Shown: positions 1 through 64,000 of the stretch, one piece after another
How positions within the stretch are numbered: the first letter of the stretch is position 1
How the letters are laid out: each line of letters opens with the position of its first letter
Source of the DNA: Calvatia gigantea
Lineage: Eukaryota > Basidiomycota > Agaricomycetes > Agaricales > Lycoperdaceae
NCBI GenBank assembly: GCA_025093985.1
Contig: JACAAK010000003.1
Span: forward strand, 4,464,001-4,528,000
Direction: 5' to 3'
Length of the DNA stretch: 64,000 nucleotides
The notes under the pieces: generated by a model
The model's database searches: none
Told to the model about the DNA's origin: nothing
Seen by the model: the letters and a program-made list of their open reading frames with translations, nothing else
Position numbers and translations under genes: made by a program

Positions 1-20
1 AGAAAAAAAAAACCAAAAAC

Positions 21-905
21 ATGTCCAATGGAATTTCAGAGTCGCTCAGTCCTGCTTGTAGCGGTTTTCCTCACCAGTTCAATAGCAACAATGGCCCTCA
101 ATCTTAATGAACAAACTCTTGTGGCGCTACAAATCACGGAACAGTCCTTTCCCGTTCCTGGTATTGCCAACCCAGCAGATGTCCCCCTATCCATCCTCGA
201 AATCGTTCAGGTAAGGAGAATAGCATGTTTTGTCCGGCACAAAACCATTCTCGATATCCAAACAATTAAGGCCAATAAAGCAGAATTAATCACCGTGGGA
301 AGGGATCCCTGTTTTATCGTAGAGACTGTCATCCAAAAGGTACATGTGTGCCAGAATGGGCGAACCATCAATGATTGTGCGATGATAAGTTACGGCACGC
401 AGGCATGCTAGTAGTATACATGAGCCTCCCTTTCTCCAATAACCCCGACTAGCACTCGAAGTTAAACAGTGATCTGCGATACATTGGGAAACGTGTCAAA
501 AAGGTCAAAGGGCGGTCTGGAGTGAAGAAAATACTCGGTCGCAGAACGAACCGGGCTGCGATTTAAGGCTGTCGGGAATACCTCCCGCATGCTATGACCT
601 TGTTCGGCGTAGGCGGTCCGTACATATTGACCATGATGTACTTCAGGACCGATTTCCCTCTAATTTCAACAGGACATGGAGGTTCGCAAGCGGCTAGCCA
701 GTGTGCACGGCCTCCTGATATTGCAATGTTAGGAGCGCCGTCGCACCCTCTCCCTCCACCAATACAAGAGCGGAACGACCAGCGACGGGTGATCAAGCGG
801 GAATGAGCGAAATTATCCAACAGCGAATGGATGTTGCACCATCGGGTCCGGCAGGTTCCTCGCCTGCGACGGGACTCAACCCTTCAAATATATCAGGGAA
901 TTGAC
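21..905 (+). pseudogene. MLKL-N-terminal-like small protein, copy 1 (broken)
   Basis: First copy of the small helical gene family. The 13-nt first exon is at 21-33, but its donor GT has decayed to AT. Exon 1 (about 88-210) encodes a stretch beginning MALNLNEQTLVALQ and ending SILEIVQ, followed by a good donor at 211. The exon-2 acceptor has lost its CAG. An indel near 380-400 shifts frame just before the usual RHADMLV motif. The exon-3 region keeps DLRY and GRSGVKK, but a deletion near 560 removes the DQGTIQDCRE region in frame. The last exon (about 670-905) keeps the long-linker signature (QER..., DQAG.NEI) but the conserved C-terminal tail is missing. Family identity is secure by comparison with intact copies at 9.6, 22.6 and 36.3 kb. 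It is almost certainly non-functional. Confidence 0.85.
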
Positions 906-1459
906 CCCGGGGAGTAGCGGAATCATATTGACTAGAGGGTGATGAGGTGTTCACCGTTTGGGATGCTTAGCACTTGTGCCGTATTTGGTGAAGGCATAAT
1001 TTTTCGTAGGAGGGCCATTGTGCGTGGGACCAGTTGTAAAAAATACCTGACCGAGGGCATTGCCGCATAGGTAGATGCGGGTGCATTTCTTTACAAACCA
1101 CGTAGGTCCCAGTGACGAAGTGCGGCGGATGGTGGCGGATTGCTGTTTCTCATTATAATCCCACGAGGATAATGGCTGTGAGAAGGTCGGGGAAGTGATG
1201 GGTGGGGAAGTTGATATCACAGATCATGGCGATTGCAGAAATATCCAATGAGTGATTGGAATAACCTTTTATGAATGAGTGCCTAGACCATCGTGGCAGA
1301 AGGGTTCTAAGTCCACTAAAATACTCAATCCACTCAGGCAGGCCGCTCGTTGTCTTTCCCTGTGCTTGCGCTCATTATGGTCAATGGGATTTTCCGAGTT
1401 GTCCCCGACATGATTACACCATGATGCTTAACGGCCTGGGAACAGAAGTTTACTCTACC
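906..1459. other. Duplicated intergenic flank, no gene seen
   Basis: No credible reading frame. Pieces resemble the 3' flanks of other family copies, for example the GGGTGATGAGGTGTTCACCGT stretch at about 940 has a close relative at about 38056. The segment at 1290-1430 resembles the DNA just upstream of the F-box-like remnants near 4.0 and 44.5 kb. It is part of the duplicated unit rather than unique sequence. Confidence 0.5.
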
Positions 1460-1830
1460 CACCCGCCACCGGCCCATGGCACTAAATCCCTCTTTCCCTC
1501 TGTCATCTCCCGCTTTCTAGCTTGCAGAATCACGATATTGCGGCAATATAGAGATGATCTATCGTCAGATATGGAAACGATTGTTCAGTTGTTGCAGTTG
1601 AGCAGGGGGATGAAGAAGCTTGATGGGGCGGGCGCTGGCGTCTCATTTGGTTGCCTGTGCTTCTTCAGTGAGAGTGGTATAATTAGGGTGCCCGGGATTG
1701 AGATTGATTGGTAGGTAGGCGATTGACCTGTCAACCCACAAAAATGGGAACCATTCCCCCACTTACATCCCAGGCGCAAATTTTTTGCACGTAAATATAC
1801 TGTTGATGCGGCACAGGTCACATTGATATA
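1460..1830 (+). pseudogene. F-box-like gene remnant 1 (middle part only)
   Basis: A fragment matching the middle of the F-box-like copies near 4.5 and 24.7 kb. The stretch CCCACCCGCC...GGCCC at about 1460 and the later ATCGTCAGATATGGAAACG at about 1563 recur there in the same order. The N-terminal F-box segment itself is absent here, so function cannot be read from this copy alone. A 147-codon open frame runs through 1271-1714, but its translation does not match the family frame and I regard it as accidental. The assignment depends wholly on position and nucleotide likeness to the other remnants. Confidence 0.4.
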
Positions 1831-2259
1831 ATATAAAGTTCAAAAGGTGCGTCCTTCGATATGACATACTGTACACTCTGGAATCAGGATGATGATATCA
1901 GTTGTATTGAGTTGTTGACATAGTGTACGTAAAATGATGGAACCGAAATTCCCTAATTTAACCCCATCTTCTCCAAATCCAATTTGGGCTCAAGCGCTCA
2001 TTGTTCGATGAATTTGGCATGTTGCCTATCCTTGAATGATAACGGCCTGATTGGTGTGGGACTCTAGGTTATTGCACATCCAGGCCAATATGCAGCCTCA
2101 CAGATTCCTGCTCTTTCTTACGTTCTACTCAACTCATAGGTGGTGTAATTACTACCCAGTCCAAGAACTCCCGGACCATACCTGAAATTTGTGAAAACTT
2201 CGTATTTGTTGCTGATTCATTTACTTCCCCCTCATCTATCTCGTCTGAAAAACAAAGGT
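1831..2259. other. Upstream region of copy 2 with decayed promoter
   Basis: Noncoding. It contains the CCAGGCCAATATGC element at about 2080-2093, which in intact copies lies just after a TATA box. Here the TATA box has decayed to an unrecognisable CTAGGTTATT. Nothing else recognisable. Confidence 0.5.
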
Positions 2260-3150
2260 ATGACGGAGGTTTAGGATCACTCGACCCTACTCGTTGCGAA
2301 TTCAACTTACCAGCTTAACAGCCATGATGGCTCTCAACATCAGTGAACAAACCCTTAATGCACTTTAAATCGCGGAACAGTCTTGTCCCGTCCCAGGTGT
2401 TGCCCTCTCCATCCTTGTGATCGTTCAGGTGAGGAGAGCAGCATCGTTTCATTGAGCCTAATACCATTATCGATGTTCTAGGCGGTCAAGTCCAATAAAG
2501 AAGAATTTACCGCGATAGGAACGGATTCCTGCCTTATTGTGGAGACCATCCTAAGAGCAATCCGGGGTGAAGAGAATAATCGTTATCTACTGAACCAAGG
2601 TGTGATTCAAGACTGTCGAGAACGGCTCGCGCACGCTATGACCCTGTTCGGCGTAAGCGATCCTCGTAATATCGTTCATGACGCATTTCAGAACCGATTA
2701 CCCTTAGTTCCAGCAACTAACCAGTGTGCATAATCTTTTGATTACAACGCTCGAAGCGTTGTTGCATCCTCTATCTCCACGAATCCAACCACAATCGCAG
2801 TTGCAAATACCCTCTTCTTCACTCCCCTCAAATCTTTCTCCACAGGCGCAAGGACCCTTTATATCTACCGCCCAGTTTGGCCAATTGTCTTTGCTATCCA
2901 GACCCCAAGTATCTCAAGAAAGAGCAGAACAACGAGAAACGAGGGATCAAGCACGAACGAATGAAATTACTCAGCATCAAATGAACTGATACCATCAAGG
3001 ATGCGATTCAATTCTTTCTGGGGTATCACAAGTCGCTCTTCCCCTGGTGTTGGCCACGATTACGTTGCAGGGGGTGTGAATATCACAAGGGATGATAGTA
3101 TCAACGTCATTGAGACTAGCAATCACATCTATTTGTCTTTTGTTCGGTGA
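2260..3150 (+). pseudogene. MLKL-N-terminal-like small protein, copy 2 (broken)
   Basis: Family copy with several lesions. Exon 1 (ATGGCTCTCAACATC at about 2324) carries a TAA where other copies have CAA, in the ALQIAEQ region, and is shortened in the PVPG..A segment. Exon 2 begins with the usual KEEF but is joined by deletion, after the VETI motif, directly to exon-3 sequence. That exon-3 part (QGVIQDCRERLAHAMTLFGV) is well preserved and is followed by a normal donor at about 2669 and acceptor TTAG at about 2719. The last exon keeps the long linker (QERAEQRETRDQARTNEITQ) and then a frameshift, after which the C-terminal tail is still recognisable up to the stop at 3148-3150. It is a pseudogene of the long-linker subgroup, whose closest relative by eye is the tail fragment at 34.4 kb. 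Confidence 0.85.
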
Positions 3151-4238
3151 GAACCAACGTACCTCTTTTTTCGTACATGCAGTTTCATTTTCGGGGGCTA
3201 GATGTCTCCACCGCGGGCACTACACAACACTATTGGTATAATATACATTTCTGTAGCATTCCGCCTTGGGGATGGAAAAAAACATGTCATCCTCACCTCG
3301 GTTAGTCAATTAATCTCTACTCTGCACGGAAATCGTTAGGTACTTGTTTAAGTAGTTCTACTCGTATCATCCGGGATGTCTCACCATGATTCCAACTTGG
3401 GAGCGATTTTGGACGAGCATTGGACTTCTTCCTCTCAGCCTATGAACTAAAAGCTCCGCATTTGGACACACAATCCATCCCTGCATCTCTCCATACCCAT
3501 GCGCTGTTATGAGGTCAACTAATTAAGCCCCAGCGATATATAAGTACAAGAGTCGCGCACCCTCTCTACCATTCACCGGACTCATCTTCTTGATGGTGGG
3601 GGCTACGTGGGTTTTGATGCTTCGAACACAAAGCTGCACCATTTTTCGTGCGCAAGTGCCATCACCATTTTAACAATGTGGTGCGCGACTGCTGTCCTCA
3701 CCTTGGAGGAACTCATTGGGGCGGAGTTGAAACGGGAATGCCCATGAAATATATGCAGCCATTTTCGAGGAAGGAGAGCCATGGAATTTCGTCAAGTTGT
3801 GGGTCCGAGTGGTACAGCGTGAGGGATTGTTGTTTGATCCGAACTTGGGAGTTTCTCGATATACTCCGACGAGTGTAACGGCCATACGTGCGAGGAGGCT
3901 GGAGAAGTGATAATGCAACACCAAAAGCCGAGATGATTGCAGAATAGACAAGTGATCAGATCGACCGTTGCGGCGGCAAGGGGGTTCCAAGTCTACTGAA
4001 ATGAGTAACTGAGGCACGCCACTCGCTACGCATTCATTTGAGTTGCCCTGAGGGATCGGCCACGTGTTATCCCGGACATAATTGCGATCCAGGTAGTCAT
4101 GCCTACTAGACCAGCCAGTTCGCGGGGACACAACTTTATCGCAACCTTACCTGTGCACTGTTCAGGCGCCCTTAGCGCTTCCGTTCCCACGACTAATAGA
4201 CACACGCCTTCTAGCCGACCTCACCAACTCCCGGGCCC
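3151..4238. other. Duplicated flank between small gene and F-box-like remnant
   Basis: No gene. The first part is the conserved 3' flank of long-linker copies: TTTTTCGGGGG..AGATG and an ATTGGTRTAA block recur at about 34690-34740 and 37510-37560. The segment 3600-3860 (GATGCTTCGAACACAAAGC, then GGAACTCATTGGGGCGGAG) recurs near 35115, 37925 and 38340, which marks the common duplicated unit. Confidence 0.6.
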
Positions 4239-5170
4239 ACGTCTATCGGTCCCGTCCTACCTGGGCTCTTCCACGAGACTCTCCGCAATCCCCGCGACGA
4301 TCTCACAACCATCAATCAATGTGCGCCCACTGGCATTTCACTCTAATACATTGTGCGGCAACACCTTTTTTCTGAGCTCGTCCTCCACAGGTTCCCACTC
4401 TCCGCGGAGAACTAACGACAGGAATGTGGGGCATGGATAAGGACAAGGACAACAGCAGCAACAGAAACCCATTGTTCCCCCAACCCGCACACTCCCACCT
4501 CCTCTCGAACATCCGCCGGCCCGCCTTCCAGCTGTAAAATGATGATATCATGGCGATCTAGAGATCATCCATGATCGATGATCCATCGCCAGATATGGAA
4601 ACGATTGTTCATAGAGTGTTATAGCAGAGCACAGGGCTGGAAGAGCTCTTCAGCAAGAGTGGCTAGGGTGTATGGGACGGTTTTCGTTGAGGATATCGTT
4701 GGGGGCTCGGCTCGTGGTAAGTAGTGGAGGAGGAGAGAGAGGAGTAGTGGTGGTGATATAGTGGACGACCATAGAGAAACTGACGTATCACTTTGGAAAC
4801 TATTGGCTGGCGCACTCGTGAATTGGATGCTTCACCATCTTCGGGCACGAGATCACTGGGCTTCGGACGATCCGTCGCAGCCTCTCTAATTTCGTCCACA
4901 ACTCATTGAAATATTGAAGAAGGATGCGGGCTTTGGGCAGCATTGCTTCTTCGGGACAGGTGATGGCTATTCCTATCTTCACAGTCCGGCGTGGCAGTTC
5001 CGCACATTACCCCGACCCAGAAGGGGAATTGCCCCAACCCCAGCTTCTCTTCAACACATATCATTCCAATGAGGATGCCCTGGTCAACCGGTCAAGTTTC
5101 GGACCTGGATCGATGAGACAAAGCCAGAGCTATCGGAACGCCGACGGTAAAAGTCAGTCTCCCTGATCAG
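4239..5170 (+). pseudogene. F-box-like gene remnant 2
   Basis: The start corresponds to the MSTGPVLPVELFHEILHNL segment of better copies, but the ATG is ACG here (4239) and an indel disrupts PVELFH. The following DDLTTxxQCA and YIV..HLFSELVLHRFPL segments are recognisable in shifting frames up to about 4420. Sequence continues in the family order (GLRTI/LSNF near 4870-4900, then a W.FRTLP..GIAPTPASL segment to about 5170). The LPVEL..EIL..L pattern followed by a V.C...R.IV...LFS segment is typical of basidiomycete F-box-like proteins, which usually recruit substrates to SCF ubiquitin ligases. That function is inferred from family knowledge only. Many frameshifts make this copy non-functional. 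Confidence 0.55.
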
Positions 5171-5880
5171 CCTCGGGTTATACTCATTGCTTTTTTCGTT
5201 TAAAGGAGACTCGGAACTACGTCAACCAAATTGAATTCGAAGGCTCACTAATGGTAACGACACCTATCACTGTTCTCCGGGGCTGCTCCCTGTGCAGACG
5301 GAATGGCACAAACCTTTTTGACAAGTTTTCTTTCTTTAAACTTTCGGATTGGGAGACGAAAACGGAGAATATGGAACCAAGACCGGTCGTTAGGTTGATA
5401 TTCTCTCGAGTCTCGGAATCAAAGTGCCGAGAGTTTCGCTAAAACCAAAGCCGAAGTCGAATAGATGGGACCTGTGAGTAGAATGATACATAATCAGACG
5501 AACATACCTCACCTACCCCCCCAGAGGAGCGTTTTCTTTCTTCTTGGAGATCGGACTAGGGTTCGTGGCGCCTGCTCTTATCAAAGTCTATACCATTAGA
5601 TCGAGATTCAATGCTTCTGAGGTTTACTGTTACTCCAACACGTCTTGGTCCCTCAGGCACCACGCCTCCTCTCTGTGTCGTTTCTCAGCTCTCAATGCAC
5701 CTATCTCATTGGTACCTACGAAGATACCCCACCATCGATCACAATCACAATCTGCCACCCATCATGCAAGATCTCAAATTATCACTGAGGATGATATCAG
5801 CCACTGTGAGATTCGGGCCATTGGCAACCATTGTTTATCGATTAGGGAATCATCTGAAATCATCGCAGTATGAGCATTAC
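5171..5880 (+). pseudogene. Segment X remnant 1, conserved unit of unknown function
   Basis: This stretch is repeated at about 25.4-26.1, 34.03-34.36, 39.2-40.1 and 45.3-46.1 kb. Here it reads in broken frames as a TRNY/VNQIEFEGSL segment, then a PITVLRG segment, a WHK.F.QVFF stretch, and later SRFNASEV, SLVPTKIP and NHNLPPIMQDL. Conserved residues shared between copies (WIDETK, NTDGK, ISLVPTEIP, QDLGNLEP) suggest it once encoded protein, perhaps the C-terminal part of the F-box-like gene or the 5' part of the malic-enzyme gene that follows. I do not recognise the domain. All copies are disrupted. Confidence 0.45.
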
Positions 5881-6251
5881 CATTATGATGGGTGCTGGGA
5901 CGGATAGTGAGGGTTTATTGAGCGATGAGCTTTACGTCGTACATTTCACCTGCCTTCCTCATTTCAGACGCCAACACTTCAACTTGGAAGCACAGGTGAG
6001 TTCAGTGGAGAAGAATACAACAGGTTCATTGATGGGAACAGCCAGGCCTATTTTTTTTGCCCCCAGCCACAAGACTATCGAAGTGGTTTTTTTTGTTTGA
6101 CAAATTCAGTGCGCCTAGTACACAAATACTACCCTACTTCCGGGACTTCGCATCACAGAATGCATACAACCTCTTCATTCGAACTGACTTCACCAGCTTA
6201 TCTCATACACCCTTGCCTGGACCTCAGAACCTGGTATTAGGTTACTGTTAG
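5881..6251 (+). pseudogene. Malic enzyme fragment 1
   Basis: In broken frames the segment reads GLLSDELYVV near 5910-5942 and later a FRDFASQNAYNLFIRT stretch at about 6140-6185. Malic enzymes (malate oxidoreductase, decarboxylating) carry the matching LLNDPLYLG segment and a Q(F/H)EDF..(N/H)NA(F/Y).LL motif. The fuller copy at 30.6-32.2 kb shows the same pieces in the same order. This fragment covers only that middle section, with frameshifts near 6095. It is a remnant of a duplicated neighbour and not a working enzyme. Confidence 0.65.
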
Positions 6252-7782
6252 TTAGCAGACCCGTTCTGAGATCTGGGTGGGCACTGCCACATCTAGATTG
6301 GCCACCCTTCGCGGAGGGGCTGCAGCCTTCTATTTGTAACTGCCAGCCAGAGGGCAAACTCTTTCCGGAGCCCCTAGGCTCTCCCCGATGATAATGTTTC
6401 TCTAACTGTTCGTTCAGTAGATAATTTCACATAGTCAAGTTGTAACTTCTAATACTTATTTAGTTATACCTGGTGAGCCATTCGGCCTATAATACAGTCT
6501 TGGACAAGTGAACCCCACCAATTTTTTCGAGTTTCTATAAAATGGCACAAAAATGGTACCAATCAATAGATCTCGTTAAGGGCTTTCAAACGAGCACAAA
6601 ATAAAAAATTACCAACAAGCTGTTCATCTGCAATTTCTATTTTAAGAAAATGGCCCAAAAAATTTGGCAAATGCCAAATAAAACCCTAAAAAATATGAAA
6701 ATATGTGCAATCAACTTATCTCGGCTAGGCAATCATGAGTCCCAAAGCTGATCAAATTTCAACAAGCCGTTATTCCATAATAAATTCCACAAAAAAATGG
6801 GATTAAAATTCAAAGAATTTTTTTTGGTCCTGTCCCCAATGCCACCTTCATGCAAAAAGGTTGAACAAAGTATGTCTGAACTTCAAAATCAGCAACAGCT
6901 CAGTTTGAAACCTGGCATACCTGAAAGTGGTGGAGCAACAACCTTTGTTCAATGGTCAACTTGGGACAAGGGTCCTTGTATCACTAGAACTAGGTGACAG
7001 TGATGATAACAGTGCCGGAAATGTGTTTGTGTGGTCTGGATCATGAGACAGTCACAGAATTCACCTGGATGTCATCATGGTACTGGGGTTGACATTACTG
7101 CCAGGTGCAAAAAAAAACACCCTTGGGGCAGCAAAGAAGGCTGCATACAGTGTTTTTGGCTCATGTCCAGCCAATGTGATCTGTCATTTCATTAACTGCT
7201 CTTGGAGATTTATGAATGCATATCAGATCAGGCTGCTGCCTGGTTGCTCGGCAGGAGAAAGGTCACAGAAGTGTTTCACGACAGGCTGGGATACATTTGG
7301 ATGCAATAATTGCCTAGACTACTAAGACTTGTGCTCAAATTAACTGTTACAAATGCAGGAAAAGTGCCAAAAAATTTGGCAGTAACCAAAAATTCGTGGG
7401 AAAAATCTGGAAAAAGCGTTTTTTGACTTGTTTCGTCAAACTGAGTCTCATGCCAAAAAATTGTACAATTCTCACAAGCAGTTTCTGAGTTATAAAATTG
7501 GTTGAGTTTGCTTGTCTGTGACTGGACTAATTGATGTGCCTGATTGGCTGGGTGTTGCCGGATGCTGATGCTGTACTTGGATAAGACTTTGACATTGCAC
7601 TCCGTTACGTACACTTCAACAACATGGAGTCACGACAAAGCAGTTTGATGCCATGAAGTCATATCGAACTGTCACTTCATTTTGCTATTATCTACCTCGT
7701 GGCAACACTACCGCAGTGAGACAAAGGGGCACCCATTCTGCAACAGTGGAACCAGGCCCGAGCCCTGCTATTGGCATTTGCG
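6252..7782. other. AT-rich region, probable decayed transposon, no gene assigned
   Basis: From about 6420 to 7640 the sequence is A/T-rich and poorer in CpG than its neighbours, with runs such as GGCCCAAAAAATTTGGCAAA (6651-6670) and TGCCAAAAAATTTGGCAGTA (7368-7387) at the two ends. Short frames at 6797-6997 and 7077-7325 have no recognisable motif. The paired A-tract and TTTGGC segments could be subterminal repeats of an old DNA transposon, but I cannot identify termini. Confidence 0.35.
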
Positions 7783-8082
7783 TTGTATGTTACGTGCACA
7801 CTTACCTTGTAGGTTGTCTTCCCTAATGGGCGTCTATACAGACTTACTCCCAATAGAGTTAATGCGGAGATCTATATATAGAGGGGATCCACTCAGGGAC
7901 TTGTCTCTATATATAGTCGGTCAAGAAGTAAGGCGAGTCACTTGTTAGACGAGGCCTTAGTTCAGGCAAGAGGATTGTGGAAGATAAGAGGCTGGTAGCC
8001 AGTTCAAACTAACTACTACAATGAGTATCTAACTAACTACTTATACTAGATAAGGCGGAAGAAAGATAATGGACAAAGGATA
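7783..8082. repeat. LTR of the gypsy element, outer half, interrupted by Tc1
   Basis: From 7788 (TGTTACGTGCAC...) to the TA at 8081-8082 this matches the complete LTR at 21045-21338 almost base for base. It stops exactly at the TA where the Tc1-like element begins. The LTR resumes at 12351. The five bases before it (TTGTA, 7783-7787) equal the five bases after the distal LTR (21560-21564), as expected for a 5-bp target duplication, although the left flank does not continue the malic-enzyme sequence seen on the right. Confidence 0.85.
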
Positions 8083-8294
8083 CAGTAAGGGACAAAACCG
8101 TTCCAATGTTTTGAACTTCTCAGAAGATCAGCTCATATCTCAAGGACTACTGTGGCTGTGCACTTCCTAATTTAATTGTAGATAGTCCAGTATCTTATCT
8201 AATCATATGCAAAGTATGATTATGTAATCCTTTGTTTTAGGGGAGTTATTAATTAATTAATATTTTAAGTGCATTGGAACAGTTTTGTCCCTCT
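8083..8294. repeat. Left 212-bp terminal inverted repeat of Tc1-like element
   Basis: It is the reverse complement of 12137-12348 with few mismatches. The repeat is itself bounded by an internal inverted pair: GGGACAAAACCGTTCCAATG at 8089-8108 and CATTGGAACAGTTTTGTCCC at 8272-8291, differing at one position. Confidence 0.9.
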
Positions 8295-8320
8295 TGAAAT
8301 TTATATACAAAATGGGTATT

Positions 8321-9184
8321 CTAGTACCTGGTATAAGCTCCCTTGGCCTGTAAAACTGCCTGGACCCTCCTAGGCATACTCTCTATCAGATTCTGACACA
8401 CTTCTGGTTCTATGTCATCCCACTCCTTTTGTATCCTCTCCCATAGGGTATTCATGCTATCAGGAGGAGTATCATACTCTCCCAGCTTATTCTTGAGGTG
8501 AGTCCAGAGATGTTCAATGGGATTAAGGTCTGGAGACTGTGGGGGCCATACCATAACCTCCAATTCAGACTCATCTAGCCAGTTTGTAGCCTTTTTGCTC
8601 TTGTGTTTGGGGTCATTGTCCTGTTGGAAGACCATATCCTCCTCATTCTTCCCATACCACCTGATGCTCCTCTTTAGTTCATCCCCCAAAATTTGAACAT
8701 AAAGGTCAGCATCCATCTTCCCTTCAATTTTAGTGGCAAACCCCACTCCATCCCACAGCATACAACCCCAGATCATCACATTTCCTCCACCAAACTTGAC
8801 TGTTCCCTCAACCAATCTATCATTCAGCCCCTCTCCTGCCTTTTTCCATACCCAAACCCTTCCATCTGATCCAAACCGATTGATTTTGGACTCATCTGTC
8901 CAAATAACCCTCTTCCAGTCCTCCAGGGTCCAGTTAACATGTGCTTCTGCCCACTCCAACCTTTTCCTCCTATGGACAGCAGTAAGTTTAGGTCGTTTCC
9001 GCTTGACTACAGCCTTCATTCCAGCTCCTCTGAGTGCCCTGCGCACTGTTTTGGTGGATACAGGCTGGGCAATAACATTTTGAAGTGATTTGGTGACTTG
9101 GGAGGCATTGTCAGCCTTGCGAGAGGTGATGAGGCGAACAGAATAGTGGATATCAGAGGGAGAAAGTTTAGATGGGCGGCCACC
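8321..9184 (-). pseudogene. Tc1/mariner DD34E transposase, 5'-truncated
   Basis: This is the C-terminal part of a Tc1-family transposase, which cuts and rejoins the element at TA sites in the nucleus. Visible catalytic motifs are WTDESK (first Asp), QDNDPKHKS (second Asp) and WPPQSPDLNPIEHLW (Glu), with 34-residue spacing between the last two. A HTH_Tnp/HTH_28-type segment (TVRRALRGAG) precedes them. The frame is open from the truncation at 9185 to the stop at 8321, but the N-terminal DNA-binding domain is missing because the element is cut off there. The missing N-terminus is present in copy B at about 11850-12055. An ORF on the plus strand at 8733-9083 is an antisense shadow. Confidence 0.9.
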
Positions 9185-9350
9185 ATTGGCGCAAACCCAA
9201 ATCGGTCATCAGCAATCCAACCATCACCATCCTTCGTGCGAAGGATGGGACCCCGGAAACCGGATCTCGACTACACCGATCGTGAGAAGGCCCAAAGCCA
9301 CATCAGAGATCTCACACAGAGCGTCTAATAAACAAACTCGAGGTCCGCCT

Positions 9351-9390
9351 TTTATAAATCTCCGCATCCAAGCTAATAAGTATGCTACCT
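9351..9390 (+). promoter_or_regulatory. Core promoter of small gene copy 3
   Basis: TTTATAAAT at 9351 followed by CCGCATCCAAGCTAATAAG. The same arrangement stands 165-225 bp before the first exon in seven family copies. The CCAAT core of the older copies has changed to GCTAAT here. Confidence 0.6.
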
Positions 9391-9573
9391 CCCAATCGCC
9401 TGACTGCTCATATCCAGGTCCTACTTGAAGCTTAACTCGCGGGTGGTGTCATTTCCACTCGTTCAAAGAGCCCTCAAACTATATTTGAAAGTCGCGAAAT
9501 ACCATACGTTGCTGCTGATTCATTTACATACCCCCCAATTTGCCTACCCCACCCAGAAACGAAGATCAGAAGC

Positions 9574-10569
9574 ATGTCAAATGGAGGTTTGTACTCACGA
9601 CCCCGCTGTAGCGAACCGTCCTTATCACTTCAGCAGCGATAATGACGTTCAATATCAATGAACAAACCCTCAATACGCTACAAGTTGCAGGACAGTCTTT
9701 TCCCATCCCAAGCGTTGCCACCGCAGCGGTTGTCGCTCTCTCCATCCTTGAAATCGTTCAGGTGAGAAGCGTAGCATGATTTTGCGCAGCCTAAAGTCCT
9801 TATAAATATCCCAGACGGTGGGGATTAAGAAAGAAGAATTTTTTGCCATAGGACGAGATTCCTGTTTCATCGTGGAGATTGTCATTCAAAGGGTGCAAGT
9901 AGACCAGAATGGACGAATCCCTAACAACCCCGCAATGCTACGACATGCAGATATGCTAATAGCGTATGTTGAGTTTTTCCCCTCCTTAATATCCCTAACT
10001 CAGGTGACACAGGGATTTACGATACATCGAGAAACGCGTTGAGAAGGTCAAAGCGCGGTCTGGATTGAAGAAATTATTTAGGCTTCAGAGAGAGAAAAAG
10101 ATAATCCAAGGCTGCCGCGAACGCCTCATGCATGCCATGGCACTGTTCGGCGTAAGTCACAATATCTTTCACAATATATTTGAAATTCAGAACCAAAATT
10201 TCCCAGTTTCAATACGACGTCGAGATTCGCAATCAACTAGCGATCGTGCAAAACCTCCTGAATATGATGTTAGAAACAGTTTCGTTCCCTCCATCTCCGC
10301 GAATACAACCGCAGCCGTGGTGGCAGATACCCTCCCCTTCACACCTCTCAACTCCTGCTGAACAAATGCAAGGAATGCAAAACGTGATGCCATCGAGTCC
10401 AACAGGTTCCCAGACTGGGGCTGGGTTTGATTCCTTCGGAAACACCCAGAACCATCGTTCTTCCAGTGTCGGGCACGCTCTTGTTGTAGGGGATGCCAAT
10501 GATACGAGAGACGAAAGCTTCAACGTCTTCGGGACCGGTAATACCATCTATTTTTCTATTGCTCGGTGA
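9574..10569 (+). CDS. MLKL-N-terminal-like (HeLo/HELL type) small protein, copy 3, intact
   Basis: Intact five-exon gene: 9574-9586, 9637-9761, 9815-9963, 10013-10151 and 10207-10569, predicted 262 aa. The first exon encodes MSNG. An alternative start is ATG 9642, giving 256 aa. The N-terminal about 160 residues form a four-helix pattern: NEQTLNTLQVAGQSFPIP then a hydrophobic helix ending SILEIVQ; KKEEFFAIGRD..FIVEIVI; RHADMLI...DLRYIEKRV..VKARSG; and IQGCRERLMHAMALF followed by FQYDVEIRNQL. This matches the MLKL N-terminal-like/HeLo-like helical domain of agaricomycete cell-death and NLR-type proteins, which can act on membranes. A Pro/Gln linker leads to a conserved tail with DESFNVFGTGNTIYF. 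No enzyme domain is present. The domain call is by motif. A role as a cell-death effector is inference. Confidence 0.8.
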
Positions 10570-10792
10570 AGACCCAACATACCTCTTTCGTTTCATATTC
10601 ATATATCATATGTGGAAGTTCATATTTTTCTTCTTTGAGCGGCTCCAGTTGTGCGCATGAGTTAGGAGGCAGATCTAATTTTAGTGCTGACGTGACAATA
10701 CAATGAGTAGTGTAAGGATAGGACGCTTGTAGGGTGCATATGGGCCGATGGGGGCGAAACGTTATTACTCACGAGATTTCTGCGGCTACGGC

Positions 10793-11067
10793 TTTTGAAA
10801 GGGTTTTCTTCCCTAATGGGCGTCTATACAGACTTACCCAATAGAGTTAATGCGGAGATCTATCCATAGAGGGGATCCACTCAGGGACTTGTCTCTATAT
10901 ATAGTCGGTCAAGAAGTAAGGCGAGTCACTTGTTAGACGAGGCCTTAGTTCAGGCAAGAGGATTGTGGAAGATAAGAGGCTGGTAGCCAGTTCAAACTAA
11001 CTACTACAATGAGTATCTAACTAACTACTTATACTAGATAAGGCGGAAGAAAAATAATGGACAAAGG
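10793..11067. repeat. Second, partial LTR fragment
   Basis: From about 10806 (TTCTTCCCTAATGGGCGTC) to 11067 this repeats the outer LTR half seen at 7818-8080 and 21073-21336. The first 20 or so LTR bases are missing and a short filler (TTTTGAAAGG) precedes it. It has small deletions, for example ACTTACCCAAT against ACTTACTCCCAAT. Confidence 0.85.
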
Positions 11068-11118
11068 TCAGTAGGGCAAAATTCCAATATTTTGATATTA
11101 CCGAAAATAAGCTTCAAG

Positions 11119-12055
11119 CTAAGGACCCACCTGTGCTGTGCACTTCCTAATTACAGGATAGCGTACAATGCAGATGTTCATGGGATTAAGGTCTGGAGAC
11201 TGTGGGGGCCATACCATAACCTCCAATTCAGACTCATCTAGCCAGTTTGTAGCCTTTTTGCTCTTGTGTTTGGGGTCATTGTCCTGTTGGAAGACCATAT
11301 CCTCCTCATTCTTCCATACCACCTGATGCTCCTCTTTAGTTCATCCCCAAAATTTGAACATAAAGGTCAGCATCCATCTTCCCTTCAATTTTAGTGGCAA
11401 ACCCCACTCCATCCCACAGCATACAACCCCAGATCATCACATTTCCTCCACCAAACTTGACTGTTCCCTCAACCAATCTATCATTCAGCCCCTCTCCTGC
11501 CTTTTTCCATACCCAAACCCTTCCATCTGATCCAAACCGATTGATTTTGGACTCATCTGTCCAAATAACCCTCTTCCAGTCCTCCAGGGTCCAGTTAACA
11601 TGTGCTTCTGCCCACTCCAACCTTTTCCTCCTATGGACAGCAGTAAGTTTAGGTCGTTTCCGCTTGACTACAGCCTTCATTCCAGCTCCTCTGAGTGCCC
11701 TGCGCACTGTTTTGGTGGATACAGGCTGGGCAATAACATTTTGAAGTGATTTGGTGACTTGGGAGGCATTGTCAGCCTTGCGAGAGGTGATGAGGCGAAC
11801 AGAATAGTGGATATCAGAGGGAGAAAGTTTAGATGGGCGGCCACCAACAGATTTGGAAAGTGTTGATCTATGTTTGGAGCGAATCCTAGAAATAGTACTG
11901 ACTCCCAGACCAGTAATAGAAGCAATATGATGAGCAGATTTCCCTTGGTCCAGGTAAGAGAGGACTCTATTGGTCTGAGTAGAGGAAAGAGAGCACATAT
12001 AGTTGTAAAGGTATAGTGGGGGAGTTAATTTGCACCTGAGAATAAGCACATCCAT
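11119..12055 (-). pseudogene. Tc1/mariner transposase, frameshifted and internally deleted
   Basis: The N-terminal part is intact here: an HTH domain (NRVLSYLDQGKSAHHIASIT followed by GLGVSTISRI), a GRPSKLS AT-hook-like GRPR equivalent, a second HTH and the first catalytic Asp in WTDESK. Single-base losses relative to copy A in CATCCCCAAAATTT (about 11342) and TTCTTCCATACC (about 11310) shift the frame before QDNDPKHKS. A deletion then removes the segment after SPDLNP, so the catalytic Glu is lost. The start is taken as the ATG at 12055, but an in-frame ATG about 20 codons downstream (MCSLSSTQ) may be the real one. It could not encode active enzyme as read. The single-base losses in homopolymers could be sequencing errors. 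Confidence 0.85.
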
Positions 12056-12136
12056 TTATACATCACCCTACATGGTCACATGATTTTATTTGTATTTATT
12101 TGATTGCAATAAACGAAGTCATGTGCTCAGAATTTG

Positions 12137-12348
12137 AGAGGGACAAAACTGTTCCAATGTACTTAAAATATTAATTAATTAATAACTCCCCCAAAACAAA
12201 GGATTACATAATCATACTTTGCATATGATTAGATAAGATACTGGACTATCTACAATTAAATTAGGAAGTGCACAGCCACAGTAGTCCTTGAGTTATGAGC
12301 TGATCTTCTGAAAAGTTCAAAACATTGGAACGGTTTTGTCCCTTACTG
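12137..12348. repeat. Right 212-bp terminal inverted repeat of Tc1-like element
   Basis: It is the reverse complement of 8083-8294, with the same nested inverted pair (GGGACAAAACTGTTCCAATG near the inner edge and CATTGGAACGGTTTTGTCCC near the outer edge). It is followed by the duplicated TA target. Confidence 0.9.
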
Positions 12349-12350
12349 TA

Positions 12351-12570
12351 TGTGGATGTGTTGAACATCCACCATATGGGGAGAGAAGCATACAACGAGG
12401 GAGCTACAAACACCATATCGGGTAGGGAGGGGAATGATGGTGAATCTGGAGTACCAAAGAGGAAAAGAGAGAAGGGTAAACTAAAGTACATACAAGGATG
12501 ATTAAATAAAGATTGGACAAGAAAGGAACGAGTCCGCAAAAGGATAATGCTAGAATTGGAAGTCATAACA
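12351..12570. repeat. LTR of the gypsy element, inner half (3' LTR)
   Basis: TGTGGATGTGTTG... to ...AAGTCATAACA, equal to 21340-21559 of the other LTR with one or two differences. Read on the minus strand this is the start of the 3' LTR. The bases immediately before it on that strand (AGTAGGAGATAA, from 12571) are purine-rich and fit a polypurine tract. Confidence 0.85.
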
Positions 12571-12694
12571 TTATCTCCTACTAGAGGAAAAGTCTCTTTT
12601 ACTTAGCCGAAACTACGGACATGTCGTCCGGATATCCATCTTCGTCCATGTCTCCATGTCCGTCGTAGAGTTCTGTAAGATGAATTAGGTTTTC

Positions 12695-14673
12695 TCACCT
12701 TTTCTGCTCTTTTCTAGTGGCCGTCTTCTTCTCGTTTAAATAGGTGTCGCAGTCCGTAGGTCTATGTTGGGGATTTAGTTGTCCGCAGTGTTTACAAACG
12801 TACTTTGGGCACATGTAAGTGTAATGGCCCGCCACCGCTTTCTTGCAACCCTTGCATTTTTGGTAGATGCAATCCGAAGCGTAGTGTCCGATGTAGGCCT
12901 TCTTCAGTATTTTACATCTTCTGCAGATACGCTTTCCGGGTTGATTGTCATCATAGGGAGGGGAGTGTTGGGAGGCTGCGGCTTCTGGTGCGCCTCGAGG
13001 GCAAGGGTCAGGTAAGTGTTTGGCGCGAGATGCTGTTGCAGCGAAGGATTTTGGGTTAGAAGCTCGAGTTGACGAAGGACTCGTTGATGGTTTTCCTCGA
13101 GCAGGCGAGACTGATCGACTGGACGGGGAATGGGAAGGGGGAGTGGCGACACCGGCATGGGAGAGTGGGATCAAAGGAACTGCAGATGATAAGACACGGG
13201 GAGATCCTCGGGGAGCCATTCCGCTAGGTCGGCGAGTTTGGTGGTTGAAATCGAAGAGAGCCTGTGGGAGTCCACTAGAGGCTGCTGAGTCGATAAATAG
13301 TTGGACGAGAGTGGTTGCGTCGGAATAACTCCGACGAAGATTGTCAACCCCGATAAAAGCGTTCCGGATAGCGCGCCAGTGTGCTCGCTGAGCGTCGTTA
13401 AATAAATACTCTCGTCCGATCCGATTGAAATCAGCGGACGAGCTTGCCAATCGGCCAATGGCTTCCGTAGTAAGCTGATGAGGTCCAGGCCAATTCGGCT
13501 TTGATCCAGATTCACTGTTCGGAATGGAGAGAGAGGGGGAGTTGGAGGTGACGATCCGTGGTTGGATATAGTCGACGAGGGACTCAGCGAGGAGCTCCTC
13601 GTAGGTGTTTCCAAGCGAGGTCGTTTTGGTCGGACTGGGTGGGGTGGAATAGGCGAAGACATCCTGGACCGCTTCGGCAGATAGTCCATGGGCGTATAGC
13701 TGTACCCTGTGGACCTTTTCATAGAGGTCTTTCGCCCTCTGAACGTTTCGGAGTAGTTGCTCCTTAGAGGTGGTGGTGGGGGCGAATCCACCGTGTACGG
13801 GGCGTGGTTTATCCCCATCCAAGTTCTGAACTTGGGAGCCATGGTTCAAGGCGGGCTCATTGATTCGGGTTGACTCGGGAGGAATGGATCTGAGCGGAGG
13901 GACTGGGTTACCAGGGGTGGTAAATGCACAGAGGGGGGAGGGACGAAGAGGGTGCGAGAGGTTGGCTGAAGGAGAATTTCCTCCAGCTGCTGGTCGAGGC
14001 GTTGGAGGTCGTATGCCTTGAGAGGACTTTGATTCTGCGGGGATGACGATCTCGGAATCGGTGAGATCTGGCCCGACATCGGGCAGGGCGACTGTGGGTA
14101 TGACTCCTGCAAGTAGGTGTGACTGGCCTTGTTCCAGTCCATGGAGTCCGAGAGCTCCTTGTCGAAGGGGTGATCCTCCCAATTCCTTACTGGGGAGTTG
14201 TGGAGGGGAGTCCATTCGTCGTCCACATAGGGTTGGACTTCCGGAGATGACTCCAGAGTTAGAGAGTCCATTGGAGGGGGACTCCACTCTTTCGGGGATG
14301 CTCCCCATTCCTCCAGGATATCCTGGGCCCACATAGGACTGTTGCGAAAAGATGGGCTCATGCCCGCTGAATCTAGGGGGAGGTGGGGACTCCCAGGAAG
14401 GGGGGATTCAGGTGTACTCTCCTCGACCGTGGAACACCTCCAGGTGGTTGTTGGTGTGTTCGTCGGCCATGGTTTGGAGCTCGGCGAGGATGAAGACTCC
14501 TGGGGGAACGAAGAGGGAAGGGAGATTAAGCTGGTGTCTTGGGACATTTTCAGCGGGATTGTGAAAGAGATTGGATGAAGAAGGGTTTGTGGGGGGTAGT
14601 TCGGGGGTAGGGGATCACTTGGTGAGGATGGTTTTCTTTCCTTTTGCGATCTGGCAGGCTTTAGCCTTGGCAT
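12695..14673 (-). CDS. Extra retroelement ORF downstream of pol, with three zinc knuckles
   Basis: It lies in the same orientation as pol, 181 bp after its stop and inside the LTRs. The upstream part (14673 to about 13900) is a Pro/Ser/Trp-rich, acidic low-complexity frame. The downstream part is in a second frame (open 14332-12695), so a -1/+1 shift near 13900 or a small intron is needed. The C-terminus carries three tandem C-C-H-C knuckles: CRRC with GHYASDC, CKGC with GHYTYMC, and CKHC with HRPTDC, followed by a Lys/Arg-rich end. This resembles a second nucleocapsid-like protein and may bind nucleic acid. Chromoviruses normally end after integrase, so the ORF is unusual. It shows no transmembrane segment to support an envelope role. 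Antisense ORFs here are shadows. Confidence 0.6.
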
Positions 14674-14854
14674 TTCTGGGCATTCGAATTTTAGTATACC
14701 GCTGTAGTGAAAATTATGGGGGTCTGGTTTTACTGGTTGATAAGTTGAGACGTTTTTATTTGGTCGGAAGTGGGGATTGTCTGGGATTTTAGAGGCAGGA
14801 ATGTTTGGAGAGGAGATTAGAATCCTGTGGTTGGAATGACCAGAGAAGTGAAGA

Positions 14855-17800
14855 TTATCGTTGGAATGGTTTGACTTTTATACGTCCTGGGATCTGGAAT
14901 TCCCATTTTCTGTCGAAGGGCTTCAATCGATGTTGCTTCCTGTATTCGTTTAGCATTTCTAAGGCATGGGGAGCTAGTTCCTCCTCTGTTTCCCAAGAGT
15001 TTTCTTCATGATTAAAGTTTTTCCACTTGACATTGTAGTATTGAGGTGATCCGTTTTTGATCCGATGATTAAGGATTCCTTCAATTTCGTATTCCTCACT
15101 TCCTTTGATTAGTTCGGGAGAAGGTAATTCCGAATTTGGTCCATGAATGTCGTTCTCCAAATAAGGAGTAAGAAGTGTTGCATGGAACACGTTGTGGATC
15201 TTCCAATTTTTGGGTAGATCTAGTCTGTAGTTCAAAGGGGAAATGACTTGTGTAATTGGATATGGCCCAAGTTGTTTTGGTGATATCTTTTTCGACTTGA
15301 ATGGAAGATGTAGGTTCCGTGTTTCTAGCCATACTTGTTGTCCTAGTGTAAAGGGGGAGAAGTGGGAGGTGATTCTCCGTTCCATCTGTTCGGCAGCTAG
15401 TTTATGCGCGGCGATGGCTTCTCTTCTTGCTTGATCGAGTGTTTCGATCCGTTCCTCAGTAGATTCTATTTTGGTTTCTTCCATAATAGTGGGTATGCCA
15501 TGAGGTTTGCTTCCATACATTAACTCGAATGGAGTTTGTTTTCTGTCGGAATGAGGCCTTGAATTATGTGCGAACTCGAGGGTAGGGATATTGTCGACCC
15601 AAGTGGTAGGGTTTTGAGTGCAATATATTGACAAGTAGGCTGCAATCTCTTGATTGAATTGTTCCGTTGTTCCGTCCGACTGCGGGTGGAAGGCAGATGA
15701 GAACGATTGTTTAACGTTAAGTCTTTTGAAAAGTGTTTTCATTGATTTTGCCATGAATCGAGGGTCTCTGTCGGAGATGATTTTGTCTGGAAGACCGAAT
15801 CTAGCGTAGACCTTTTCTAAGAATAGGTCGGCGATATCTTTGGCTATGGTGCTTTTTGAAGTTGGACATAGAATTACCCCCTTCATAAGTCCGTGATCCA
15901 CCACGGACAAGATAGCATCGAATCCACGTGATTTTGGTAGATCCGTTAATAAATCCATTGATAATTGTGAGAATGGTCTTGTGGATTTAGCGGGTTCGAT
16001 GGGTTGTAGTGGGGGATGAGTTGGATGTCTATTGATTTTGAATTGTTGGCATTGTGCGCATCCTTTCACGTAGTTTTTGACGAAGGTAGCAAGACCGGGC
16101 CAGTAGACTTCTTGTTTGGCTTGGCAGTATGTTTCTTGTTCGCCTGGGTGTCCAGCCGATACGTGATCATGGTATCGTTGGATGATTTTCCGTTTGAGTG
16201 GAAGATCATTCGGAATAACCACTTTCCCTTTGAACGTTAACAGATGTCCGTTTTCCATCGGGAATAGGTTATATTTAGAGTTGATTGTTTTAGGATTATT
16301 CGACTGTAATTGTTTGAAGGCTTTGGTTGATTTATCGTCGTATTGAGCAGAAGAAGTGATCTCCTTCTGGAGTGAAGGGTCAATTAGGTTGATGAATAGT
16401 TCGTCCGGAAGAACTGTTATTTGGTTGAGGAAAAGGTCTTCCTTTAAGACTGTGACATTTTCATTGTCGTCATCGTCTATTTCGTGATCAGGTCTTCTTG
16501 ATAATGCGTCGGCAGCTGGGATTTTAGTGCCAGTGACATGTTCAATTTTGAAGTTAAATCGTGACAGGAATTGAAGCCAACGGGCTTGTCTTCGAGAAAT
16601 ATTCTGAGGTTTCCTCCAGAATGTCAGGTTTTGGTGGTCCGTTCTGATTAGAGTTTCATGTGGGGACCCTTCTAAGTAGTGTCTCCATTCTTCTAGTGCT
16701 CGAATTATTGCTAGTAGTTCTCTGTCGTGAACTTCATAGTTTCTTTCTGCAGGTGAGAAAGATTTCGAGAGGTAGGCGATAGGATGATTATTGCCGTTTG
16801 TGTCTTTTTGGGTGAGGATGGCTCCAGACGCGTACTTTGAGGTGTCAGTTTCGATGCTGAAGGGTTTTGTTTGATCTGGCATCTGTAATACTGGTCGTTT
16901 GGTAAATTCCAGTTTTAATTTTGTGAAGGCGTCCTGTGCAGTAGGGTTCCATTCAAATTTCTTTATTTTCGATAAGAGGGTGTTTAGTGGTCGAGAGATG
17001 TCGGAATAGTGGTGTATGAACTTCTGATAGAAGTTGCAGAATCCCATAAATTTGCGAATGTCTCGAGTTGTTTTAGGAACTGGCCATTCGTTGATTCCTT
17101 TGAGTTTTGTGCCGTCCATTTCAATATGATCGGGTGTAATAATCATTCCGAGGTACTCAAGTCGAGTTTTGTCAAATTCGCATTTTTCCAGTTTCAGGAA
17201 GAGATCATTGTCTTCCAGAATTTGTAGAGCTTCCAGGGTTAGTGCGTCTAGCTCTTCCTGGGTTTCGGCAAAGAGTAGGATGTCGTCCATATAGATGATG
17301 ATTTTCCCTTTGCGAAGCATTTTCTCGAATATGGTGTCCATCATTTTCTGAAATGTGGCGGGGGAATTGCACATTCCAAAGAACATTACGTTTGGTTCGT
17401 AAAGTCCTAATGGTGTTTTGAAGGCTACTTTCCATTGGTCTCCTTCGCGAATACGGATGTTGTTATATCCTAATCGGACATCCATTTTGGTCAATAATTT
17501 TGCGCCTTTAAGTTTGTCCATGATCATGGTGATCATTGGAATAGGATAGGCGTTCTTGACTGTATGCGAATTGAGGTATCGGTAGTCTTGGCATGGTCGT
17601 AGTTTACCATCTTTCTTTCCAACGAAAAAGAAGGATGAGGCCATGGGTGATTCGGATTCTCGAATATATCCTTTCTTCAGATTGTCGTCAAGAAAGTTTT
17701 GTAATTCTTCAGTTTCCTTGGGGGATAATGGATAGGTTTTCCCCAATTGTGGTTCGAACGAAGGTTTTAGATCGATTTTATGATTATATGGCTGATCTGG

Positions 17801-18424
17801 CGGGAATCGTTCTGCTTTCTTTGGGTCAAACAAGTGTTTGAAACGGCGAAACTTCTTTGGAAGTTTCTCAGTATTGACCGGGGTGTATTTGCTGCTTAAA
17901 TGCGCAGAGGTGGTGATTTTCGCATTAATTTCGAGTTCGAGGGGAGTTAGATTGAATTCTAGCTCGTCTTCGAGGGAGAAGTAGTCCATATCGACGTTTT
18001 CGAGATATAGTTGTAGTTCTTCAATGGATAAGTCGTCGTTTTCTTCCATTATGGTTGCTTCAAATAGTTTCAGGGCAATTTGATCCAAGCTTTGTTGGTC
18101 TTCCTGATTCATCTGTGCGATGGTGTCGAGGACTATTTCGTTAATAGTCATCGGGCCGTTTACAGATTTTGCAATAAGTGGTAGTACTTGGTTTTGATTC
18201 CTCCACTTGAAGGTTTTCTTCAACCAGTTTATATCTGGGTTGTGCGCTTCCAACCAGGGGTAACCTAATATAAGGTCTTTTGATCCTAAGCCAGTGACGT
18301 AGGCTTTGATATCGCATTCTCTTCCGTCTATGACGGCATTTAAATTGATGAATTCATTGATTGATCCTCGTTGATTGGGTGATCCGTTGACATTAGAAAC
18401 TTTAATCAGTTGATCGACTACGTT
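14855..18424 (-). CDS. pol: Retrotransposon pol: reverse transcriptase, RNase H, integrase, chromodomain
   Basis: A single open frame of more than 1,130 codons, open from the stop at 18425 down to 14855. Counting from 18253: reverse transcriptase with the YMDDILLFAE catalytic motif near residue 320; RNase H with ETDTSKYASGAIL near 470; integrase HHCC finger (HDHVSAGHPGEQ ... CAQC) near 695-735; integrase core DDE residues in SMDLLTDLP, SDRDPRF and TTEQFNQE near 764, 831 and 863; and a C-terminal chromodomain (EYEIEGILNHR ... YNVKWKNF ... NSWE) near 1054-1090. The chromodomain places it in the chromovirus branch of Ty3/gypsy and usually directs integration to heterochromatin. It carries no premature stop, unlike gag and protease upstream. 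It would be translated as part of a polyprotein, so no separate start codon is expected. Confidence 0.93.
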   Translation of the reverse strand, partial: NVVDQLIKVSNVNGSPNQRGSINEFINLNAVIDGRECDIKAYVTGLGSKDLILGYPWLEAHNPDINWLKKTFKWRNQNQVLPLIAKSVNGPMTINEIVLDTIAQMNQEDQQSLDQIALKLFEATIMEENDDLSIEELQLYLENVDMDYFSLEDELEFNLTPLELEINAKITTSAHLSSKYTPVNTEKLPKKFRRFKHLFDPKKAERFPPDQPYNHKIDLKPSFEPQLGKTYPLSPKETEELQNFLDDNLKKGYIRESESPMASSFFFVGKKDGKLRPCQDYRYLNSHTVKNAYPIPMITMIMDKLKGAKLLTKMDVRLGYNNIRIREGDQWKVAFKTPLGLYEPNVMFFGMCNSPATFQKMMDTIFEKMLRKGKIIIYMDDILLFAETQEELDALTLEALQILEDNDLFLKLEKCEFDKTRLEYLGMIITPDHIEMDGTKLKGINEWPVPKTTRDIRKFMGFCNFYQKFIHHYSDISRPLNTLLSKIKKFEWNPTAQDAFTKLKLEFTKRPVLQMPDQTKPFSIETDTSKYASGAILTQKDTNGNNHPIAYLSKSFSPAERNYEVHDRELLAIIRALEEWRHYLEGSPHETLIRTDHQNLTFWRKPQNISRRQARWLQFLSRFNFKIEHVTGTKIPAADALSRRPDHEIDDDDNENVTVLKEDLFLNQITVLPDELFINLIDPSLQKEITSSAQYDDKSTKAFKQLQSNNPKTINSKYNLFPMENGHLLTFKGKVVIPNDLPLKRKIIQRYHDHVSAGHPGEQETYCQAKQEVYWPGLATFVKNYVKGCAQCQQFKINRHPTHPPLQPIEPAKSTRPFSQLSMDLLTDLPKSRGFDAILSVVDHGLMKGVILCPTSKSTIAKDIADLFLEKVYARFGLPDKIISDRDPRFMAKSMKTLFKRLNVKQSFSSAFHPQSDGTTEQFNQEIAAYLSIYCTQNPTTWVDNIPTLEFAHNSRPHSDRKQTPFELMYGSKPHGIPTIMEETKIESTEERIETLDQARREAIAAHKLAAEQMERRITSHFSPFTLGQQVWLETRNLHLPFKSKKISPKQLGPYPITQVISPLNYRLDLPKNWKIHNVFHATLLTPYLENDIHGPNSELPSPELIKGSEEYEIEGILNHRIKNGSPQYYNVKWKNFNHEENSWETEEELAPHALEMLNEYRKQHRLKPFDRKWEFQIPGRIKVKPFQR

Positions 18425-18642
18425 TCATTTGAATTGGTGTGTTTGTGCGAATTTTTCGGAGATGAAATTTCCTTGAGCTCCTGAGTTGATTAAGGCGGTC
18501 AGGGGAATTGTTTTGGGAAGTGGTTTTTGCTTTAGTCATATTGGAAGGTAGATCGACGCTTTGTTTTCCGAGGTAGGAAGTCGAATCTGGTTTATAGTAG
18601 TTGTGACTCCTGAAGTTGGGGTTCATTCTTCAGGAGTTGTGC
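18425..18642 (-). pseudogene. Retrotransposon aspartic protease, inactivated
   Basis: Between gag and reverse transcriptase, in a different frame from gag, the sequence reads TINQIRLPTSENKASIYLPI, a stop, then IPLTALINSGAQGNFISEKF, another stop at 18425-18427, and later GLGSKDLILGYPWLEAHNPD in the pol frame. The ILGYPWL..HNPDINW signature and (D)SGAxGNFI are hallmarks of gypsy proteases. The catalytic Asp codon (18485-18487) is AAC (Asn), a G-to-A change. Stops at 18623-18625, 18536-18538 and 18425-18427 are all TGA and fit CGA-to-TGA changes. The protease cannot be active as read, so this copy could move only with help from another element. Confidence 0.85.
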
Positions 18643-20650
18643 CTAAAAATCCGATAGAGGTTTTATGGCTTGTTCTGTGATATATGAGTTTCTAAATGAA
18701 GCTTGTTCTTCGTGAGGCAATTCTTCTATCATTGCTTGGATTTCGAGAGCAGAAATTTTCTTTGGGGGATACGAAGGTTTAGTTGGAGGCCTTGAGGGTT
18801 GTATAGGCCTAGGGGGATAATTTCATGGCGGAGGTTGAGAAGGTCCGCGATTGAATTGCCTTCGTGGCTGGTTCATGAATTTCTTCTTGGATTGGTAACT
18901 CTTTGAAAGGTTTTTGTCTGGGTTAGGACAGTCTTTGATAAAGTGTTTGTCCGATCCGCATCCAATACATAAATGACTTCTGTATTGGTTGTATTGCGTA
19001 GGTGTGAAGATCGCGTTTAATTGAATTTGTGAGTCTGGGGGTGACTCAGGTTCTTCGGTGTAGTATTCTTGCGAGTAAGAAGTGTCGTCTTCTTCCGAGG
19101 AATCGCTGCTATCGTAATCAAGGTTATCGACGTCCATTGCCCAAGGGTCTCGAGCTGATTGCCTTTGGGGTGGTAATGGTTTTGCGTAATTCCATCCATT
19201 TCTTCGTTGAGGAATGAATCTACTTCTTTCTTTCTTGCTTTCTCCGAACATGGCTGAGGCTCGTTTTTCGACATTGTCTCGTCGAATGGCTTCAGCGTAC
19301 CATTCTGCAATAGTTCTTGGTTCTCCAGCTTCTCAGACATAAATTGCTTTCGCAAGTTTCCGATTAAGTCCTTTCTTGTATTGATCGATAAGTTCTTTAT
19401 CTCGTATAATGCCAGCTTCAGTGGCTAGGCGTTGGAATTGAGTGTTGAATTCCACTGCTTTTCGTGGTCCTTGACATAACTCCTTCCATTGATCAAGGGC
19501 GTTCATTTCTTCGTCGGCGGGGATGAAGTATTCTCTGATCCTTTCTTCGAAGTTCCTCCATGTGTCGTCTCTCCAGCCATTCGCTGCTGGAGTTCCATCT
19601 TCTTCGTGGGTTCTTTCGAACCAATATTGAGCTGCGAAGTTTCCGGATGCTCCTCCAGGTGGTATCATAGAGAGTACTAATCGAATTCAAACATTTTCAT
19701 CGGGGTATGCGGTTGGGTTCAATCCGATGTAGTTCTTTGCTGAAACCCACCAGACGTTGAAGTCTTTTGGGTCTTCTCTGAATAATTCGGGAAGTCGACC
19801 GATTTCCCGTTAGTAGTTCGGGTTGGCCGCAATCATGGGAATTGGTGCATATTGATGTCTAGGGGCATTGGGTGCTACTGGAGGTGGAGCAGGTTGTACT
19901 GCAGCCATTGGTAATGGGAGTAGGGGTGGTAAGGGTTGTAGAGATCTTTGTAAGAGGGTGTTGAAGATTTCTCCAGGTAATGGGTAAACGAGTGTATCTG
20001 GTGAATAGATTACTGGCTCTTCGTCTTTATTGAAATAATTTGAGCTGGGTCCAGGGATGGTATCAAAGGTATTCCCTTCGTGTGGTGATAATTGGTCGTT
20101 GGGGTTATATGATACTTGGGTTTCTGGATTAAAGAAGGTTCCTGAGGGGATTTGTGGTCCTGGGTTTCTGAGGATATGACCTTCTCTCGGGGTAACGATG
20201 AATGGGGGCGAGGGGAAGTGAGCGGGAGTTTCGTTAGGAGAATCGGGTGGTGTATCTTCTAGTTCGGGTTCGGGTAGGAAACCGTACTGATTTACACGTG
20301 GAGTCTCAGGTGGCGTCTGATTTGACCCAAGTTCTTCGAGGTGAGACGCTTCTGAGAGGGGTGATGGGGTAGGAGTATCTTCAATATCAGATAAACTGGA
20401 TTCGGTGAGAGGTGGGGGTGCGACTGTTACTGCTTCTTGAAAGGTTACTTGTCTTGCTTGAGATCGAGTAACCGGGGGTGCGTATGTTCTTGTGGGGTGT
20501 GTTCTTTGTGGTTCTTGATGAGGGGGTTGGTCTCTTGATCTTGCAGGGGTCTGCGGTGGAGCTGGGGTGTCTCCAGTTGTCGGTGTGTAATATTTTCTTT
20601 GTCTTTCAGGTGGAGGTTGGTCCTTCCCTTTTCCTTTATCTCGGGGAGGT
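18643..20650 (-). pseudogene. gag: Retrotransposon gag with premature stops
   Basis: The frame reads a long Pro-rich N-terminal region (about 20640-19850), then a capsid-like retrotrans_gag region (YWFER..EDGTPAANGW, WRNFEERIREYFI, QWKELCQG..AVEFNTQF, YKKGLNRKLAKAI) and one CCHC zinc knuckle (CIGCGSDKHFIKDC at about 18930-18970). It ends at a TAG at 18643-18645 that may be the natural stop, with protease continuing in another frame. Premature stops lie at 19810 (TAA), 19687 (TGA), 19333 (TGA) and 18823 (TGA). Each is explained by a C-to-T change in CAA or CGA. No clear start codon is visible upstream because TAG and TGA codons interrupt the frame near 20660-20690. The gag protein would normally package element RNA. 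Confidence 0.85.
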
Positions 20651-20689
20651 GTCTTGAACTACTTCTTCTAGGCGAATCACGCACGTCTG

Positions 20690-21044
20690 TAGTACGTGAC
20701 TCTCCTTAGTATTAGGGTGCTAATAACTTGTTGATTGCAACAATATGCAATACCAAGAGATAGCTATCGTCCGTTGATTGCAGCAATCTGCAATGCTATC
20801 TGATATCTGTAAAGTAAAATAAAAACCACAATAGGTTTGAATCGAGCCCACAATAGGGCTATGAATAACCGGGCCTCAATAGGCAGTGCCACAATAGGCT
20901 AGTCCCAATAGACTAATGAGTCGAAGCCCCAATAGGCTTATGAGAACAATCTAGCCCACAATCAGGCACAACATTCTAGGTAACCGTAGAGGTATCCCTA
21001 GTTACGTAGCAGTAACTAGTACTGTAGATTGGAGTTTGAACTAA
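20690..21044 (-). other. Retroelement 5' leader with short repeats
   Basis: This is the untranslated leader between the 5' LTR (21045) and gag. It holds a 21-bp direct repeat (TTGATTGCAACAATATGCAAT at about 20733 and a two-mismatch copy at about 20775) and seven degenerate repeats of C(A)CAATAGGCT between 20826 and 20965, spaced about 16-27 bp. The primer-binding site should adjoin 21044 on the minus strand. The bases there (TTAGTTCAAACTCC) match no tRNA 3' end that I recognise. Confidence 0.6.
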
Positions 21045-21559
21045 TGTTATGTGCACACTTACCTTGTAGGTTGTCTTCCCTAATGGGCGTCTATACAGAC
21101 TTACTCCCAATAGAGTTAACGCGGAGATCTATATATAGAGGGGATCCACTCAGGGACTTGTCTCTATATATAGTCGGTCAAGAAGTAAGGCGAGTCACTT
21201 GTTAGACGAGGCCTTAGTTCAGGCAAGAGGATTGTGGAAGATAAGAGGCTGGTAGCCAGTTCAAACTAACTACTACAATGAGTATCTAACTAACTACTTA
21301 TACTAGATAAGGCGGAAGAAAGATAATGGACAAAGGATATGTGGATGTATTGAACATCCACCATATGGGGAGAGAAGCATACAACGAGGGAGCTACAAAC
21401 ACCATATCGGGTAGGGAGGGGAATGATGGTGAATCTGGAGTACCAAAGAGGAAAAGAGAGAAGGGTAAACTAAAGTACATACAAGGATGATTAAATAAAG
21501 ATTGGACAAGAAAGGAACGAGTCCGCAAAAGGATAATGCTAGAATTGGAAGTCATAACA
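21045..21559. repeat. Complete LTR (5' LTR of the minus-strand gypsy element)
   Basis: 515 bp, starting TGTTATG and ending CATAACA, a perfect 7-bp inverted terminal pair. It contains the undisrupted Tc1 insertion site (GGATATGTGG, TA at 21338-21339). A TATATATAG stretch at about 21131 and 21169 could belong to the LTR promoter. The flanking TTGTA at 21560-21564 matches 7783-7787. Confidence 0.92.
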
Positions 21560-21664
21560 TTGTACGATCCTGAGGGGTTACAATAAGTTGGTCAGGGTAC
21601 TTCATGAGAGGATGTAGCGAGTGGAGACATGCTGGTACTTGACTGTGATCTGTTATCAGATTAC
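21560..21664 (+). pseudogene. Malic enzyme fragment, C-terminal end, cut by the LTR element
   Basis: CGATCCTGAGGGGTTACAATAAGTTGG and the following bases match 32138-32225 and 46545-46635, the DPEG end of the malic-enzyme remnants. The retrotransposon is inserted right at the tyrosine codon preceding DPEG. The matching upstream half is not found at the other side of the element. Confidence 0.7.
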
Positions 21665-21965
21665 ATCTCGCCGCTGAAGGAGTGAGACTCAATTCGACTT
21701 GGGTGGTTGTTGTTCTGGGATTCATTGAAAAGTCGCCACAGCTTCTTTCTTTCTACACATAGTTGCCAGCCAGAGGAGACAGATTTTGATATTGCATACG
21801 ATCAGGATAGCCAGGACCCCCATGGGTTAGTGGCTTGTCATTCCCGATCAGCTCTGGTAGTTCGGGGGGACAGTTGTGTGCTTAATAAGGTTTGTAACGA
21901 GATTTGAGCTTTCATTCCATGAGGCAGTGACACTTCAGTCCGCTTCGGCGGCCAGCTGACTTACG

Positions 21966-22130
21966 GCCAGGTCACTATTTGTGAGGCGTAACGATAAGAT
22001 CTGGGAATGAAGTGGCGCTAACAGATATGAGCTGGTGTCTCCCTTCGAAACCAGGTCACTAATATTTGTGAAGCTTAATGAAAAGATCTGCGAATGAAGC
22101 GGCGCTAGCAGACATGGGCTGCTGTTCCCT
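21966..22130. repeat. Imperfect direct repeat, about 80 bp, two units
   Basis: The unit CCAGGTCACTATTTGTGAGG...ATCTGGGAATGAAGTGGCGC (from 21966) recurs from 22051 with scattered changes. No coding sense was found. The surrounding 21665-22223 holds no gene that I can see. One short open frame at 21707-21907 has no recognisable motif. Confidence 0.7.
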
Positions 22131-22326
22131 GAGATAGATTGATGTAATCAATTCCAGCAAACGTGTTCTTTATGGCCATTTGTCTTTCCGCCAGTCAGGG
22201 AGTCTGTTATATTACGTTCTACGTTGGTGCAAACCCAAAATCGGTCATCAGCAATCCAACCATCACCATCCTTCGTGGGACCCGGGAAACCGGATCTCGA
22301 TGACACAGATCGTGAGAAGGCACCAA

Positions 22327-22409
22327 ACCACATCAGGGGGAAGTCCGGCTACTGTTACATTAACCACATCAGGGGGAAGTCCGGCTACTGTTACATTAAC
22401 CACATCACA
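22327..22409. repeat. 36-bp tandem repeat, two full units
   Basis: ACCACATCAGGGGGAAGTCC... at 22327-22362 is repeated exactly at 22363-22398 and starts a third time at 22399. It lies upstream of the promoter of copy 4 and is absent from the otherwise near-identical block at 9.2 kb, so it arose after, or was lost since, that duplication. Confidence 0.9.
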
Positions 22410-22421
22410 CGAAGTGTCTAC

Positions 22422-22461
22422 TTTATAAATTCTCCGCATCCAAGCTAATAAGTATGCTACC
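22422..22461 (+). promoter_or_regulatory. Core promoter of small gene copy 4
   Basis: TTTATAAAT at 22422, then CCGCATCCAAGCTAATAAG, 223 bp before the first exon. It is identical in arrangement to copy 3. Confidence 0.6.
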
Positions 22462-22644
22462 TCCCCATCGCATGACTGCTCATCTCCAGGTCCTACTTGA
22501 AGCTTAACCCGCGGGTGGTGTCATTTCCACTCGTTCTAAGATCCCTCAAACTATACTTGAAAGTCGCGAAATACCATACGTTGCTGCTGATTCATTTACC
22601 TACCCCCCATTTACCTATCTCATCCAAAAAAGAAGATCAGAAAT

Positions 22645-23640
22645 ATGTCAAATGGAGGTCCGTACTCACAACCCCACTGTAGCAAGTCGTCCTTACCACT
22701 TCAACAGCAGCGATGGCGCTCAATATCAATGAACAAACCCTCAATACACTACAAGTTGCAGGACAATCTTTTCCCATCCCAAGCGTTGCCACCGCAGCGG
22801 TTGTCGCTCTCTCCATCCTTGAAATCGTTCAGGTGAGAAGTGTAGCATGATTTTGCGCAGCCTACAGTCCTTATAAATATCCCAGACGGTGGGGATTAAG
22901 AAAGAAGAATTTTTTGCCATAGGACGAGACTCCTGTTTCATCGTGGAGATTGTCATTCAAAGGGTGCAAGCAGACCAGAATGGACGAATCCCTAACAACC
23001 CGGCAATGCTACGACATGCAGATATGCTAATAGGGTATGTTGAGTTTTTCCCCTCCTTAATATCCCTAACTCAGGTGACACAGGGATTTACGATACATCG
23101 AGAAACGCGTTGGGAAGGTCAAAGCGCGGTCTGGATTGAAGAAATTATTTAGGCTTCAGAGAGAGAAAAAGACAATCCAAGACTGCCGCGAACGCCTCAT
23201 GCATGCCATGGCACTCTTCGGCGTAAGTCACAATATCTTTCACGACATATTTGAAATTCAGAACCAAAATTTCCCAGTTTCAATACGACGTCGAGATTCG
23301 CAATCAACTAGCGATCGTGCAAAACCTCCTGAATATGATGTTAGAAACAGTTTCGTTCCCTCCATCTCCGCGAATACAACCGCAGCCGTGGTGGCAGATA
23401 CCCTCCCCTTCACACCTCTCAACTCCTGCTGAACAAATGCAAGGTATGCCAAACGTGATGCCATCGAGTCCAACAGGTTCCCAGACTGGGGCTGGGTTTG
23501 ATTCCTTCGGAAACACCCAGAACCATCGTTCTTCCAGTGTCGGGCACGCTCTTGTTGTAGGGGATGCCAATGATACGAGAGACGAAAGCTTCAACGTCTT
23601 CGGGACCGGTAATACCATCTATTTTTCCATTGCTCGGTGA
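22645..23640 (+). CDS. MLKL-N-terminal-like (HeLo/HELL type) small protein, copy 4, intact
   Basis: Intact gene, predicted exons 22645-22657, 22708-22832, 22886-23034, 23084-23222 and 23278-23640, 262 aa (256 aa if started at ATG 22713). Four-helix N-terminal domain, short Pro-rich linker (QPWWQIPSPS), then a tail with DESFNVFGTGNTIYF ending IAR. All intron boundaries and reading phases equal those of copy 3, from which it differs by few substitutions. It is followed by the same 3' flank. The 22-kb locus is probably the parent, because it continues directly into the F-box-like remnant as other array units do, whereas the 9.6-kb block is cut into a Tc1 element. No signal peptide or transmembrane segment is visible. 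The first helix region (SVATAAVVALSILEIVQ) is strongly hydrophobic. Confidence 0.8.
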
Positions 23641-24376
23641 AGACCCAACATACCTCTTTCGTTTCATATTCATATATCATATGTGGAAGTTCATATTTTT
23701 CTTCTTTGAGCGGCTCCAGTTGTGCGCATGAGTTAGGAGGCAGATCTACTTTTAGTGCTGACGTGACAATACAATGAGTAGTGTAAGGATAGGACGCTTG
23801 TAGGGTGCATATGGGCCGATGGGGGCGAAACGTTATTACTCACGAGATTTCTGCGGCTACGGCGATTTTTGCAATGTATGGGACGTGCGGTATTGATGGA
23901 GTCGAAAAGCTATTACCTGTGAATTTTCTGTGGCTATTTCCATGGGAGGACCATAGACAACTTGAGCAGAGCCGGTTGTATATTGTAGGTCCCAGTATGG
24001 AGCACAAAGTGGGGGGCTGGGACTGTCATTCTCGCTTTACTCCCACGGGTATCACGGTCTATCAGAAGGCTGGGGAAGTGATGGGTGCCGGTGAGAAGGT
24101 GATATCATAGGCACTGCTGATTGCAGAGTGATCAGAATCACCGTCGTCGAAGTCCGGCCTGAAGTAAATCCCTTAAATATTTATTTAGTTACCCTGATAT
24201 AATTAGACTTCCGCGAAGCAGGATAGAGGATAGAGACACCCACGCATCGTGACGGAGTCCTAGACATAATCGCGCGATAATGCGCTTACAACAAGCTGCT
24301 GCATTCCTGTTCCCACGACTCGACAGACGCACATCTCCCAACCCCACCATCACCAACCCCCTCCAGGAACCTCCAT
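23641..24376. other. 3' flank of copy 4, no gene
   Basis: AT-rich 3' region with CATATATCATATG, then GGGCGCATATGG..., a block shared with the flanks of copies 5, 8, 9 and 11 (for example ATTTAC..GGACAGTGCAGTGAG near 29240). An open frame at 23805-24110 is not conserved in the other flanks and is rejected. Confidence 0.6.
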
Positions 24377-25400
24377 ATGTCCACCGGTCCTGTCCTACCC
24401 GTTAAGCTTTTCCATGAGATCTTCCACAACCTCCGTAACGGTGGCGGTCTCACCGCACTAAAACGATCCGTGCCCGTCTACACAACTCTTTAATACATCG
24501 GACAACAACGCCTCTTCTTCGGGTCCATCGATATTCTCCACCAGTTCCCATCGACGTGTCTGATCAACGGCCACTGGGATCTTGAGAAACAGGAAGACAC
24601 GAACAACAAGATACTCTATGTTTATTGCTCCTCCAATCAGTGCGCTAGCATATCCTCTCCCATGCCCGCTGACTCACGCTCCAACCCTGCCCACCCGCCG
24701 CCGGCCCGCAGCAACGCCACCATCTGACCCAGCCTTCCTCTCCGTCCTCATGCTCCTCCTAGCTCATAACCTACACAAAACCACGATATCATGACGATAC
24801 AGGGTCGATTTGTCGTTGGATACGGAGGAGATCGTAAGGGGGGTGTTGTGGAGGAGTACTGGTCGGAGGTGCTGGATATGGAGGGTAGGAGGGTGTCGCG
24901 CCATATTTAGTTGTCTGTGCTGAGTCGGTGAGGGTGGTTAGGGTGTATGGGACTGTGTTGAAGGTGTCGTTTAGAGGATATGGGGAGCAGGAGCGGGAGT
25001 GGCAACACAGTGATCGACCGTCGACCGATGTATTCTCCGCGGGATCGCTCGCCCGTCGCCCTGACGTGTTGGACGCGACGACGGCTTCAAGCACGAAATT
25101 GCTGGACTTCTGACGATCCCTCACGACCTTCTCAACCTGGTTCATGGCCAGTGAGGGAGGATTTGCTCTTTACGGGGCCGACGCTTCTTCGGGGTGGGTG
25201 ATGTCTATTTTTAGTACGGCGTGGCGGCGGCACACATATTCTCAGCTTGGGAGGGGAACCACCTCAGCGTTCGGCCTCAGCTTCTCTTCAGCACCCACTT
25301 CTCCAACGAGGATCTCCTGGTCAAGTTTTGAATTTGGATTGACGAGACAAAAGGCTGTCGTTCCGCTTCACCGCATGTTCACGGAATGCCGACGGTAAAT
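24377..25400 (+). pseudogene. F-box-like gene remnant 3 (best preserved N-terminus)
   Basis: ATG at 24377 opens MSTGPVLPVKLFHEIFHNL followed by a Gly-rich loop and LTALKRSVPVYTTL, then a TAA (24491) where other copies continue CSTLRYIV. The LPVxLFHEI.HNL pattern fits the first half of an F-box. Beyond the stop the frames break repeatedly, but short conserved pieces recur in order to about 25400 (LTHAP.LP, LLLAHNL, ASEGGFALYGADASS, then ISWSSFEFG). It is followed directly by segment X, as in the 4-5 and 38-40 kb units. Non-functional as read. The F-box call is moderate, and a substrate-receptor role would follow only from family knowledge. Confidence 0.55.
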
Positions 25401-26160
25401 ACAGTCTCCCAGATCAGTACTGGCCTATAATCGTTGCTTTTTTGATCGCTCGTCATGATGCGGACGCCGATGACTGTTCTCCAAAACTACTCTGCGTGAG
25501 CACGCGACCTGAGATGGCTCTTTCTGACAAGCCATTTCTTCACTATTTCGGATTAGCGAGACCAAAACGGAGACATTATAGGACCAAATCCAGTCATAGT
25601 GCTGCAACTACGTCGATATTCTCGAGGATTCAACCAAGGTGCCGAGAGCTTCGTTGAAAAAAAAAGTTGAAGTTGAATCGACGGAACATGTGAGTAGGGC
25701 GATATATACTCAGGCGAACATACCTCACGTACATCTTCAGAGCAGTGTTTTCTTTCTTCCTGGAGGCCATCAATCCAGACCAAGATTCAACGTCTCTGAA
25801 GTTGACGTTACGCCCCGTGTCTCTGTCCTTGAGGCACCATATCTCCTTTCCGGGCCGTTCTTCAAGCTTCAAACTTCAATTGTCGGTGTGACTATCTCGT
25901 TGGTACCGACAGAGATACCCTTAGGGAGATTACCATCGACCCCGATCACAAATTGCCACCCATCATACAAGATCCCAGGAACATGGAACCATCACCGAGG
26001 AGGGGCCCAGCCAATGTGAGATGCGGACCATCGGCCGCCATTGCTTATTGTTCATGGAAATCATTCGGGATGATTGCATACGAGTGTCACTTAATTGACC
26101 CGTTCTCTTCATAAACGATCTAACACGCCAAATAATTCCTCGCTCGAAGGAAGGCATTTT
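25401..26160 (+). pseudogene. Segment X remnant 2
   Basis: It contains the X landmarks in order: a TRPKR..YRTKSS stretch, the GTTGAAAAAAAAAGTTGAAGTTGAATCGACGGAAC block (about 25650-25690), GPVSR.IYTQANIPHVHLQSSVFFLP, RPRFNVSEVDV, TISLVPTEIPLGRLPSTPI and the CHPSYKIPGTWNHH piece, which in another frame corresponds to PPxxQDLGNLEP of the 39.9 and 46.0-kb copies. It is the most complete X copy, but stops and frame changes persist. Domain unknown. Confidence 0.45.
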
Positions 26161-27871
26161 GTCGTGTTTGATGATCCGACGGGTCGCAATATACTGGAGA
26201 CCAACGCAAAGGGAAATTAGGTTTTGTATTTGATATAAACCCCTGCGATCGTTAAATCCGTAACACGAACTCCCGCCTCTTTTCCTCCGACAGATCCAGA
26301 GGGATGTTCCATTTGTCTAGGTAATTCAACTAGGGGATACATACGGATTTTGAAATGTGTACTCTTGTTAGTCACGGGCGCACTCATAGAACTCCCGTCA
26401 ACAAGGCACAAAACGAAATTCTGCCTGGTAAGAGTGAAGGTTCTCGCGTGCGGGATGTAGATCCCATATGCCTTCCGGGATCCCGAGTAACCCAGTCTTC
26501 TTCATGAACTCGCATTCGGGGAAAGGCCACGGTGGAGGGTGCTACAAAACTAACTCCAAACTCCATCGCATTCTTATTGATACAATATTGTTGGCACAAA
26601 GCTTGCAAGGATCCTCGTTCTTAACTTGAGGCACTCACTCCTGCAGTGCTAGAACCCCCCCCCCGCGCATCTGGGGGCTGTAAGTGACGACATCCCGTTA
26701 CTTTTTCACCTTATCAGGTGCAATTTTCGGCGTCCAGGATTTGCGGGTATTCAACCAAACACACTGGTCCTAAGACTAGATATGAACCCAACGACAAACT
26801 TCGGCGCTTAACCCACGTGAGTATTGTGAGGCTATGGTAGTGCAGGTTATACTCATGGATCATCTGCTAAAATCTATTTCTGACCTCCAAGTGGCTAGGC
26901 ATGACGATCTTCCATGGAATGTTACACTAAGGGAGGTGAGTGGGAGGTGATTTCCTACGATCTCAAGTGATCTCGGTTTTTTCGATGAGCCGTGGCACCG
27001 TGTCACACGTCATACTTCTACCCATGGAAATTCTGCTTAAACACTGATTTCACTGAATCAGAAGCGAAGCTGGAAGTGGACTGACATGCTTCCATCGTTT
27101 CCAGATGATTCACTGGAGCAAATAGTGGAACAAGTATCAGCAGGTAAATCCTGTGCAGTGCTTGGTGAAAACAGACCAGGGTCAAGTCGTCACAGAGAAG
27201 ACGGATCTGAGTGTCAATATTTCAATCCTGGATCTCGATGGTTTGGCTGAGGTAGTAACACTCGGTATGGAAAGTCCTATTAGAAATCCGGTCGCCCGAA
27301 AATTTATCGTCCGGAACGGTACTGAAGGCGGCATCCGGTGATGTTGGGGAATACTGAATCATGCGAAGACGGTGCGTATCACCAAGGTACTTCTTCGGAA
27401 GGAGATTTCGACTTGGTTGGAATCCGTTGGACTGTGCCTTGTGAGCCGGCTTTTGTGAAGGTGGACTAAGCAGTGGCTTGGTCCGGAACTAGATCGTCGA
27501 TCTACGGTTGTTCACTCTCTCCCACTCCCCCGGCTTGCGTCAACATCTCGATCCACCAGGCTACAAAGAGGGCAGTTGCACTCTTGGGGTACAGCAAGGG
27601 AAATTCTGAGCACAAACTCTGGTTGTATCTGCATTTCGTTCCGCCCGTCACTATATACTCTACCGATCCATCTGAGACTCACGCTGTGCCCATCACCCCG
27701 CGACCAGTGGATGTGTGCCACTAGCAGGCGTGCTCGCTTCATTCTCTCTTTACTTTAACTATCAACGTTGCCAAGCTTTGAAGCCCCAACCTCTTCCCGA
27801 CACTGGGATTTACTTTATCCAAAATCTGATTGTGAGGATCGACGCTCAGAAGAGGTATGACGGCACAGTTC
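26161..27871. other. Unassigned region with scattered short frames
   Basis: No gene could be assembled. Short stretches look protein-like on the plus strand (HFVVFDDPTGRNILETNAKG near 26150-26215; LLKSISDLQVARHDDLPWNV near 26865-26925; VNISILDLDGLAEVV within the 62-codon frame 27153-27341; YSKGNSEHKLWLYLHFVPP near 27590-27650). They may be exons of a decayed unique gene, but I recognise no family. A C10 run lies at 26656-26665. Confidence 0.3.
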
Positions 27872-27900
27872 TTTATAAGCACATCCAGGAAATACACAAA
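27872..27900 (+). promoter_or_regulatory. Core promoter of small gene copy 5
   Basis: TTTATAAGCACATCCAGG at 27872, 201 bp before the first exon. The TATA box and CCAGG are kept, but the CCAAT part is lost. Confidence 0.5.
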
Positions 27901-28072
27901 CCTCATCGTCCTCCAGCTCTTTCTACTCTACCCATAGCGGCGTAACCGTTATTTGTCCCAAAATCCCTCAAGCTACATCTCTTGAAAGCCGTGAAAAACC
28001 AAACGCTGCCGCTGATTCATTAACCCAATCACCCCGCCGTAATCACCTATTCTACCCCAAAAAAACAAAAAC

Positions 28073-29079
28073 ATGTCTAACGGAGGTTCGGACTCGCACC
28101 CCTGCTGTAACAAATCATTCTTACCACTTTAACAGCACCAGTGGCTCTCAACGTCGGTGAACAATGCCTCAAGGCGTTACAAGTCGCGGGCCATTCTTTT
28201 CCTCTCCCTAGCATGGTCGTCGCGGCATGTGTTGCTCTATCTATCCTTGAGGTCGTTCAGGTGAGGAGTGTAGCACATTTTCGTCCGGCCCGGAGCTCTC
28301 ATCAATATCCCAGACGGTGAAGTTCAATAAAGAAGAGTTTGTCGCGATAGGGAGGGATTCCTGTTTTATTGTAGAGACTGTCGTTCGAAGGGTGCAGATA
28401 GGCCCGAATGGACGGATTCTCAATGACCCCGCAATGCTACGACACGTAGACATGCTAGTAATGTGCGTTGAACTTTTATTTCTTCTGTAACCCCAACTAG
28501 CGCTTAAAGCCGCACAGTGATCTGCGATTTACCGAGAAACGTGTCAAGCAGGTTAAAGGACGGTCTGGAGTGAAGAAAATATTCAGACTTCAACCGGACC
28601 AAGGTACAATTCGGGACTGCCGAGAACGCCTCACGCATGCTATGACTCTGTTCAGTGTAGGTGATCCCTCACGACATCGTTCATGATGGATTTCAGAACC
28701 GATTTTTCTTTTAGCTCCAATACGATGCTGAGGTTCGCAAGGAACTGGCGAGTGTGCACAGCCTTTGATCACAATGCGAGAAACATTACCCCACCGTCCG
28801 TCCCCGCAAATACAGCCACAACCATGGTGGCAGATACCCTCCCCTTCATACCCCCTAACTCCCTCTCAACATACACCAGGAATACCAAACATGACGCCAT
28901 CGATTCCGACTGGCTTTCCAGCTGCGATGGGATTGGATTCCTTCCGGAATACCCAGAATTCTTTTTCTTCTGGTGTCCCATACTCCTGTGTTGCAGGGAA
29001 CGGGAATAATATAAGCCGAGACGATAGTTTTAACGTCTTCGGGACTGGTAATCACGTTTATTTTTCTGTTGCTCGATGA
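28073..29079 (+). pseudogene. MLKL-N-terminal-like small protein, copy 5 (one frameshift)
   Basis: Exons 28073-28085, 28136-28260, 28314-28462, 28518-28656 and 28715-29079 follow the family pattern with all splice sites kept. The internal Met used by copies 3 and 4 is Val (GTG) here, so only the upstream 13-nt exon can supply a start, which supports that exon model. All four helices are present. One base is missing near 28760 (AGCCTTTGATC, against CTCTTGATC elsewhere), which puts a TGA just after the last helix. The linker and tail (SRDDSFNVFGTGNHVYF) continue open in the next frame to 29079. The loss lies in a short T run, so a sequencing error is possible. If real, a tail-less domain would be made. 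Confidence 0.8.
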
Positions 29080-30139
29080 ACGCAACTTACCTCTTTCATT
29101 TCGTACGCGGAATATTTGCTTTTTGTTTCTTTGGGAGGCCCTGGTTGTGTCGCGCGAGTTGGGAAGGCATGATCTATTTGGGAGCGGTTTTGTGCGTGGT
29201 ATCCGTACCGCGCCGAATTGGAATTTAGCTTTGTAATGTAGCGTTTACAGGACAGTGCAGTGAGGAAAGTAAGAATAGAATACTTATCGGGCGTCTAACA
29301 AATGACGGAGTTTAAGCACTATTACCTACAAAAATTCCGTGACGATTTCGTGGGGGGAGTCATAGGTGGGATAAGCGGGGACGATGTGTATTAAATCGCT
29401 GATCGATACATAACACGTGGGGATGTCGCCAAGGTTGTAGGTCCGAGTAGGAGTGGGTGAGAGATTGCTGTTTCTCACTATATCCTGCGCAAAGTATAAG
29501 TAACAACTGTGAGAAGGTTGTGGGAGTGATGCACCGATGGGTGATATCATAGCCTGGGCGATTGCAGAATTAAGGAGCTGATGAATGGTCAGAATAACCT
29601 TTTACAAATGAACGCTTGCACCGTTGCGCCACAGAGGGATTCCAAGCTCACTGAAGGAAACCACTGAAGGATGCCACTTTCGTTGGATTACTCTGATCGA
29701 CTTGTCCCAGACATTAATCGATGGATAGTAACCGCGCGATACATTCAAACCTAGCAAATCAACAGTTCGCAGGGACAGAACTTTACGTTTGCAGAAGCCG
29801 CTGCATTCCCGTTCTCACGACCGACAGAACGATTGACAAACGCACAGCTTCCAAGTAACCCCTAACCAAACTCTCGCAGCAGAAGGGCATTCTGAGTCCG
29901 CCATGGTAAGCCACTGACATATATCTGTTCATGGAGTTTAATGATTGATGAGAAATCCCGAGAGTAAGGGGCGCCCATGTGTCGTACCGAACCCACATGC
30001 ATAATCACGCGATGCAATACTTCTTAACAAACCAACAGTCCGCGGGGACATATTTGACCTGATAACAAGGGGATGTATTACGGTTCCCACGGTCCACACA
30101 CGCCACCACATATGCATCACCAATCCCCCTCAGGGACCT
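29080..30139. other. 3' flank of copy 5 and F-box upstream flank
   Basis: Noncoding. It carries the conserved 3' block (GGACAGTGCAGTGAGGAAAGTAAG...) and then the flank that precedes F-box-like remnants (CCAGACATTAATCG, AACCAACAGTCCGCGGGGACA). Antisense frames here are not conserved. Confidence 0.55.
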
Positions 30140-30600
30140 ATGTCCATCGGTCCCTTTCCTGCCTGTTGAGCTCTTCCATGAGACCCTACACAACCTCCAT
30201 GACGATGATCTTAACACTCAAACAATGTGCGCTCGTCTGCAGTAATCTCCAATACGGCATGCAAGAGTACCTTTTCTCCTCGTTCATCCTCCACCAGTTC
30301 CCATCCCCACGGCGAACTAGCGACCTCGGGGCGGGAAGACAAGAATAGGAACGAGAAGCGCTCTGCTCATGTCTCCTCCAACTCGCACGCTCGTATCCCT
30401 TCTTTCACATCCGCCGCCTCACCCTCCAAACCTACCCGCGTCGTCACGAGGATGTGCCGGAGGCCCTTCCCCCGAGCTTTTAAGCTCACTTCCTCGTCCG
30501 CAGAGTCCACCTCACCTGCTCATGTCATTTGCAGAACCTGCCCCTACGCGGAATTCGCCCCGTCTCCAGAGCTCACCTCACCTCATCTGCAGGGTTGACC
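30140..30600 (+). pseudogene. F-box-like gene remnant 4 (truncated)
   Basis: ATG at 30140 opens MSIGP, and then a one-base change of frame leads to VELFHETLHNLHDDD, LTLKQCALVCSNLQYG and a LFSSFILHQFPSPRRTSDL stretch, the clearest view of the F-box second half in the window (V.C..L.Y....LFS). The sequence then decays and joins malic-enzyme sequence near 30600, with no segment X between, so this unit has suffered a deletion. Not functional as read. Confidence 0.55.
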
Positions 30601-30639
30601 CCGTCACCAGTATGACAAGACCTGACACTTGAAGAAACT

Positions 30640-32230
30640 CACCTGTGAGCCGATTCAACGTTGGAAGATCAGGGCATGATGGAAGAGGATATTGTAGCAC
30701 AAACAGCCACATAGGGAGGGATGTTGACCTCGTCGTGTCTACGGATGCGGAGGTTATCCTGGGTATTGGAGGTCAGGCGGTTGGAGTGGGTTACATACCC
30801 AAAGCCTCGCACATAATCGGTTGGTTTTAACTATTGTTGTTGTTAATGGTGCGTAGGGTATCGCGGTCGGTTGATTGTTTTTTCGGATCGATGCTGTTGA
30901 AACTTGAGATAAACTGGATTCAAAATTTCGACAGCAGGGTCGGTCATATATACGTGCGTACAGTCTGTCTTGGTAAATATGGACCGCGCTTTCTGATGGA
31001 AGGACGGTTTTAGGCTCGTTGGAGGATTGGTCTCAGCCAAGTCGTTAAGTGTTTTGTTGGATGTCAGGACGGATAATGGAGGTCTATTGAATGACGAACT
31101 TTACGTCGTATGTCTTACCCCCGCAGTTCCCTTTTGTATCTCGGTAAACGCGAGCAACTTCAGTAAGGGTGGGAACACGAGCAGGTTCGTGAAGAAGAAT
31201 ACAACAAGTTTGTCATTGACAAGTGTGTCCCAATTTTTTATCTTCGCTTTCAGCCACAAGACCATTGAGTGGTCCTTTGATAGATTCGTGCGTCTAGTAC
31301 ACAAATACTACCCTCGCTGTGTATAGCATTTCGAGGACTTCGCATCCCAAAACGCGTACAACCTCCTAATATGATACAAGAAAGCTCACGCCGTCTTCAA
31401 CGATGACATGGACACCTCGTTCCATCCCATCATCTCACAACTCGCCTTTACTCTATCACAACAAAGGCACCGGTGTAGCCACTCTCACAGGCCTCGTGGC
31501 AGGAATCGGAGTCGCAAACAATCAAGTACATACCAAACAAGGCTTTCTCGCTGGACAACGCTACGTCACCATGGGCGCAGGAGCCGCGGGTCTAGGTATC
31601 GCAACTCTACTCCGGGATGCTACGGTCGCGGCAGATAAATCGATAAAGTCTCAAAGTAGCTAACAACAAGTTCTGGTTAATCAATAGAGCACGCTAGTTT
31701 TTCGTTTTCAGCTTTTTGAGTTCCAAGGTATCTGATGTTGAACAAACCGCGAAGGATTGCGGATTGCAAAAATGCCTTGATAAGCCCCGGCCTCGGATTC
31801 AGCGCTGTCCTCGCCAAAGCGAAAGAAGTAACCGACGCGATGATAATCGCAGGTGCACAGCGCCTCGCGCACCTCTCCCCTGTCATCAAGAAACAAAACG
31901 AAACCTCGTCTGATAAGAGCGGAGGCTCCCACGGGAGGGATGGAGATTATGCGGGAGAGGTTTAACTTCCCGATTTAGGAGACTATCTCAGGGTTAAGTT
32001 CGAAATTGGTATCGCGGTGGCCGAACAATGTATTAGAGAAGGCAATCGGGGCTTGAAGGAAAGTATTTGAATGTGGAAGATGCGAAGAGGGCAAAGGAGA
32101 AGATTTGGGTGCTGGTTTATCCAGACTTCGTGTCTGATCCTGAGGGGTTGCAATAAGTTGGGTGGAGTCACTTCATGAGAGGGTGTAGCAATTGGAGAAA
32201 CACGTTGGTACTTGGCTGTGATCTGTATTC
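30640..32230 (+). pseudogene. Malic enzyme, longest decayed copy
   Basis: Pieces in order, in changing frames: RDVDLVVSTDAEVILGIGGQ (30717-30776; VTDGxRILGLGDQG region), VRTDNGGLLNDELYVV (31054-31110; DVGTNNxxLLxDPLYLG), FDRFVRLVHKYYPRCV (31270-31320), FEDFASQNAYNLL (31330-31368), FNDDMDTS (31398-31420), TGVATLTGLVAGI (31461-31500; VALAGLLAA), RYVTMGAGAAGLGIATLLRD (31560-31619; NAD(P)-binding GxGxxGxGxA), PRRIADCKNALISPGLGFSA with VLAKAKEVTDAMIIAGAQRLA (31745-31870), and FEIGIAVAEQCIREG (31999-32043). Working malic enzyme converts malate to pyruvate and CO2 with NAD(P)H. Frameshifts and stops make this a pseudogene. An apparent Gly/Ala-rich membrane segment at 31403-31663 is really the nucleotide-binding fold. 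Confidence 0.8.
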
Positions 32231-32830
32231 AAAATTGTTTGCATCCGGCCCCCAAGTGTTTCATAGAATAGGCATTCGGAAACTAAGAACATCCCTAAAG
32301 GCTTAGTCGTCCATGTCCATCTTGGAAATTGTAATCTTTTCTTCTACCAGATAGTCCAGAGGTCCCGTTAGAATAATCAAGTATACAGTGCTCAGTGAGC
32401 AGGAAACAATGGTAGCGTAGTGTGAGGCAAGCAGGTTTGCTAAGGTGCAAAGGGCCCCATGGTAGTCAACGACCGTAAATCAATACACCATTGCTGGCGG
32501 AGACGGTCTGCATGGTGGTAGTAAGGTAGAGAGTACAATGTCGGTCACACAACCCAAATATGAATCGTCCCCACGCTAGCTACATTGCAGTAGGAACGTC
32601 GTGGAATATTGACCCGATTGATTCTGACTAGCCTGACCCTAGCTGCGGAAGCTGTTTTCCCAAGATGGAAGATCGAGATGGACTAGAGATCGAAGATATG
32701 TGTTGGAGAGTGGTGGACGGATTAAGTAGACTTGATCCCAGATTCAGTACTGATCAGAGACGACCTTATTTCAGACCCCAGAAAGGGGTTTATTAGGAAC
32801 CAGGTTGGGGTCCATGGACCTGGAGCAAAC
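32231..32830. other. No gene seen
   Basis: Unique-looking noncoding sequence between the malic-enzyme remnant and the promoter of copy 6. No conserved frame, repeat or motif was noticed. Confidence 0.4.
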
Positions 32831-32866
32831 TTTATAAGTCTGCACATTCAGGCTAATATGCGCCAG
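32831..32866 (+). promoter_or_regulatory. Core promoter of small gene copy 6
   Basis: TTTATAAGTCTGCACATTCAGGCTAATATGCG, 218 bp before the first exon. Confidence 0.55.
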
Positions 32867-33048
32867 AGATTCCATCACCTCTTGTTCTTTCCTACATCCT
32901 ACTCTACCTACAAGTGGCACAGCTGCCCCCCACCCCAAGGACCATACCCCCAAGATTGTGAAAACGCATATCCCGCCGGTTTATCACCCCCTTATATCCC
33001 CCGCCCACGAAGTTCGCCAACTTCATCCGAGGGAAAGGAACGATAATC

Positions 33049-34032
33049 ACGCTCAATGGAGGTTCGAGATTACTCGATTCTGCTTGTTACCAATTGTCCT
33101 CGCCAGTTTCACAGCGGCAATGGCTCCCCATATCAACGAGCAAGCCCTCAAGGCACTGCAAGTCGCAGGACAGTCTTTTCCTGTCCCCGGCATTGCCACC
33201 GCGGCAAGTGTTGCTCTCTCTATCCTTGAGGTCGTTCAGGTGAGGATAGTGGTATTAATTCATCTAGCATAGTGATCTTATAGGTATCCTAGACGGCAAA
33301 GACCAGTCAAGAAGAGTTGATCGCGATAGGAAGGGACTCATGTTTCATCGTAGAGACCGTAATCCAAAGGGTACAAGTGGACCAGAATGGACGGATTCTC
33401 AACGATCTCATGATGCTACGACACAAAGACATGCTAGTCGCGTACGTGAGCTTCCCTTCTTCTGACATCTCTGGTTAGTGCTCAAAGCCGTACAGTGATT
33501 TGTAATACATCGAGAAACGTGTCAGGAAGGTTAAAACACGGTCTGGAGTAAAGAGAATTTTCAATCGTCAACTGGACCAAGGTACGATCCAAGGCTGTTG
33601 AGGACGCCTCACAGGTGCTATTGCTCTATTCGGTGTCAGTGATCCCTCGCAGTATCATTCATGACGTGTTTCAGAACTGGTCCCTTCTAGCTTCAATATG
33701 ACGATGAGATTCGCGAGCAGCTGGCTAGTGTGCACAACCTCCTGATTATAGTGCTCGGAGCGTTGTTACACCCCCCGTTTCCACAAATACAACTACAGCC
33801 GCGGCAATAGCAAATACCCCCTCCTTCTATCCCCCAATGCCATTTCAACAAACCCAGAGGTCCTCCATTTCCGCAATCCGGTATGATTTACAATCGAGTT
33901 TTTCTGCTTCTACCCCTGTCCCTACACCTATGGCTTCACCACCCAGGCCCCGAAGATCGCAAGAAAGGGCGGGACGACGAGCAGCGCCGGACAAAACGAA
34001 AGTGAACGAAATCCCCCAGGGGCAGGTGGGTA
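33049..34032 (+). pseudogene. MLKL-N-terminal-like small protein, copy 6 (broken, chimeric 3' end)
   Basis: The 13-nt exon start is ACG instead of ATG (33049). The internal ATG at 33120 remains. Exon 1 (33115-33239) and exon 2 (33293-33441) are open. Exon 3 has TAA in place of CGA (DLRY motif) and TGA in place of CGA (DCRERL motif), and exon 4 (from about 33692) has TAG in place of TGG in the linker. The linker is of the long type (QERAGRRAAPDKTKVNEIPQ). At about 34032 the gene runs into a piece of segment X at a shared TTTCGG, and its own tail is lost. The stops are all C-to-T or G-to-A type changes. Confidence 0.85.
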
Positions 34033-34355
34033 TAGTATTTCGGCTGCAAGACAAAAATAGGGATACCATATAGCACGGTTGGCTATCACGTCGATATTCT
34101 CGGGATTTAAGTCAAAGCATTAAGAGTCTCGCTGAAAACAAAGTCGAAGTCGAATCGATGGGACCTGTGAGTCGAACTATACACACTCAAACGAATTATA
34201 CCTTACATACATTTCCAGAGTAGCATTTTCTTTCTTCCTTCCCGGAGATCGGACTGGGCTGGCAGTGCCGGCCTTCATCAATATCCATACCACCAGCGCA
34301 GACCAAGATTCAACACTCCTGAAGTTGGTGTCACGTCCACGTGTCCCTGCTTGAC
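34033..34355 (+). pseudogene. Segment X fragment 3, embedded between small-gene parts
   Basis: Matches the middle of segment X at 45.62-45.86 kb (AAAACAAAGTCGAAGTCGAATCGATGGGACCTGTGAGTC, then CATTTTCTTTCTTC and GATTCAACACTCCTGAAGTTGG). Both ends join small-gene sequence, so this is a recombination product and not part of an ordered unit. Confidence 0.6.
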
Positions 34356-34646
34356 CCATCAGAATTGTTATCCAGACCCAAAGTGTTACAAGTAAGAGCG
34401 GAACAGCGAGCAGCTGGGGATCAAGGACGAACGAATGACGTTACCCAGCAGCAAATGACCATGACGTCATTGAGCTTGACTGGTTCCCTAGCTGGGATGC
34501 GATCCAATTCCTTCCAGGGTACCATGAATCCTCTTTCCCCTGGTGTCGGCTATGGTTACGTTGCAGGGGTTGTGAATATTACAAGGGATAATAGTGTCAC
34601 CGTCTTCGGGACTGGCAACCGCATCCATTTGTCTTTTTCTCGGTGA
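34356..34646 (+). pseudogene. Small-protein tail fragment from another family copy
   Basis: The 3' part of a last exon: long-linker signature (QVRAEQRAAGDQGRTNDVTQ), a GMRSNSF..T segment, GYVAGVVNITRDNSVTVFGTG and a stop at 34644-34646. It is open throughout. Its closest relative by eye is the tail of copy 2, not copy 6 just upstream, so the locus is a mosaic of two copies. Confidence 0.75.
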
Positions 34647-35180
34647 GAACCGACATACTTACCCCTTTCTTCGTATATGTAATTTCTTTTTCGGGGGATA
34701 GATGTTCCCACTGCGGGCGCCACGCAGCATTATTGGTGTAACAGATATTTCTGATTCCGCTGTGAAGATGGAAAAAACATGGCAACATGACATTCCTTAC
34801 CTCCATCAGTCATTGAATCTCCACTCTGCATTGAAGTATTCGGTACCTATTGTACTCAAGTAGTTTTGCTCGCGTTAAGTAAGATACCTTGCTGTGATTC
34901 CAGCTTGGGAATGATTAGGACTAGTAGTGAACTTACTCTCAGCCTATGAACTGAAATCGCCGTATGTAGACCACATTCTCTCCTTAAATCTTTCCATACC
35001 CATGTGCTACTACGGGGTTGGTGAATCAAAGCTCCAGCGATCAGTGATGGGTGCAAGAGCCGCACACCCGCACCATTGTTGGCCGGACTTATCCTCCTCG
35101 CGGTGGGGGCTGGGTCTGGATGCTTCGAATACGAAGCTACACTGTTTTTCATGCGTGGCTTTTAGACAGAGCCACCACCA
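34647..35180. other. Duplicated 3' flank, no gene
   Basis: Matches the flanks at 3150-3640 and 37490-37990, including GCTTCGAATACGAAGCTACAC. It ends where malic-enzyme sequence begins. Confidence 0.6.
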
Positions 35181-35362
35181 ATCAAGGCTCTCCCGTTGGA
35201 CGACGCCACGTTATCATGAGCGCCGGAGCGCCAGGTCTTGGTATTGCGAAACAACCCCAACACGCCAGGGTCGCGGCAGACAAATTATCAAAGGAAGATG
35301 CCGACAGCAAGTTCTGGTTAATTTGGGAAGACGGCGTGATATACGATATTATTAATGGCTGA
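35181..35362 (+). pseudogene. Malic enzyme fragment, nucleotide-binding region
   Basis: Reads NQGSPVGRRHVIMSAGAPGL then GIA, a short gap, and ADKLSKEDADSKFWLIWEDG to a stop at 35360-35362. It corresponds to 31515-31680 of the long malic-enzyme remnant and preserves the KFWLIWEDGVI stretch lost there. It covers only about 60 codons. Confidence 0.7.
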
Positions 35363-36126
35363 GCGAAAGGGGTGCACCGCTAAGGGCCGAACTGAGAGAT
35401 TCATGAGGAATAATGAGGCAAGTTGGGAGTGTTATGTATGGCTGCTGGGGTTTATGCTCATAAAAAGGATAAAGCCGACCATGTTGATCGGATGCTCAAC
35501 TGCTGCTGCGGCATTTAGCGCGAAGCTCAGCTGAACGCTGGGTTTGGCAAGTTCCGTTGGATTTGGCAAATTCCGTTGGGTTTGGCAAATTCCGTTGGGT
35601 TTGGCAAATTCCGTTGACGGGACCTTTTGGCAAATTCCGATGGTGGCACCCTACGGCAACTTCCATTGATGGCACCTTTGCTCAATTACAGATACCATCA
35701 TCTGCACGTAGTTCAGATAGCCCCCAATTCAGATGTCACATTGGCCACGACTCCCCAGCCAGAGTCCCCAATCGTCTGATCAGGTATGAGCGACAGAGAG
35801 TCACTTTGACCCCTTCAACCGCTTTGTAGTTTAGAAAATGTGCGCAAAATAAATGGAATATGCACTAGGTAGCACACAAATATGGGTAATTTATGACAAA
35901 GTGTTGCACGAGATACAGATGTTCATCCAAATTAAGGGTCATCCTAAGTCCATGGTTTGAGTGTTCACCTGGGAGGAACCGACATAGTCATGGCCTCGGC
36001 CACTCCCGGTGGCAGTTCATCCGGTATCCTCCAAATTGTCACAGCTCTCTGGAACGTGTCCAACTTGAAGGCACTTGCCGATTGAGTTAAGTACCGAAAA
36101 ACGCTCATTTAACCTGATGGCGACCC
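35363..36126. repeat. 19-bp tandem repeats within a non-genic stretch
   Basis: Four units of TTTGGCAAATTCCGTTGGG run from 35543 to 35618, with two degenerate units to about 35670. The rest of the stretch up to the promoter at 36127 shows no gene. A 90-codon frame crossing the repeats is an artefact of the repeat. Confidence 0.75.
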
Positions 36127-36162
36127 TTTATAAGTCCGCATATCCAGGCCAATATGCTACAC
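36127..36162 (+). promoter_or_regulatory. Core promoter of small gene copy 7
   Basis: TTTATAAGTCCGCATATCCA then GGCCAATATGC: TATA box plus a classical CCAAT, 222 bp before the first exon. This is the best-preserved example. Confidence 0.65.
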
Positions 36163-36348
36163 AACAGATCTCGTTGTCCTACCCCCCTTTCCTACATCCT
36201 ACTCTACTCACAATTGGTTTGATTGTTCCTCTGAATCATTCCAAAAATTCTCAAACCATACTTGAAAAGCGCGAAAACCCACATCGCCGCTGATTCACTC
36301 CCCTCTTCAGAAGTCCGCCCACTTTATCGAAGAAAAGGAACCAAGAGC

Positions 36349-37487
36349 ATGTCCAATAGAGGTTTGAATTATCTGGTCCTCCTTGTTGCAAACTGTCCTC
36401 ACCAGTTCAAAAGCAGAAATTTCTCTCAACATCGTCGAGGCACTGCAAATTGCAGGGCGGTCGTTTCCTGTCCCTGGTATTGCCATTGCGGCAGGTGTTG
36501 CTCTTTCCATCTTTGAAATTGTTCAGGTGAGGAGCATAACATTACTCCGCCCCGCCTATAGCCCTCATCGTATCGCAGAAGGTGAAGACCAACAAGGAAG
36601 AATTTATCACGATAGGAAGGGATTCCTGCTTAATTGTAGAGACCATAATTCAAAAGGTGCTTGAAGTTGGCCAGGGTGGACAAATCTTCAACGACCCCAC
36701 GATGTTACGACACGCAGACATGCTGGTTGTGTATGTTGAGCTTCCCTTCCTCTGATACGCCAACTAGCGCTCAAAGCTGCACAGCGACTTGCGATACATC
36801 GAGGGACATGTCAGGAAGGCTACAGAGCGGTCCGGGGTGAAGAGATTATTCAGTTATCGACTGGACCAAGACACGATTCAAGACTGTCGAGAACGCCTCA
36901 CGCGCGCTATGATGACTTTCTTCTGTGTGAGTGATCTTTGTAATACTCCTCGTGACATAATTTAGAACTGATTTTCCCCTTAGTTTCAATACGACCGTGA
37001 GATCCGCAGGCAGTTGGCCGATCTGCACCACCTCTTGATTATGGTGCTTGGGGCGCCATCGCCCCATCTATCTCTGCGACTCCAACCACGACCGCAGTGG
37101 CAAATGCCCTCTTCTCCGTCGCCTCCTCCTCAACAAACGCAAATACCCCCTATTTCTACTATCCATCTTGACCAAATACCAAACTTCCCCATTCTTGCAG
37201 CTTCGCCACCAAGGCCCCAAATAATGCAAGAACTTGGGGCAGAACAAGGAGCAGGGGGAGGTCAAGCACGAGCGAGCGAACTTACCCAACAGCAAATGGA
37301 CATGAATTTATCGAACTCGACTGGTTTTCCAGTCAGGATGCGATTCAATTCCTTTCGGGATACCACGAATCATCTTTCTCCTGGTGTCAGCTATCCTTAT
37401 GTTGTAGGGTGCCCGAATAATACGAGGGATGATAGCTTCAATGTCATTGGGAGCGGGAATCATATCTATTTATCTTTTGGTCGGTGA
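36349..37487 (+). CDS. MLKL-N-terminal-like (HeLo/HELL type) small protein, copy 7, intact long-linker form
   Basis: Predicted exons 36349-36361, 36417-36526, 36579-36730, 36785-36926 and 36984-37487, about 306 aa, all phases consistent. The internal start ATG of other copies is absent, so translation must begin in the 13-nt exon (MSNR). Helix 1 is shortened at NEQTLK, and exons 2 and 3 each carry one extra codon. The domain reads ALQIAGRSFPVPGIAIAAGV...IFEIVQ, TNKEEFITIGRD, RHADMLVV, DLRYIEGHVRKA and IQDCRERLTRAMMTF. The last exon is much longer than in copies 3 and 4: a Pro-rich linker, the QELGAEQGAGGGQARASELT signature, then NNTRDDSFNVIGSGNHIYL and a stop at 37485-37487. It represents the intact long-linker subgroup. 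The function is inferred as for copies 3 and 4. Confidence 0.78.
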
Positions 37488-38632
37488 AAACCGACATACC
37501 TCTTTTTTTCTGGGGATAGCTATTCCCGTTATGCGCACTGTACCGCATTATTAACGTAATGGACATTTCTGTGGCATCCCGGCGCCAGGATGGAAAAAAT
37601 ATGGCATTCCTTACCCCCCTTGGTTAATCAAATTAATCAATTCCCGCTCTGCCTTGAAATAGGTGGTACTTATTTAAACGGTTCTACTCGCGTTAAGTGG
37701 GGTGTCTCACTACGATTCCAACTTATGGGTAATTTTGGGCCGGTTTGGATTTCTTACGAACAGAAAGCGCCGTATTTGGACACGCTCTCTGACTGCATTT
37801 TTCTGTACCCGCCCGCCTGCTACGTGGTCAATGAATCAAGCCCCAGCGATTGATGGGTGCAAGAGTCGTTCACCCTCTCCATCATTTATCGGGTTCAACC
37901 TCTACGTGGTTTGGACTGGGATTGGATGCTTCGAGTACAACCATTTTTCGTGCGCGCCCTTTGGACGGAGCCATCACCATCTTGACAATTCGATGCGCCT
38001 TGAGGAAGGAGTCATGCGATGTACCTCTGCGGGGTCGGAACGTTGATCGGAGTGGAGGGTGATGAAGTGTTCACTGTCGTCGTGAGGTGGTTTCAAGTTT
38101 GATGAGAGCGCAATATTGAGTATTGATAACAAATTTGTTCGCGGTTTCCAGGGGGTGGAACAGATAAAATTAACTTTGCGGGATGGAAGGCCGCCATTGG
38201 GACTACCACGTCGGCCTCACTAAAAGGGGGAACAGGGATGTGGTGAGCTGAGCGTGCGTTCGAAAACGATAGTAAATACGGCGAGTGGGCCAACTCCCTA
38301 GCGCATTTTCGGCGACTCACCGCTACCCTTGCCTTAAAGGAACTCATTGGGATGGAGCTGAAATGGGATTACCCACGGAATTCATGCTGCCATTTTCGAG
38401 GAAGGAGAGCTATGAAATTTCGTTGTTGTGGGTCCCAATGGTTCAGTGTGGGGGACTGTTGTTTGGGTCGGACTTCGAGGGGTCGTCCACGTGTTGTCCC
38501 GGACATAAGTAATCGCGCACAATCCAGGCAGAGTGGTCCTTAATATATTAATTAGACCAACCAGGGCACAAGTTTACTTACTTGGATTTCCATTCCCACG
38601 ACTGACAGACGCCTTCCAGCCAACTCCCAACC
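37488..38632. other. Duplicated flank between copy 7 and F-box-like remnant
   Basis: Shares blocks with 3150-4230: GATGCTTCGAGTACAACC near 37927 and GGAACTCATTGGGATGGAGC near 38338 have equivalents near 3618 and 3708. Overlapping frames here are not conserved between copies. Confidence 0.6.
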
Positions 38633-39220
38633 AATGTCCATTCTCCATCGGTCCCGTCCTGCCCGTCGAGCTCTTCCACGAAATCCTCCACAAGCTCCCT
38701 CACTATGACGATCCCACGATACTAAAACTCGTCTGCACGATGCTCCGATACATCGCGTAATCTCAGCGCTCAGCCTCAACCAGTTCCCATCTCCGCGGTG
38801 AACCAACGACCAGGAAGCGGGACGGGGACAGAAACAAGGGGAAGAACGGCAAAGAGAAACAAACCGTTCATATCTCCTCCAATATGTCTCCTCTCGCATA
38901 TACACTGCCTCACATTGCACAGGGTTGGAGGAGCCTGATTCTGAGGAGAGGCCGTATCCCAGCGTCTATTTAAATGCCTGTGCTTCTTTGGTGAGGGTAG
39001 CTGGAGTGTATGGGGCCGAATTTGCTGAGAGGGTGTCATTAAGAGCCCCGTTTGCGGTGGTGGAGGAGGAGGGGAGAAAGAGGAGTGGTGATGAAGTGGG
39101 CCGACAATTGGAAAACTAAACGCTGTGCTGGCTTGAGGCGCGGAATGGTTCAGCTTCTGACAACCCGTCACACGTTGCAGCCGCTCTAATCTCAAATTTT
39201 GGCTCGTTGAGGGACGATTA
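38633..39220 (+). pseudogene. F-box-like gene remnant 5
   Basis: This copy shows the clearest F-box start: SIGPVLPVELFHEILHKLPH, then DDPTILKLVCTMLRYIA and TAA at 38758-38760. The ATG (38634) is one frame off the conserved segment, because CATTCTCC replaces CATC. After the stop the LNQFPSPR segment and LVRVAGVYGAEFAERVSLRA remain readable to about 39118, then a DNPSHVAAALISNFGSL-like piece. The first 35 residues match the helix 1-2 pattern of an F-box. Not functional as read. Confidence 0.55.
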
Positions 39221-40076
39221 GGGGGGATTTGCTCTTTAGGCGGCAGTGCTTCTACTGAAGTACTGAAGCTTCCTAGTCCGACGTGACTGTCCTACACCTA
39301 CCTCGACCCAGAAAGGGAATCGCCGCAACCTCAGCTTCTCTTCGACACCTGCCGTCCCAACGAGGGTCCCCTGGCCAAATATCGAATCTGGATCGATGAG
39401 ACAAAACAAGAGCTATCGTTTCGTGTCGTTACATATTCACAGAATACTGACGGCAAAAATCAGTCTCCCTGATCAGCGTCGGTTTATACTCATTGCTTTT
39501 TTCTGCATAGAGGAGACTCGGAACCGCATCCACCAAACTGAATATGAAGGCTCATTAACCGTAACGACTCGAACTGGTACAACTCCCTTTCGGCAAGTCC
39601 TTTTTTCAGTCTTTTGGATTGCGAGACGAAAGCGGAGATATCCTAGGATCAAGGCCAATCATTACGTCGGTATTTTCGAGAGTCAAATCGGTGCGGGGGG
39701 TTTCGCTGAAAACGAAGTAGAATGATACATGCTCAGATGACACACCTCACATACTGTACCCCTTCAGAATGACGTTTCCTTTCTTCCCGGAGATCGTGTT
39801 GTGTTCTTGGCGCTCACTTCCATCAACGTACCGTCCGCCCAGAACAAGGTTCAACGCCTCCGAAGTTGGTGTTACCTCGCCACGTCTCTGTTCCTTAGGC
39901 ACCACATCTCCCCCCATCGTTCAGCGGCTCTCCGCGCACCTATCTTGTTGGTACCTACGAAGATACAATGAGGGGGATTATCATCACAATCACGGCCACA
40001 ATTTGCCAACCGTCGTGCAAGACTTCGGGAATTTGGAGCCATCTCTGAGGGACGACACCAGCCGCTGTTAGATTTC
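39221..40076 (+). pseudogene. Segment X remnant 4
   Basis: Reads FDTCRPNEGPLAKYRIWIDE followed by TKQELSFRVVTYSQNTDG, SLPDQRR.ILIAFFCIEETR and TEYEGSLTVT (39345-39570) with few interruptions, then SVFWIARRKR, FASEVGVTSPR and NLPTVVQDFGNLEPSLRD (39990-40070). This is the best evidence that segment X was protein-coding: the first 80 residues are nearly open. I do not recognise the fold. Confidence 0.5.
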
Positions 40077-40830
40077 CTGGAGACGAGCGCAGATGGGAAT
40101 CGGCTGTTGGTCCTGGATCTGACGTAGATTACTGCGATGGTAACATCCGCAGCATGAAGTCCTGCTCTTTTTTCTTTGAAGGTTTTCCTCCCTCGTGCCA
40201 GAGCGGTGTGCCATCCGTCAGCTAACCCAGCTTAGGTGTAGACTGTTGACTCGCGTGTATATACGAATTTCGGAATGTGCTTCGATTGTCTCGAGGCTGG
40301 TTGCTTACTTCCCCTGAAATGTTCCTTTGAGTGTGCCCCCGGGAACAACCGCCTTGAGTACTTGACACTTGGCATTAGATCAGGTGACGTGTGATAAAGC
40401 TATATCTTCCATGATCATCTCCAGATCAGCCGACAAAGTGGCTCCTGAGAATATCTGGGTATGTATTCCCCATCGTCGGAATATTATAAATGTCAAGCCT
40501 GATATACAATTACGGGCCCCAGATGCACCTTATATTCTCATTCTGAAGATCCAAAAAATTCCCGACGCGCCACTGCTATCAACTGGCTACCGAAGGACTT
40601 ACCGCTACATAGCCCTGTATGGCGATCTAGTTAGGAACGTAGCGCAAACCAACTTGATTGGCTTTTAATTCAGTAGGGCTACAAATAGCTGGCGTCGTGC
40701 GGGCAGGCTGTCCCAGGCGAGCCAAGTACGACAAAGGCTTACACAACTCGAAATAGGCCACATGAATCTTGTCCAAAATCTCATGAGAATCGCCAAAATC
40801 AGGTGGTAATCCCAGCCACGGCCTATCATC
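40077..40830 (+). other. Unassigned region with one 99-codon frame
   Basis: The frame at 40369-40668 reads DKVAPENIWVCIP, VKPDIQLRAPDAPYILILKI and GYRRTYRYIALYGDL. It looks protein-like in composition, but it has no counterpart elsewhere in the window and I recognise no family. The rest holds nothing identifiable. Confidence 0.25.
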
Positions 40831-40932
40831 TGTTTTTTCAAATTTGCCACGGCCCATCATGGTTTTCTCAAATTTGCCACAGCCCATCATGATTTTCTCA
40901 AATTTGCCACAGCCCATCATGGTTTTCACAAA
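40831..40932. repeat. 30-bp tandem repeat, three units plus partials
   Basis: TTTTCTCAAATTTGCCACAG then CCCATCATGG, repeated at 40831, 40861 and 40891 with few differences and degenerate flanking units. It lies just upstream of the copy 8 promoter. A 100-codon antisense frame across it is a repeat artefact. Confidence 0.9.
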
Positions 40933-40971
40933 TCGAGTTGGTACCTTACAAGGTGGTTGGAGGCGAAACCC

Positions 40972-41005
40972 TTATAAGCCTGCAAATCCAGGCCAATATG
41001 TTACT
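40972..41005 (+). promoter_or_regulatory. Core promoter of small gene copy 8
   Basis: CTTATAAGCCTGCAAATCCA then GGCCAATATG, 204 bp before the first exon. The first T of the TATA box is changed, and CCAAT is kept. Confidence 0.55.
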
Positions 41006-41174
41006 CTGGAGATTCCATCGCCTTGCCCCTAAGCGGTGTCATTGCTCCTCATCCCGAGAAATCTCAAGCTATATTTGAAAGACGTGAAAACTCACACATT
41101 GCTGCTGGTTCACTCCCCCTCACCACCCTCCCGCAAAGTTCACCAACTTCATCTGAGGGAAAGGAACCAAAAGC

Positions 41175-42344
41175 ATGTCCAACGAAGGTTCAAAATTGCT
41201 TAACCCTGCTTGTAGTGAAATGTCCTCACTGGTTTAACAGTGGCAATTGTTCTCAACGTCAATGAGCAAACCCTCAAGGCATTGCTAGTTGCAGGACAAT
41301 TTTTTTCCTGTCCCTGGCTTTGCCATCGCGGCAAATGTCGCCCTCTCTATCCTTGAGGTGGTTCAGGTGAGGGGAGTCATTTGAGTTCACCTGGTATAAT
41401 GGTCTTATTGATATCCAAGACGGCAAAGACCAGTAGAGAAGAATTAATCACGATAGGAAGGGATTCTTGTTTCATCGTAGAGACCATAATCTACAGGGTG
41501 CAGGTGGGCCAGAGTGGGCGGATCGTCAAGGACCCCGCAATCCTACGACACGCGGACATGCTGGTAGCGTACGTGAGTTCCTTTCTCCCGATATCTCTGA
41601 CCAGTGCTCAAAGCCGTACAGTGATTTGCGATACATCGAGAAACGTATCGGGAAGGTTAAAACACGGTCTGGAATGAAGAGAATATTTAATCATCGACTG
41701 GACCAAGGTGCGATTCAAGCCTGTCGAGAACGCCTCACACACGCTATGGCTCTATTCAGTGTAAGTGATCCCTCGCAATAATATTTATGACGTGTTTCGG
41801 AACTGGTCCCTCCTAGTTTCAATACGACAACGAGATTCGCGAGCAGCTGGCTAGCGTGCACAACCTCATGACTACAATGCTCGAAGCATTGTCGCACCCT
41901 CCATCCCCACAAATACAATTACAGCCACGGTGGCAAATCCCCTCTCCTTTTATCCCCCTAACTTCCTCTCAACAAACCCAGGGGTCCTCCATTTCCACTA
42001 TCCAGTATGAATTGCGATCTGATGTTTCAGCTTTCATGGATGCTCCTACTCCTATGACTTCACTACCCGACTCCAAAAGATCGAGAGGAAGCGCGGGACG
42101 ACGAGCAGCCCCGGACCAAGCACGAACAAATGATTTCCCCCAGCAGCAGGTGGATGTGGCACCACCGAGTCCGACTAACCCTCTCATCCAGCCGGCATTG
42201 GACCGCTTCCAAGATACCCAGAATCAGGTTTCTCCTGGTGCCGGTTCCACTTATGTTATAGGGGACGTGAGCAATACAAGCCGAGATGATAGCTTTAACG
42301 TCTTCGGAGCTGGTCATAACATCTATCTCTCTTTCAAACGGTGA
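41175..42344 (+). pseudogene. MLKL-N-terminal-like small protein, copy 8 (one frameshift in a T run)
   Basis: Exons 41175-41187, 41241-41366, 41420-41568, 41622-41760 and 41817-42344. Splice sites and phases are intact. The internal Met is Ile (ATT), so the start must be the 13-nt exon. Exon 1 contains a run of seven T at about 41302-41308 (GGACAATTTTTTTCC), where other copies fit six positions (TCTTTT). This one extra base is the only lesion, and the remaining exons are fully open to the stop at 42342-42344. The long linker (SRGSAGRRAAPDQARTNDFP with a QQQVD) and tail (TSRDDSFNVFGAGHNIYL) are well kept. Because the defect is a homopolymer length change, a sequencing error is a real possibility, in which case this is a fourth intact gene of about 318 aa. 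Confidence 0.8.
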
Positions 42345-44747
42345 AACCCAACATACCTCTTTCCTCCTGTTGTGGAAGTTTCGTTTTCTTCTTCGGCTGC
42401 TTTTGTTGTGTCGTGAGTTGCAAGGCATGTCCATTCGCAGACATTTTGGAATTTAGCTTTAGCAGCATTTACAGGATAGTGCGACGAGGAGTGTAAGAAC
42501 TAGAATACGCATATTAGATAATCGAGTTGAAATTCCATTACCCTACGAGAAATTTGTGGCGAATTTCGTGACGTATAGAACGCGTGGTATCGCTGGAGAC
42601 AAAACGCTATTACCCAAAGAAATTCTGTGGCTATTTTCGCCGCGGTTATAAGCGAGATCACTAGAGTTGATCAAGTCGCTAATTAAGGAAGGTGAAGGTA
42701 GGTAGGTGCGATGTGTTTGCATCGTAGGGTTTCGCCAAGTTGCAGGTCCCAGGGGTTCTTCCACACTGGTGTCCATCGCTAAATAACTAACATCAGTACC
42801 CCAGGCCTTGCCGTACATAAAACGCCTGACCCCATTTCCGCGAATGCCTGGAGGCCCCTCCTGGAATGTACGTCGTGCGAGGATGGAGTTGGAATATCTC
42901 ACCGCGTGACTCACCTTGATATTTCCTCCCCTGTAAACCCGCTTGCTGAAATTGTTCCAAAAATGTGTCATGGGGGACTCAGAGTAATTCAGCTTCTGAG
43001 CTAGCAATAATCCATGCTTCATGCATTGAACAACATCAGGGAGAGTTAGACACGATCTCTTTGGCCAGCCCCAGTGCTGTGCGAAGCAGTTGCGCAGGTG
43101 GGATGGCAAGGTTCAGACTATTCCCAATCCATCAAACATTGCCATTGAGAAAGAGAGACCCAGATCAATGATATGAAGTGACGATTAATTATACTTGTCG
43201 GTGAGTAAAAACGTTGAGTTATTTTTGCAAGTGCCACGTACAAGCCAAACCGGTTGGACGCATCTGCGGCCGTAATGGTCCTGCCTGTCAGCAGCATCTC
43301 GGAAGCAAGCTGTCAAAAGAGCCAAGAGGTCAGTTCAGCGCTCGGTGCCAACGTTGATTCGGGACGTCATAAAGATGGGTCATGGGGCTCATGTTGAGCT
43401 AGATGCAATCGTATCTTTCAATGCTAGATTGTGCGATCCTACGGTTGTCTGATGTCGGTTGAAATGAAAAAGGCGGATAGAAAAAGGAGAAAACCCGTCC
43501 CGAGGAGAATCTGACAGCTCACCTGGTGACCTGCTATTTGAATCAGTCGCAGGATACGAAAGATGATGAATGTAATGGTCGTACGAATTTGAAAAGAAGA
43601 CACAGAATACTTGAGAGGATCATGTTGTGACGCCAGGTTATGGGCACAAAACGACCTATTCAGTGTTCCACGTTCATCATCCAATGCTCTACACTCCATT
43701 CCTTTACCCTTCGCAGGGCAGTCAAAGTGTGAGAGGTGCTTCAAGTTCCAGCGAGTGTTGAATTCAGCAGATGGGTGTACGCCAGTTCAGTAAAAGCAAA
43801 TGACCAAGCCGACGGCTGGGACATCAGACTTGGACTCCAAAATCAGGCACAGGAGATAGAATATAAGATATTCGGGGTTACCTTATCTACATCACAGGTC
43901 CACAGTGATGGCGTGACATGGTATACGGCTCGTTGTAAACATGTTACCCATGTTTACAACTAACGCCAACTGACACTGCCAGAACAAGTATCATGAAATT
44001 TATTTATAGCGAACGCACAGATCGTCCGAGGGAACACCCAAAAGTCTGGGGTTCCCCTTTATGCTTCTTCCTTCCCTTTCCCCCTTTTACGCATCTACTC
44101 TCTTATTACACGCATGTACATCTACAAGTCGAACGTGACTTCGAGGCTGCTGATTTCTGTGTGAACGTGAGTCTCAACTTGTATTATCTTAAGTGAAGTC
44201 CGGTAGTCAACACTGCCGGCTTACACTCGTACAATGAAGCAGAATTATAGAGGATATAGTACACGGTGTTCGTCGGAACGGGCTATTGGGTGAGTGCTCA
44301 CCGCGTTACCGCAATGGCAGCATTGGGGCGCACTATGTTTGGAGTCATTGCAAGTCCCGGAGAAGGTGTTGGTGTCACGATATCCATCGGGTGTGGAGGA
44401 CGATGGGGAGCTTCGGGAGTCCTCTGGTTGAGAGACAGCGACAAGTAAAGTATAAAAGTCGAATATTGGCTGAGACGAGGATGTGGTACTATCTGATGAG
44501 GGATCAGAACAACCGTCGCGACGGAAAGGGATTCCGGGTTCGCTGAAGTGAATAACTGAAGTAAGCCAAATGCTCATTTAAATTACACCGAAGGAGTACG
44601 TACGGCTCGCGCGTTGCCCCGGACATAATCGCGCGATCCAATAGGTAAAGTAATGTATAACAGACCAACCAGTTCGCAGCGCTGTTGTATTTCCATTCCC
44701 ACGACTTGGCAGACGCCGCCTACGCACGCCTTCCAACCTCCTAACCC
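42345..44747. other. Flank of copy 8 and unassigned sequence
   Basis: 42345-42740 is the conserved 3' flank (TTTACAGGATAGTGCGACGAGG, then AAATTCTGTGGCTATTTTCG). From 42740 to 44480 I find no conserved gene. Minus-strand frames at 42543-43109 (it overlaps the conserved flank), 43439-43744 (one hydrophobic stretch ITFIIFRILRLIQIAGHQV) and 44245-44577 have no recognised domain. 44490-44747 is the usual flank preceding F-box-like remnants (CCCCGGACATAATCGCGCGA). Confidence 0.4.
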
Positions 44748-45300
44748 ATGCCCACCGGTCCCGTCCTATCCGTCGAGTTTTCTACGAAAAATTTCACAAT
44801 CTCCGTGGTGATGGCGACCTCACAACCCTCGAACAATGCGCGCTCGTCTCCAGCACTCCGATACATTGTGCAATTATCAATAGCACGTCTTCTCTGAGCT
44901 CACCTTCCACCAGTTCCTCTCTCCATGCCGAACCAATGAACAAGAGGCGACACCTCCCCTCACACGTCTGTCGCCTCACCCTCCATGCGTGATCCACAGC
45001 ACCGCTCGACGCTGCCTTCTTCTCCATCCTCTCCCTTCTCGCAACTCACAACCTATACAAAATCACAGCACCACGACGACATAGGGACGATCCATCGCCG
45101 GATACAGGAAGGGTTGTGCATGAGGTGTTGTGGAGGAGTACGGGATTGGAGAGCCTTGATCTTGCGGATAGACGTATGCTGGCATCTTGTGTGGTTGCCC
45201 TTGCTCCTTCGGTGTGAGTGGTCAGGCGTACGGGTTGGGCTTCCGACAATCCGTTGCAGCCTCCCCTATTTCGTGTGCAGCTCATTGAACGTTAAGGAGG
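44748..45300 (+). pseudogene. F-box-like gene remnant 6
   Basis: ATG at 44748 opens MPTGPVLSVEF, and a lost base then shifts frame out of FHEILHNLR. GDGDLTTLEQCALVSSTPIH and a FTFHQFLSPCRTNEQEA-like stretch follow in mixed frames, then an ARDWRALILRIDVCWHL piece near 45150-45190 that also appears in remnant 7 as a MALEELGLEDRQVPAS-like segment. Several frameshifts. It is followed by segment X and a malic-enzyme fragment, so this unit preserves the full ancestral order. Confidence 0.5.
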
Positions 45301-46079
45301 ATTTGCCCCTACGGTCTGACAGCTCCGCACACTACCCATGACCCAGAAGGAGAATTGCCCCAGCCTCCCTTCGAGTTGACACTCCATATTGCCACATTCA
45401 TGGAATGCTGACAGTAAAGGTCGGTCTCCCTAATTAACGCCGGTTTATACCCATTTCTTTTTCCTGCGTAGAGGAGATTCGGATTTGTATACACTCAATT
45501 GATAGTGTCGGACGCGGGTCGGCGCTCACAATAATACCGATTACCGTAAAACAACACCACTCCTGTGTGAGCACGTCAACTGGCCCAGTCCTTGTCGACA
45601 AATTCTTTTTTCAATCTTTCGGATGGCGAGGCAAAAATGGGGACGTTCTGGGACCTCGCTGCAACTAAGTCCATATTCTGGAGACTCACATCGAAGTGCG
45701 GAGAGTTTCGTTGAAAACAAAGTCAGAGTCGAATCGATGGGACCTGTGAGTCGAAACACACACTCAGACGGATTATACCTCAAACACACCTCCAGAGTAA
45801 CGTTTTCTTCCTTCTCGAAGATCAGGCTGAGTTTGCAGCGCCGGTTTCTGCCAATATCTATACCATCAGCTCTGGCAAAGGCTTAACGCCTCTGAAACTA
45901 CCGTCGCTTCACCGCGTTTCCATCCTGAGGTGACGCACTTCCTCTCCGCGCCGCTCGTCGCTTCTTGGTGCACCTATCTTGTTACCTACATCACCATTGA
46001 CTACGATCACTGTTTGCCGCCCGTCGTACAAGACCTCGGGAATTTGGAACCACCACTCCCATTTCCTCCTGTTAGGACC
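45301..46079 (+). pseudogene. Segment X remnant 5
   Basis: Landmarks in order: CPYGLTAPHTTHDPEGELPQ in mixed frames, the RRFIPISFSCVEEIRICIHS stretch (45440-45500), STGPVLVDKFFFQSF, the AAAACAAAGTCAGAGTCGAATCGATGGGACC block (45714-45745), and PPVVQDLGNLEPPL (46018-46060). It joins directly to malic-enzyme sequence near 46080. Confidence 0.45.
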
Positions 46080-46660
46080 CAATGGGCAGGAGAAAGAATT
46101 CGCGTGAGTTTCTCGTTTTCGACTTTTTGAGTTCCAAAGTGTCTGATGTTGAACGAAATTGCACAGGATCATAGAACGTAATAATGCGTTGGTACCCCCC
46201 GGCCTCGGATCTGGTACCGTCCTCGCCAAAGCGAAAGAAGTAAAAGACACGACGATCAGTGACTTGTGGAGCTCTCTCTCGCTATCAAGGCGCAAAACGA
46301 AACCTCGTCTGATAGGAGCGGAGGTTCGCATGTGAGGGATGGAAATTATGTCAGAGAAGCTTTACTTACATGATTTTGATTTTGGAGACTCTCCGAGGGT
46401 CAATTTTGAAATTAGTATTGCTGTGGCTGAATAATGTGTTAGGGAAGGGAAGTCGGGGCTTGAGGAAAAGGGTTTAAGTGTGGAAGATGTGAGGAAGAAG
46501 GCGAAGGCGAAGGTTTGGGTGCCAGTTTATTCGGGCTACGTGTATGATCCTGAGGGGTTGCGGTAAGTTGGGTGGAGTTACTTCATGAGGGGGTGCAACG
46601 ATTGGAGAGACACGTCGGTACCTGATTGTAATCTGAAGGATAAATGCGTCAAGGAAGAGA
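46080..46660 (+). pseudogene. Malic enzyme fragment, C-terminal third
   Basis: Reads RIIERNNALVPPGLGSGTVL with AKAKEVKDTT (46160-46250), then NFEISIAVAE, a stop in place of Gln, CVREGKSGLEEKGLSVEDVR, KKAKAKVWVPVYSGYVYDPE and GLR (46403-46565). The order and spacing equal those of the C-terminal part of the 30.6-32.2 kb copy, and the last third is better preserved here. The stop (TAA for CAA) and earlier frameshifts make it inactive. Confidence 0.75.
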
Positions 46661-47176
46661 GGAGGAAGAAGAAAGAGAGGTACGAGATTTGCGGAAGAGG
46701 GCCATACTAAAGGCTCATCCAGCACCTGAATAGAACAAGGACATACCGAAGAAAGGCGAGGGCTCTGGCATAGTGGAACGCCAGTGAACCGGGAGCACGC
46801 TTTGTTATATTGCTAGATTCGTAGCCCCACTGAATTAGAAGCCAGTTGAATTGATAAGCTGTAGACTATAGGAGGTCCAGGAGGAGACAAGGATGACAAG
46901 ATGCAGTTTTTGTGTGGAGTTGACTGTCGACACATGTCACCAACGTGTTTGTTCCTGTGACTGCATTAGATCTGAGTTGTTCACCGGTTCCGTCAGCCGG
47001 ACTGGTGTTCCGGGTTGGTGGTTTGGTTCAGTTAGCAAACAGATCTGGCGAACCGGTTGATGACCGATCTTCGCACAGGGCTCAGCGTTGAACTAAGGGC
47101 AACACCAACTTGTGGCTATTTCTGTGGATGGTATAAAAACCCGCCAGAATGGGCTGGGGGCGATGGCAGTTGCACT
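46661..47176. other. No gene seen
   Basis: Noncoding stretch upstream of copy 9. It includes GTATAAAAACCCGCCAGAATGG at about 47130, which may be an older, duplicated version of the TATA-box element that follows at 47177. Confidence 0.4.
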
Positions 47177-47206
47177 TTTATAAACCCGCCCAACCCAGGC
47201 CATTAA
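47177..47206 (+). promoter_or_regulatory. Core promoter of small gene copy 9
   Basis: TTTATAAACCCGCCCAACCC then AGGCCATTAAC, 167 bp before the first exon. The CCAAT core has changed to CCATT. Confidence 0.55.
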
Positions 47207-47343
47207 CTACCTCGCAGACTTCACGAGAGGTGGTGTGGCTGCTACCCATCCAGAGACCCCTCAAACTACACCCAAAAGTCGTGATATCCTATACGTTTCC
47301 GTCCCCCTAGTCACCTATTTTATCTGGAGAATAAACCAAAAGG

Positions 47344-48328
47344 ATGTCCAACGGAGGTTCGGAATCACACAATTCTGCTTGTGGCTATTCGCCCTTACGA
47401 ATAAGAATTCAACAGCGATGATTGGTCCCACTATCAATGAACAAACCCTCAAGGCACTTCGAATCGCGGGACAATCCTTCCCCATCCCCAGTGTTGCCGT
47501 CGCGGCAGGTATTGCCCTCGCTATCCTTGAGGTCGTTCAGGTAAGGAGTGTAGTATTATTTTGTCTGGCCCAAAGCCCTTATCAATACCCAGACGATGAA
47601 GATCAATAAAGAAGAATTTCTTGCCATAGGAAGGGATTCATGTTTTTTCGTGGGTATTGTCATTCAAAAGGCGCAAGTGGACCAGAATGGACAAGTTTTT
47701 TATGACCCGGTGGCACTACGATATACAGACATGCTCATAGCGTATGTCTAACTTCCCTTCTCTCGATATCTTCAACTAGCACTAAAAGCCGTACAGTGAT
47801 CTGCGATACATCGAGAGACGTGTCAGGAAGGTCAAAGGGCGGTCTGGAGTGAAGAAAATGTTTAATCCCCGCTGGGAGCAAGGGATGATTCAAGACTGCC
47901 GAGAATGCCTTGTGCATGCTATGGCGCTGTTCGGTGTGAGTCATCCCTCGCAAGATCATTCATGACATTTCAGAACCGATTTTTCCTATAGCTCCAATAC
48001 GACATCGAGATCTGCAGGTATCTGGCTAGTGTGCACAATCTCTTGATTACGATGCTTGAGGCGCCATCATACCCTCTGTCTCCGCCAACTACAACCACAA
48101 CCGCAGTGGCAGATACCCTCCCTTTCACAATTCACAACTTCCCCTCATCAACCTCGAGGAATGCCAAACGCGATGCTATCGGGTCTGACGGGTTCCTCGA
48201 CTGGGACGGGATCTGATTCCCTCAGAAACACCCAGAATCATTGTTCCCTCAGCGTCGGGATTACGAGGGACGATAGCTTCAACGTCTTCGGAAATTGTAA
48301 TACTATCAATTTTTCCCTTACTGGGTGA
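47344..48328 (+). pseudogene. MLKL-N-terminal-like small protein, copy 9 (frameshift in linker)
   Basis: Exons 47344-47356, 47416-47540, 47593-47741, 47797-47935 and 47992-48328, with all junctions consistent. The complete four-helix domain is open (MSNG, TINEQTLKALRIAGQSFPIP, AILEVVQ, KEEFLAIGRD, DLRYIERRVRKVK, IQDCRECLVHAMALF, YLASVHNLLITMLE). An extra base near 48084-48090 (CCGCCAACTACAACC) shifts the linker, so the frame as read ends at 48214-48216 without the tail. The alternative frame carries PQPQWQIPS and the tail GITRDDSFNVFGNCNTINF to 48328. The tail itself is shortened compared with others. It may be a true frameshift yielding a domain-only protein. Confidence 0.8.
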
Positions 48329-48900
48329 AACCGAGTATACACTTGCTGTTTCATATTCGTACTTGTGTGGTTCTTTTTTTTAATTCTTTGGGCGGCTCTA
48401 GTTGTGTTACGCAGGTTGGGTCGGACATGATCCACCTGGGGATATTTTTGTGTGGGTATCTACCGCTGCACCAAGTTGGAATGGCCCCGTTTTGCAGTGT
48501 TTAACGGGCAGTGCAATGAGTGGTGAAAATAGGTTATTTATGGGGCGCATAATAAATGATGGAGTTGAAATAGGGCTACCCACGAAAATTAAGCTATTTT
48601 CACAACACATGGAACGCGTAGTAGGCCACACTGATAGAATCAAGACGCTACTACCCGCGAAGATCCTGTGGCTAGTTTCGCGGAAAAAAGAGCTATAGGC
48701 GGGGTGAACTGGGGCGGTTGTATTAAATCGTCGACTGGGGGTGGGTGTGGGCGCAGGTATATTCCTTCACACAGCACGTAGGATTTCGTCAGGTTGTAGG
48801 TCCAAGTAACAAAAAGTGAAAACTAGTGAACGACTAGTGTTTTGCTATACTCCCATGAGCACAGGCAATGAGAAGGTTTTCCTACCCTATTTCAACGAAT
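48329..48900. other. 3' flank of copy 9, no gene
   Basis: Matches the short-linker 3' flank (GTTTAACGGGCAGTGCAATGAG, then ATTTATGGGGCGCATAATAA and AATTAAGCTATTTTCACAAC). An open frame at 48402-48698 is not conserved in the other flanks. Confidence 0.55.
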
Positions 48901-49070
48901 GCTAACACTTCATTAGGGGTGGAAACACAGACGGGTTCGTGGAGAATGAAACCACAAGTTTATTGACAAGTACGCTCGGACTTTTTTCTTCGCTTTCAGT
49001 TGCAAGACTGTCGGGTGGTTTCTTGACAGATTCGTCGCTTCGATTGTGCTCGCCTGTGCTAGATCATGTT
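48901..49070 (+). pseudogene. Malic enzyme fragment, short central piece
   Basis: AACGCTAACACTTCATTAGGGGTGGAAACAC..., GAGAATGAAACCACAAGTTTATTGAC and the CTTCGCTTTCAGTTGCAAGAC stretch match 31148-31265 of the long malic-enzyme remnant. It ends at the TCGTGCGT-like position near 49030-49070, after which unrelated sequence begins. Confidence 0.55.
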
Positions 49071-50030
49071 CAGCTGTATGTTGAGCCACACGATGAACAT
49101 TCAGAGAGGTGTTTAAACTCACTAAGAAACTCACTGAGCAATGACAGCACTCCATCTCGCCTTCTTAACCAAGATATTCCCAGCACGTCCCCAATCCTTC
49201 CAAATCTTAAGCCCATTTGCTTAGGGGGCTTAAGCCGGCAAATTCTGTTCGATGGCCTCTTTATCCAAAGTTCGACTGATGCGCCAAAGAGATGCGCGAA
49301 TTGCAAGAGTGCCATTTCCGATATGGATCCGGGAAATCGAATTCCGTCAGATGTCCAGAGACACAGGTCACAAGAAGAGATTCGTTGGCTTTTGGGTAAC
49401 CAAATTCGTAATTCTTCACAGATTATGGCCGCGTGTCGCGTTTGTGCTTTTTGCCGCAAGGTCATTTCAGCAATTCCAAAACGCTTGAGAGGCAGAGACG
49501 TACAGTAGTACAATTGCCTCCTGAGAGTCCACGGAATAGTATTTAAGGTGGGTGGTCTTCCGGCGACACAGAGGACTCTCGTTTGGGAGAGGTAACCATA
49601 AGCTGGGAGTGGAAGTCCATCAGGACATCATGGTCATGCCCAGTCGATACTAAATCGAGCCAAATTGGGCAAAATTGAGAAACCAACCTGGCTCGATTTA
49701 GCGCACAGTCTTGCGCACTTTATTTCTAGTTAAATTGAGTTCCTTCGATATCTTTCAATTTCAATGATTCTGTAATCTAATAAAATCTAATATCGTTGAG
49801 TGACTACCATAATACAAATCACGCCATATCTACGCGGATTTGGTCAGGTTGGTTCATACCGCACTGGCCCATTTTTTGTAAATCCTGTAAAAATCAGGTT
49901 ATTTCAACTCGATGTGACAAAATAATGGTCAACTCACCACAGCGAGCGAACAAAAAAGCTAGGAGTCAGCATAAACATAAAAGCACGAGTAAGGCCGAAA
50001 ACAGTTCCAAGGTGGGGCCGAAAGCAATTC
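49071..50030. other. Unassigned, partly AT-rich
   Basis: Open frames on both strands at 49070-49513 overlap each other, and neither shows a known domain. From 49640 to 49900 the sequence is AT-rich with two AAATTGAG/CAAATTGGG-type repeats. The array of small-gene units ends here. Confidence 0.35.
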
Positions 50031-50205
50031 CGAGTGTGCGTACGAGTATAGCTTGTGCGAGTTGAAAGCGAGTGATGAGTGTGCGTACGAGTACAGCTTG
50101 TGCAGGTCGAAAGCGAGTGTGAGTGCGAGTATGGCTTGTGTTGGTTGAAAGCGAGTGAGTATGAGTACAGCTTGTGCGAGTTGAGAGCAAATATGAGTGC
50201 CGGAT
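50031..50205. repeat. Degenerate minisatellite, 35-43 bp units
   Basis: Four units built on GAGTGTGCGTACGAGTACAG then CTTGTGCGAGTTGAAAGC, with CTTGTG at about 50051, 50095, 50136 and 50171. Long antisense frames over this tract (for example 49934-50398) read as repeated SLAFN.HKLYSY segments and are repeat artefacts. 50206-50849 holds no gene that I can identify. Confidence 0.8.
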
Positions 50206-50849
50206 GTGTACAAATTGAATATGGGGGTCGAACGAGCGATAGCGAGTGGGGTTTAAGAGCAGGGGTCCGTAATACAATAGGGCGAGTACAGACTGATAGG
50301 CCAGGCTGACTGAAGACCTGAGCTCGCTGCAAGTAAACTCGGAACATGGCGTACCAAGGAAAAGGATGTGTGGTCGGGGGACTGGCATGGGGCGTCAATT
50401 AACTGCTATGTTGCGCTAACCTCAGCATACGAATGTATTTTAAGTCAGGTGGGGCGTACCGGATTTTTTAGGTTTGCGGGCCACGGGTTTCTATATCCAA
50501 GGGATGTTAGAGTTTTATATTGGAGGAAAGGAAAAATGTTGGACGTACTGTTGAATTAAATAAACTCTTTGATTTTTCGAAATAAGCCTATCATCACAGT
50601 TATACTGCAATAAATTGTTTGAGATGATAAAGCACATACAATCTTTTGAATGGCGTCCATCGTACGCCAGTAATCTGCAAAGTTCTTGTTCTTGTTATTT
50701 GTTTTATCCTTCTGTTCTTCAAGACACTTCAGCTAATCGATACCAGCGAGATTCCTGTTGAAAACATTATCCACCAATTGTAGATGTATAGAGGAAGGAG
50801 CGAACGTACTCTGCATCTGTTCCACGCTTCTTTGGCTTGTAGGCATGGC

Positions 50850-53235
50850 CTAGCTGTGGATGATCATATACAACACACGCCACTCCTTTTCATCATATCC
50901 AGGCGGGGAAGGGACTACGATCGGGGATCCAGCTTCTGTTGAACATGAGCCAGTTGGTTCCGCGGCGGCATGAGCAGGGTCGATGGTGGGGTCCTTGTGA
51001 AGCTGAACTGAGGTAAGGCTCGAGCTCGTCGGGACATGATGATGGGATATATCCGGCACCGCAGCTACATCGTTCTGGGGTTCTGGGTGTGGGGGACGAA
51101 AGTAGGGATGCGCGTTTAACGTTCTGCGTTGTGATCTGGTTGAAGAGGAGGGATCGTGCCGCCCGATTGACGAGGCTGTTGGAGACGACCCGCATCGCCC
51201 ATCTGTCAGTGGGAGGGGTGCCGATATCGTGGTTGGATCCTGGGGAGTTGTCGTCTTGGCTGCCGTTGTGGAATCGTGGGACGGAGTGGGCTCCGGTAGG
51301 GGGGGATGACTGGTGTTGTTCACTAGGGGAGGTATTGTCGTCATCGTTGTTGTGGCAGCTGACATCGCTCCAGGCGATGCCATATTGGTGGCTACCGTCG
51401 GGACCTCGTTCTGGGGAGCCATACCACTCAGTGGAGCAGTACCCTGCAGATTCAGAGCAGTGCTGTTGTTGGTGGGAACGGGCAGCAGGTTCTGTTGGCC
51501 AGCGGCATTAGCACAAGCTTCCTGGGGCAGTGGGGGGATTTGTGGGGATTCCGGGGGCTGTACTGGAGGCTGAGGCAGTACTGACGTGGTTTTGAGAGTA
51601 AAGTGGTTCGTCGACTTGATGACCATTATGCGCCAGGTGGGAAAAGTCAGCCCACAGGCCACTGTAAAGCCTACACAAACTCACCTGTAGATTTCCCTTA
51701 CTCTTCTGGGCGAGCGAAGTAAGGAACTTTGACCGTTGGCCTGCTGGTGCGGAAGCCTGTTGGGTAATGATCAGTAAACACACATTGTTTGATAGGTGAG
51801 ATACTTACTGATGAAGATGATGAATCGTCAATATCTTGTGAGTATCCTGTGGCCTCCAAGGATCGTACGACCTTCTTTTGTGTATAGTCGTGCGGATGGA
51901 AATTCTTGACACCGTTCTCCTCGAGCTGGCCATCGACCCAGGTTGGATATGTCTCTGTCGCAATTCTATCGGCCTTCCAGTGACCATGACCAAGCGTGAG
52001 CTCGGGAAAGGTCTTCTCAACAACAGCACGGAAATGGTTTTGAAAGTCCAACGTATTCTTGAGGTTATGCGTACCCCATTCCATTCGCTCAGCGAGAAAA
52101 GTCCACGTGTCGCGAGCGAGCTTTCGAATTTCGGAAAGTCGATGGTCTGATACGTTCTGGCCATCGATCTTACGAACAAAATCTCCGTTCGGTGGTTTCT
52201 TGCCATTGGAACCCGATTTGAGCCATTTTGCCTCAGTCCAATGGACCTCCGGGCTCATATCAGGCAGCTCGGATTTGATTGGTTCTGGTACCGAGAAACC
52301 GAGCATCAGTGTACCATCAGGGAACGTGGAGCGTTGAATTATGGTGGGAGCTGGATAGTCATTGAAGGGCGCAGGCGGGCCAGCAACGGGATCGGAGTGG
52401 TTGGGGGAGCCATCCATGGCCACACTACTCGAAGCTTGCTTCGGTGCAGAGCGTAAATGTTGAATGAGATCTCTGAAATATTACCGGGGACAATGAGTAC
52501 ATGTTTGAACACAAAACAAGAACGTACTGCATATCATGAAATCGTATGTGGAGGTTCTTGAGCTCGCTCTGCAGGAATGTGTTGTCGGACTCTAACTCAG
52601 CAACACGGTCGGCCAGTTCTTCATATGCTTCATTACCCAACACATCAGAACATCGCGAGAAGCATGGCGAATGGCCTCGCGTGTGTTCTCATCATATTGG
52701 CTGATCTAAAACATAGCATATATGCTACGTTAAGTTGTAACTTGGTAATGTTTGACACTAAACTTACCAAGACATATGGCGCGATTCGCTTTGGCTGTTG
52801 TCCCTTTTCACCAGATGGACAATAACTGCCCTCGCGACGACCACGACGTCGCGACTCGAGGAAATCAGTTCCTTGTTGACGTCCGGGGCTTCAGCTACGG
52901 CTGGAGGTGCGCCTGGGGTGATTAACAGACCGTGAATCAACGTGTAATTCACTGTTTGAGACGCGTTGATATCGGTGAGAGGGTTGGGGACTGCGGCTAT
53001 ATCTTGTGGTATGATAGGAAGGGTTAATACGTGACAAACGCGGGGGATGAGGGGGGGGGGGGGAGGGAGGGGGAGAAGGGGTAGGATCTGGGTTCCTGTA
53101 TTTGAGATCAAATGCGCGGTGTTTCTCACGAAGAGCGCGTTCCTGTGTGGTGTTTGCGTATGGGTCAGAATCGTAAGAACCATCAGGAAAAACTTCCCCA
53201 AAGATGTCGAGGACCTCCTGTGTTTCGATCGGCAT
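50850..53235 (-). CDS. Multi-exon hypothetical protein, basidiomycete-type
   Basis: Minus-strand gene starting near 53235 (MPIETQEVLDIFGEVFPDGS). Visible parts: an acidic start followed by a Pro-rich tract; a GTDFLESRRRGRREGSYCPS then KRIAPYVL segment ending at a donor near 52768; an exon from about 52705 (ISQYDENTREAIRHASRDVL); a coiled-coil-like segment (YEELADRVAELESDNTFLQS and ELKNLHIRFHD); a central block (52423 to about 51815) with EVHWTEAKWLKSG, LSEIRKLARDTWTFLAERM and FPELTLGHGHWKADRIAT; two short introns near 51810 and 51690; and a Ser/Thr/Pro-rich C-terminus ending DEKEWRVLYMIIHS at 50850. Exon joins near 52645 and at the C run (53051-53063) need frame changes, so exact boundaries are uncertain. 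I do not recognise a function. Confidence 0.6.
53051..53063. repeat. 13-base G run (C run in the minus-strand gene)
   Basis: This homopolymer falls in the Pro-rich part of the minus-strand gene, and the reading frame changes across it. Its length may be misread or variable. Confidence 0.85.
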
Positions 53236-53394
53236 CAGTATATGGGTGAGACTTGAAAGAACGTGAATAAATATTGTATTGGGGAGCAGGCAGTCGTGGT
53301 TAGAGATAAGAGGCAAGCGGATCGCAGAGCGCGTTTTCGGGTTGTGGTTGTTTGTGCATTCGCCTAAAATGGAAGTCCGCATTTCCAGGAATTC

Positions 53395-54852
53395 TTGTTT
53401 CTTATGGGCTCGGAAAAAATGGTTGCAGGCGGTCAGATACTACGACAGGTCCACATCCGTGAAATAGCGCTGCATCAGCTAGCATCAAGACACCCCGGTG
53501 TTGTAACTCTCCACCACGTCGTGGAATGCCTGAATCTCACGTATATAATCATGGACTACGCTCCCGACCACGACCTCTTTACACAAATTCTCCACAGTTG
53601 TCGCTACCTTGGCGATGACGCCCTCTTCAAAAACATTTTCCTGCAACTGCTTGATGCAGTTGAATATTGCTATTCACTGGGCATTTACCACCGTGATCTC
53701 AAACCCGGAAATATTCTTCGTTACGACGATGGCCTCCAGATCACCATCACAGATTTTGGACTAGCAACTACGGAAAAAGTCAGCAACGAGTTCTGCACCA
53801 GAAGCGTGTTCCACGTGAGTCCAGGTAAGGATTGATATTAACTCCGCTCAAGTATATTGTGCTTAATGAATTCATTATTTGTTCTCGTGCATCAGAGTGT
53901 CAAGGTGCCGTGTTTGCGTCTCAGGGGAATTACTCCCCTATGCATAGGGACATCTGGTCATTGGGGATTATCCTTCTCAACCTTGCCACAGGACGTGACC
54001 ATGGAAATCAGCAACAGCGGACGACCCCACTTTCCAAGTCTACCTCCAGCGTTCTCCCAATTTCTTCCGAGGTCAACAAAATCCTCGTTGGCATGCTTGA
54101 CGTGGATTACGGACGCCGGACGCCTCTTCGGGATGTTCGACGTGCTATCCAGCGCGTTACGACATTCTATTCTGATGGCGTTATCTTTGAGGGCAGTATG
54201 GCACGTTGCCCATGGGAATCCGGAATGGACATCGACACCGATTCTTCGGAAGATACGGATCCCCCCTCCCCGCTCCCCTTCGCCTCTTCCGGAAACCTCC
54301 CAGTGGAGCAAAGACACCACTTCGGATATCGTGTTTGCTCGTCAACCTTTGTATGCTGAAGAGTCGACGTACGACGAAATCCCATGGACCAATCGCTCAT
54401 CTTGCGGTGCAACTTGGGCGTATGAGTCCACAGCCTCATCTTCATCTTCTTCAAGTTCCTCTTCCGAGTCTGAGCCCAGTCTTGAAAATTCAGACATGTT
54501 CGATGGATCTCGAACTCCTTCGGAGACTTCAATCCAGTCTCCTGTTCCTTCTCTCCCGACAACGCCAAACAGTAATGACATTGCGTTCGGCTCCAAGGCC
54601 ATGATGCCGAATCGTAAACCTCTCACCATCAATACCAACATCCCACAACCACGTTTCCACGACCATAACGCGAGCATCAACAGCTTCTCCGAAGATTCAG
54701 CGATTATGCAAACGGCTATCGAATATGATCCCTACTCGTCGATGTTTTACCTGACGAGTGCTATCTCAGAGCGCAAGGTTGGTTCTTCACCTGTTTGCAA
54801 TTGGAGTTGGCGAGCTATCCTGGCTTCTTCTGCCAGAACCCTCTGGTGGTAG
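53395..54852 (+). pseudogene. Ran1/Pat1-like serine/threonine kinase, frameshifted
   Basis: The exon from about 53395 carries HIREIALHQLASRHPGVVTL, a DYAPDHDLFTQI segment, the catalytic loop HRDLKPGN and DFGLATTE (metal-binding DFG). An intron at 53825-53895 joins VSP to ECQGAVFASQ, then YSPMHRDIWSLGIILLNLAT. Near 54000 the frame needs one extra base to read PWKSATADDPTFQVYLQRSP, and near 54065 another change returns to ISSEVNKILVGMLD. A third shift near 54290 leads into the Ser-rich C-terminal tail ending at 54852. No glycine-rich loop or ATP-binding Lys is visible upstream, so the N-lobe is missing or lies in exons I cannot find. This kinase type regulates growth and nutrient responses in fungi. 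As read it is a pseudogene, unless the frame changes are sequencing errors. Confidence 0.7.
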
Positions 54853-55013
54853 CGCCACGTAGCCTCAGGGATAGGTCGCAAGTCGTAGTGGCACAACCGG
54901 CAGCCACATACCCTCTCGCGGCGTGCTTTCTTTTCACCTTTGCGACGACCCATCTGTTTAGAATGAGAGAGGGAAAACAACTTTTTCACGTCATCGAGAG
55001 TGGTTGTATCCAC
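54747..55013 (-). other. 88-codon minus-strand frame, possible exon
   Basis: Convergent with and overlapping the kinase 3' end. Contains a basic start (MGRRKGEKKARR), a CRLCHYDLR pair and an amphipathic RVLAEEARIARQLQLQ stretch. The composition is protein-like, but I found no continuing exon and recognise no family. Confidence 0.25.
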
Positions 55014-56450
55014 TCACAGAGTGTATAACATGGGGGGAAGAGACAAACAGCAGGTGTCTGCAGTATAGAAAGGTTGTCCAGTCACAGCCTTTCTCATGAT
55101 CTAAACTTACTCTCAGCCACAGCTTCAACATGACGACGAGAATGGCAGGTATATTTTGGTTTGTCAAGTGACACGAACGATGGACTACACGTGCAGGCAG
55201 TGAGGGACAAACAAAACCACCCACAACCCAGACTAAAGAGCACCACTCCACAGCTGATTTCGGCCAACATGAAGAAATGAGCATAACACAGATAGTGGTC
55301 TATGGAAGAAGTGAGGGAATGCTAGAAGTATATCATATTGAACCACGTACCGAAGACAAATTAGTATGAGGGTCAGACACATTTCCGGGAGCCTGATGCA
55401 GGCGGACATGTCAGAGTAGCCGTAAATTTCTATAAAGATAAACATCTCCAGACATGGGCAACAGCCAAGGCAGTAGGGAATATGAAGTTATAGAGCACAA
55501 TGCCAGTAGCCTGTCTGAACATCATGTCGGCTGCCAGGTCCATGCGCCAATCTCCCACGCGATGTGTATTGGGTATAACAGGGTCCAAGTTCTTGTATAA
55601 TCGTGAACCAGCCCATCGATCGTTGAATCACTGCATAAGATAGAGGCCAGAGATATGTAGGCGAGGTGATAGTTTGATCATGAGTGAGAGGGGGGATGAA
55701 TTGACCAGGCGTCCACAGGTAGGGCCCCAGAAAGTGATAACAACAAGTGGGAACGAGGTAGGCAAACAAGCAGCCTCCTGGGCGACTATGGGAGTAAAAT
55801 CAATATACAAAGACAGGCCAGCGCACCAGTACCAGGATGGTTGCTTGCGTCGTACACCGGTGAACGGGACTTTCGGGACTGGCTGCAAGAACATGACAAC
55901 GGGAAAAGAGGTCAAGAAATAACCTATTAATGAACCCGAACTCAGCACGTGCCGAAGGCCGGTCGACGAAGCTCGATTGCAATAGGTTCTTCCCTTTGTC
56001 ACGAGGGCTAGTTACATGTGATATCGATCCTCATCAATGCTTCTCGAAACTGGCAACTGCCACCCGATTTGGTGTGATTGCGGCTCGATTGACTTTCCAC
56101 TGGGGGTCATGGCTAGGAAATGAACACTTTGAACAGGCGCGGTCACGTGTTCGACGCGAGGGTCCTCGACTGGGAAGGTACTCGGTGGTCCGACTCGGTG
56201 GTGCAAGACTCACCAAGAGTCCATGTTGATCGATTGATCTCCCGAAAGCAATGGTTACGTGGTGTGATGATGCACTCTGCGGTGGGGGCATCCATGACCT
56301 GCAATAACAACTCTTAGGTGTGAGTGGGAGTGATACGCGAAGTTGAGACCTAACGTGGACTCACTCATACTACTTTGGCTTCTTTCGGGGAATTGGAAGG
56401 GGATGAGGTCATACAAGGATGAGGGTAAGTAGGAGGAACACGGTATAGGT
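55014..56450. other. Unassigned, with hydrophobic minus-strand frames
   Basis: Minus-strand frames at 55488-55769 and 55628-56002 encode several hydrophobic stretches (YFLTSFPVVMFLQPVP; LSLYIDFTPIV; SFPLVVITFWGPTC), and another at 55233-55445 is also hydrophobic. They could be exons of a decayed multi-pass membrane protein, but no consistent splicing or family could be recognised. Confidence 0.25.
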
Positions 56451-59400
56451 AAATCTAGGAGGAGTTAATGGTCATAGAGTTAGAATCAAACCAGATTGTC
56501 AACCACTGGGCCAGCCAGCATACCATCCAAAATGCCTTAGAACTGCCTCTTTGGTATCTGTGCTCCCCATCTGCAGTGTTAAAATCTGAAACCTCCACAT
56601 TACTCAGGGCATAGGGATGCAGAAGCTGTTTGTCTTCACCTGTATGTCTAGCCACGAATGCCAGCCCTGTGCCTCTAGAGCAGAGACCTGCAAATCTGTT
56701 TCACAAATCCTTCATGTGAACTAATTGCTAATCCACATATCATACCCCACAATTATAATTTCTGACCACCCTCTGCAATTGTGAGTTACAGCAGTTTGTG
56801 GAAAGGACAGAAAGGCTGGCAGAGTTTGCTGCAATATGTGGTGGCAGATCCTGGTCTGAAGACAAGTTTCTGGAGCCAAAGTCAGCTGAAGGACAGAATC
56901 TTTGCATGCTGCCATTCAAATGATGGGATGAATGAGCTTGAAAAAGACTCTGTGATTGTCATAGCCTGATTATGGCCAAGTGAAATCAAGCTGAGGGCTA
57001 TAAACTAATCTGATGATGCAATGATCAAAAGATTCCAGGTAAACAATGGAGGCAATGCTCACTGCTGATTCAAGTGTCAACATGGAGCTGACCTAAATAT
57101 TGAAGAACCCTTAAACAGTGTTGATGCACAATCTGACTGCACACGAAAGCACTTAAACTGACAAGGATCTGTAAATGAGCCTATGGATAATACACAATCA
57201 TCTTAGTTGTACTCCTCTATTGTGGTGCCTTAACAGAGCAGAGACACTGGCACAACTGTAACCATAAATCTTGCCTGGCATATGCATTATCAAAAGGAAC
57301 CTATAAGTGACATACACAAGTTGTGGACTGGCACAGGCAGTGACTTCTCAACAAGGATGGGATCACGTACAAGTCTTTTAGTCCTAAATCAGTGTCATAG
57401 CTGTGTGACAGCAGGTTTGGAAGGGCAAGGTGGAGAAGTGGTCAGGATCATTTGAGCTTGTTAGATATCTGATTTATCAACTGGGGGCTATTTGGCACAA
57501 AGTTGGGGACTATATCCAGTAGGTCAAGGGAAGAAAGTCAAGCAAGGTGCTCAAGATGTGGCCACTCACAAACATGTATGATTGATAAGGTATACACTTC
57601 TCATTAAGTGCATAAATAGGCTTAGATCTGTTGTATATCTAGTAAGGTCTTTAAGTAGTGTTAGATGACCTTGTGCATTGACCAATGCTAGGACCTCATA
57701 AATAATTAGCAATGTCTTAGTATGAGCTCTGGACTTCAGAAAGGAACTACAAACTCACCTGCATAGGTGCCACAGAGTGAGGTCCACTCTCCCAAGAGAC
57801 TTGGGCCCCACATACTCATTGCTCCAGATGGTCCAATACTTTCTCTTCTACCTTGGAACCTCACAAATTTTTGAGTAATGACACATGTTTGAATCTTTTT
57901 TCATATACAGCTTGCAACTCTTCGTTTCTGAGCTTCAATAATGGGGGTAGTTGAAGATCAAGAAGGGAAGTGGGAGCTGTGAATTGACAGAAGGGTGATG
58001 TATGTAAGTGAAACTACTGGTCTGAAATGTTAGAAGTGTAGCATTGGAAATATAGTATCAGAAATGTGGCAGTTGGGCTGGAACATAGTCCACAAAGAAT
58101 GATGAAGGTGGCACAATGTTTGTCTTAGGCATTTGCATTAGTATGAGATTAGGTTGCTGTGGAGGAGAATGTTAACATGATTTATTTAGGCAAGGGTGCT
58201 GAAGGTCTCAATGGGACCACAAGTCTTCTCTTATAGGAGATGTCAGCCTGAACTAATCGATATACCATGACTAAGCTGAGGTCAGAAGTACTCTGAGGAT
58301 AGACCTCTGATCGTAAGACTTAAGAATATCCAAAGTAGTTGTATTACTTTGTCTATTCTTTGAGCCTTTGAGAAGGAGTCCCCATTGATATCATCTGTGT
58401 GATAGATATTGGGTCAGCTTAGTAATAAGTTGATCTCACTATAACAAAAGCCATTTTCACGCTTGAAAATCACTAATCTAAGGCATACAAGCCTAATCTA
58501 ATGATTACATCAAACCTTCCTGTAGTAGTACGACCTAATCTAAGAGCCCAACAGTATAATAAAAGAGTACTCAATCACTGTAGAACACTATGGCCATTGA
58601 TGACAGATAGCAGTGGCTACAGGGTCTTTAAAGCTTTACTTCTGACAAGCAGGACTTACATTAAATCTACAGAACATTAAAAACTCTGAACTGTTTAAGA
58701 GGGGGTGGTGAAATGCAATCTTACCCCCTTTGTCCCAAGGTATGTACATTTACACATGACTGACTGATATTTCTCTTGAGCAGTGTGGTGGGCAAGTGAT
58801 ATTTAAATATTTCCTCAGTAACCATCATGGAAGACAAAAATAAGTAGACCTCTAATCACAGTACTATAGGTAATAAACATGATGATTTCCCTCATTTTGT
58901 GCATAGGGTGCTAACATGTCTGTGGTGAGTATGGAGGTGGATGTTGTGAACTTTTGGCTATTCGTGTCCACTCCATGTTCATCTTCATTCTGATATGTCT
59001 AATATCTGTTTCATCTATTCCAGTACTAAGCAATCTCCAAGTATTGACTCATAAGACTACTACACCATTATCATCAGATGTTTCATGTAGTTACCTCCAT
59101 CTGTTCAACCAGATGTCCATTGTACCACTGTGCTTAACTAAAAGCAATTTTAACAGTGTACCATATGACCAGTCGTGATTCCAGCTGGACCAGGCAGTAA
59201 AACCATTCCAATACATCTATACAGAGCTACAGGACCCCTCCAATGAGTCTAGACTTGAGAAATAAGTCCAATGCACTTAATCTAAAAGGATGATTGGCAT
59301 GTTCACAAGGAAATGCCACTATTGTTAGATTAACGAACCTTACTCAGCACTAATGACATGTATGGATGTATTCACATACAATCTACAGGGACATATAGGA

Positions 59401-60988
59401 GAGCAGTTCATGTGACATCCAAAATCTTAGATGTTCTATATATTTAGAGAAGAATGCAGACCCAGAGAATGGGCTAAAATACAATCCAGAACAAACAGAT
59501 ACCCAGGATCTTCCTGTATTTCCAATGTTTCACTAATTTAACAGGTTGTGGCTCTCTTGGTGCACAATCTAATCTACTGGTTTGTACCTTGCTTGATAAT
59601 ATGTTCCTAGTCATGTAATCATTATCTTGTCATAATGAGCACCCAAATAATATATAAACCCTCTCTGAGGTGTCAGACATGGCAAGGAATCTACTAGCCA
59701 TTGCCCAGCCTTCAGAGTGTGGTGAAAAATGATCTATTGTGCCTGAGCAAAGCAAAGCAATAAGTTCTTTTGAGATTAACTGGATTAAGTGACTTGAGCT
59801 AAGGTTGAGACTTTTGTAATCTAAGAAGAAAACCTTGGCTTACTTGCAAAATAAGCTTAGATTAAGAGCATATTGCATCACTACACCCTAGTACTTGGAG
59901 TATCACAAGTGTAGGACAGTGTGCTTCTGGTCATTGACTTGATAAGGGTGAATCTTAGGGAGTACCTGAGGTTCTGTGTTTTGTTGACTTCTTAGATAAG
60001 GGATGCAAGTTACACTTTTTACAGTGTAACTTGGTTTTACTCTTCTTAGTGAAGGTAGTTGGTTATTCTGGTATTCTCTATGTATCATGTTTTGCATTAT
60101 TTTATGGAGTTGTCCCTCATATTGTCAGATTGCCTCCCCACAAACTTGTATTGTGCAGAAATCTTTAAATATCTATTCTGTTAGCTTAATCTAAGCAGTA
60201 CAACCCTATCACTCTTGGTATTCTATTTCTGCCTCTTTATCGGTTACTTCGAGATTTGGTTCTCTATATTCATCTGGGTTCAAGCTCATATACTAGCTCT
60301 TTGGGTTGTCTTGTTTTATTCAGGCTTGTTTCAGCCTACTCCTTGCAAGGTGAGGTGGGAATGCTTAACCAAATGTTATGACCTTAGTCTGAGTTTACCT
60401 CAGGTTGCAACTTTGGGCTAAGACTTGAGGGCGAGTAAGGGGAGGAGAACAAGAGGTAGTTAAGCATACCGAATACAAGAGTATGTATGTATGCTTAAAT
60501 ACGAGAGGCATCCAGTTAAATGGATGGAGTCAACTACCTGAAATGTCCGATAACAATAGCATAGTAGTTCTATGAGTCACTACTCAGAGATTGCTGAGAC
60601 GTGAATAACTGAAACAAATACAAAGGACAATTGAGAATGCAGACAAGTACAAAGCCGATATGATTGGTGAAAGTTCACAACAACATATTATGAGTTTCTG
60701 TATGGGTAAATTTTGCTGCTTTTTCTTAGTCCACTTGTTTTTAATCTAGATCTGGCATGCATAAAAATAGAGAGTTCTCATAATCATTAACCCTATGTCA
60801 GGATGCCAAGTACCTCACAGATTGAATTGCCATTTTGCTTTTCCCTAGGTTCCATCTGCCATAGATGGTATAGCTGCTAACTCTTGGCAACCCCCAAGTT
60901 ATTCTTGAGGCTTGTGAAACTACATGTGTTACCTCTATTTCATTAATATGTATATCCACTTCCTGACCTCATAAAAAAGGCTATGAGC
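56451..60988. other. CpG-depleted, gene-poor block
   Basis: CG dinucleotides are rare throughout, while TG and CA are common, in sharp contrast to sequence before about 56 kb. No ORF longer than 74 codons occurs from 57 to 59 kb. The motif TAATCTAAG or its reverse complement recurs at least nine times between 58470 and 60750 (about 58473, 58493, 58536, 59277, 59567, 59816, 59860, 60187 and 60746), which suggests subterminal repeats of an old transposon. No gene could be recognised. Confidence 0.6.
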
Positions 60989-61563
60989 ATGCCTGATGGA
61001 GGTCTGGAATTACTCAACCCTGCCTACAGTGAGTGTTCCTTACCACTGGAACAGTGGTGATGGCTCTCAACATAAATGAACAAACCCTGAAGACACTACA
61101 GATCATAGTGCAGTCTTTTCTAATCCCCAGTGTAGCCACCATGGCAAGTGTTGCCCTCCTTATTCTTGAAATCATTTAGGTGAGGAGAACAGCATCCTTT
61201 TGTACAGCATGGAATTTATGCCCTACCATAGACCATGAAGGCAAATAAAGAGGAGTTTATTGTGATAGGAAGGGATTCCTGCTTTATTATGGAGATTGTC
61301 ATTCAAAGGGTGCAAATGGGTCATAATAAGCATTTCTTGAATGACCCTGCAATGCTACAGTTCATAGACATACTGGTAATGTATGTTGTTCTTCTCTTCT
61401 TCCCAACTGGCACTCAAAGTCATACAGTAACCTACAATACATCAGAAAATGTGTCAAGAAGGCTAGGGGCCAGTCTGGGGTGAAAAATATATTCAGCTAT
61501 CAACTAGATCAAGATACAATTCAGGACTGTCGAGAATGCCTTGTACATGCTATGACCCTATTC
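60989..61563 (+). pseudogene. MLKL-N-terminal-like small protein, copy 10 (truncated)
   Basis: First exon 60989-61001 (MPDG), then 61055-61179, 61232-61380 and from 61428. Introns keep GT and AG ends. The final codon of exon 1 is TAG where all others have CAG (SILEIVQ). The domain reads LNINEQTLKTLQI, KANKEEFIVIGRD and QDTIQDCRECLVHAMTLF. The copy stops at 61563, at the end of exon 3, where sequence switches to the 3' flank of copy 11 in opposite orientation. Many changes from other copies are CG to TG or CA (for example CGACACGCAGAC to CAGTTCATAGAC). Non-functional. Confidence 0.85.
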
Positions 61564-61805
61564 CATCCTTTATTATACCCTCCATAAGTATTCCATTCTT
61601 ACACTACTTATCACACTGTCCTAAAAATATAACATACATAACAAAACTAAATGGCAATTTAGTACAGTGGTAAATACCCCCACACAAAAAAAGTTCCTGG
61701 ATGGATCATGCCTAACCCAATTCACTGCAATACAACTAGAGCCACTTGAAGAAGGAAGAAAAAAAATTCACATGTGAATATGGAGTGAAAGTGGTAAGTT
61801 GAATT
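61564..61805 (-). other. 3' flank of copy 11
   Basis: Read on the minus strand this matches the conserved 3' flank (for example AGGACAGTGTGATAAGTAGTG against GGACAGTGCAGTGAGGAAAG near 29252). The small number of remaining CG pairs shows the same decay as the gene. Confidence 0.65.
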
Positions 61806-62799
61806 TCACTGAGCAAAAGAAAAATTGATGGTATTACTGGTCCCAAAAACATTAAAGCTATCATTTCTTGTATCACTCACATCTCCAACAAGAGCATGCC
61901 TGACACTAGGAAAATGATGGTTCTGGATAGTATTTCTGAAGGAATCAGGTTCCATCCTGGTCAGAAAGCCTGTCAGACTCAATGGCATCATATTTGGCAT
62001 TCCTTGTATTTGTTGAGATGGAGTTGAGGGAAATGAAGGGGAGGGTATCTGCCAGTGCAGTTGTAGTTGTACTTGTGGAGACAAAGGGAGCAGTGATGTT
62101 TTGCACATTGCAACCAGGGTGCTGTGTACAGTAGCCAGCTGCTTGTGAATCTCAGTGTCATATTGGAACTAGGGGAAAAATAGGTTCCATAACACATCAT
62201 AAAAAATCTTTTGAGCAATCACTTACACTGAACAGAGTCACAGCATGCATGAGGCATTTCTGGCAGTCTTGGATTATACCTCAGTTCAAGTAGTGACAGA
62301 ATATTTTCTTTATTCCAGACCACTCTTTAACCCTCTTGACACATTTCTTGATGTATCGCAAATCACTGGGCAGCTTTGAGCATTAGCTGGGTTAACAGGA
62401 GAAGGGAAGTTCAACATACACTACTAGTATGTCTGCTCATTGTAGCATTGCAGGGTCATTAAGAATCCTTTCCTCCCAACTCACAGACATCCTTTGGAGG
62501 ACAATCTTGATGATCAAGCAGGAATCCATTCCTATCATGATAAACTCTTCTTTATTGGTTTTCACTACCTGGTATACCAATAGGGGCTTTGGGCAGGGCA
62601 AACTAGTGCTATGGTCCTCACTTGAGCAGTCTCAAGGATAAAGAGAGCAATACCCACTGTGATGACAACACTTGGGATAGGAAAGGTTTGCCTTGTAATG
62701 TGTAGTGCACTGAGGGTTTGTTCATTGATATTGGCTGCTGTTGAGCTGGTAAGGATGATTCACCACAAGCAAGTGATTCCAAACCCTCCATTGGGACAT
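61806..62799 (-). pseudogene. MLKL-N-terminal-like small protein, copy 11 (minus strand, decayed)
   Basis: Full-length but decayed copy on the minus strand, tail to tail with copy 10. The 13-nt exon is near 62799-62786 (ATGTCCCAATGGAG, one extra C). Exon 1 lacks the MALN segment. The donor of intron 1 is kept, exon 2 (KTNKEEFIMIGMDSCLIIKI) is open until a CGAC-to-CAAT region with a stop-generating TGA, and exon 3 has a TGA in the LDQG segment. The last exon (62169-61806) is open over 100 codons with PSPSFPSTPSQQIQ and a tail VSDTRNDSFNVFGTSNTINF. Most lesions are C-to-T or G-to-A. The only long frame left is the linker and tail. Confidence 0.85.
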
Positions 62800-63093
62800 G
62801 TGTAAGGATGTTGTTGGACTTTGGATGATTTCAGATAATTTTGGATAATTTTGGATGGTGTGGTAGGACAAAGTCACAACCTTGAGGGTTGTTGTTCCAA
62901 ACCTGTGCTCTTGCAATATGTGCATGATCATGCGACAATGCATGACATGCTTGACAGGCCTCGCAGGCCAGCACTCCCACCAAAATAAATGGTAAGTTAC
63001 AATTTGTGGGCACAGAATCACAGACAGCCTCCTGTTGCATTTCCACAATGAACAGACACACCTTTGAACCCCCAACCACTCCAGCATCAACCA
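62800..63093. other. Shared upstream region of copy 11, no gene seen
   Basis: This lies between divergent remnants (copy 11 leftward, F-box-like rightward). It contains a TTTGGATGATTTCAGATAATTTTGGATAATTTTGGATGG direct-repeat stretch at about 62819-62858 and no clear TATA element. Confidence 0.4.
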
Positions 63094-63400
63094 ATGCTCA
63101 TCAGCCCCATTCTAACCCATTGAGCTCTTCCACAAGATTCTTCACAACCTCTGCGATGATGTTCCAATCCTCACACAGTATGCACTCACCTGCACAATGC
63201 TTCAATACATGGTATAGCAGCATCTCTTCTCATCCACATTTTCCTCCTTCCAGGGAAGACCAACAGTCGGGAACTAAGGAGACGGGAGCAAACAATGAGA
63301 AACAGTCCTTTTATGTCATTCGTGGAACGTTGTGGCGGAGTATGGCATTGGAAGAACTCGGTCTTGAGGATAGGCAGGTGCCAGCATCTTAAACTGGAGT
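63094..63400 (+). pseudogene. F-box-like gene remnant 7
   Basis: ATG at 63094 opens MLISPILTH then TGA, by a lost base relative to LPVELF. ELFHKILHNLCDD, ILTQYALTCTMLQYMV and SSTFSSFQGRP follow in mixed frames, with the late ALEELGLEDRQVPAS segment to 63392. CpG depletion is strong up to about 63320 and then fades. This is the most decayed F-box-like copy. Confidence 0.5.
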
Positions 63401-63967
63401 ACAAGCTTACCAATTATTCACTAGACCTTCCTGACAGCTTCCACTGGGCATTTGGACCATTGACTGCTTGAAGCCTAGTATAGTGGACAGGAAATCTCCA
63501 ACTCTCTGTCTCTTCAACAGATCTGTTGAATCTCGCTCCGTACCACTACGTTGGTTCAGTCTATTTATAGCTGAAATGGAGTTCAAGTATTTCACCTTCA
63601 GAGGGTCAATAATAACGGACCATCACGGACTACGTACGCAGTAGTTGTACCACCCTTCTGGTAGTCGGTTATACCCTCCGCATGGAACCTTCTAGTACAT
63701 GCGTCGTACACAGTATGCTCCAATTATGCTACTGATAGTTAGACCTCACCTGTATAAGGGTTTAGAGTGCACAGACCAGGGATATTAGTATATATACCCT
63801 TATGTAGCATTGTAGTATGTATGCCTCTTGGGTACGCCTTTTAGGTAGGCCTTCGGGCTAAGACAATATGTATGTCTTCTCTCCTCTACGCTAGCTTCTC
63901 TAAGCATCACTTCCACTCTCCTCAAGACTCTCTGAGTACGATGGTATAAGCAGGACTATGTCCACTA
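63401..63967. other. Noncoding, possible remnant of another element
   Basis: Contains repeated GTATGTATGCC-type stretches (about 63812-63871). Base composition returns to CpG-containing sequence. No gene seen. It ends at the TA target of the Tc1-like element. Confidence 0.35.
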
Positions 63968-64000
63968 CAGTAAGGGACAAAACCGTTCCAATGTTTTGAA
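63968..64000. mobile_element. Start of another Tc1-like element (terminal repeat)
   Basis: CAGTAAGGGACAAAACCGTT then CCAATGTTTTGAA, identical to the first 33 bases of copy A at 8083, preceded by TA. The remainder lies beyond the window. Confidence 0.92.

Follow-up and report, generated by a model that had tools for sequence, protein, structure and literature searches.

The analysed window, a 64,000-nt stretch at C23:4,464,001–4,528,000 of a 46-Mb genome in 77 contigs, contains eleven copies of one five-exon gene, as established by self-comparison and alignment (Table 1). The earlier note had counted the same eleven copies, and the array proved to be larger than it described. When the whole genome was searched with copy c4 at E values up to 10, all 117 exon matches fell on C23:4,458,685–4,724,190, which gives an array of ~265 kb on one contig with at least 30 copies, the window being only part of it. 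Exon mapping located 26 copies at 4,458–4,605 kb and four more diverged copies (d1–d4) at 4,715–4,724 kb, plus fragments; this mapping and the searches for neighbouring genes covered C23:4,444–4,618 and 4,700–4,730 kb. Three of the window copies are intact (c3, c4, c7) and three carry one single-base frame change (c5, c8, c9), just as had been noted from the sequence, while the remaining five (c1, c2, c6, c10, c11) are damaged by stops, deletions, an insertion or the loss of the last exon. Copy c4 is a recent duplicate of c3 (92% over about 1.6 kb), and c9 is additionally missing a short in-frame segment of its tail region. Across the array, nine of 30 copies are open from exon 1 (c3, c4, c7, h1, h5, h14, d1, d2, d4), g1, h2 and h8 are open from exon 2, and h7 is also open over exons 2–5; for 17 of the 30 no full-length open model was found. 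An automatic splice search offered open frames through unlikely splice sites for c5, c6, c8, c9, h3, h6, h10 and d3, whose exons are broken; these frames were discarded. The array-wide matches, the exon mapping and the broken copies support the view of a clustered, duplicating and partly pseudogenised gene set.

Table 1. Genes and elements of the array. Coordinates are those of the window unless prefixed with C23, in which case they are contig positions.
Feature	Position	Strand	State or basis
Effector copy c1	21–1100	+	Broken; exon matches and stops
Effector copy c2	2275–3151	+	Broken: deletions, stops
Interrupted F-box-like gene, downstream of c2	4245–4829	+	tblastn with array F-box gene; internal stops
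Effector copy c3	9574–10569	+	Open, five exons
LTR-type retrotransposon	12695–20658	-	Between c3 and c4
Effector copy c4	22645–23640	+	Open, five exons
Interrupted F-box-like gene, downstream of c4	24377–24954	+	tblastn; internal stops
Effector copy c5	28073–29079	+	Single-base frame change, exon 5
Interrupted F-box-like gene, downstream of c5	30087–30411	+	tblastn; internal stops
Effector copy c6	33050–34647	+	Broken: stops in exon 4, long insertion in exon 5
Effector copy c7	36349–37487	+	Open, five exons
Interrupted F-box-like gene, downstream of c7	38581–39047	+	tblastn; internal stops
Effector copy c8	41175–42344	+	Single-base frame change, exon 2
Interrupted F-box-like gene, downstream of c8	44675–45205	+	tblastn; internal stops
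Effector copy c9	47344–48328	+	Single-base frame change, exon 5
Effector copy c10	60990–61563	+	Exon 5 absent
Effector copy c11	61806–62799	-	Broken; strand opposite to the other ten
Interrupted F-box-like stretch, after c10/c11	63104–63389	+	tblastn; internal stops
L037, NACHT/NPHP3_N gene with short N-terminal motif	C23:4,573,222–4,574,970	-	Open

Other elements lie among the copies. The retrotransposon has an open reading of reverse transcriptase, RNase H, integrase and chromodomain at 14858–18424. Two Tc1/mariner transposase stretches stand beside c3 at 8324–9205 and 11339–12055 (-) and are 99.6% alike over 678 nt, and a similar stretch is found at C23:4,528,663. A dispersed block, its copies mostly 65–76% alike, occurs at 4977–5853, 25275–26064, 34088–34326 (within the exon 5 region of c6), 39269–40074 and 45581–45896 and again at C23:4,447 kb (-) and C56:1,571 kb; it is perhaps a short mobile element. 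The window also holds a protein kinase gene at 53368–54850 (+), with a Pkinase match at E 6.7e-23 for 53368–53832.

The open five-exon models of c3, c4 and c7 have GT/AG introns of 49–68 nt and encode 257, 257 and 304 aa. With an earlier in-frame acceptor of intron 2, c3 and c4 become 262 aa and c7 becomes 306 or 307 aa, and these models fit the sizes of 262 and 306 aa given previously. Exon 1 has only 13 nt (MSNGA), kept in the open array copies; exons 2–4 end at about ...ILEIVQ, ...DMLVA and ...LFG, and the last exon encodes the linker and the tail. In the d1 model the second intron has a poor donor, and in the d4 model exon 5 was set by hand to the conserved acceptor. Of 469 candidates from a protein search with a single sequence, none matched at E values up to 10; six homologues came from a profile search of 5.8 billion proteins, and a seventh (P0007, 44% identical to P0001 and alike in plan and tail) from a second search. 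P0001 (338 aa, its longest contig measuring 1.4 kb) shares 84% identity with d4 of the array, also begins with MSNGA and reads unbroken across all four exon joins, and its source was therefore most likely spliced, implying that the libraries from which the homologues come may hold transcripts. P0003, P0004 and most of P0002 are likewise continuous across the joins, and P0005 and P0006 are partial. These homologues give the five-exon model independent support, and because P0001 has three more residues at intron 2 than the short d4 model, we favour the earlier acceptor.

The encoded protein had been described as a stand-alone domain joined to a conserved tail through a Pro/Gln linker, and the pattern of selection supports this division. 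Purifying selection acts on the N-terminal domain and on the final ~35 residues, and the Pro/Gln-rich linker drifts faster, with dN/dS of 0.14–0.35 for the domain, 0.02–0.50 for the tail and 0.13–1.63 for the linker (undefined in two, three and three pairs, respectively); these ratios come from 33 of the 66 pairs of 12 open models, none with c3, and are rough, dS often exceeding 1. In all ten listed pairs involving d1 or d2, the tail had the lowest dN of the three parts, and in some closer pairs tail and domain were alike in dN. The tail consensus is about V.G[DN].N..TRDDSFNV.G.GN.I.FS.AR, rich in Asn, Ser, Val and Gly, with Phe and Tyr, and it contains a weak two-fold repeat, V.G..NN, spaced 15 residues apart, whose score was reached by 126 of 5000 shuffles. 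Low-confidence strands appear in the tail of the predicted P0003 model and none in that of P0001, the tail pLDDT being <45 in both. Searching the genome with a diverged query added one further tail-bearing copy, on C77 (L045), and relatives with no visible tail, two on C7 (L046, L047) and one near a contig end at C23:4,915 kb (L048); the relatives read were those at C7:260 and 310 kb, C77 and C23:4,915 kb, out of a set that also includes C7:264 kb, C7:270 kb and C23:4,884 kb.

For the N-terminal domain, Pfam MLKL_N was the best match of d2 (E 3.8e-4; 20.4 bits against a curated cut-off of 27) and of the homologue P0003 (E 0.0056). The profile was matched by three of 19 family proteins and none of ten shuffles; all matches are sub-threshold, none of the 19 proteins reaching the curated cut-off, to which d2 came closest. 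The Pfam scan of window proteins c4 and c7 gave zero matches, a PDB sequence search with c4 gave nothing useful, and PDB searches with profile A3 and with d2 returned designed or unrelated proteins only. PADLOC found no matches for P0001, P0003 and P0007, nor did a search of the organism's own genome with PF22215. The predicted P0001 structure is a helical bundle with an extra N-terminal helix, as in the basidiomycete form, with pLDDT of 61–91 in every 10-residue block from residue 11 to 150; the P0003 model is weaker, with a similar helix order. In fold matching, the Z scores lay in the range of unrelated helical bundles, which scored similarly or higher. The earlier assignment to an MLKL/HeLo-like helical domain holds as regards remote similarity, the top matches of d2 and P0003 and the predicted order of helices, but it is not borne out by the sub-threshold Pfam scores, by c4 and c7, or by the non-specific fold scores. 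Taken together, the sequence evidence and the structure predictions favour the MLKL/HeLo four-helix superfamily, at a level below curated thresholds.

The tail was also used to look for a receptor. All 27 candidates scored in the genome search (E up to 10) were copies of the family, and no NLR or other receptor with the effector tail was found among them. The array does contain three related NACHT segments. One is open (4,573.2–4,574.5 kb; L037 in Table 1), and its decayed relatives at 4,589 and 4,601 kb look like tandem copies. The motif AHDFVINNPTMI precedes the open NACHT and recurs in the same setting at ten or more other sites of the genome. It differs from the effector tail, and the idea of an array NLR sharing that tail was rejected on this comparison. 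Eight of 88 scored NACHT matches (from 330 candidates) lie on C23; by our own estimate ~0.4 are expected per 265 kb, and therefore one NACHT gene in the array is not unusual by itself.

The array unit also holds a second gene, which is F-box-like: its 498-aa reading at C23:4,567,863 matches PF12937 just above the cut-off (24.4 against 24.3 bits). All 24 genome matches of this gene (E up to 0.001; 34 of 34 candidates scored) lie in the array, at C23:4,460–4,590 kb. For 14 of the 27 effector copies or fragments at 4,458–4,605 kb, including the inverted unit h12, an F-box stretch lies on the same strand no more than 2.4 kb downstream; for one of the 14, c10, the opposite-strand c11 stands between. 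Two F-box copies are open over long stretches (4,561,368 and 4,567,863), and the genes at C23:4,561,233–4,562,204 and 4,567,728–4,569,356 (+) are 99% identical over 322 residues. Interruptions affect most copies, each of the six in the window carrying stops, and no F-box match was found beside d1–d4 in the 30 kb read there.

We consider these observations as a whole to be best explained, with somewhat more confidence than doubt, by stand-alone MLKL-like death effectors that carry a C-terminal signalling tag and form a birth-and-death cluster. Each gene would encode a stand-alone helical domain of the MLKL/HeLo type, in its basidiomycete BaMLKL form, followed by a flexible Pro/Gln linker and the conserved tag. 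The protein would remain silent until its tag is engaged by a sensor acting upstream, probably one of the genome's many NACHT receptors; this contact would cluster the proteins, and their helical domains would come together at the plasma membrane, where they would kill the cell or seal it off. By analogy with known systems, as outlined in PMC9815663 and PMC12881547, the tail most likely serves for docking or assembly and so lets the sensor cluster the proteins. Tandem birth and death of copies may keep the repertoire changing, as expected for self/non-self recognition or defence.

Alternatively, the tail could act as an amyloid signalling motif, in which case the array would supply the effectors of an NLR system resembling HET-S, the matching motif on the NLRs having escaped the sequence search. 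We regard this as a real possibility, though not a probable one. The composition of the tail, its V.G..NN repeat and the strands of the P0003 model are consistent with it, as are the short motif ahead of the NACHT exon of the array NLR and the short amyloid-like N-terminal motifs described on agaricomycete NLRs in PMC9815663. However, the tail search, with 27 candidates scored, reached nothing outside the family, the repeat barely exceeds shuffles, and the P0001 model has no strands, with poor tail confidence in both models; because no receptor carrying the tail was found, amyloid signalling is something we can only infer. Another reading, which we think unlikely, is that of rapidly duplicating helical proteins, for instance scaffolds or adaptors bearing a conserved docking peptide, whose function is unrelated and whose resemblance to MLKL is that of any helical bundle. 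The sub-threshold matches in only three of 19 proteins and the Z scores of unrelated bundles would fit this, but MLKL_N tops the matches of d2 and P0003 and of no shuffle, and the pattern VPG.G.A...ALLL.QDVQ and NKEDF is retained in the C7 relatives with no visible tail.

The F-box gene invites the proposal that it and the effector are a functional pair, in which the F-box protein, acting within an SCF ligase, holds down the level of the MLKL-like protein, and the killer is set free when the pair is lost or mismatched in spores or following hyphal fusion. The downstream position in 14 of 27 cases, the inverted unit included, the confinement of all 24 matches to the array and the Pfam score argue for it, but with most F-box copies interrupted, none found beside d1–d4 in the 30 kb read and the linkage explicable by co-duplication alone, we consider it improbable. 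Still more speculative, and to be given little credence, is the combined scenario of a basidiomycete allorecognition (somatic incompatibility) locus, in which MLKL-like killers with a new signalling tag are checked by a co-inherited F-box partner and released when repertoires mix after hyphal fusion, a killer-plus-degradation-guard system that NACHT receptors would read. That the array consists largely of decaying repeats that do little today seems very improbable: the many copies lacking a full-length open model and the transposons in the array would suggest it, but dN/dS is low among open copies, splice sites are conserved over deep divergence, and unbroken homologues exist in public sequence data.

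HET-S and HELLP are ascomycete executioners that combine a HeLo or HELL domain with an amyloid motif, and published amyloid motif profiles include HRAM, PP and sigma. The likeness to their plan, claimed in the earlier note, is found in the array proteins and in P0007: an executioner-type helical effector domain, a flexible linker and a short conserved C-terminal motif. Unlike in those systems, no partner NLR with the same motif was found among the 27 tail matches scored, and the amyloid nature of the tail is putative here. With animal and plant MLKL the array proteins share remote four-helix similarity and the predicted helix order, but in them the short tag stands in place of a (pseudo)kinase or any further C-terminal domain. 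BaMLKL domains, as described in PMC9815663, stand alone or at NLR N-termini, and the array proteins resemble them in the helical domain with an extra N-terminal helix, in Pfam matches at or below threshold, and in being stand-alone proteins of <400 aa with a conserved C-terminal stretch. The array differs in its at least 30 tandem copies, its co-duplicated F-box-like gene and a tail that was on no NLR among the 27 matches scored.

Stand-alone BaMLKL proteins with C-terminal motifs are already known in small numbers, effector-side motifs being reported on only a few of about 500 basidiomycete MLKL-like proteins (PMC9815663). Among the open-licence papers searched, no precedent came up for so large an array (at least 30 copies), for this tail or for an F-box gene duplicated along with the effectors, and the F-box gene suggests a layer of control. 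All current models of basidiomycete somatic incompatibility rest on ascomycete work, according to PMC8229728. The region is a good candidate locus for self/non-self recognition or immune cell death, and a large array of stand-alone MLKL-like proteins whose tag is under purifying selection makes it a concrete and testable one.
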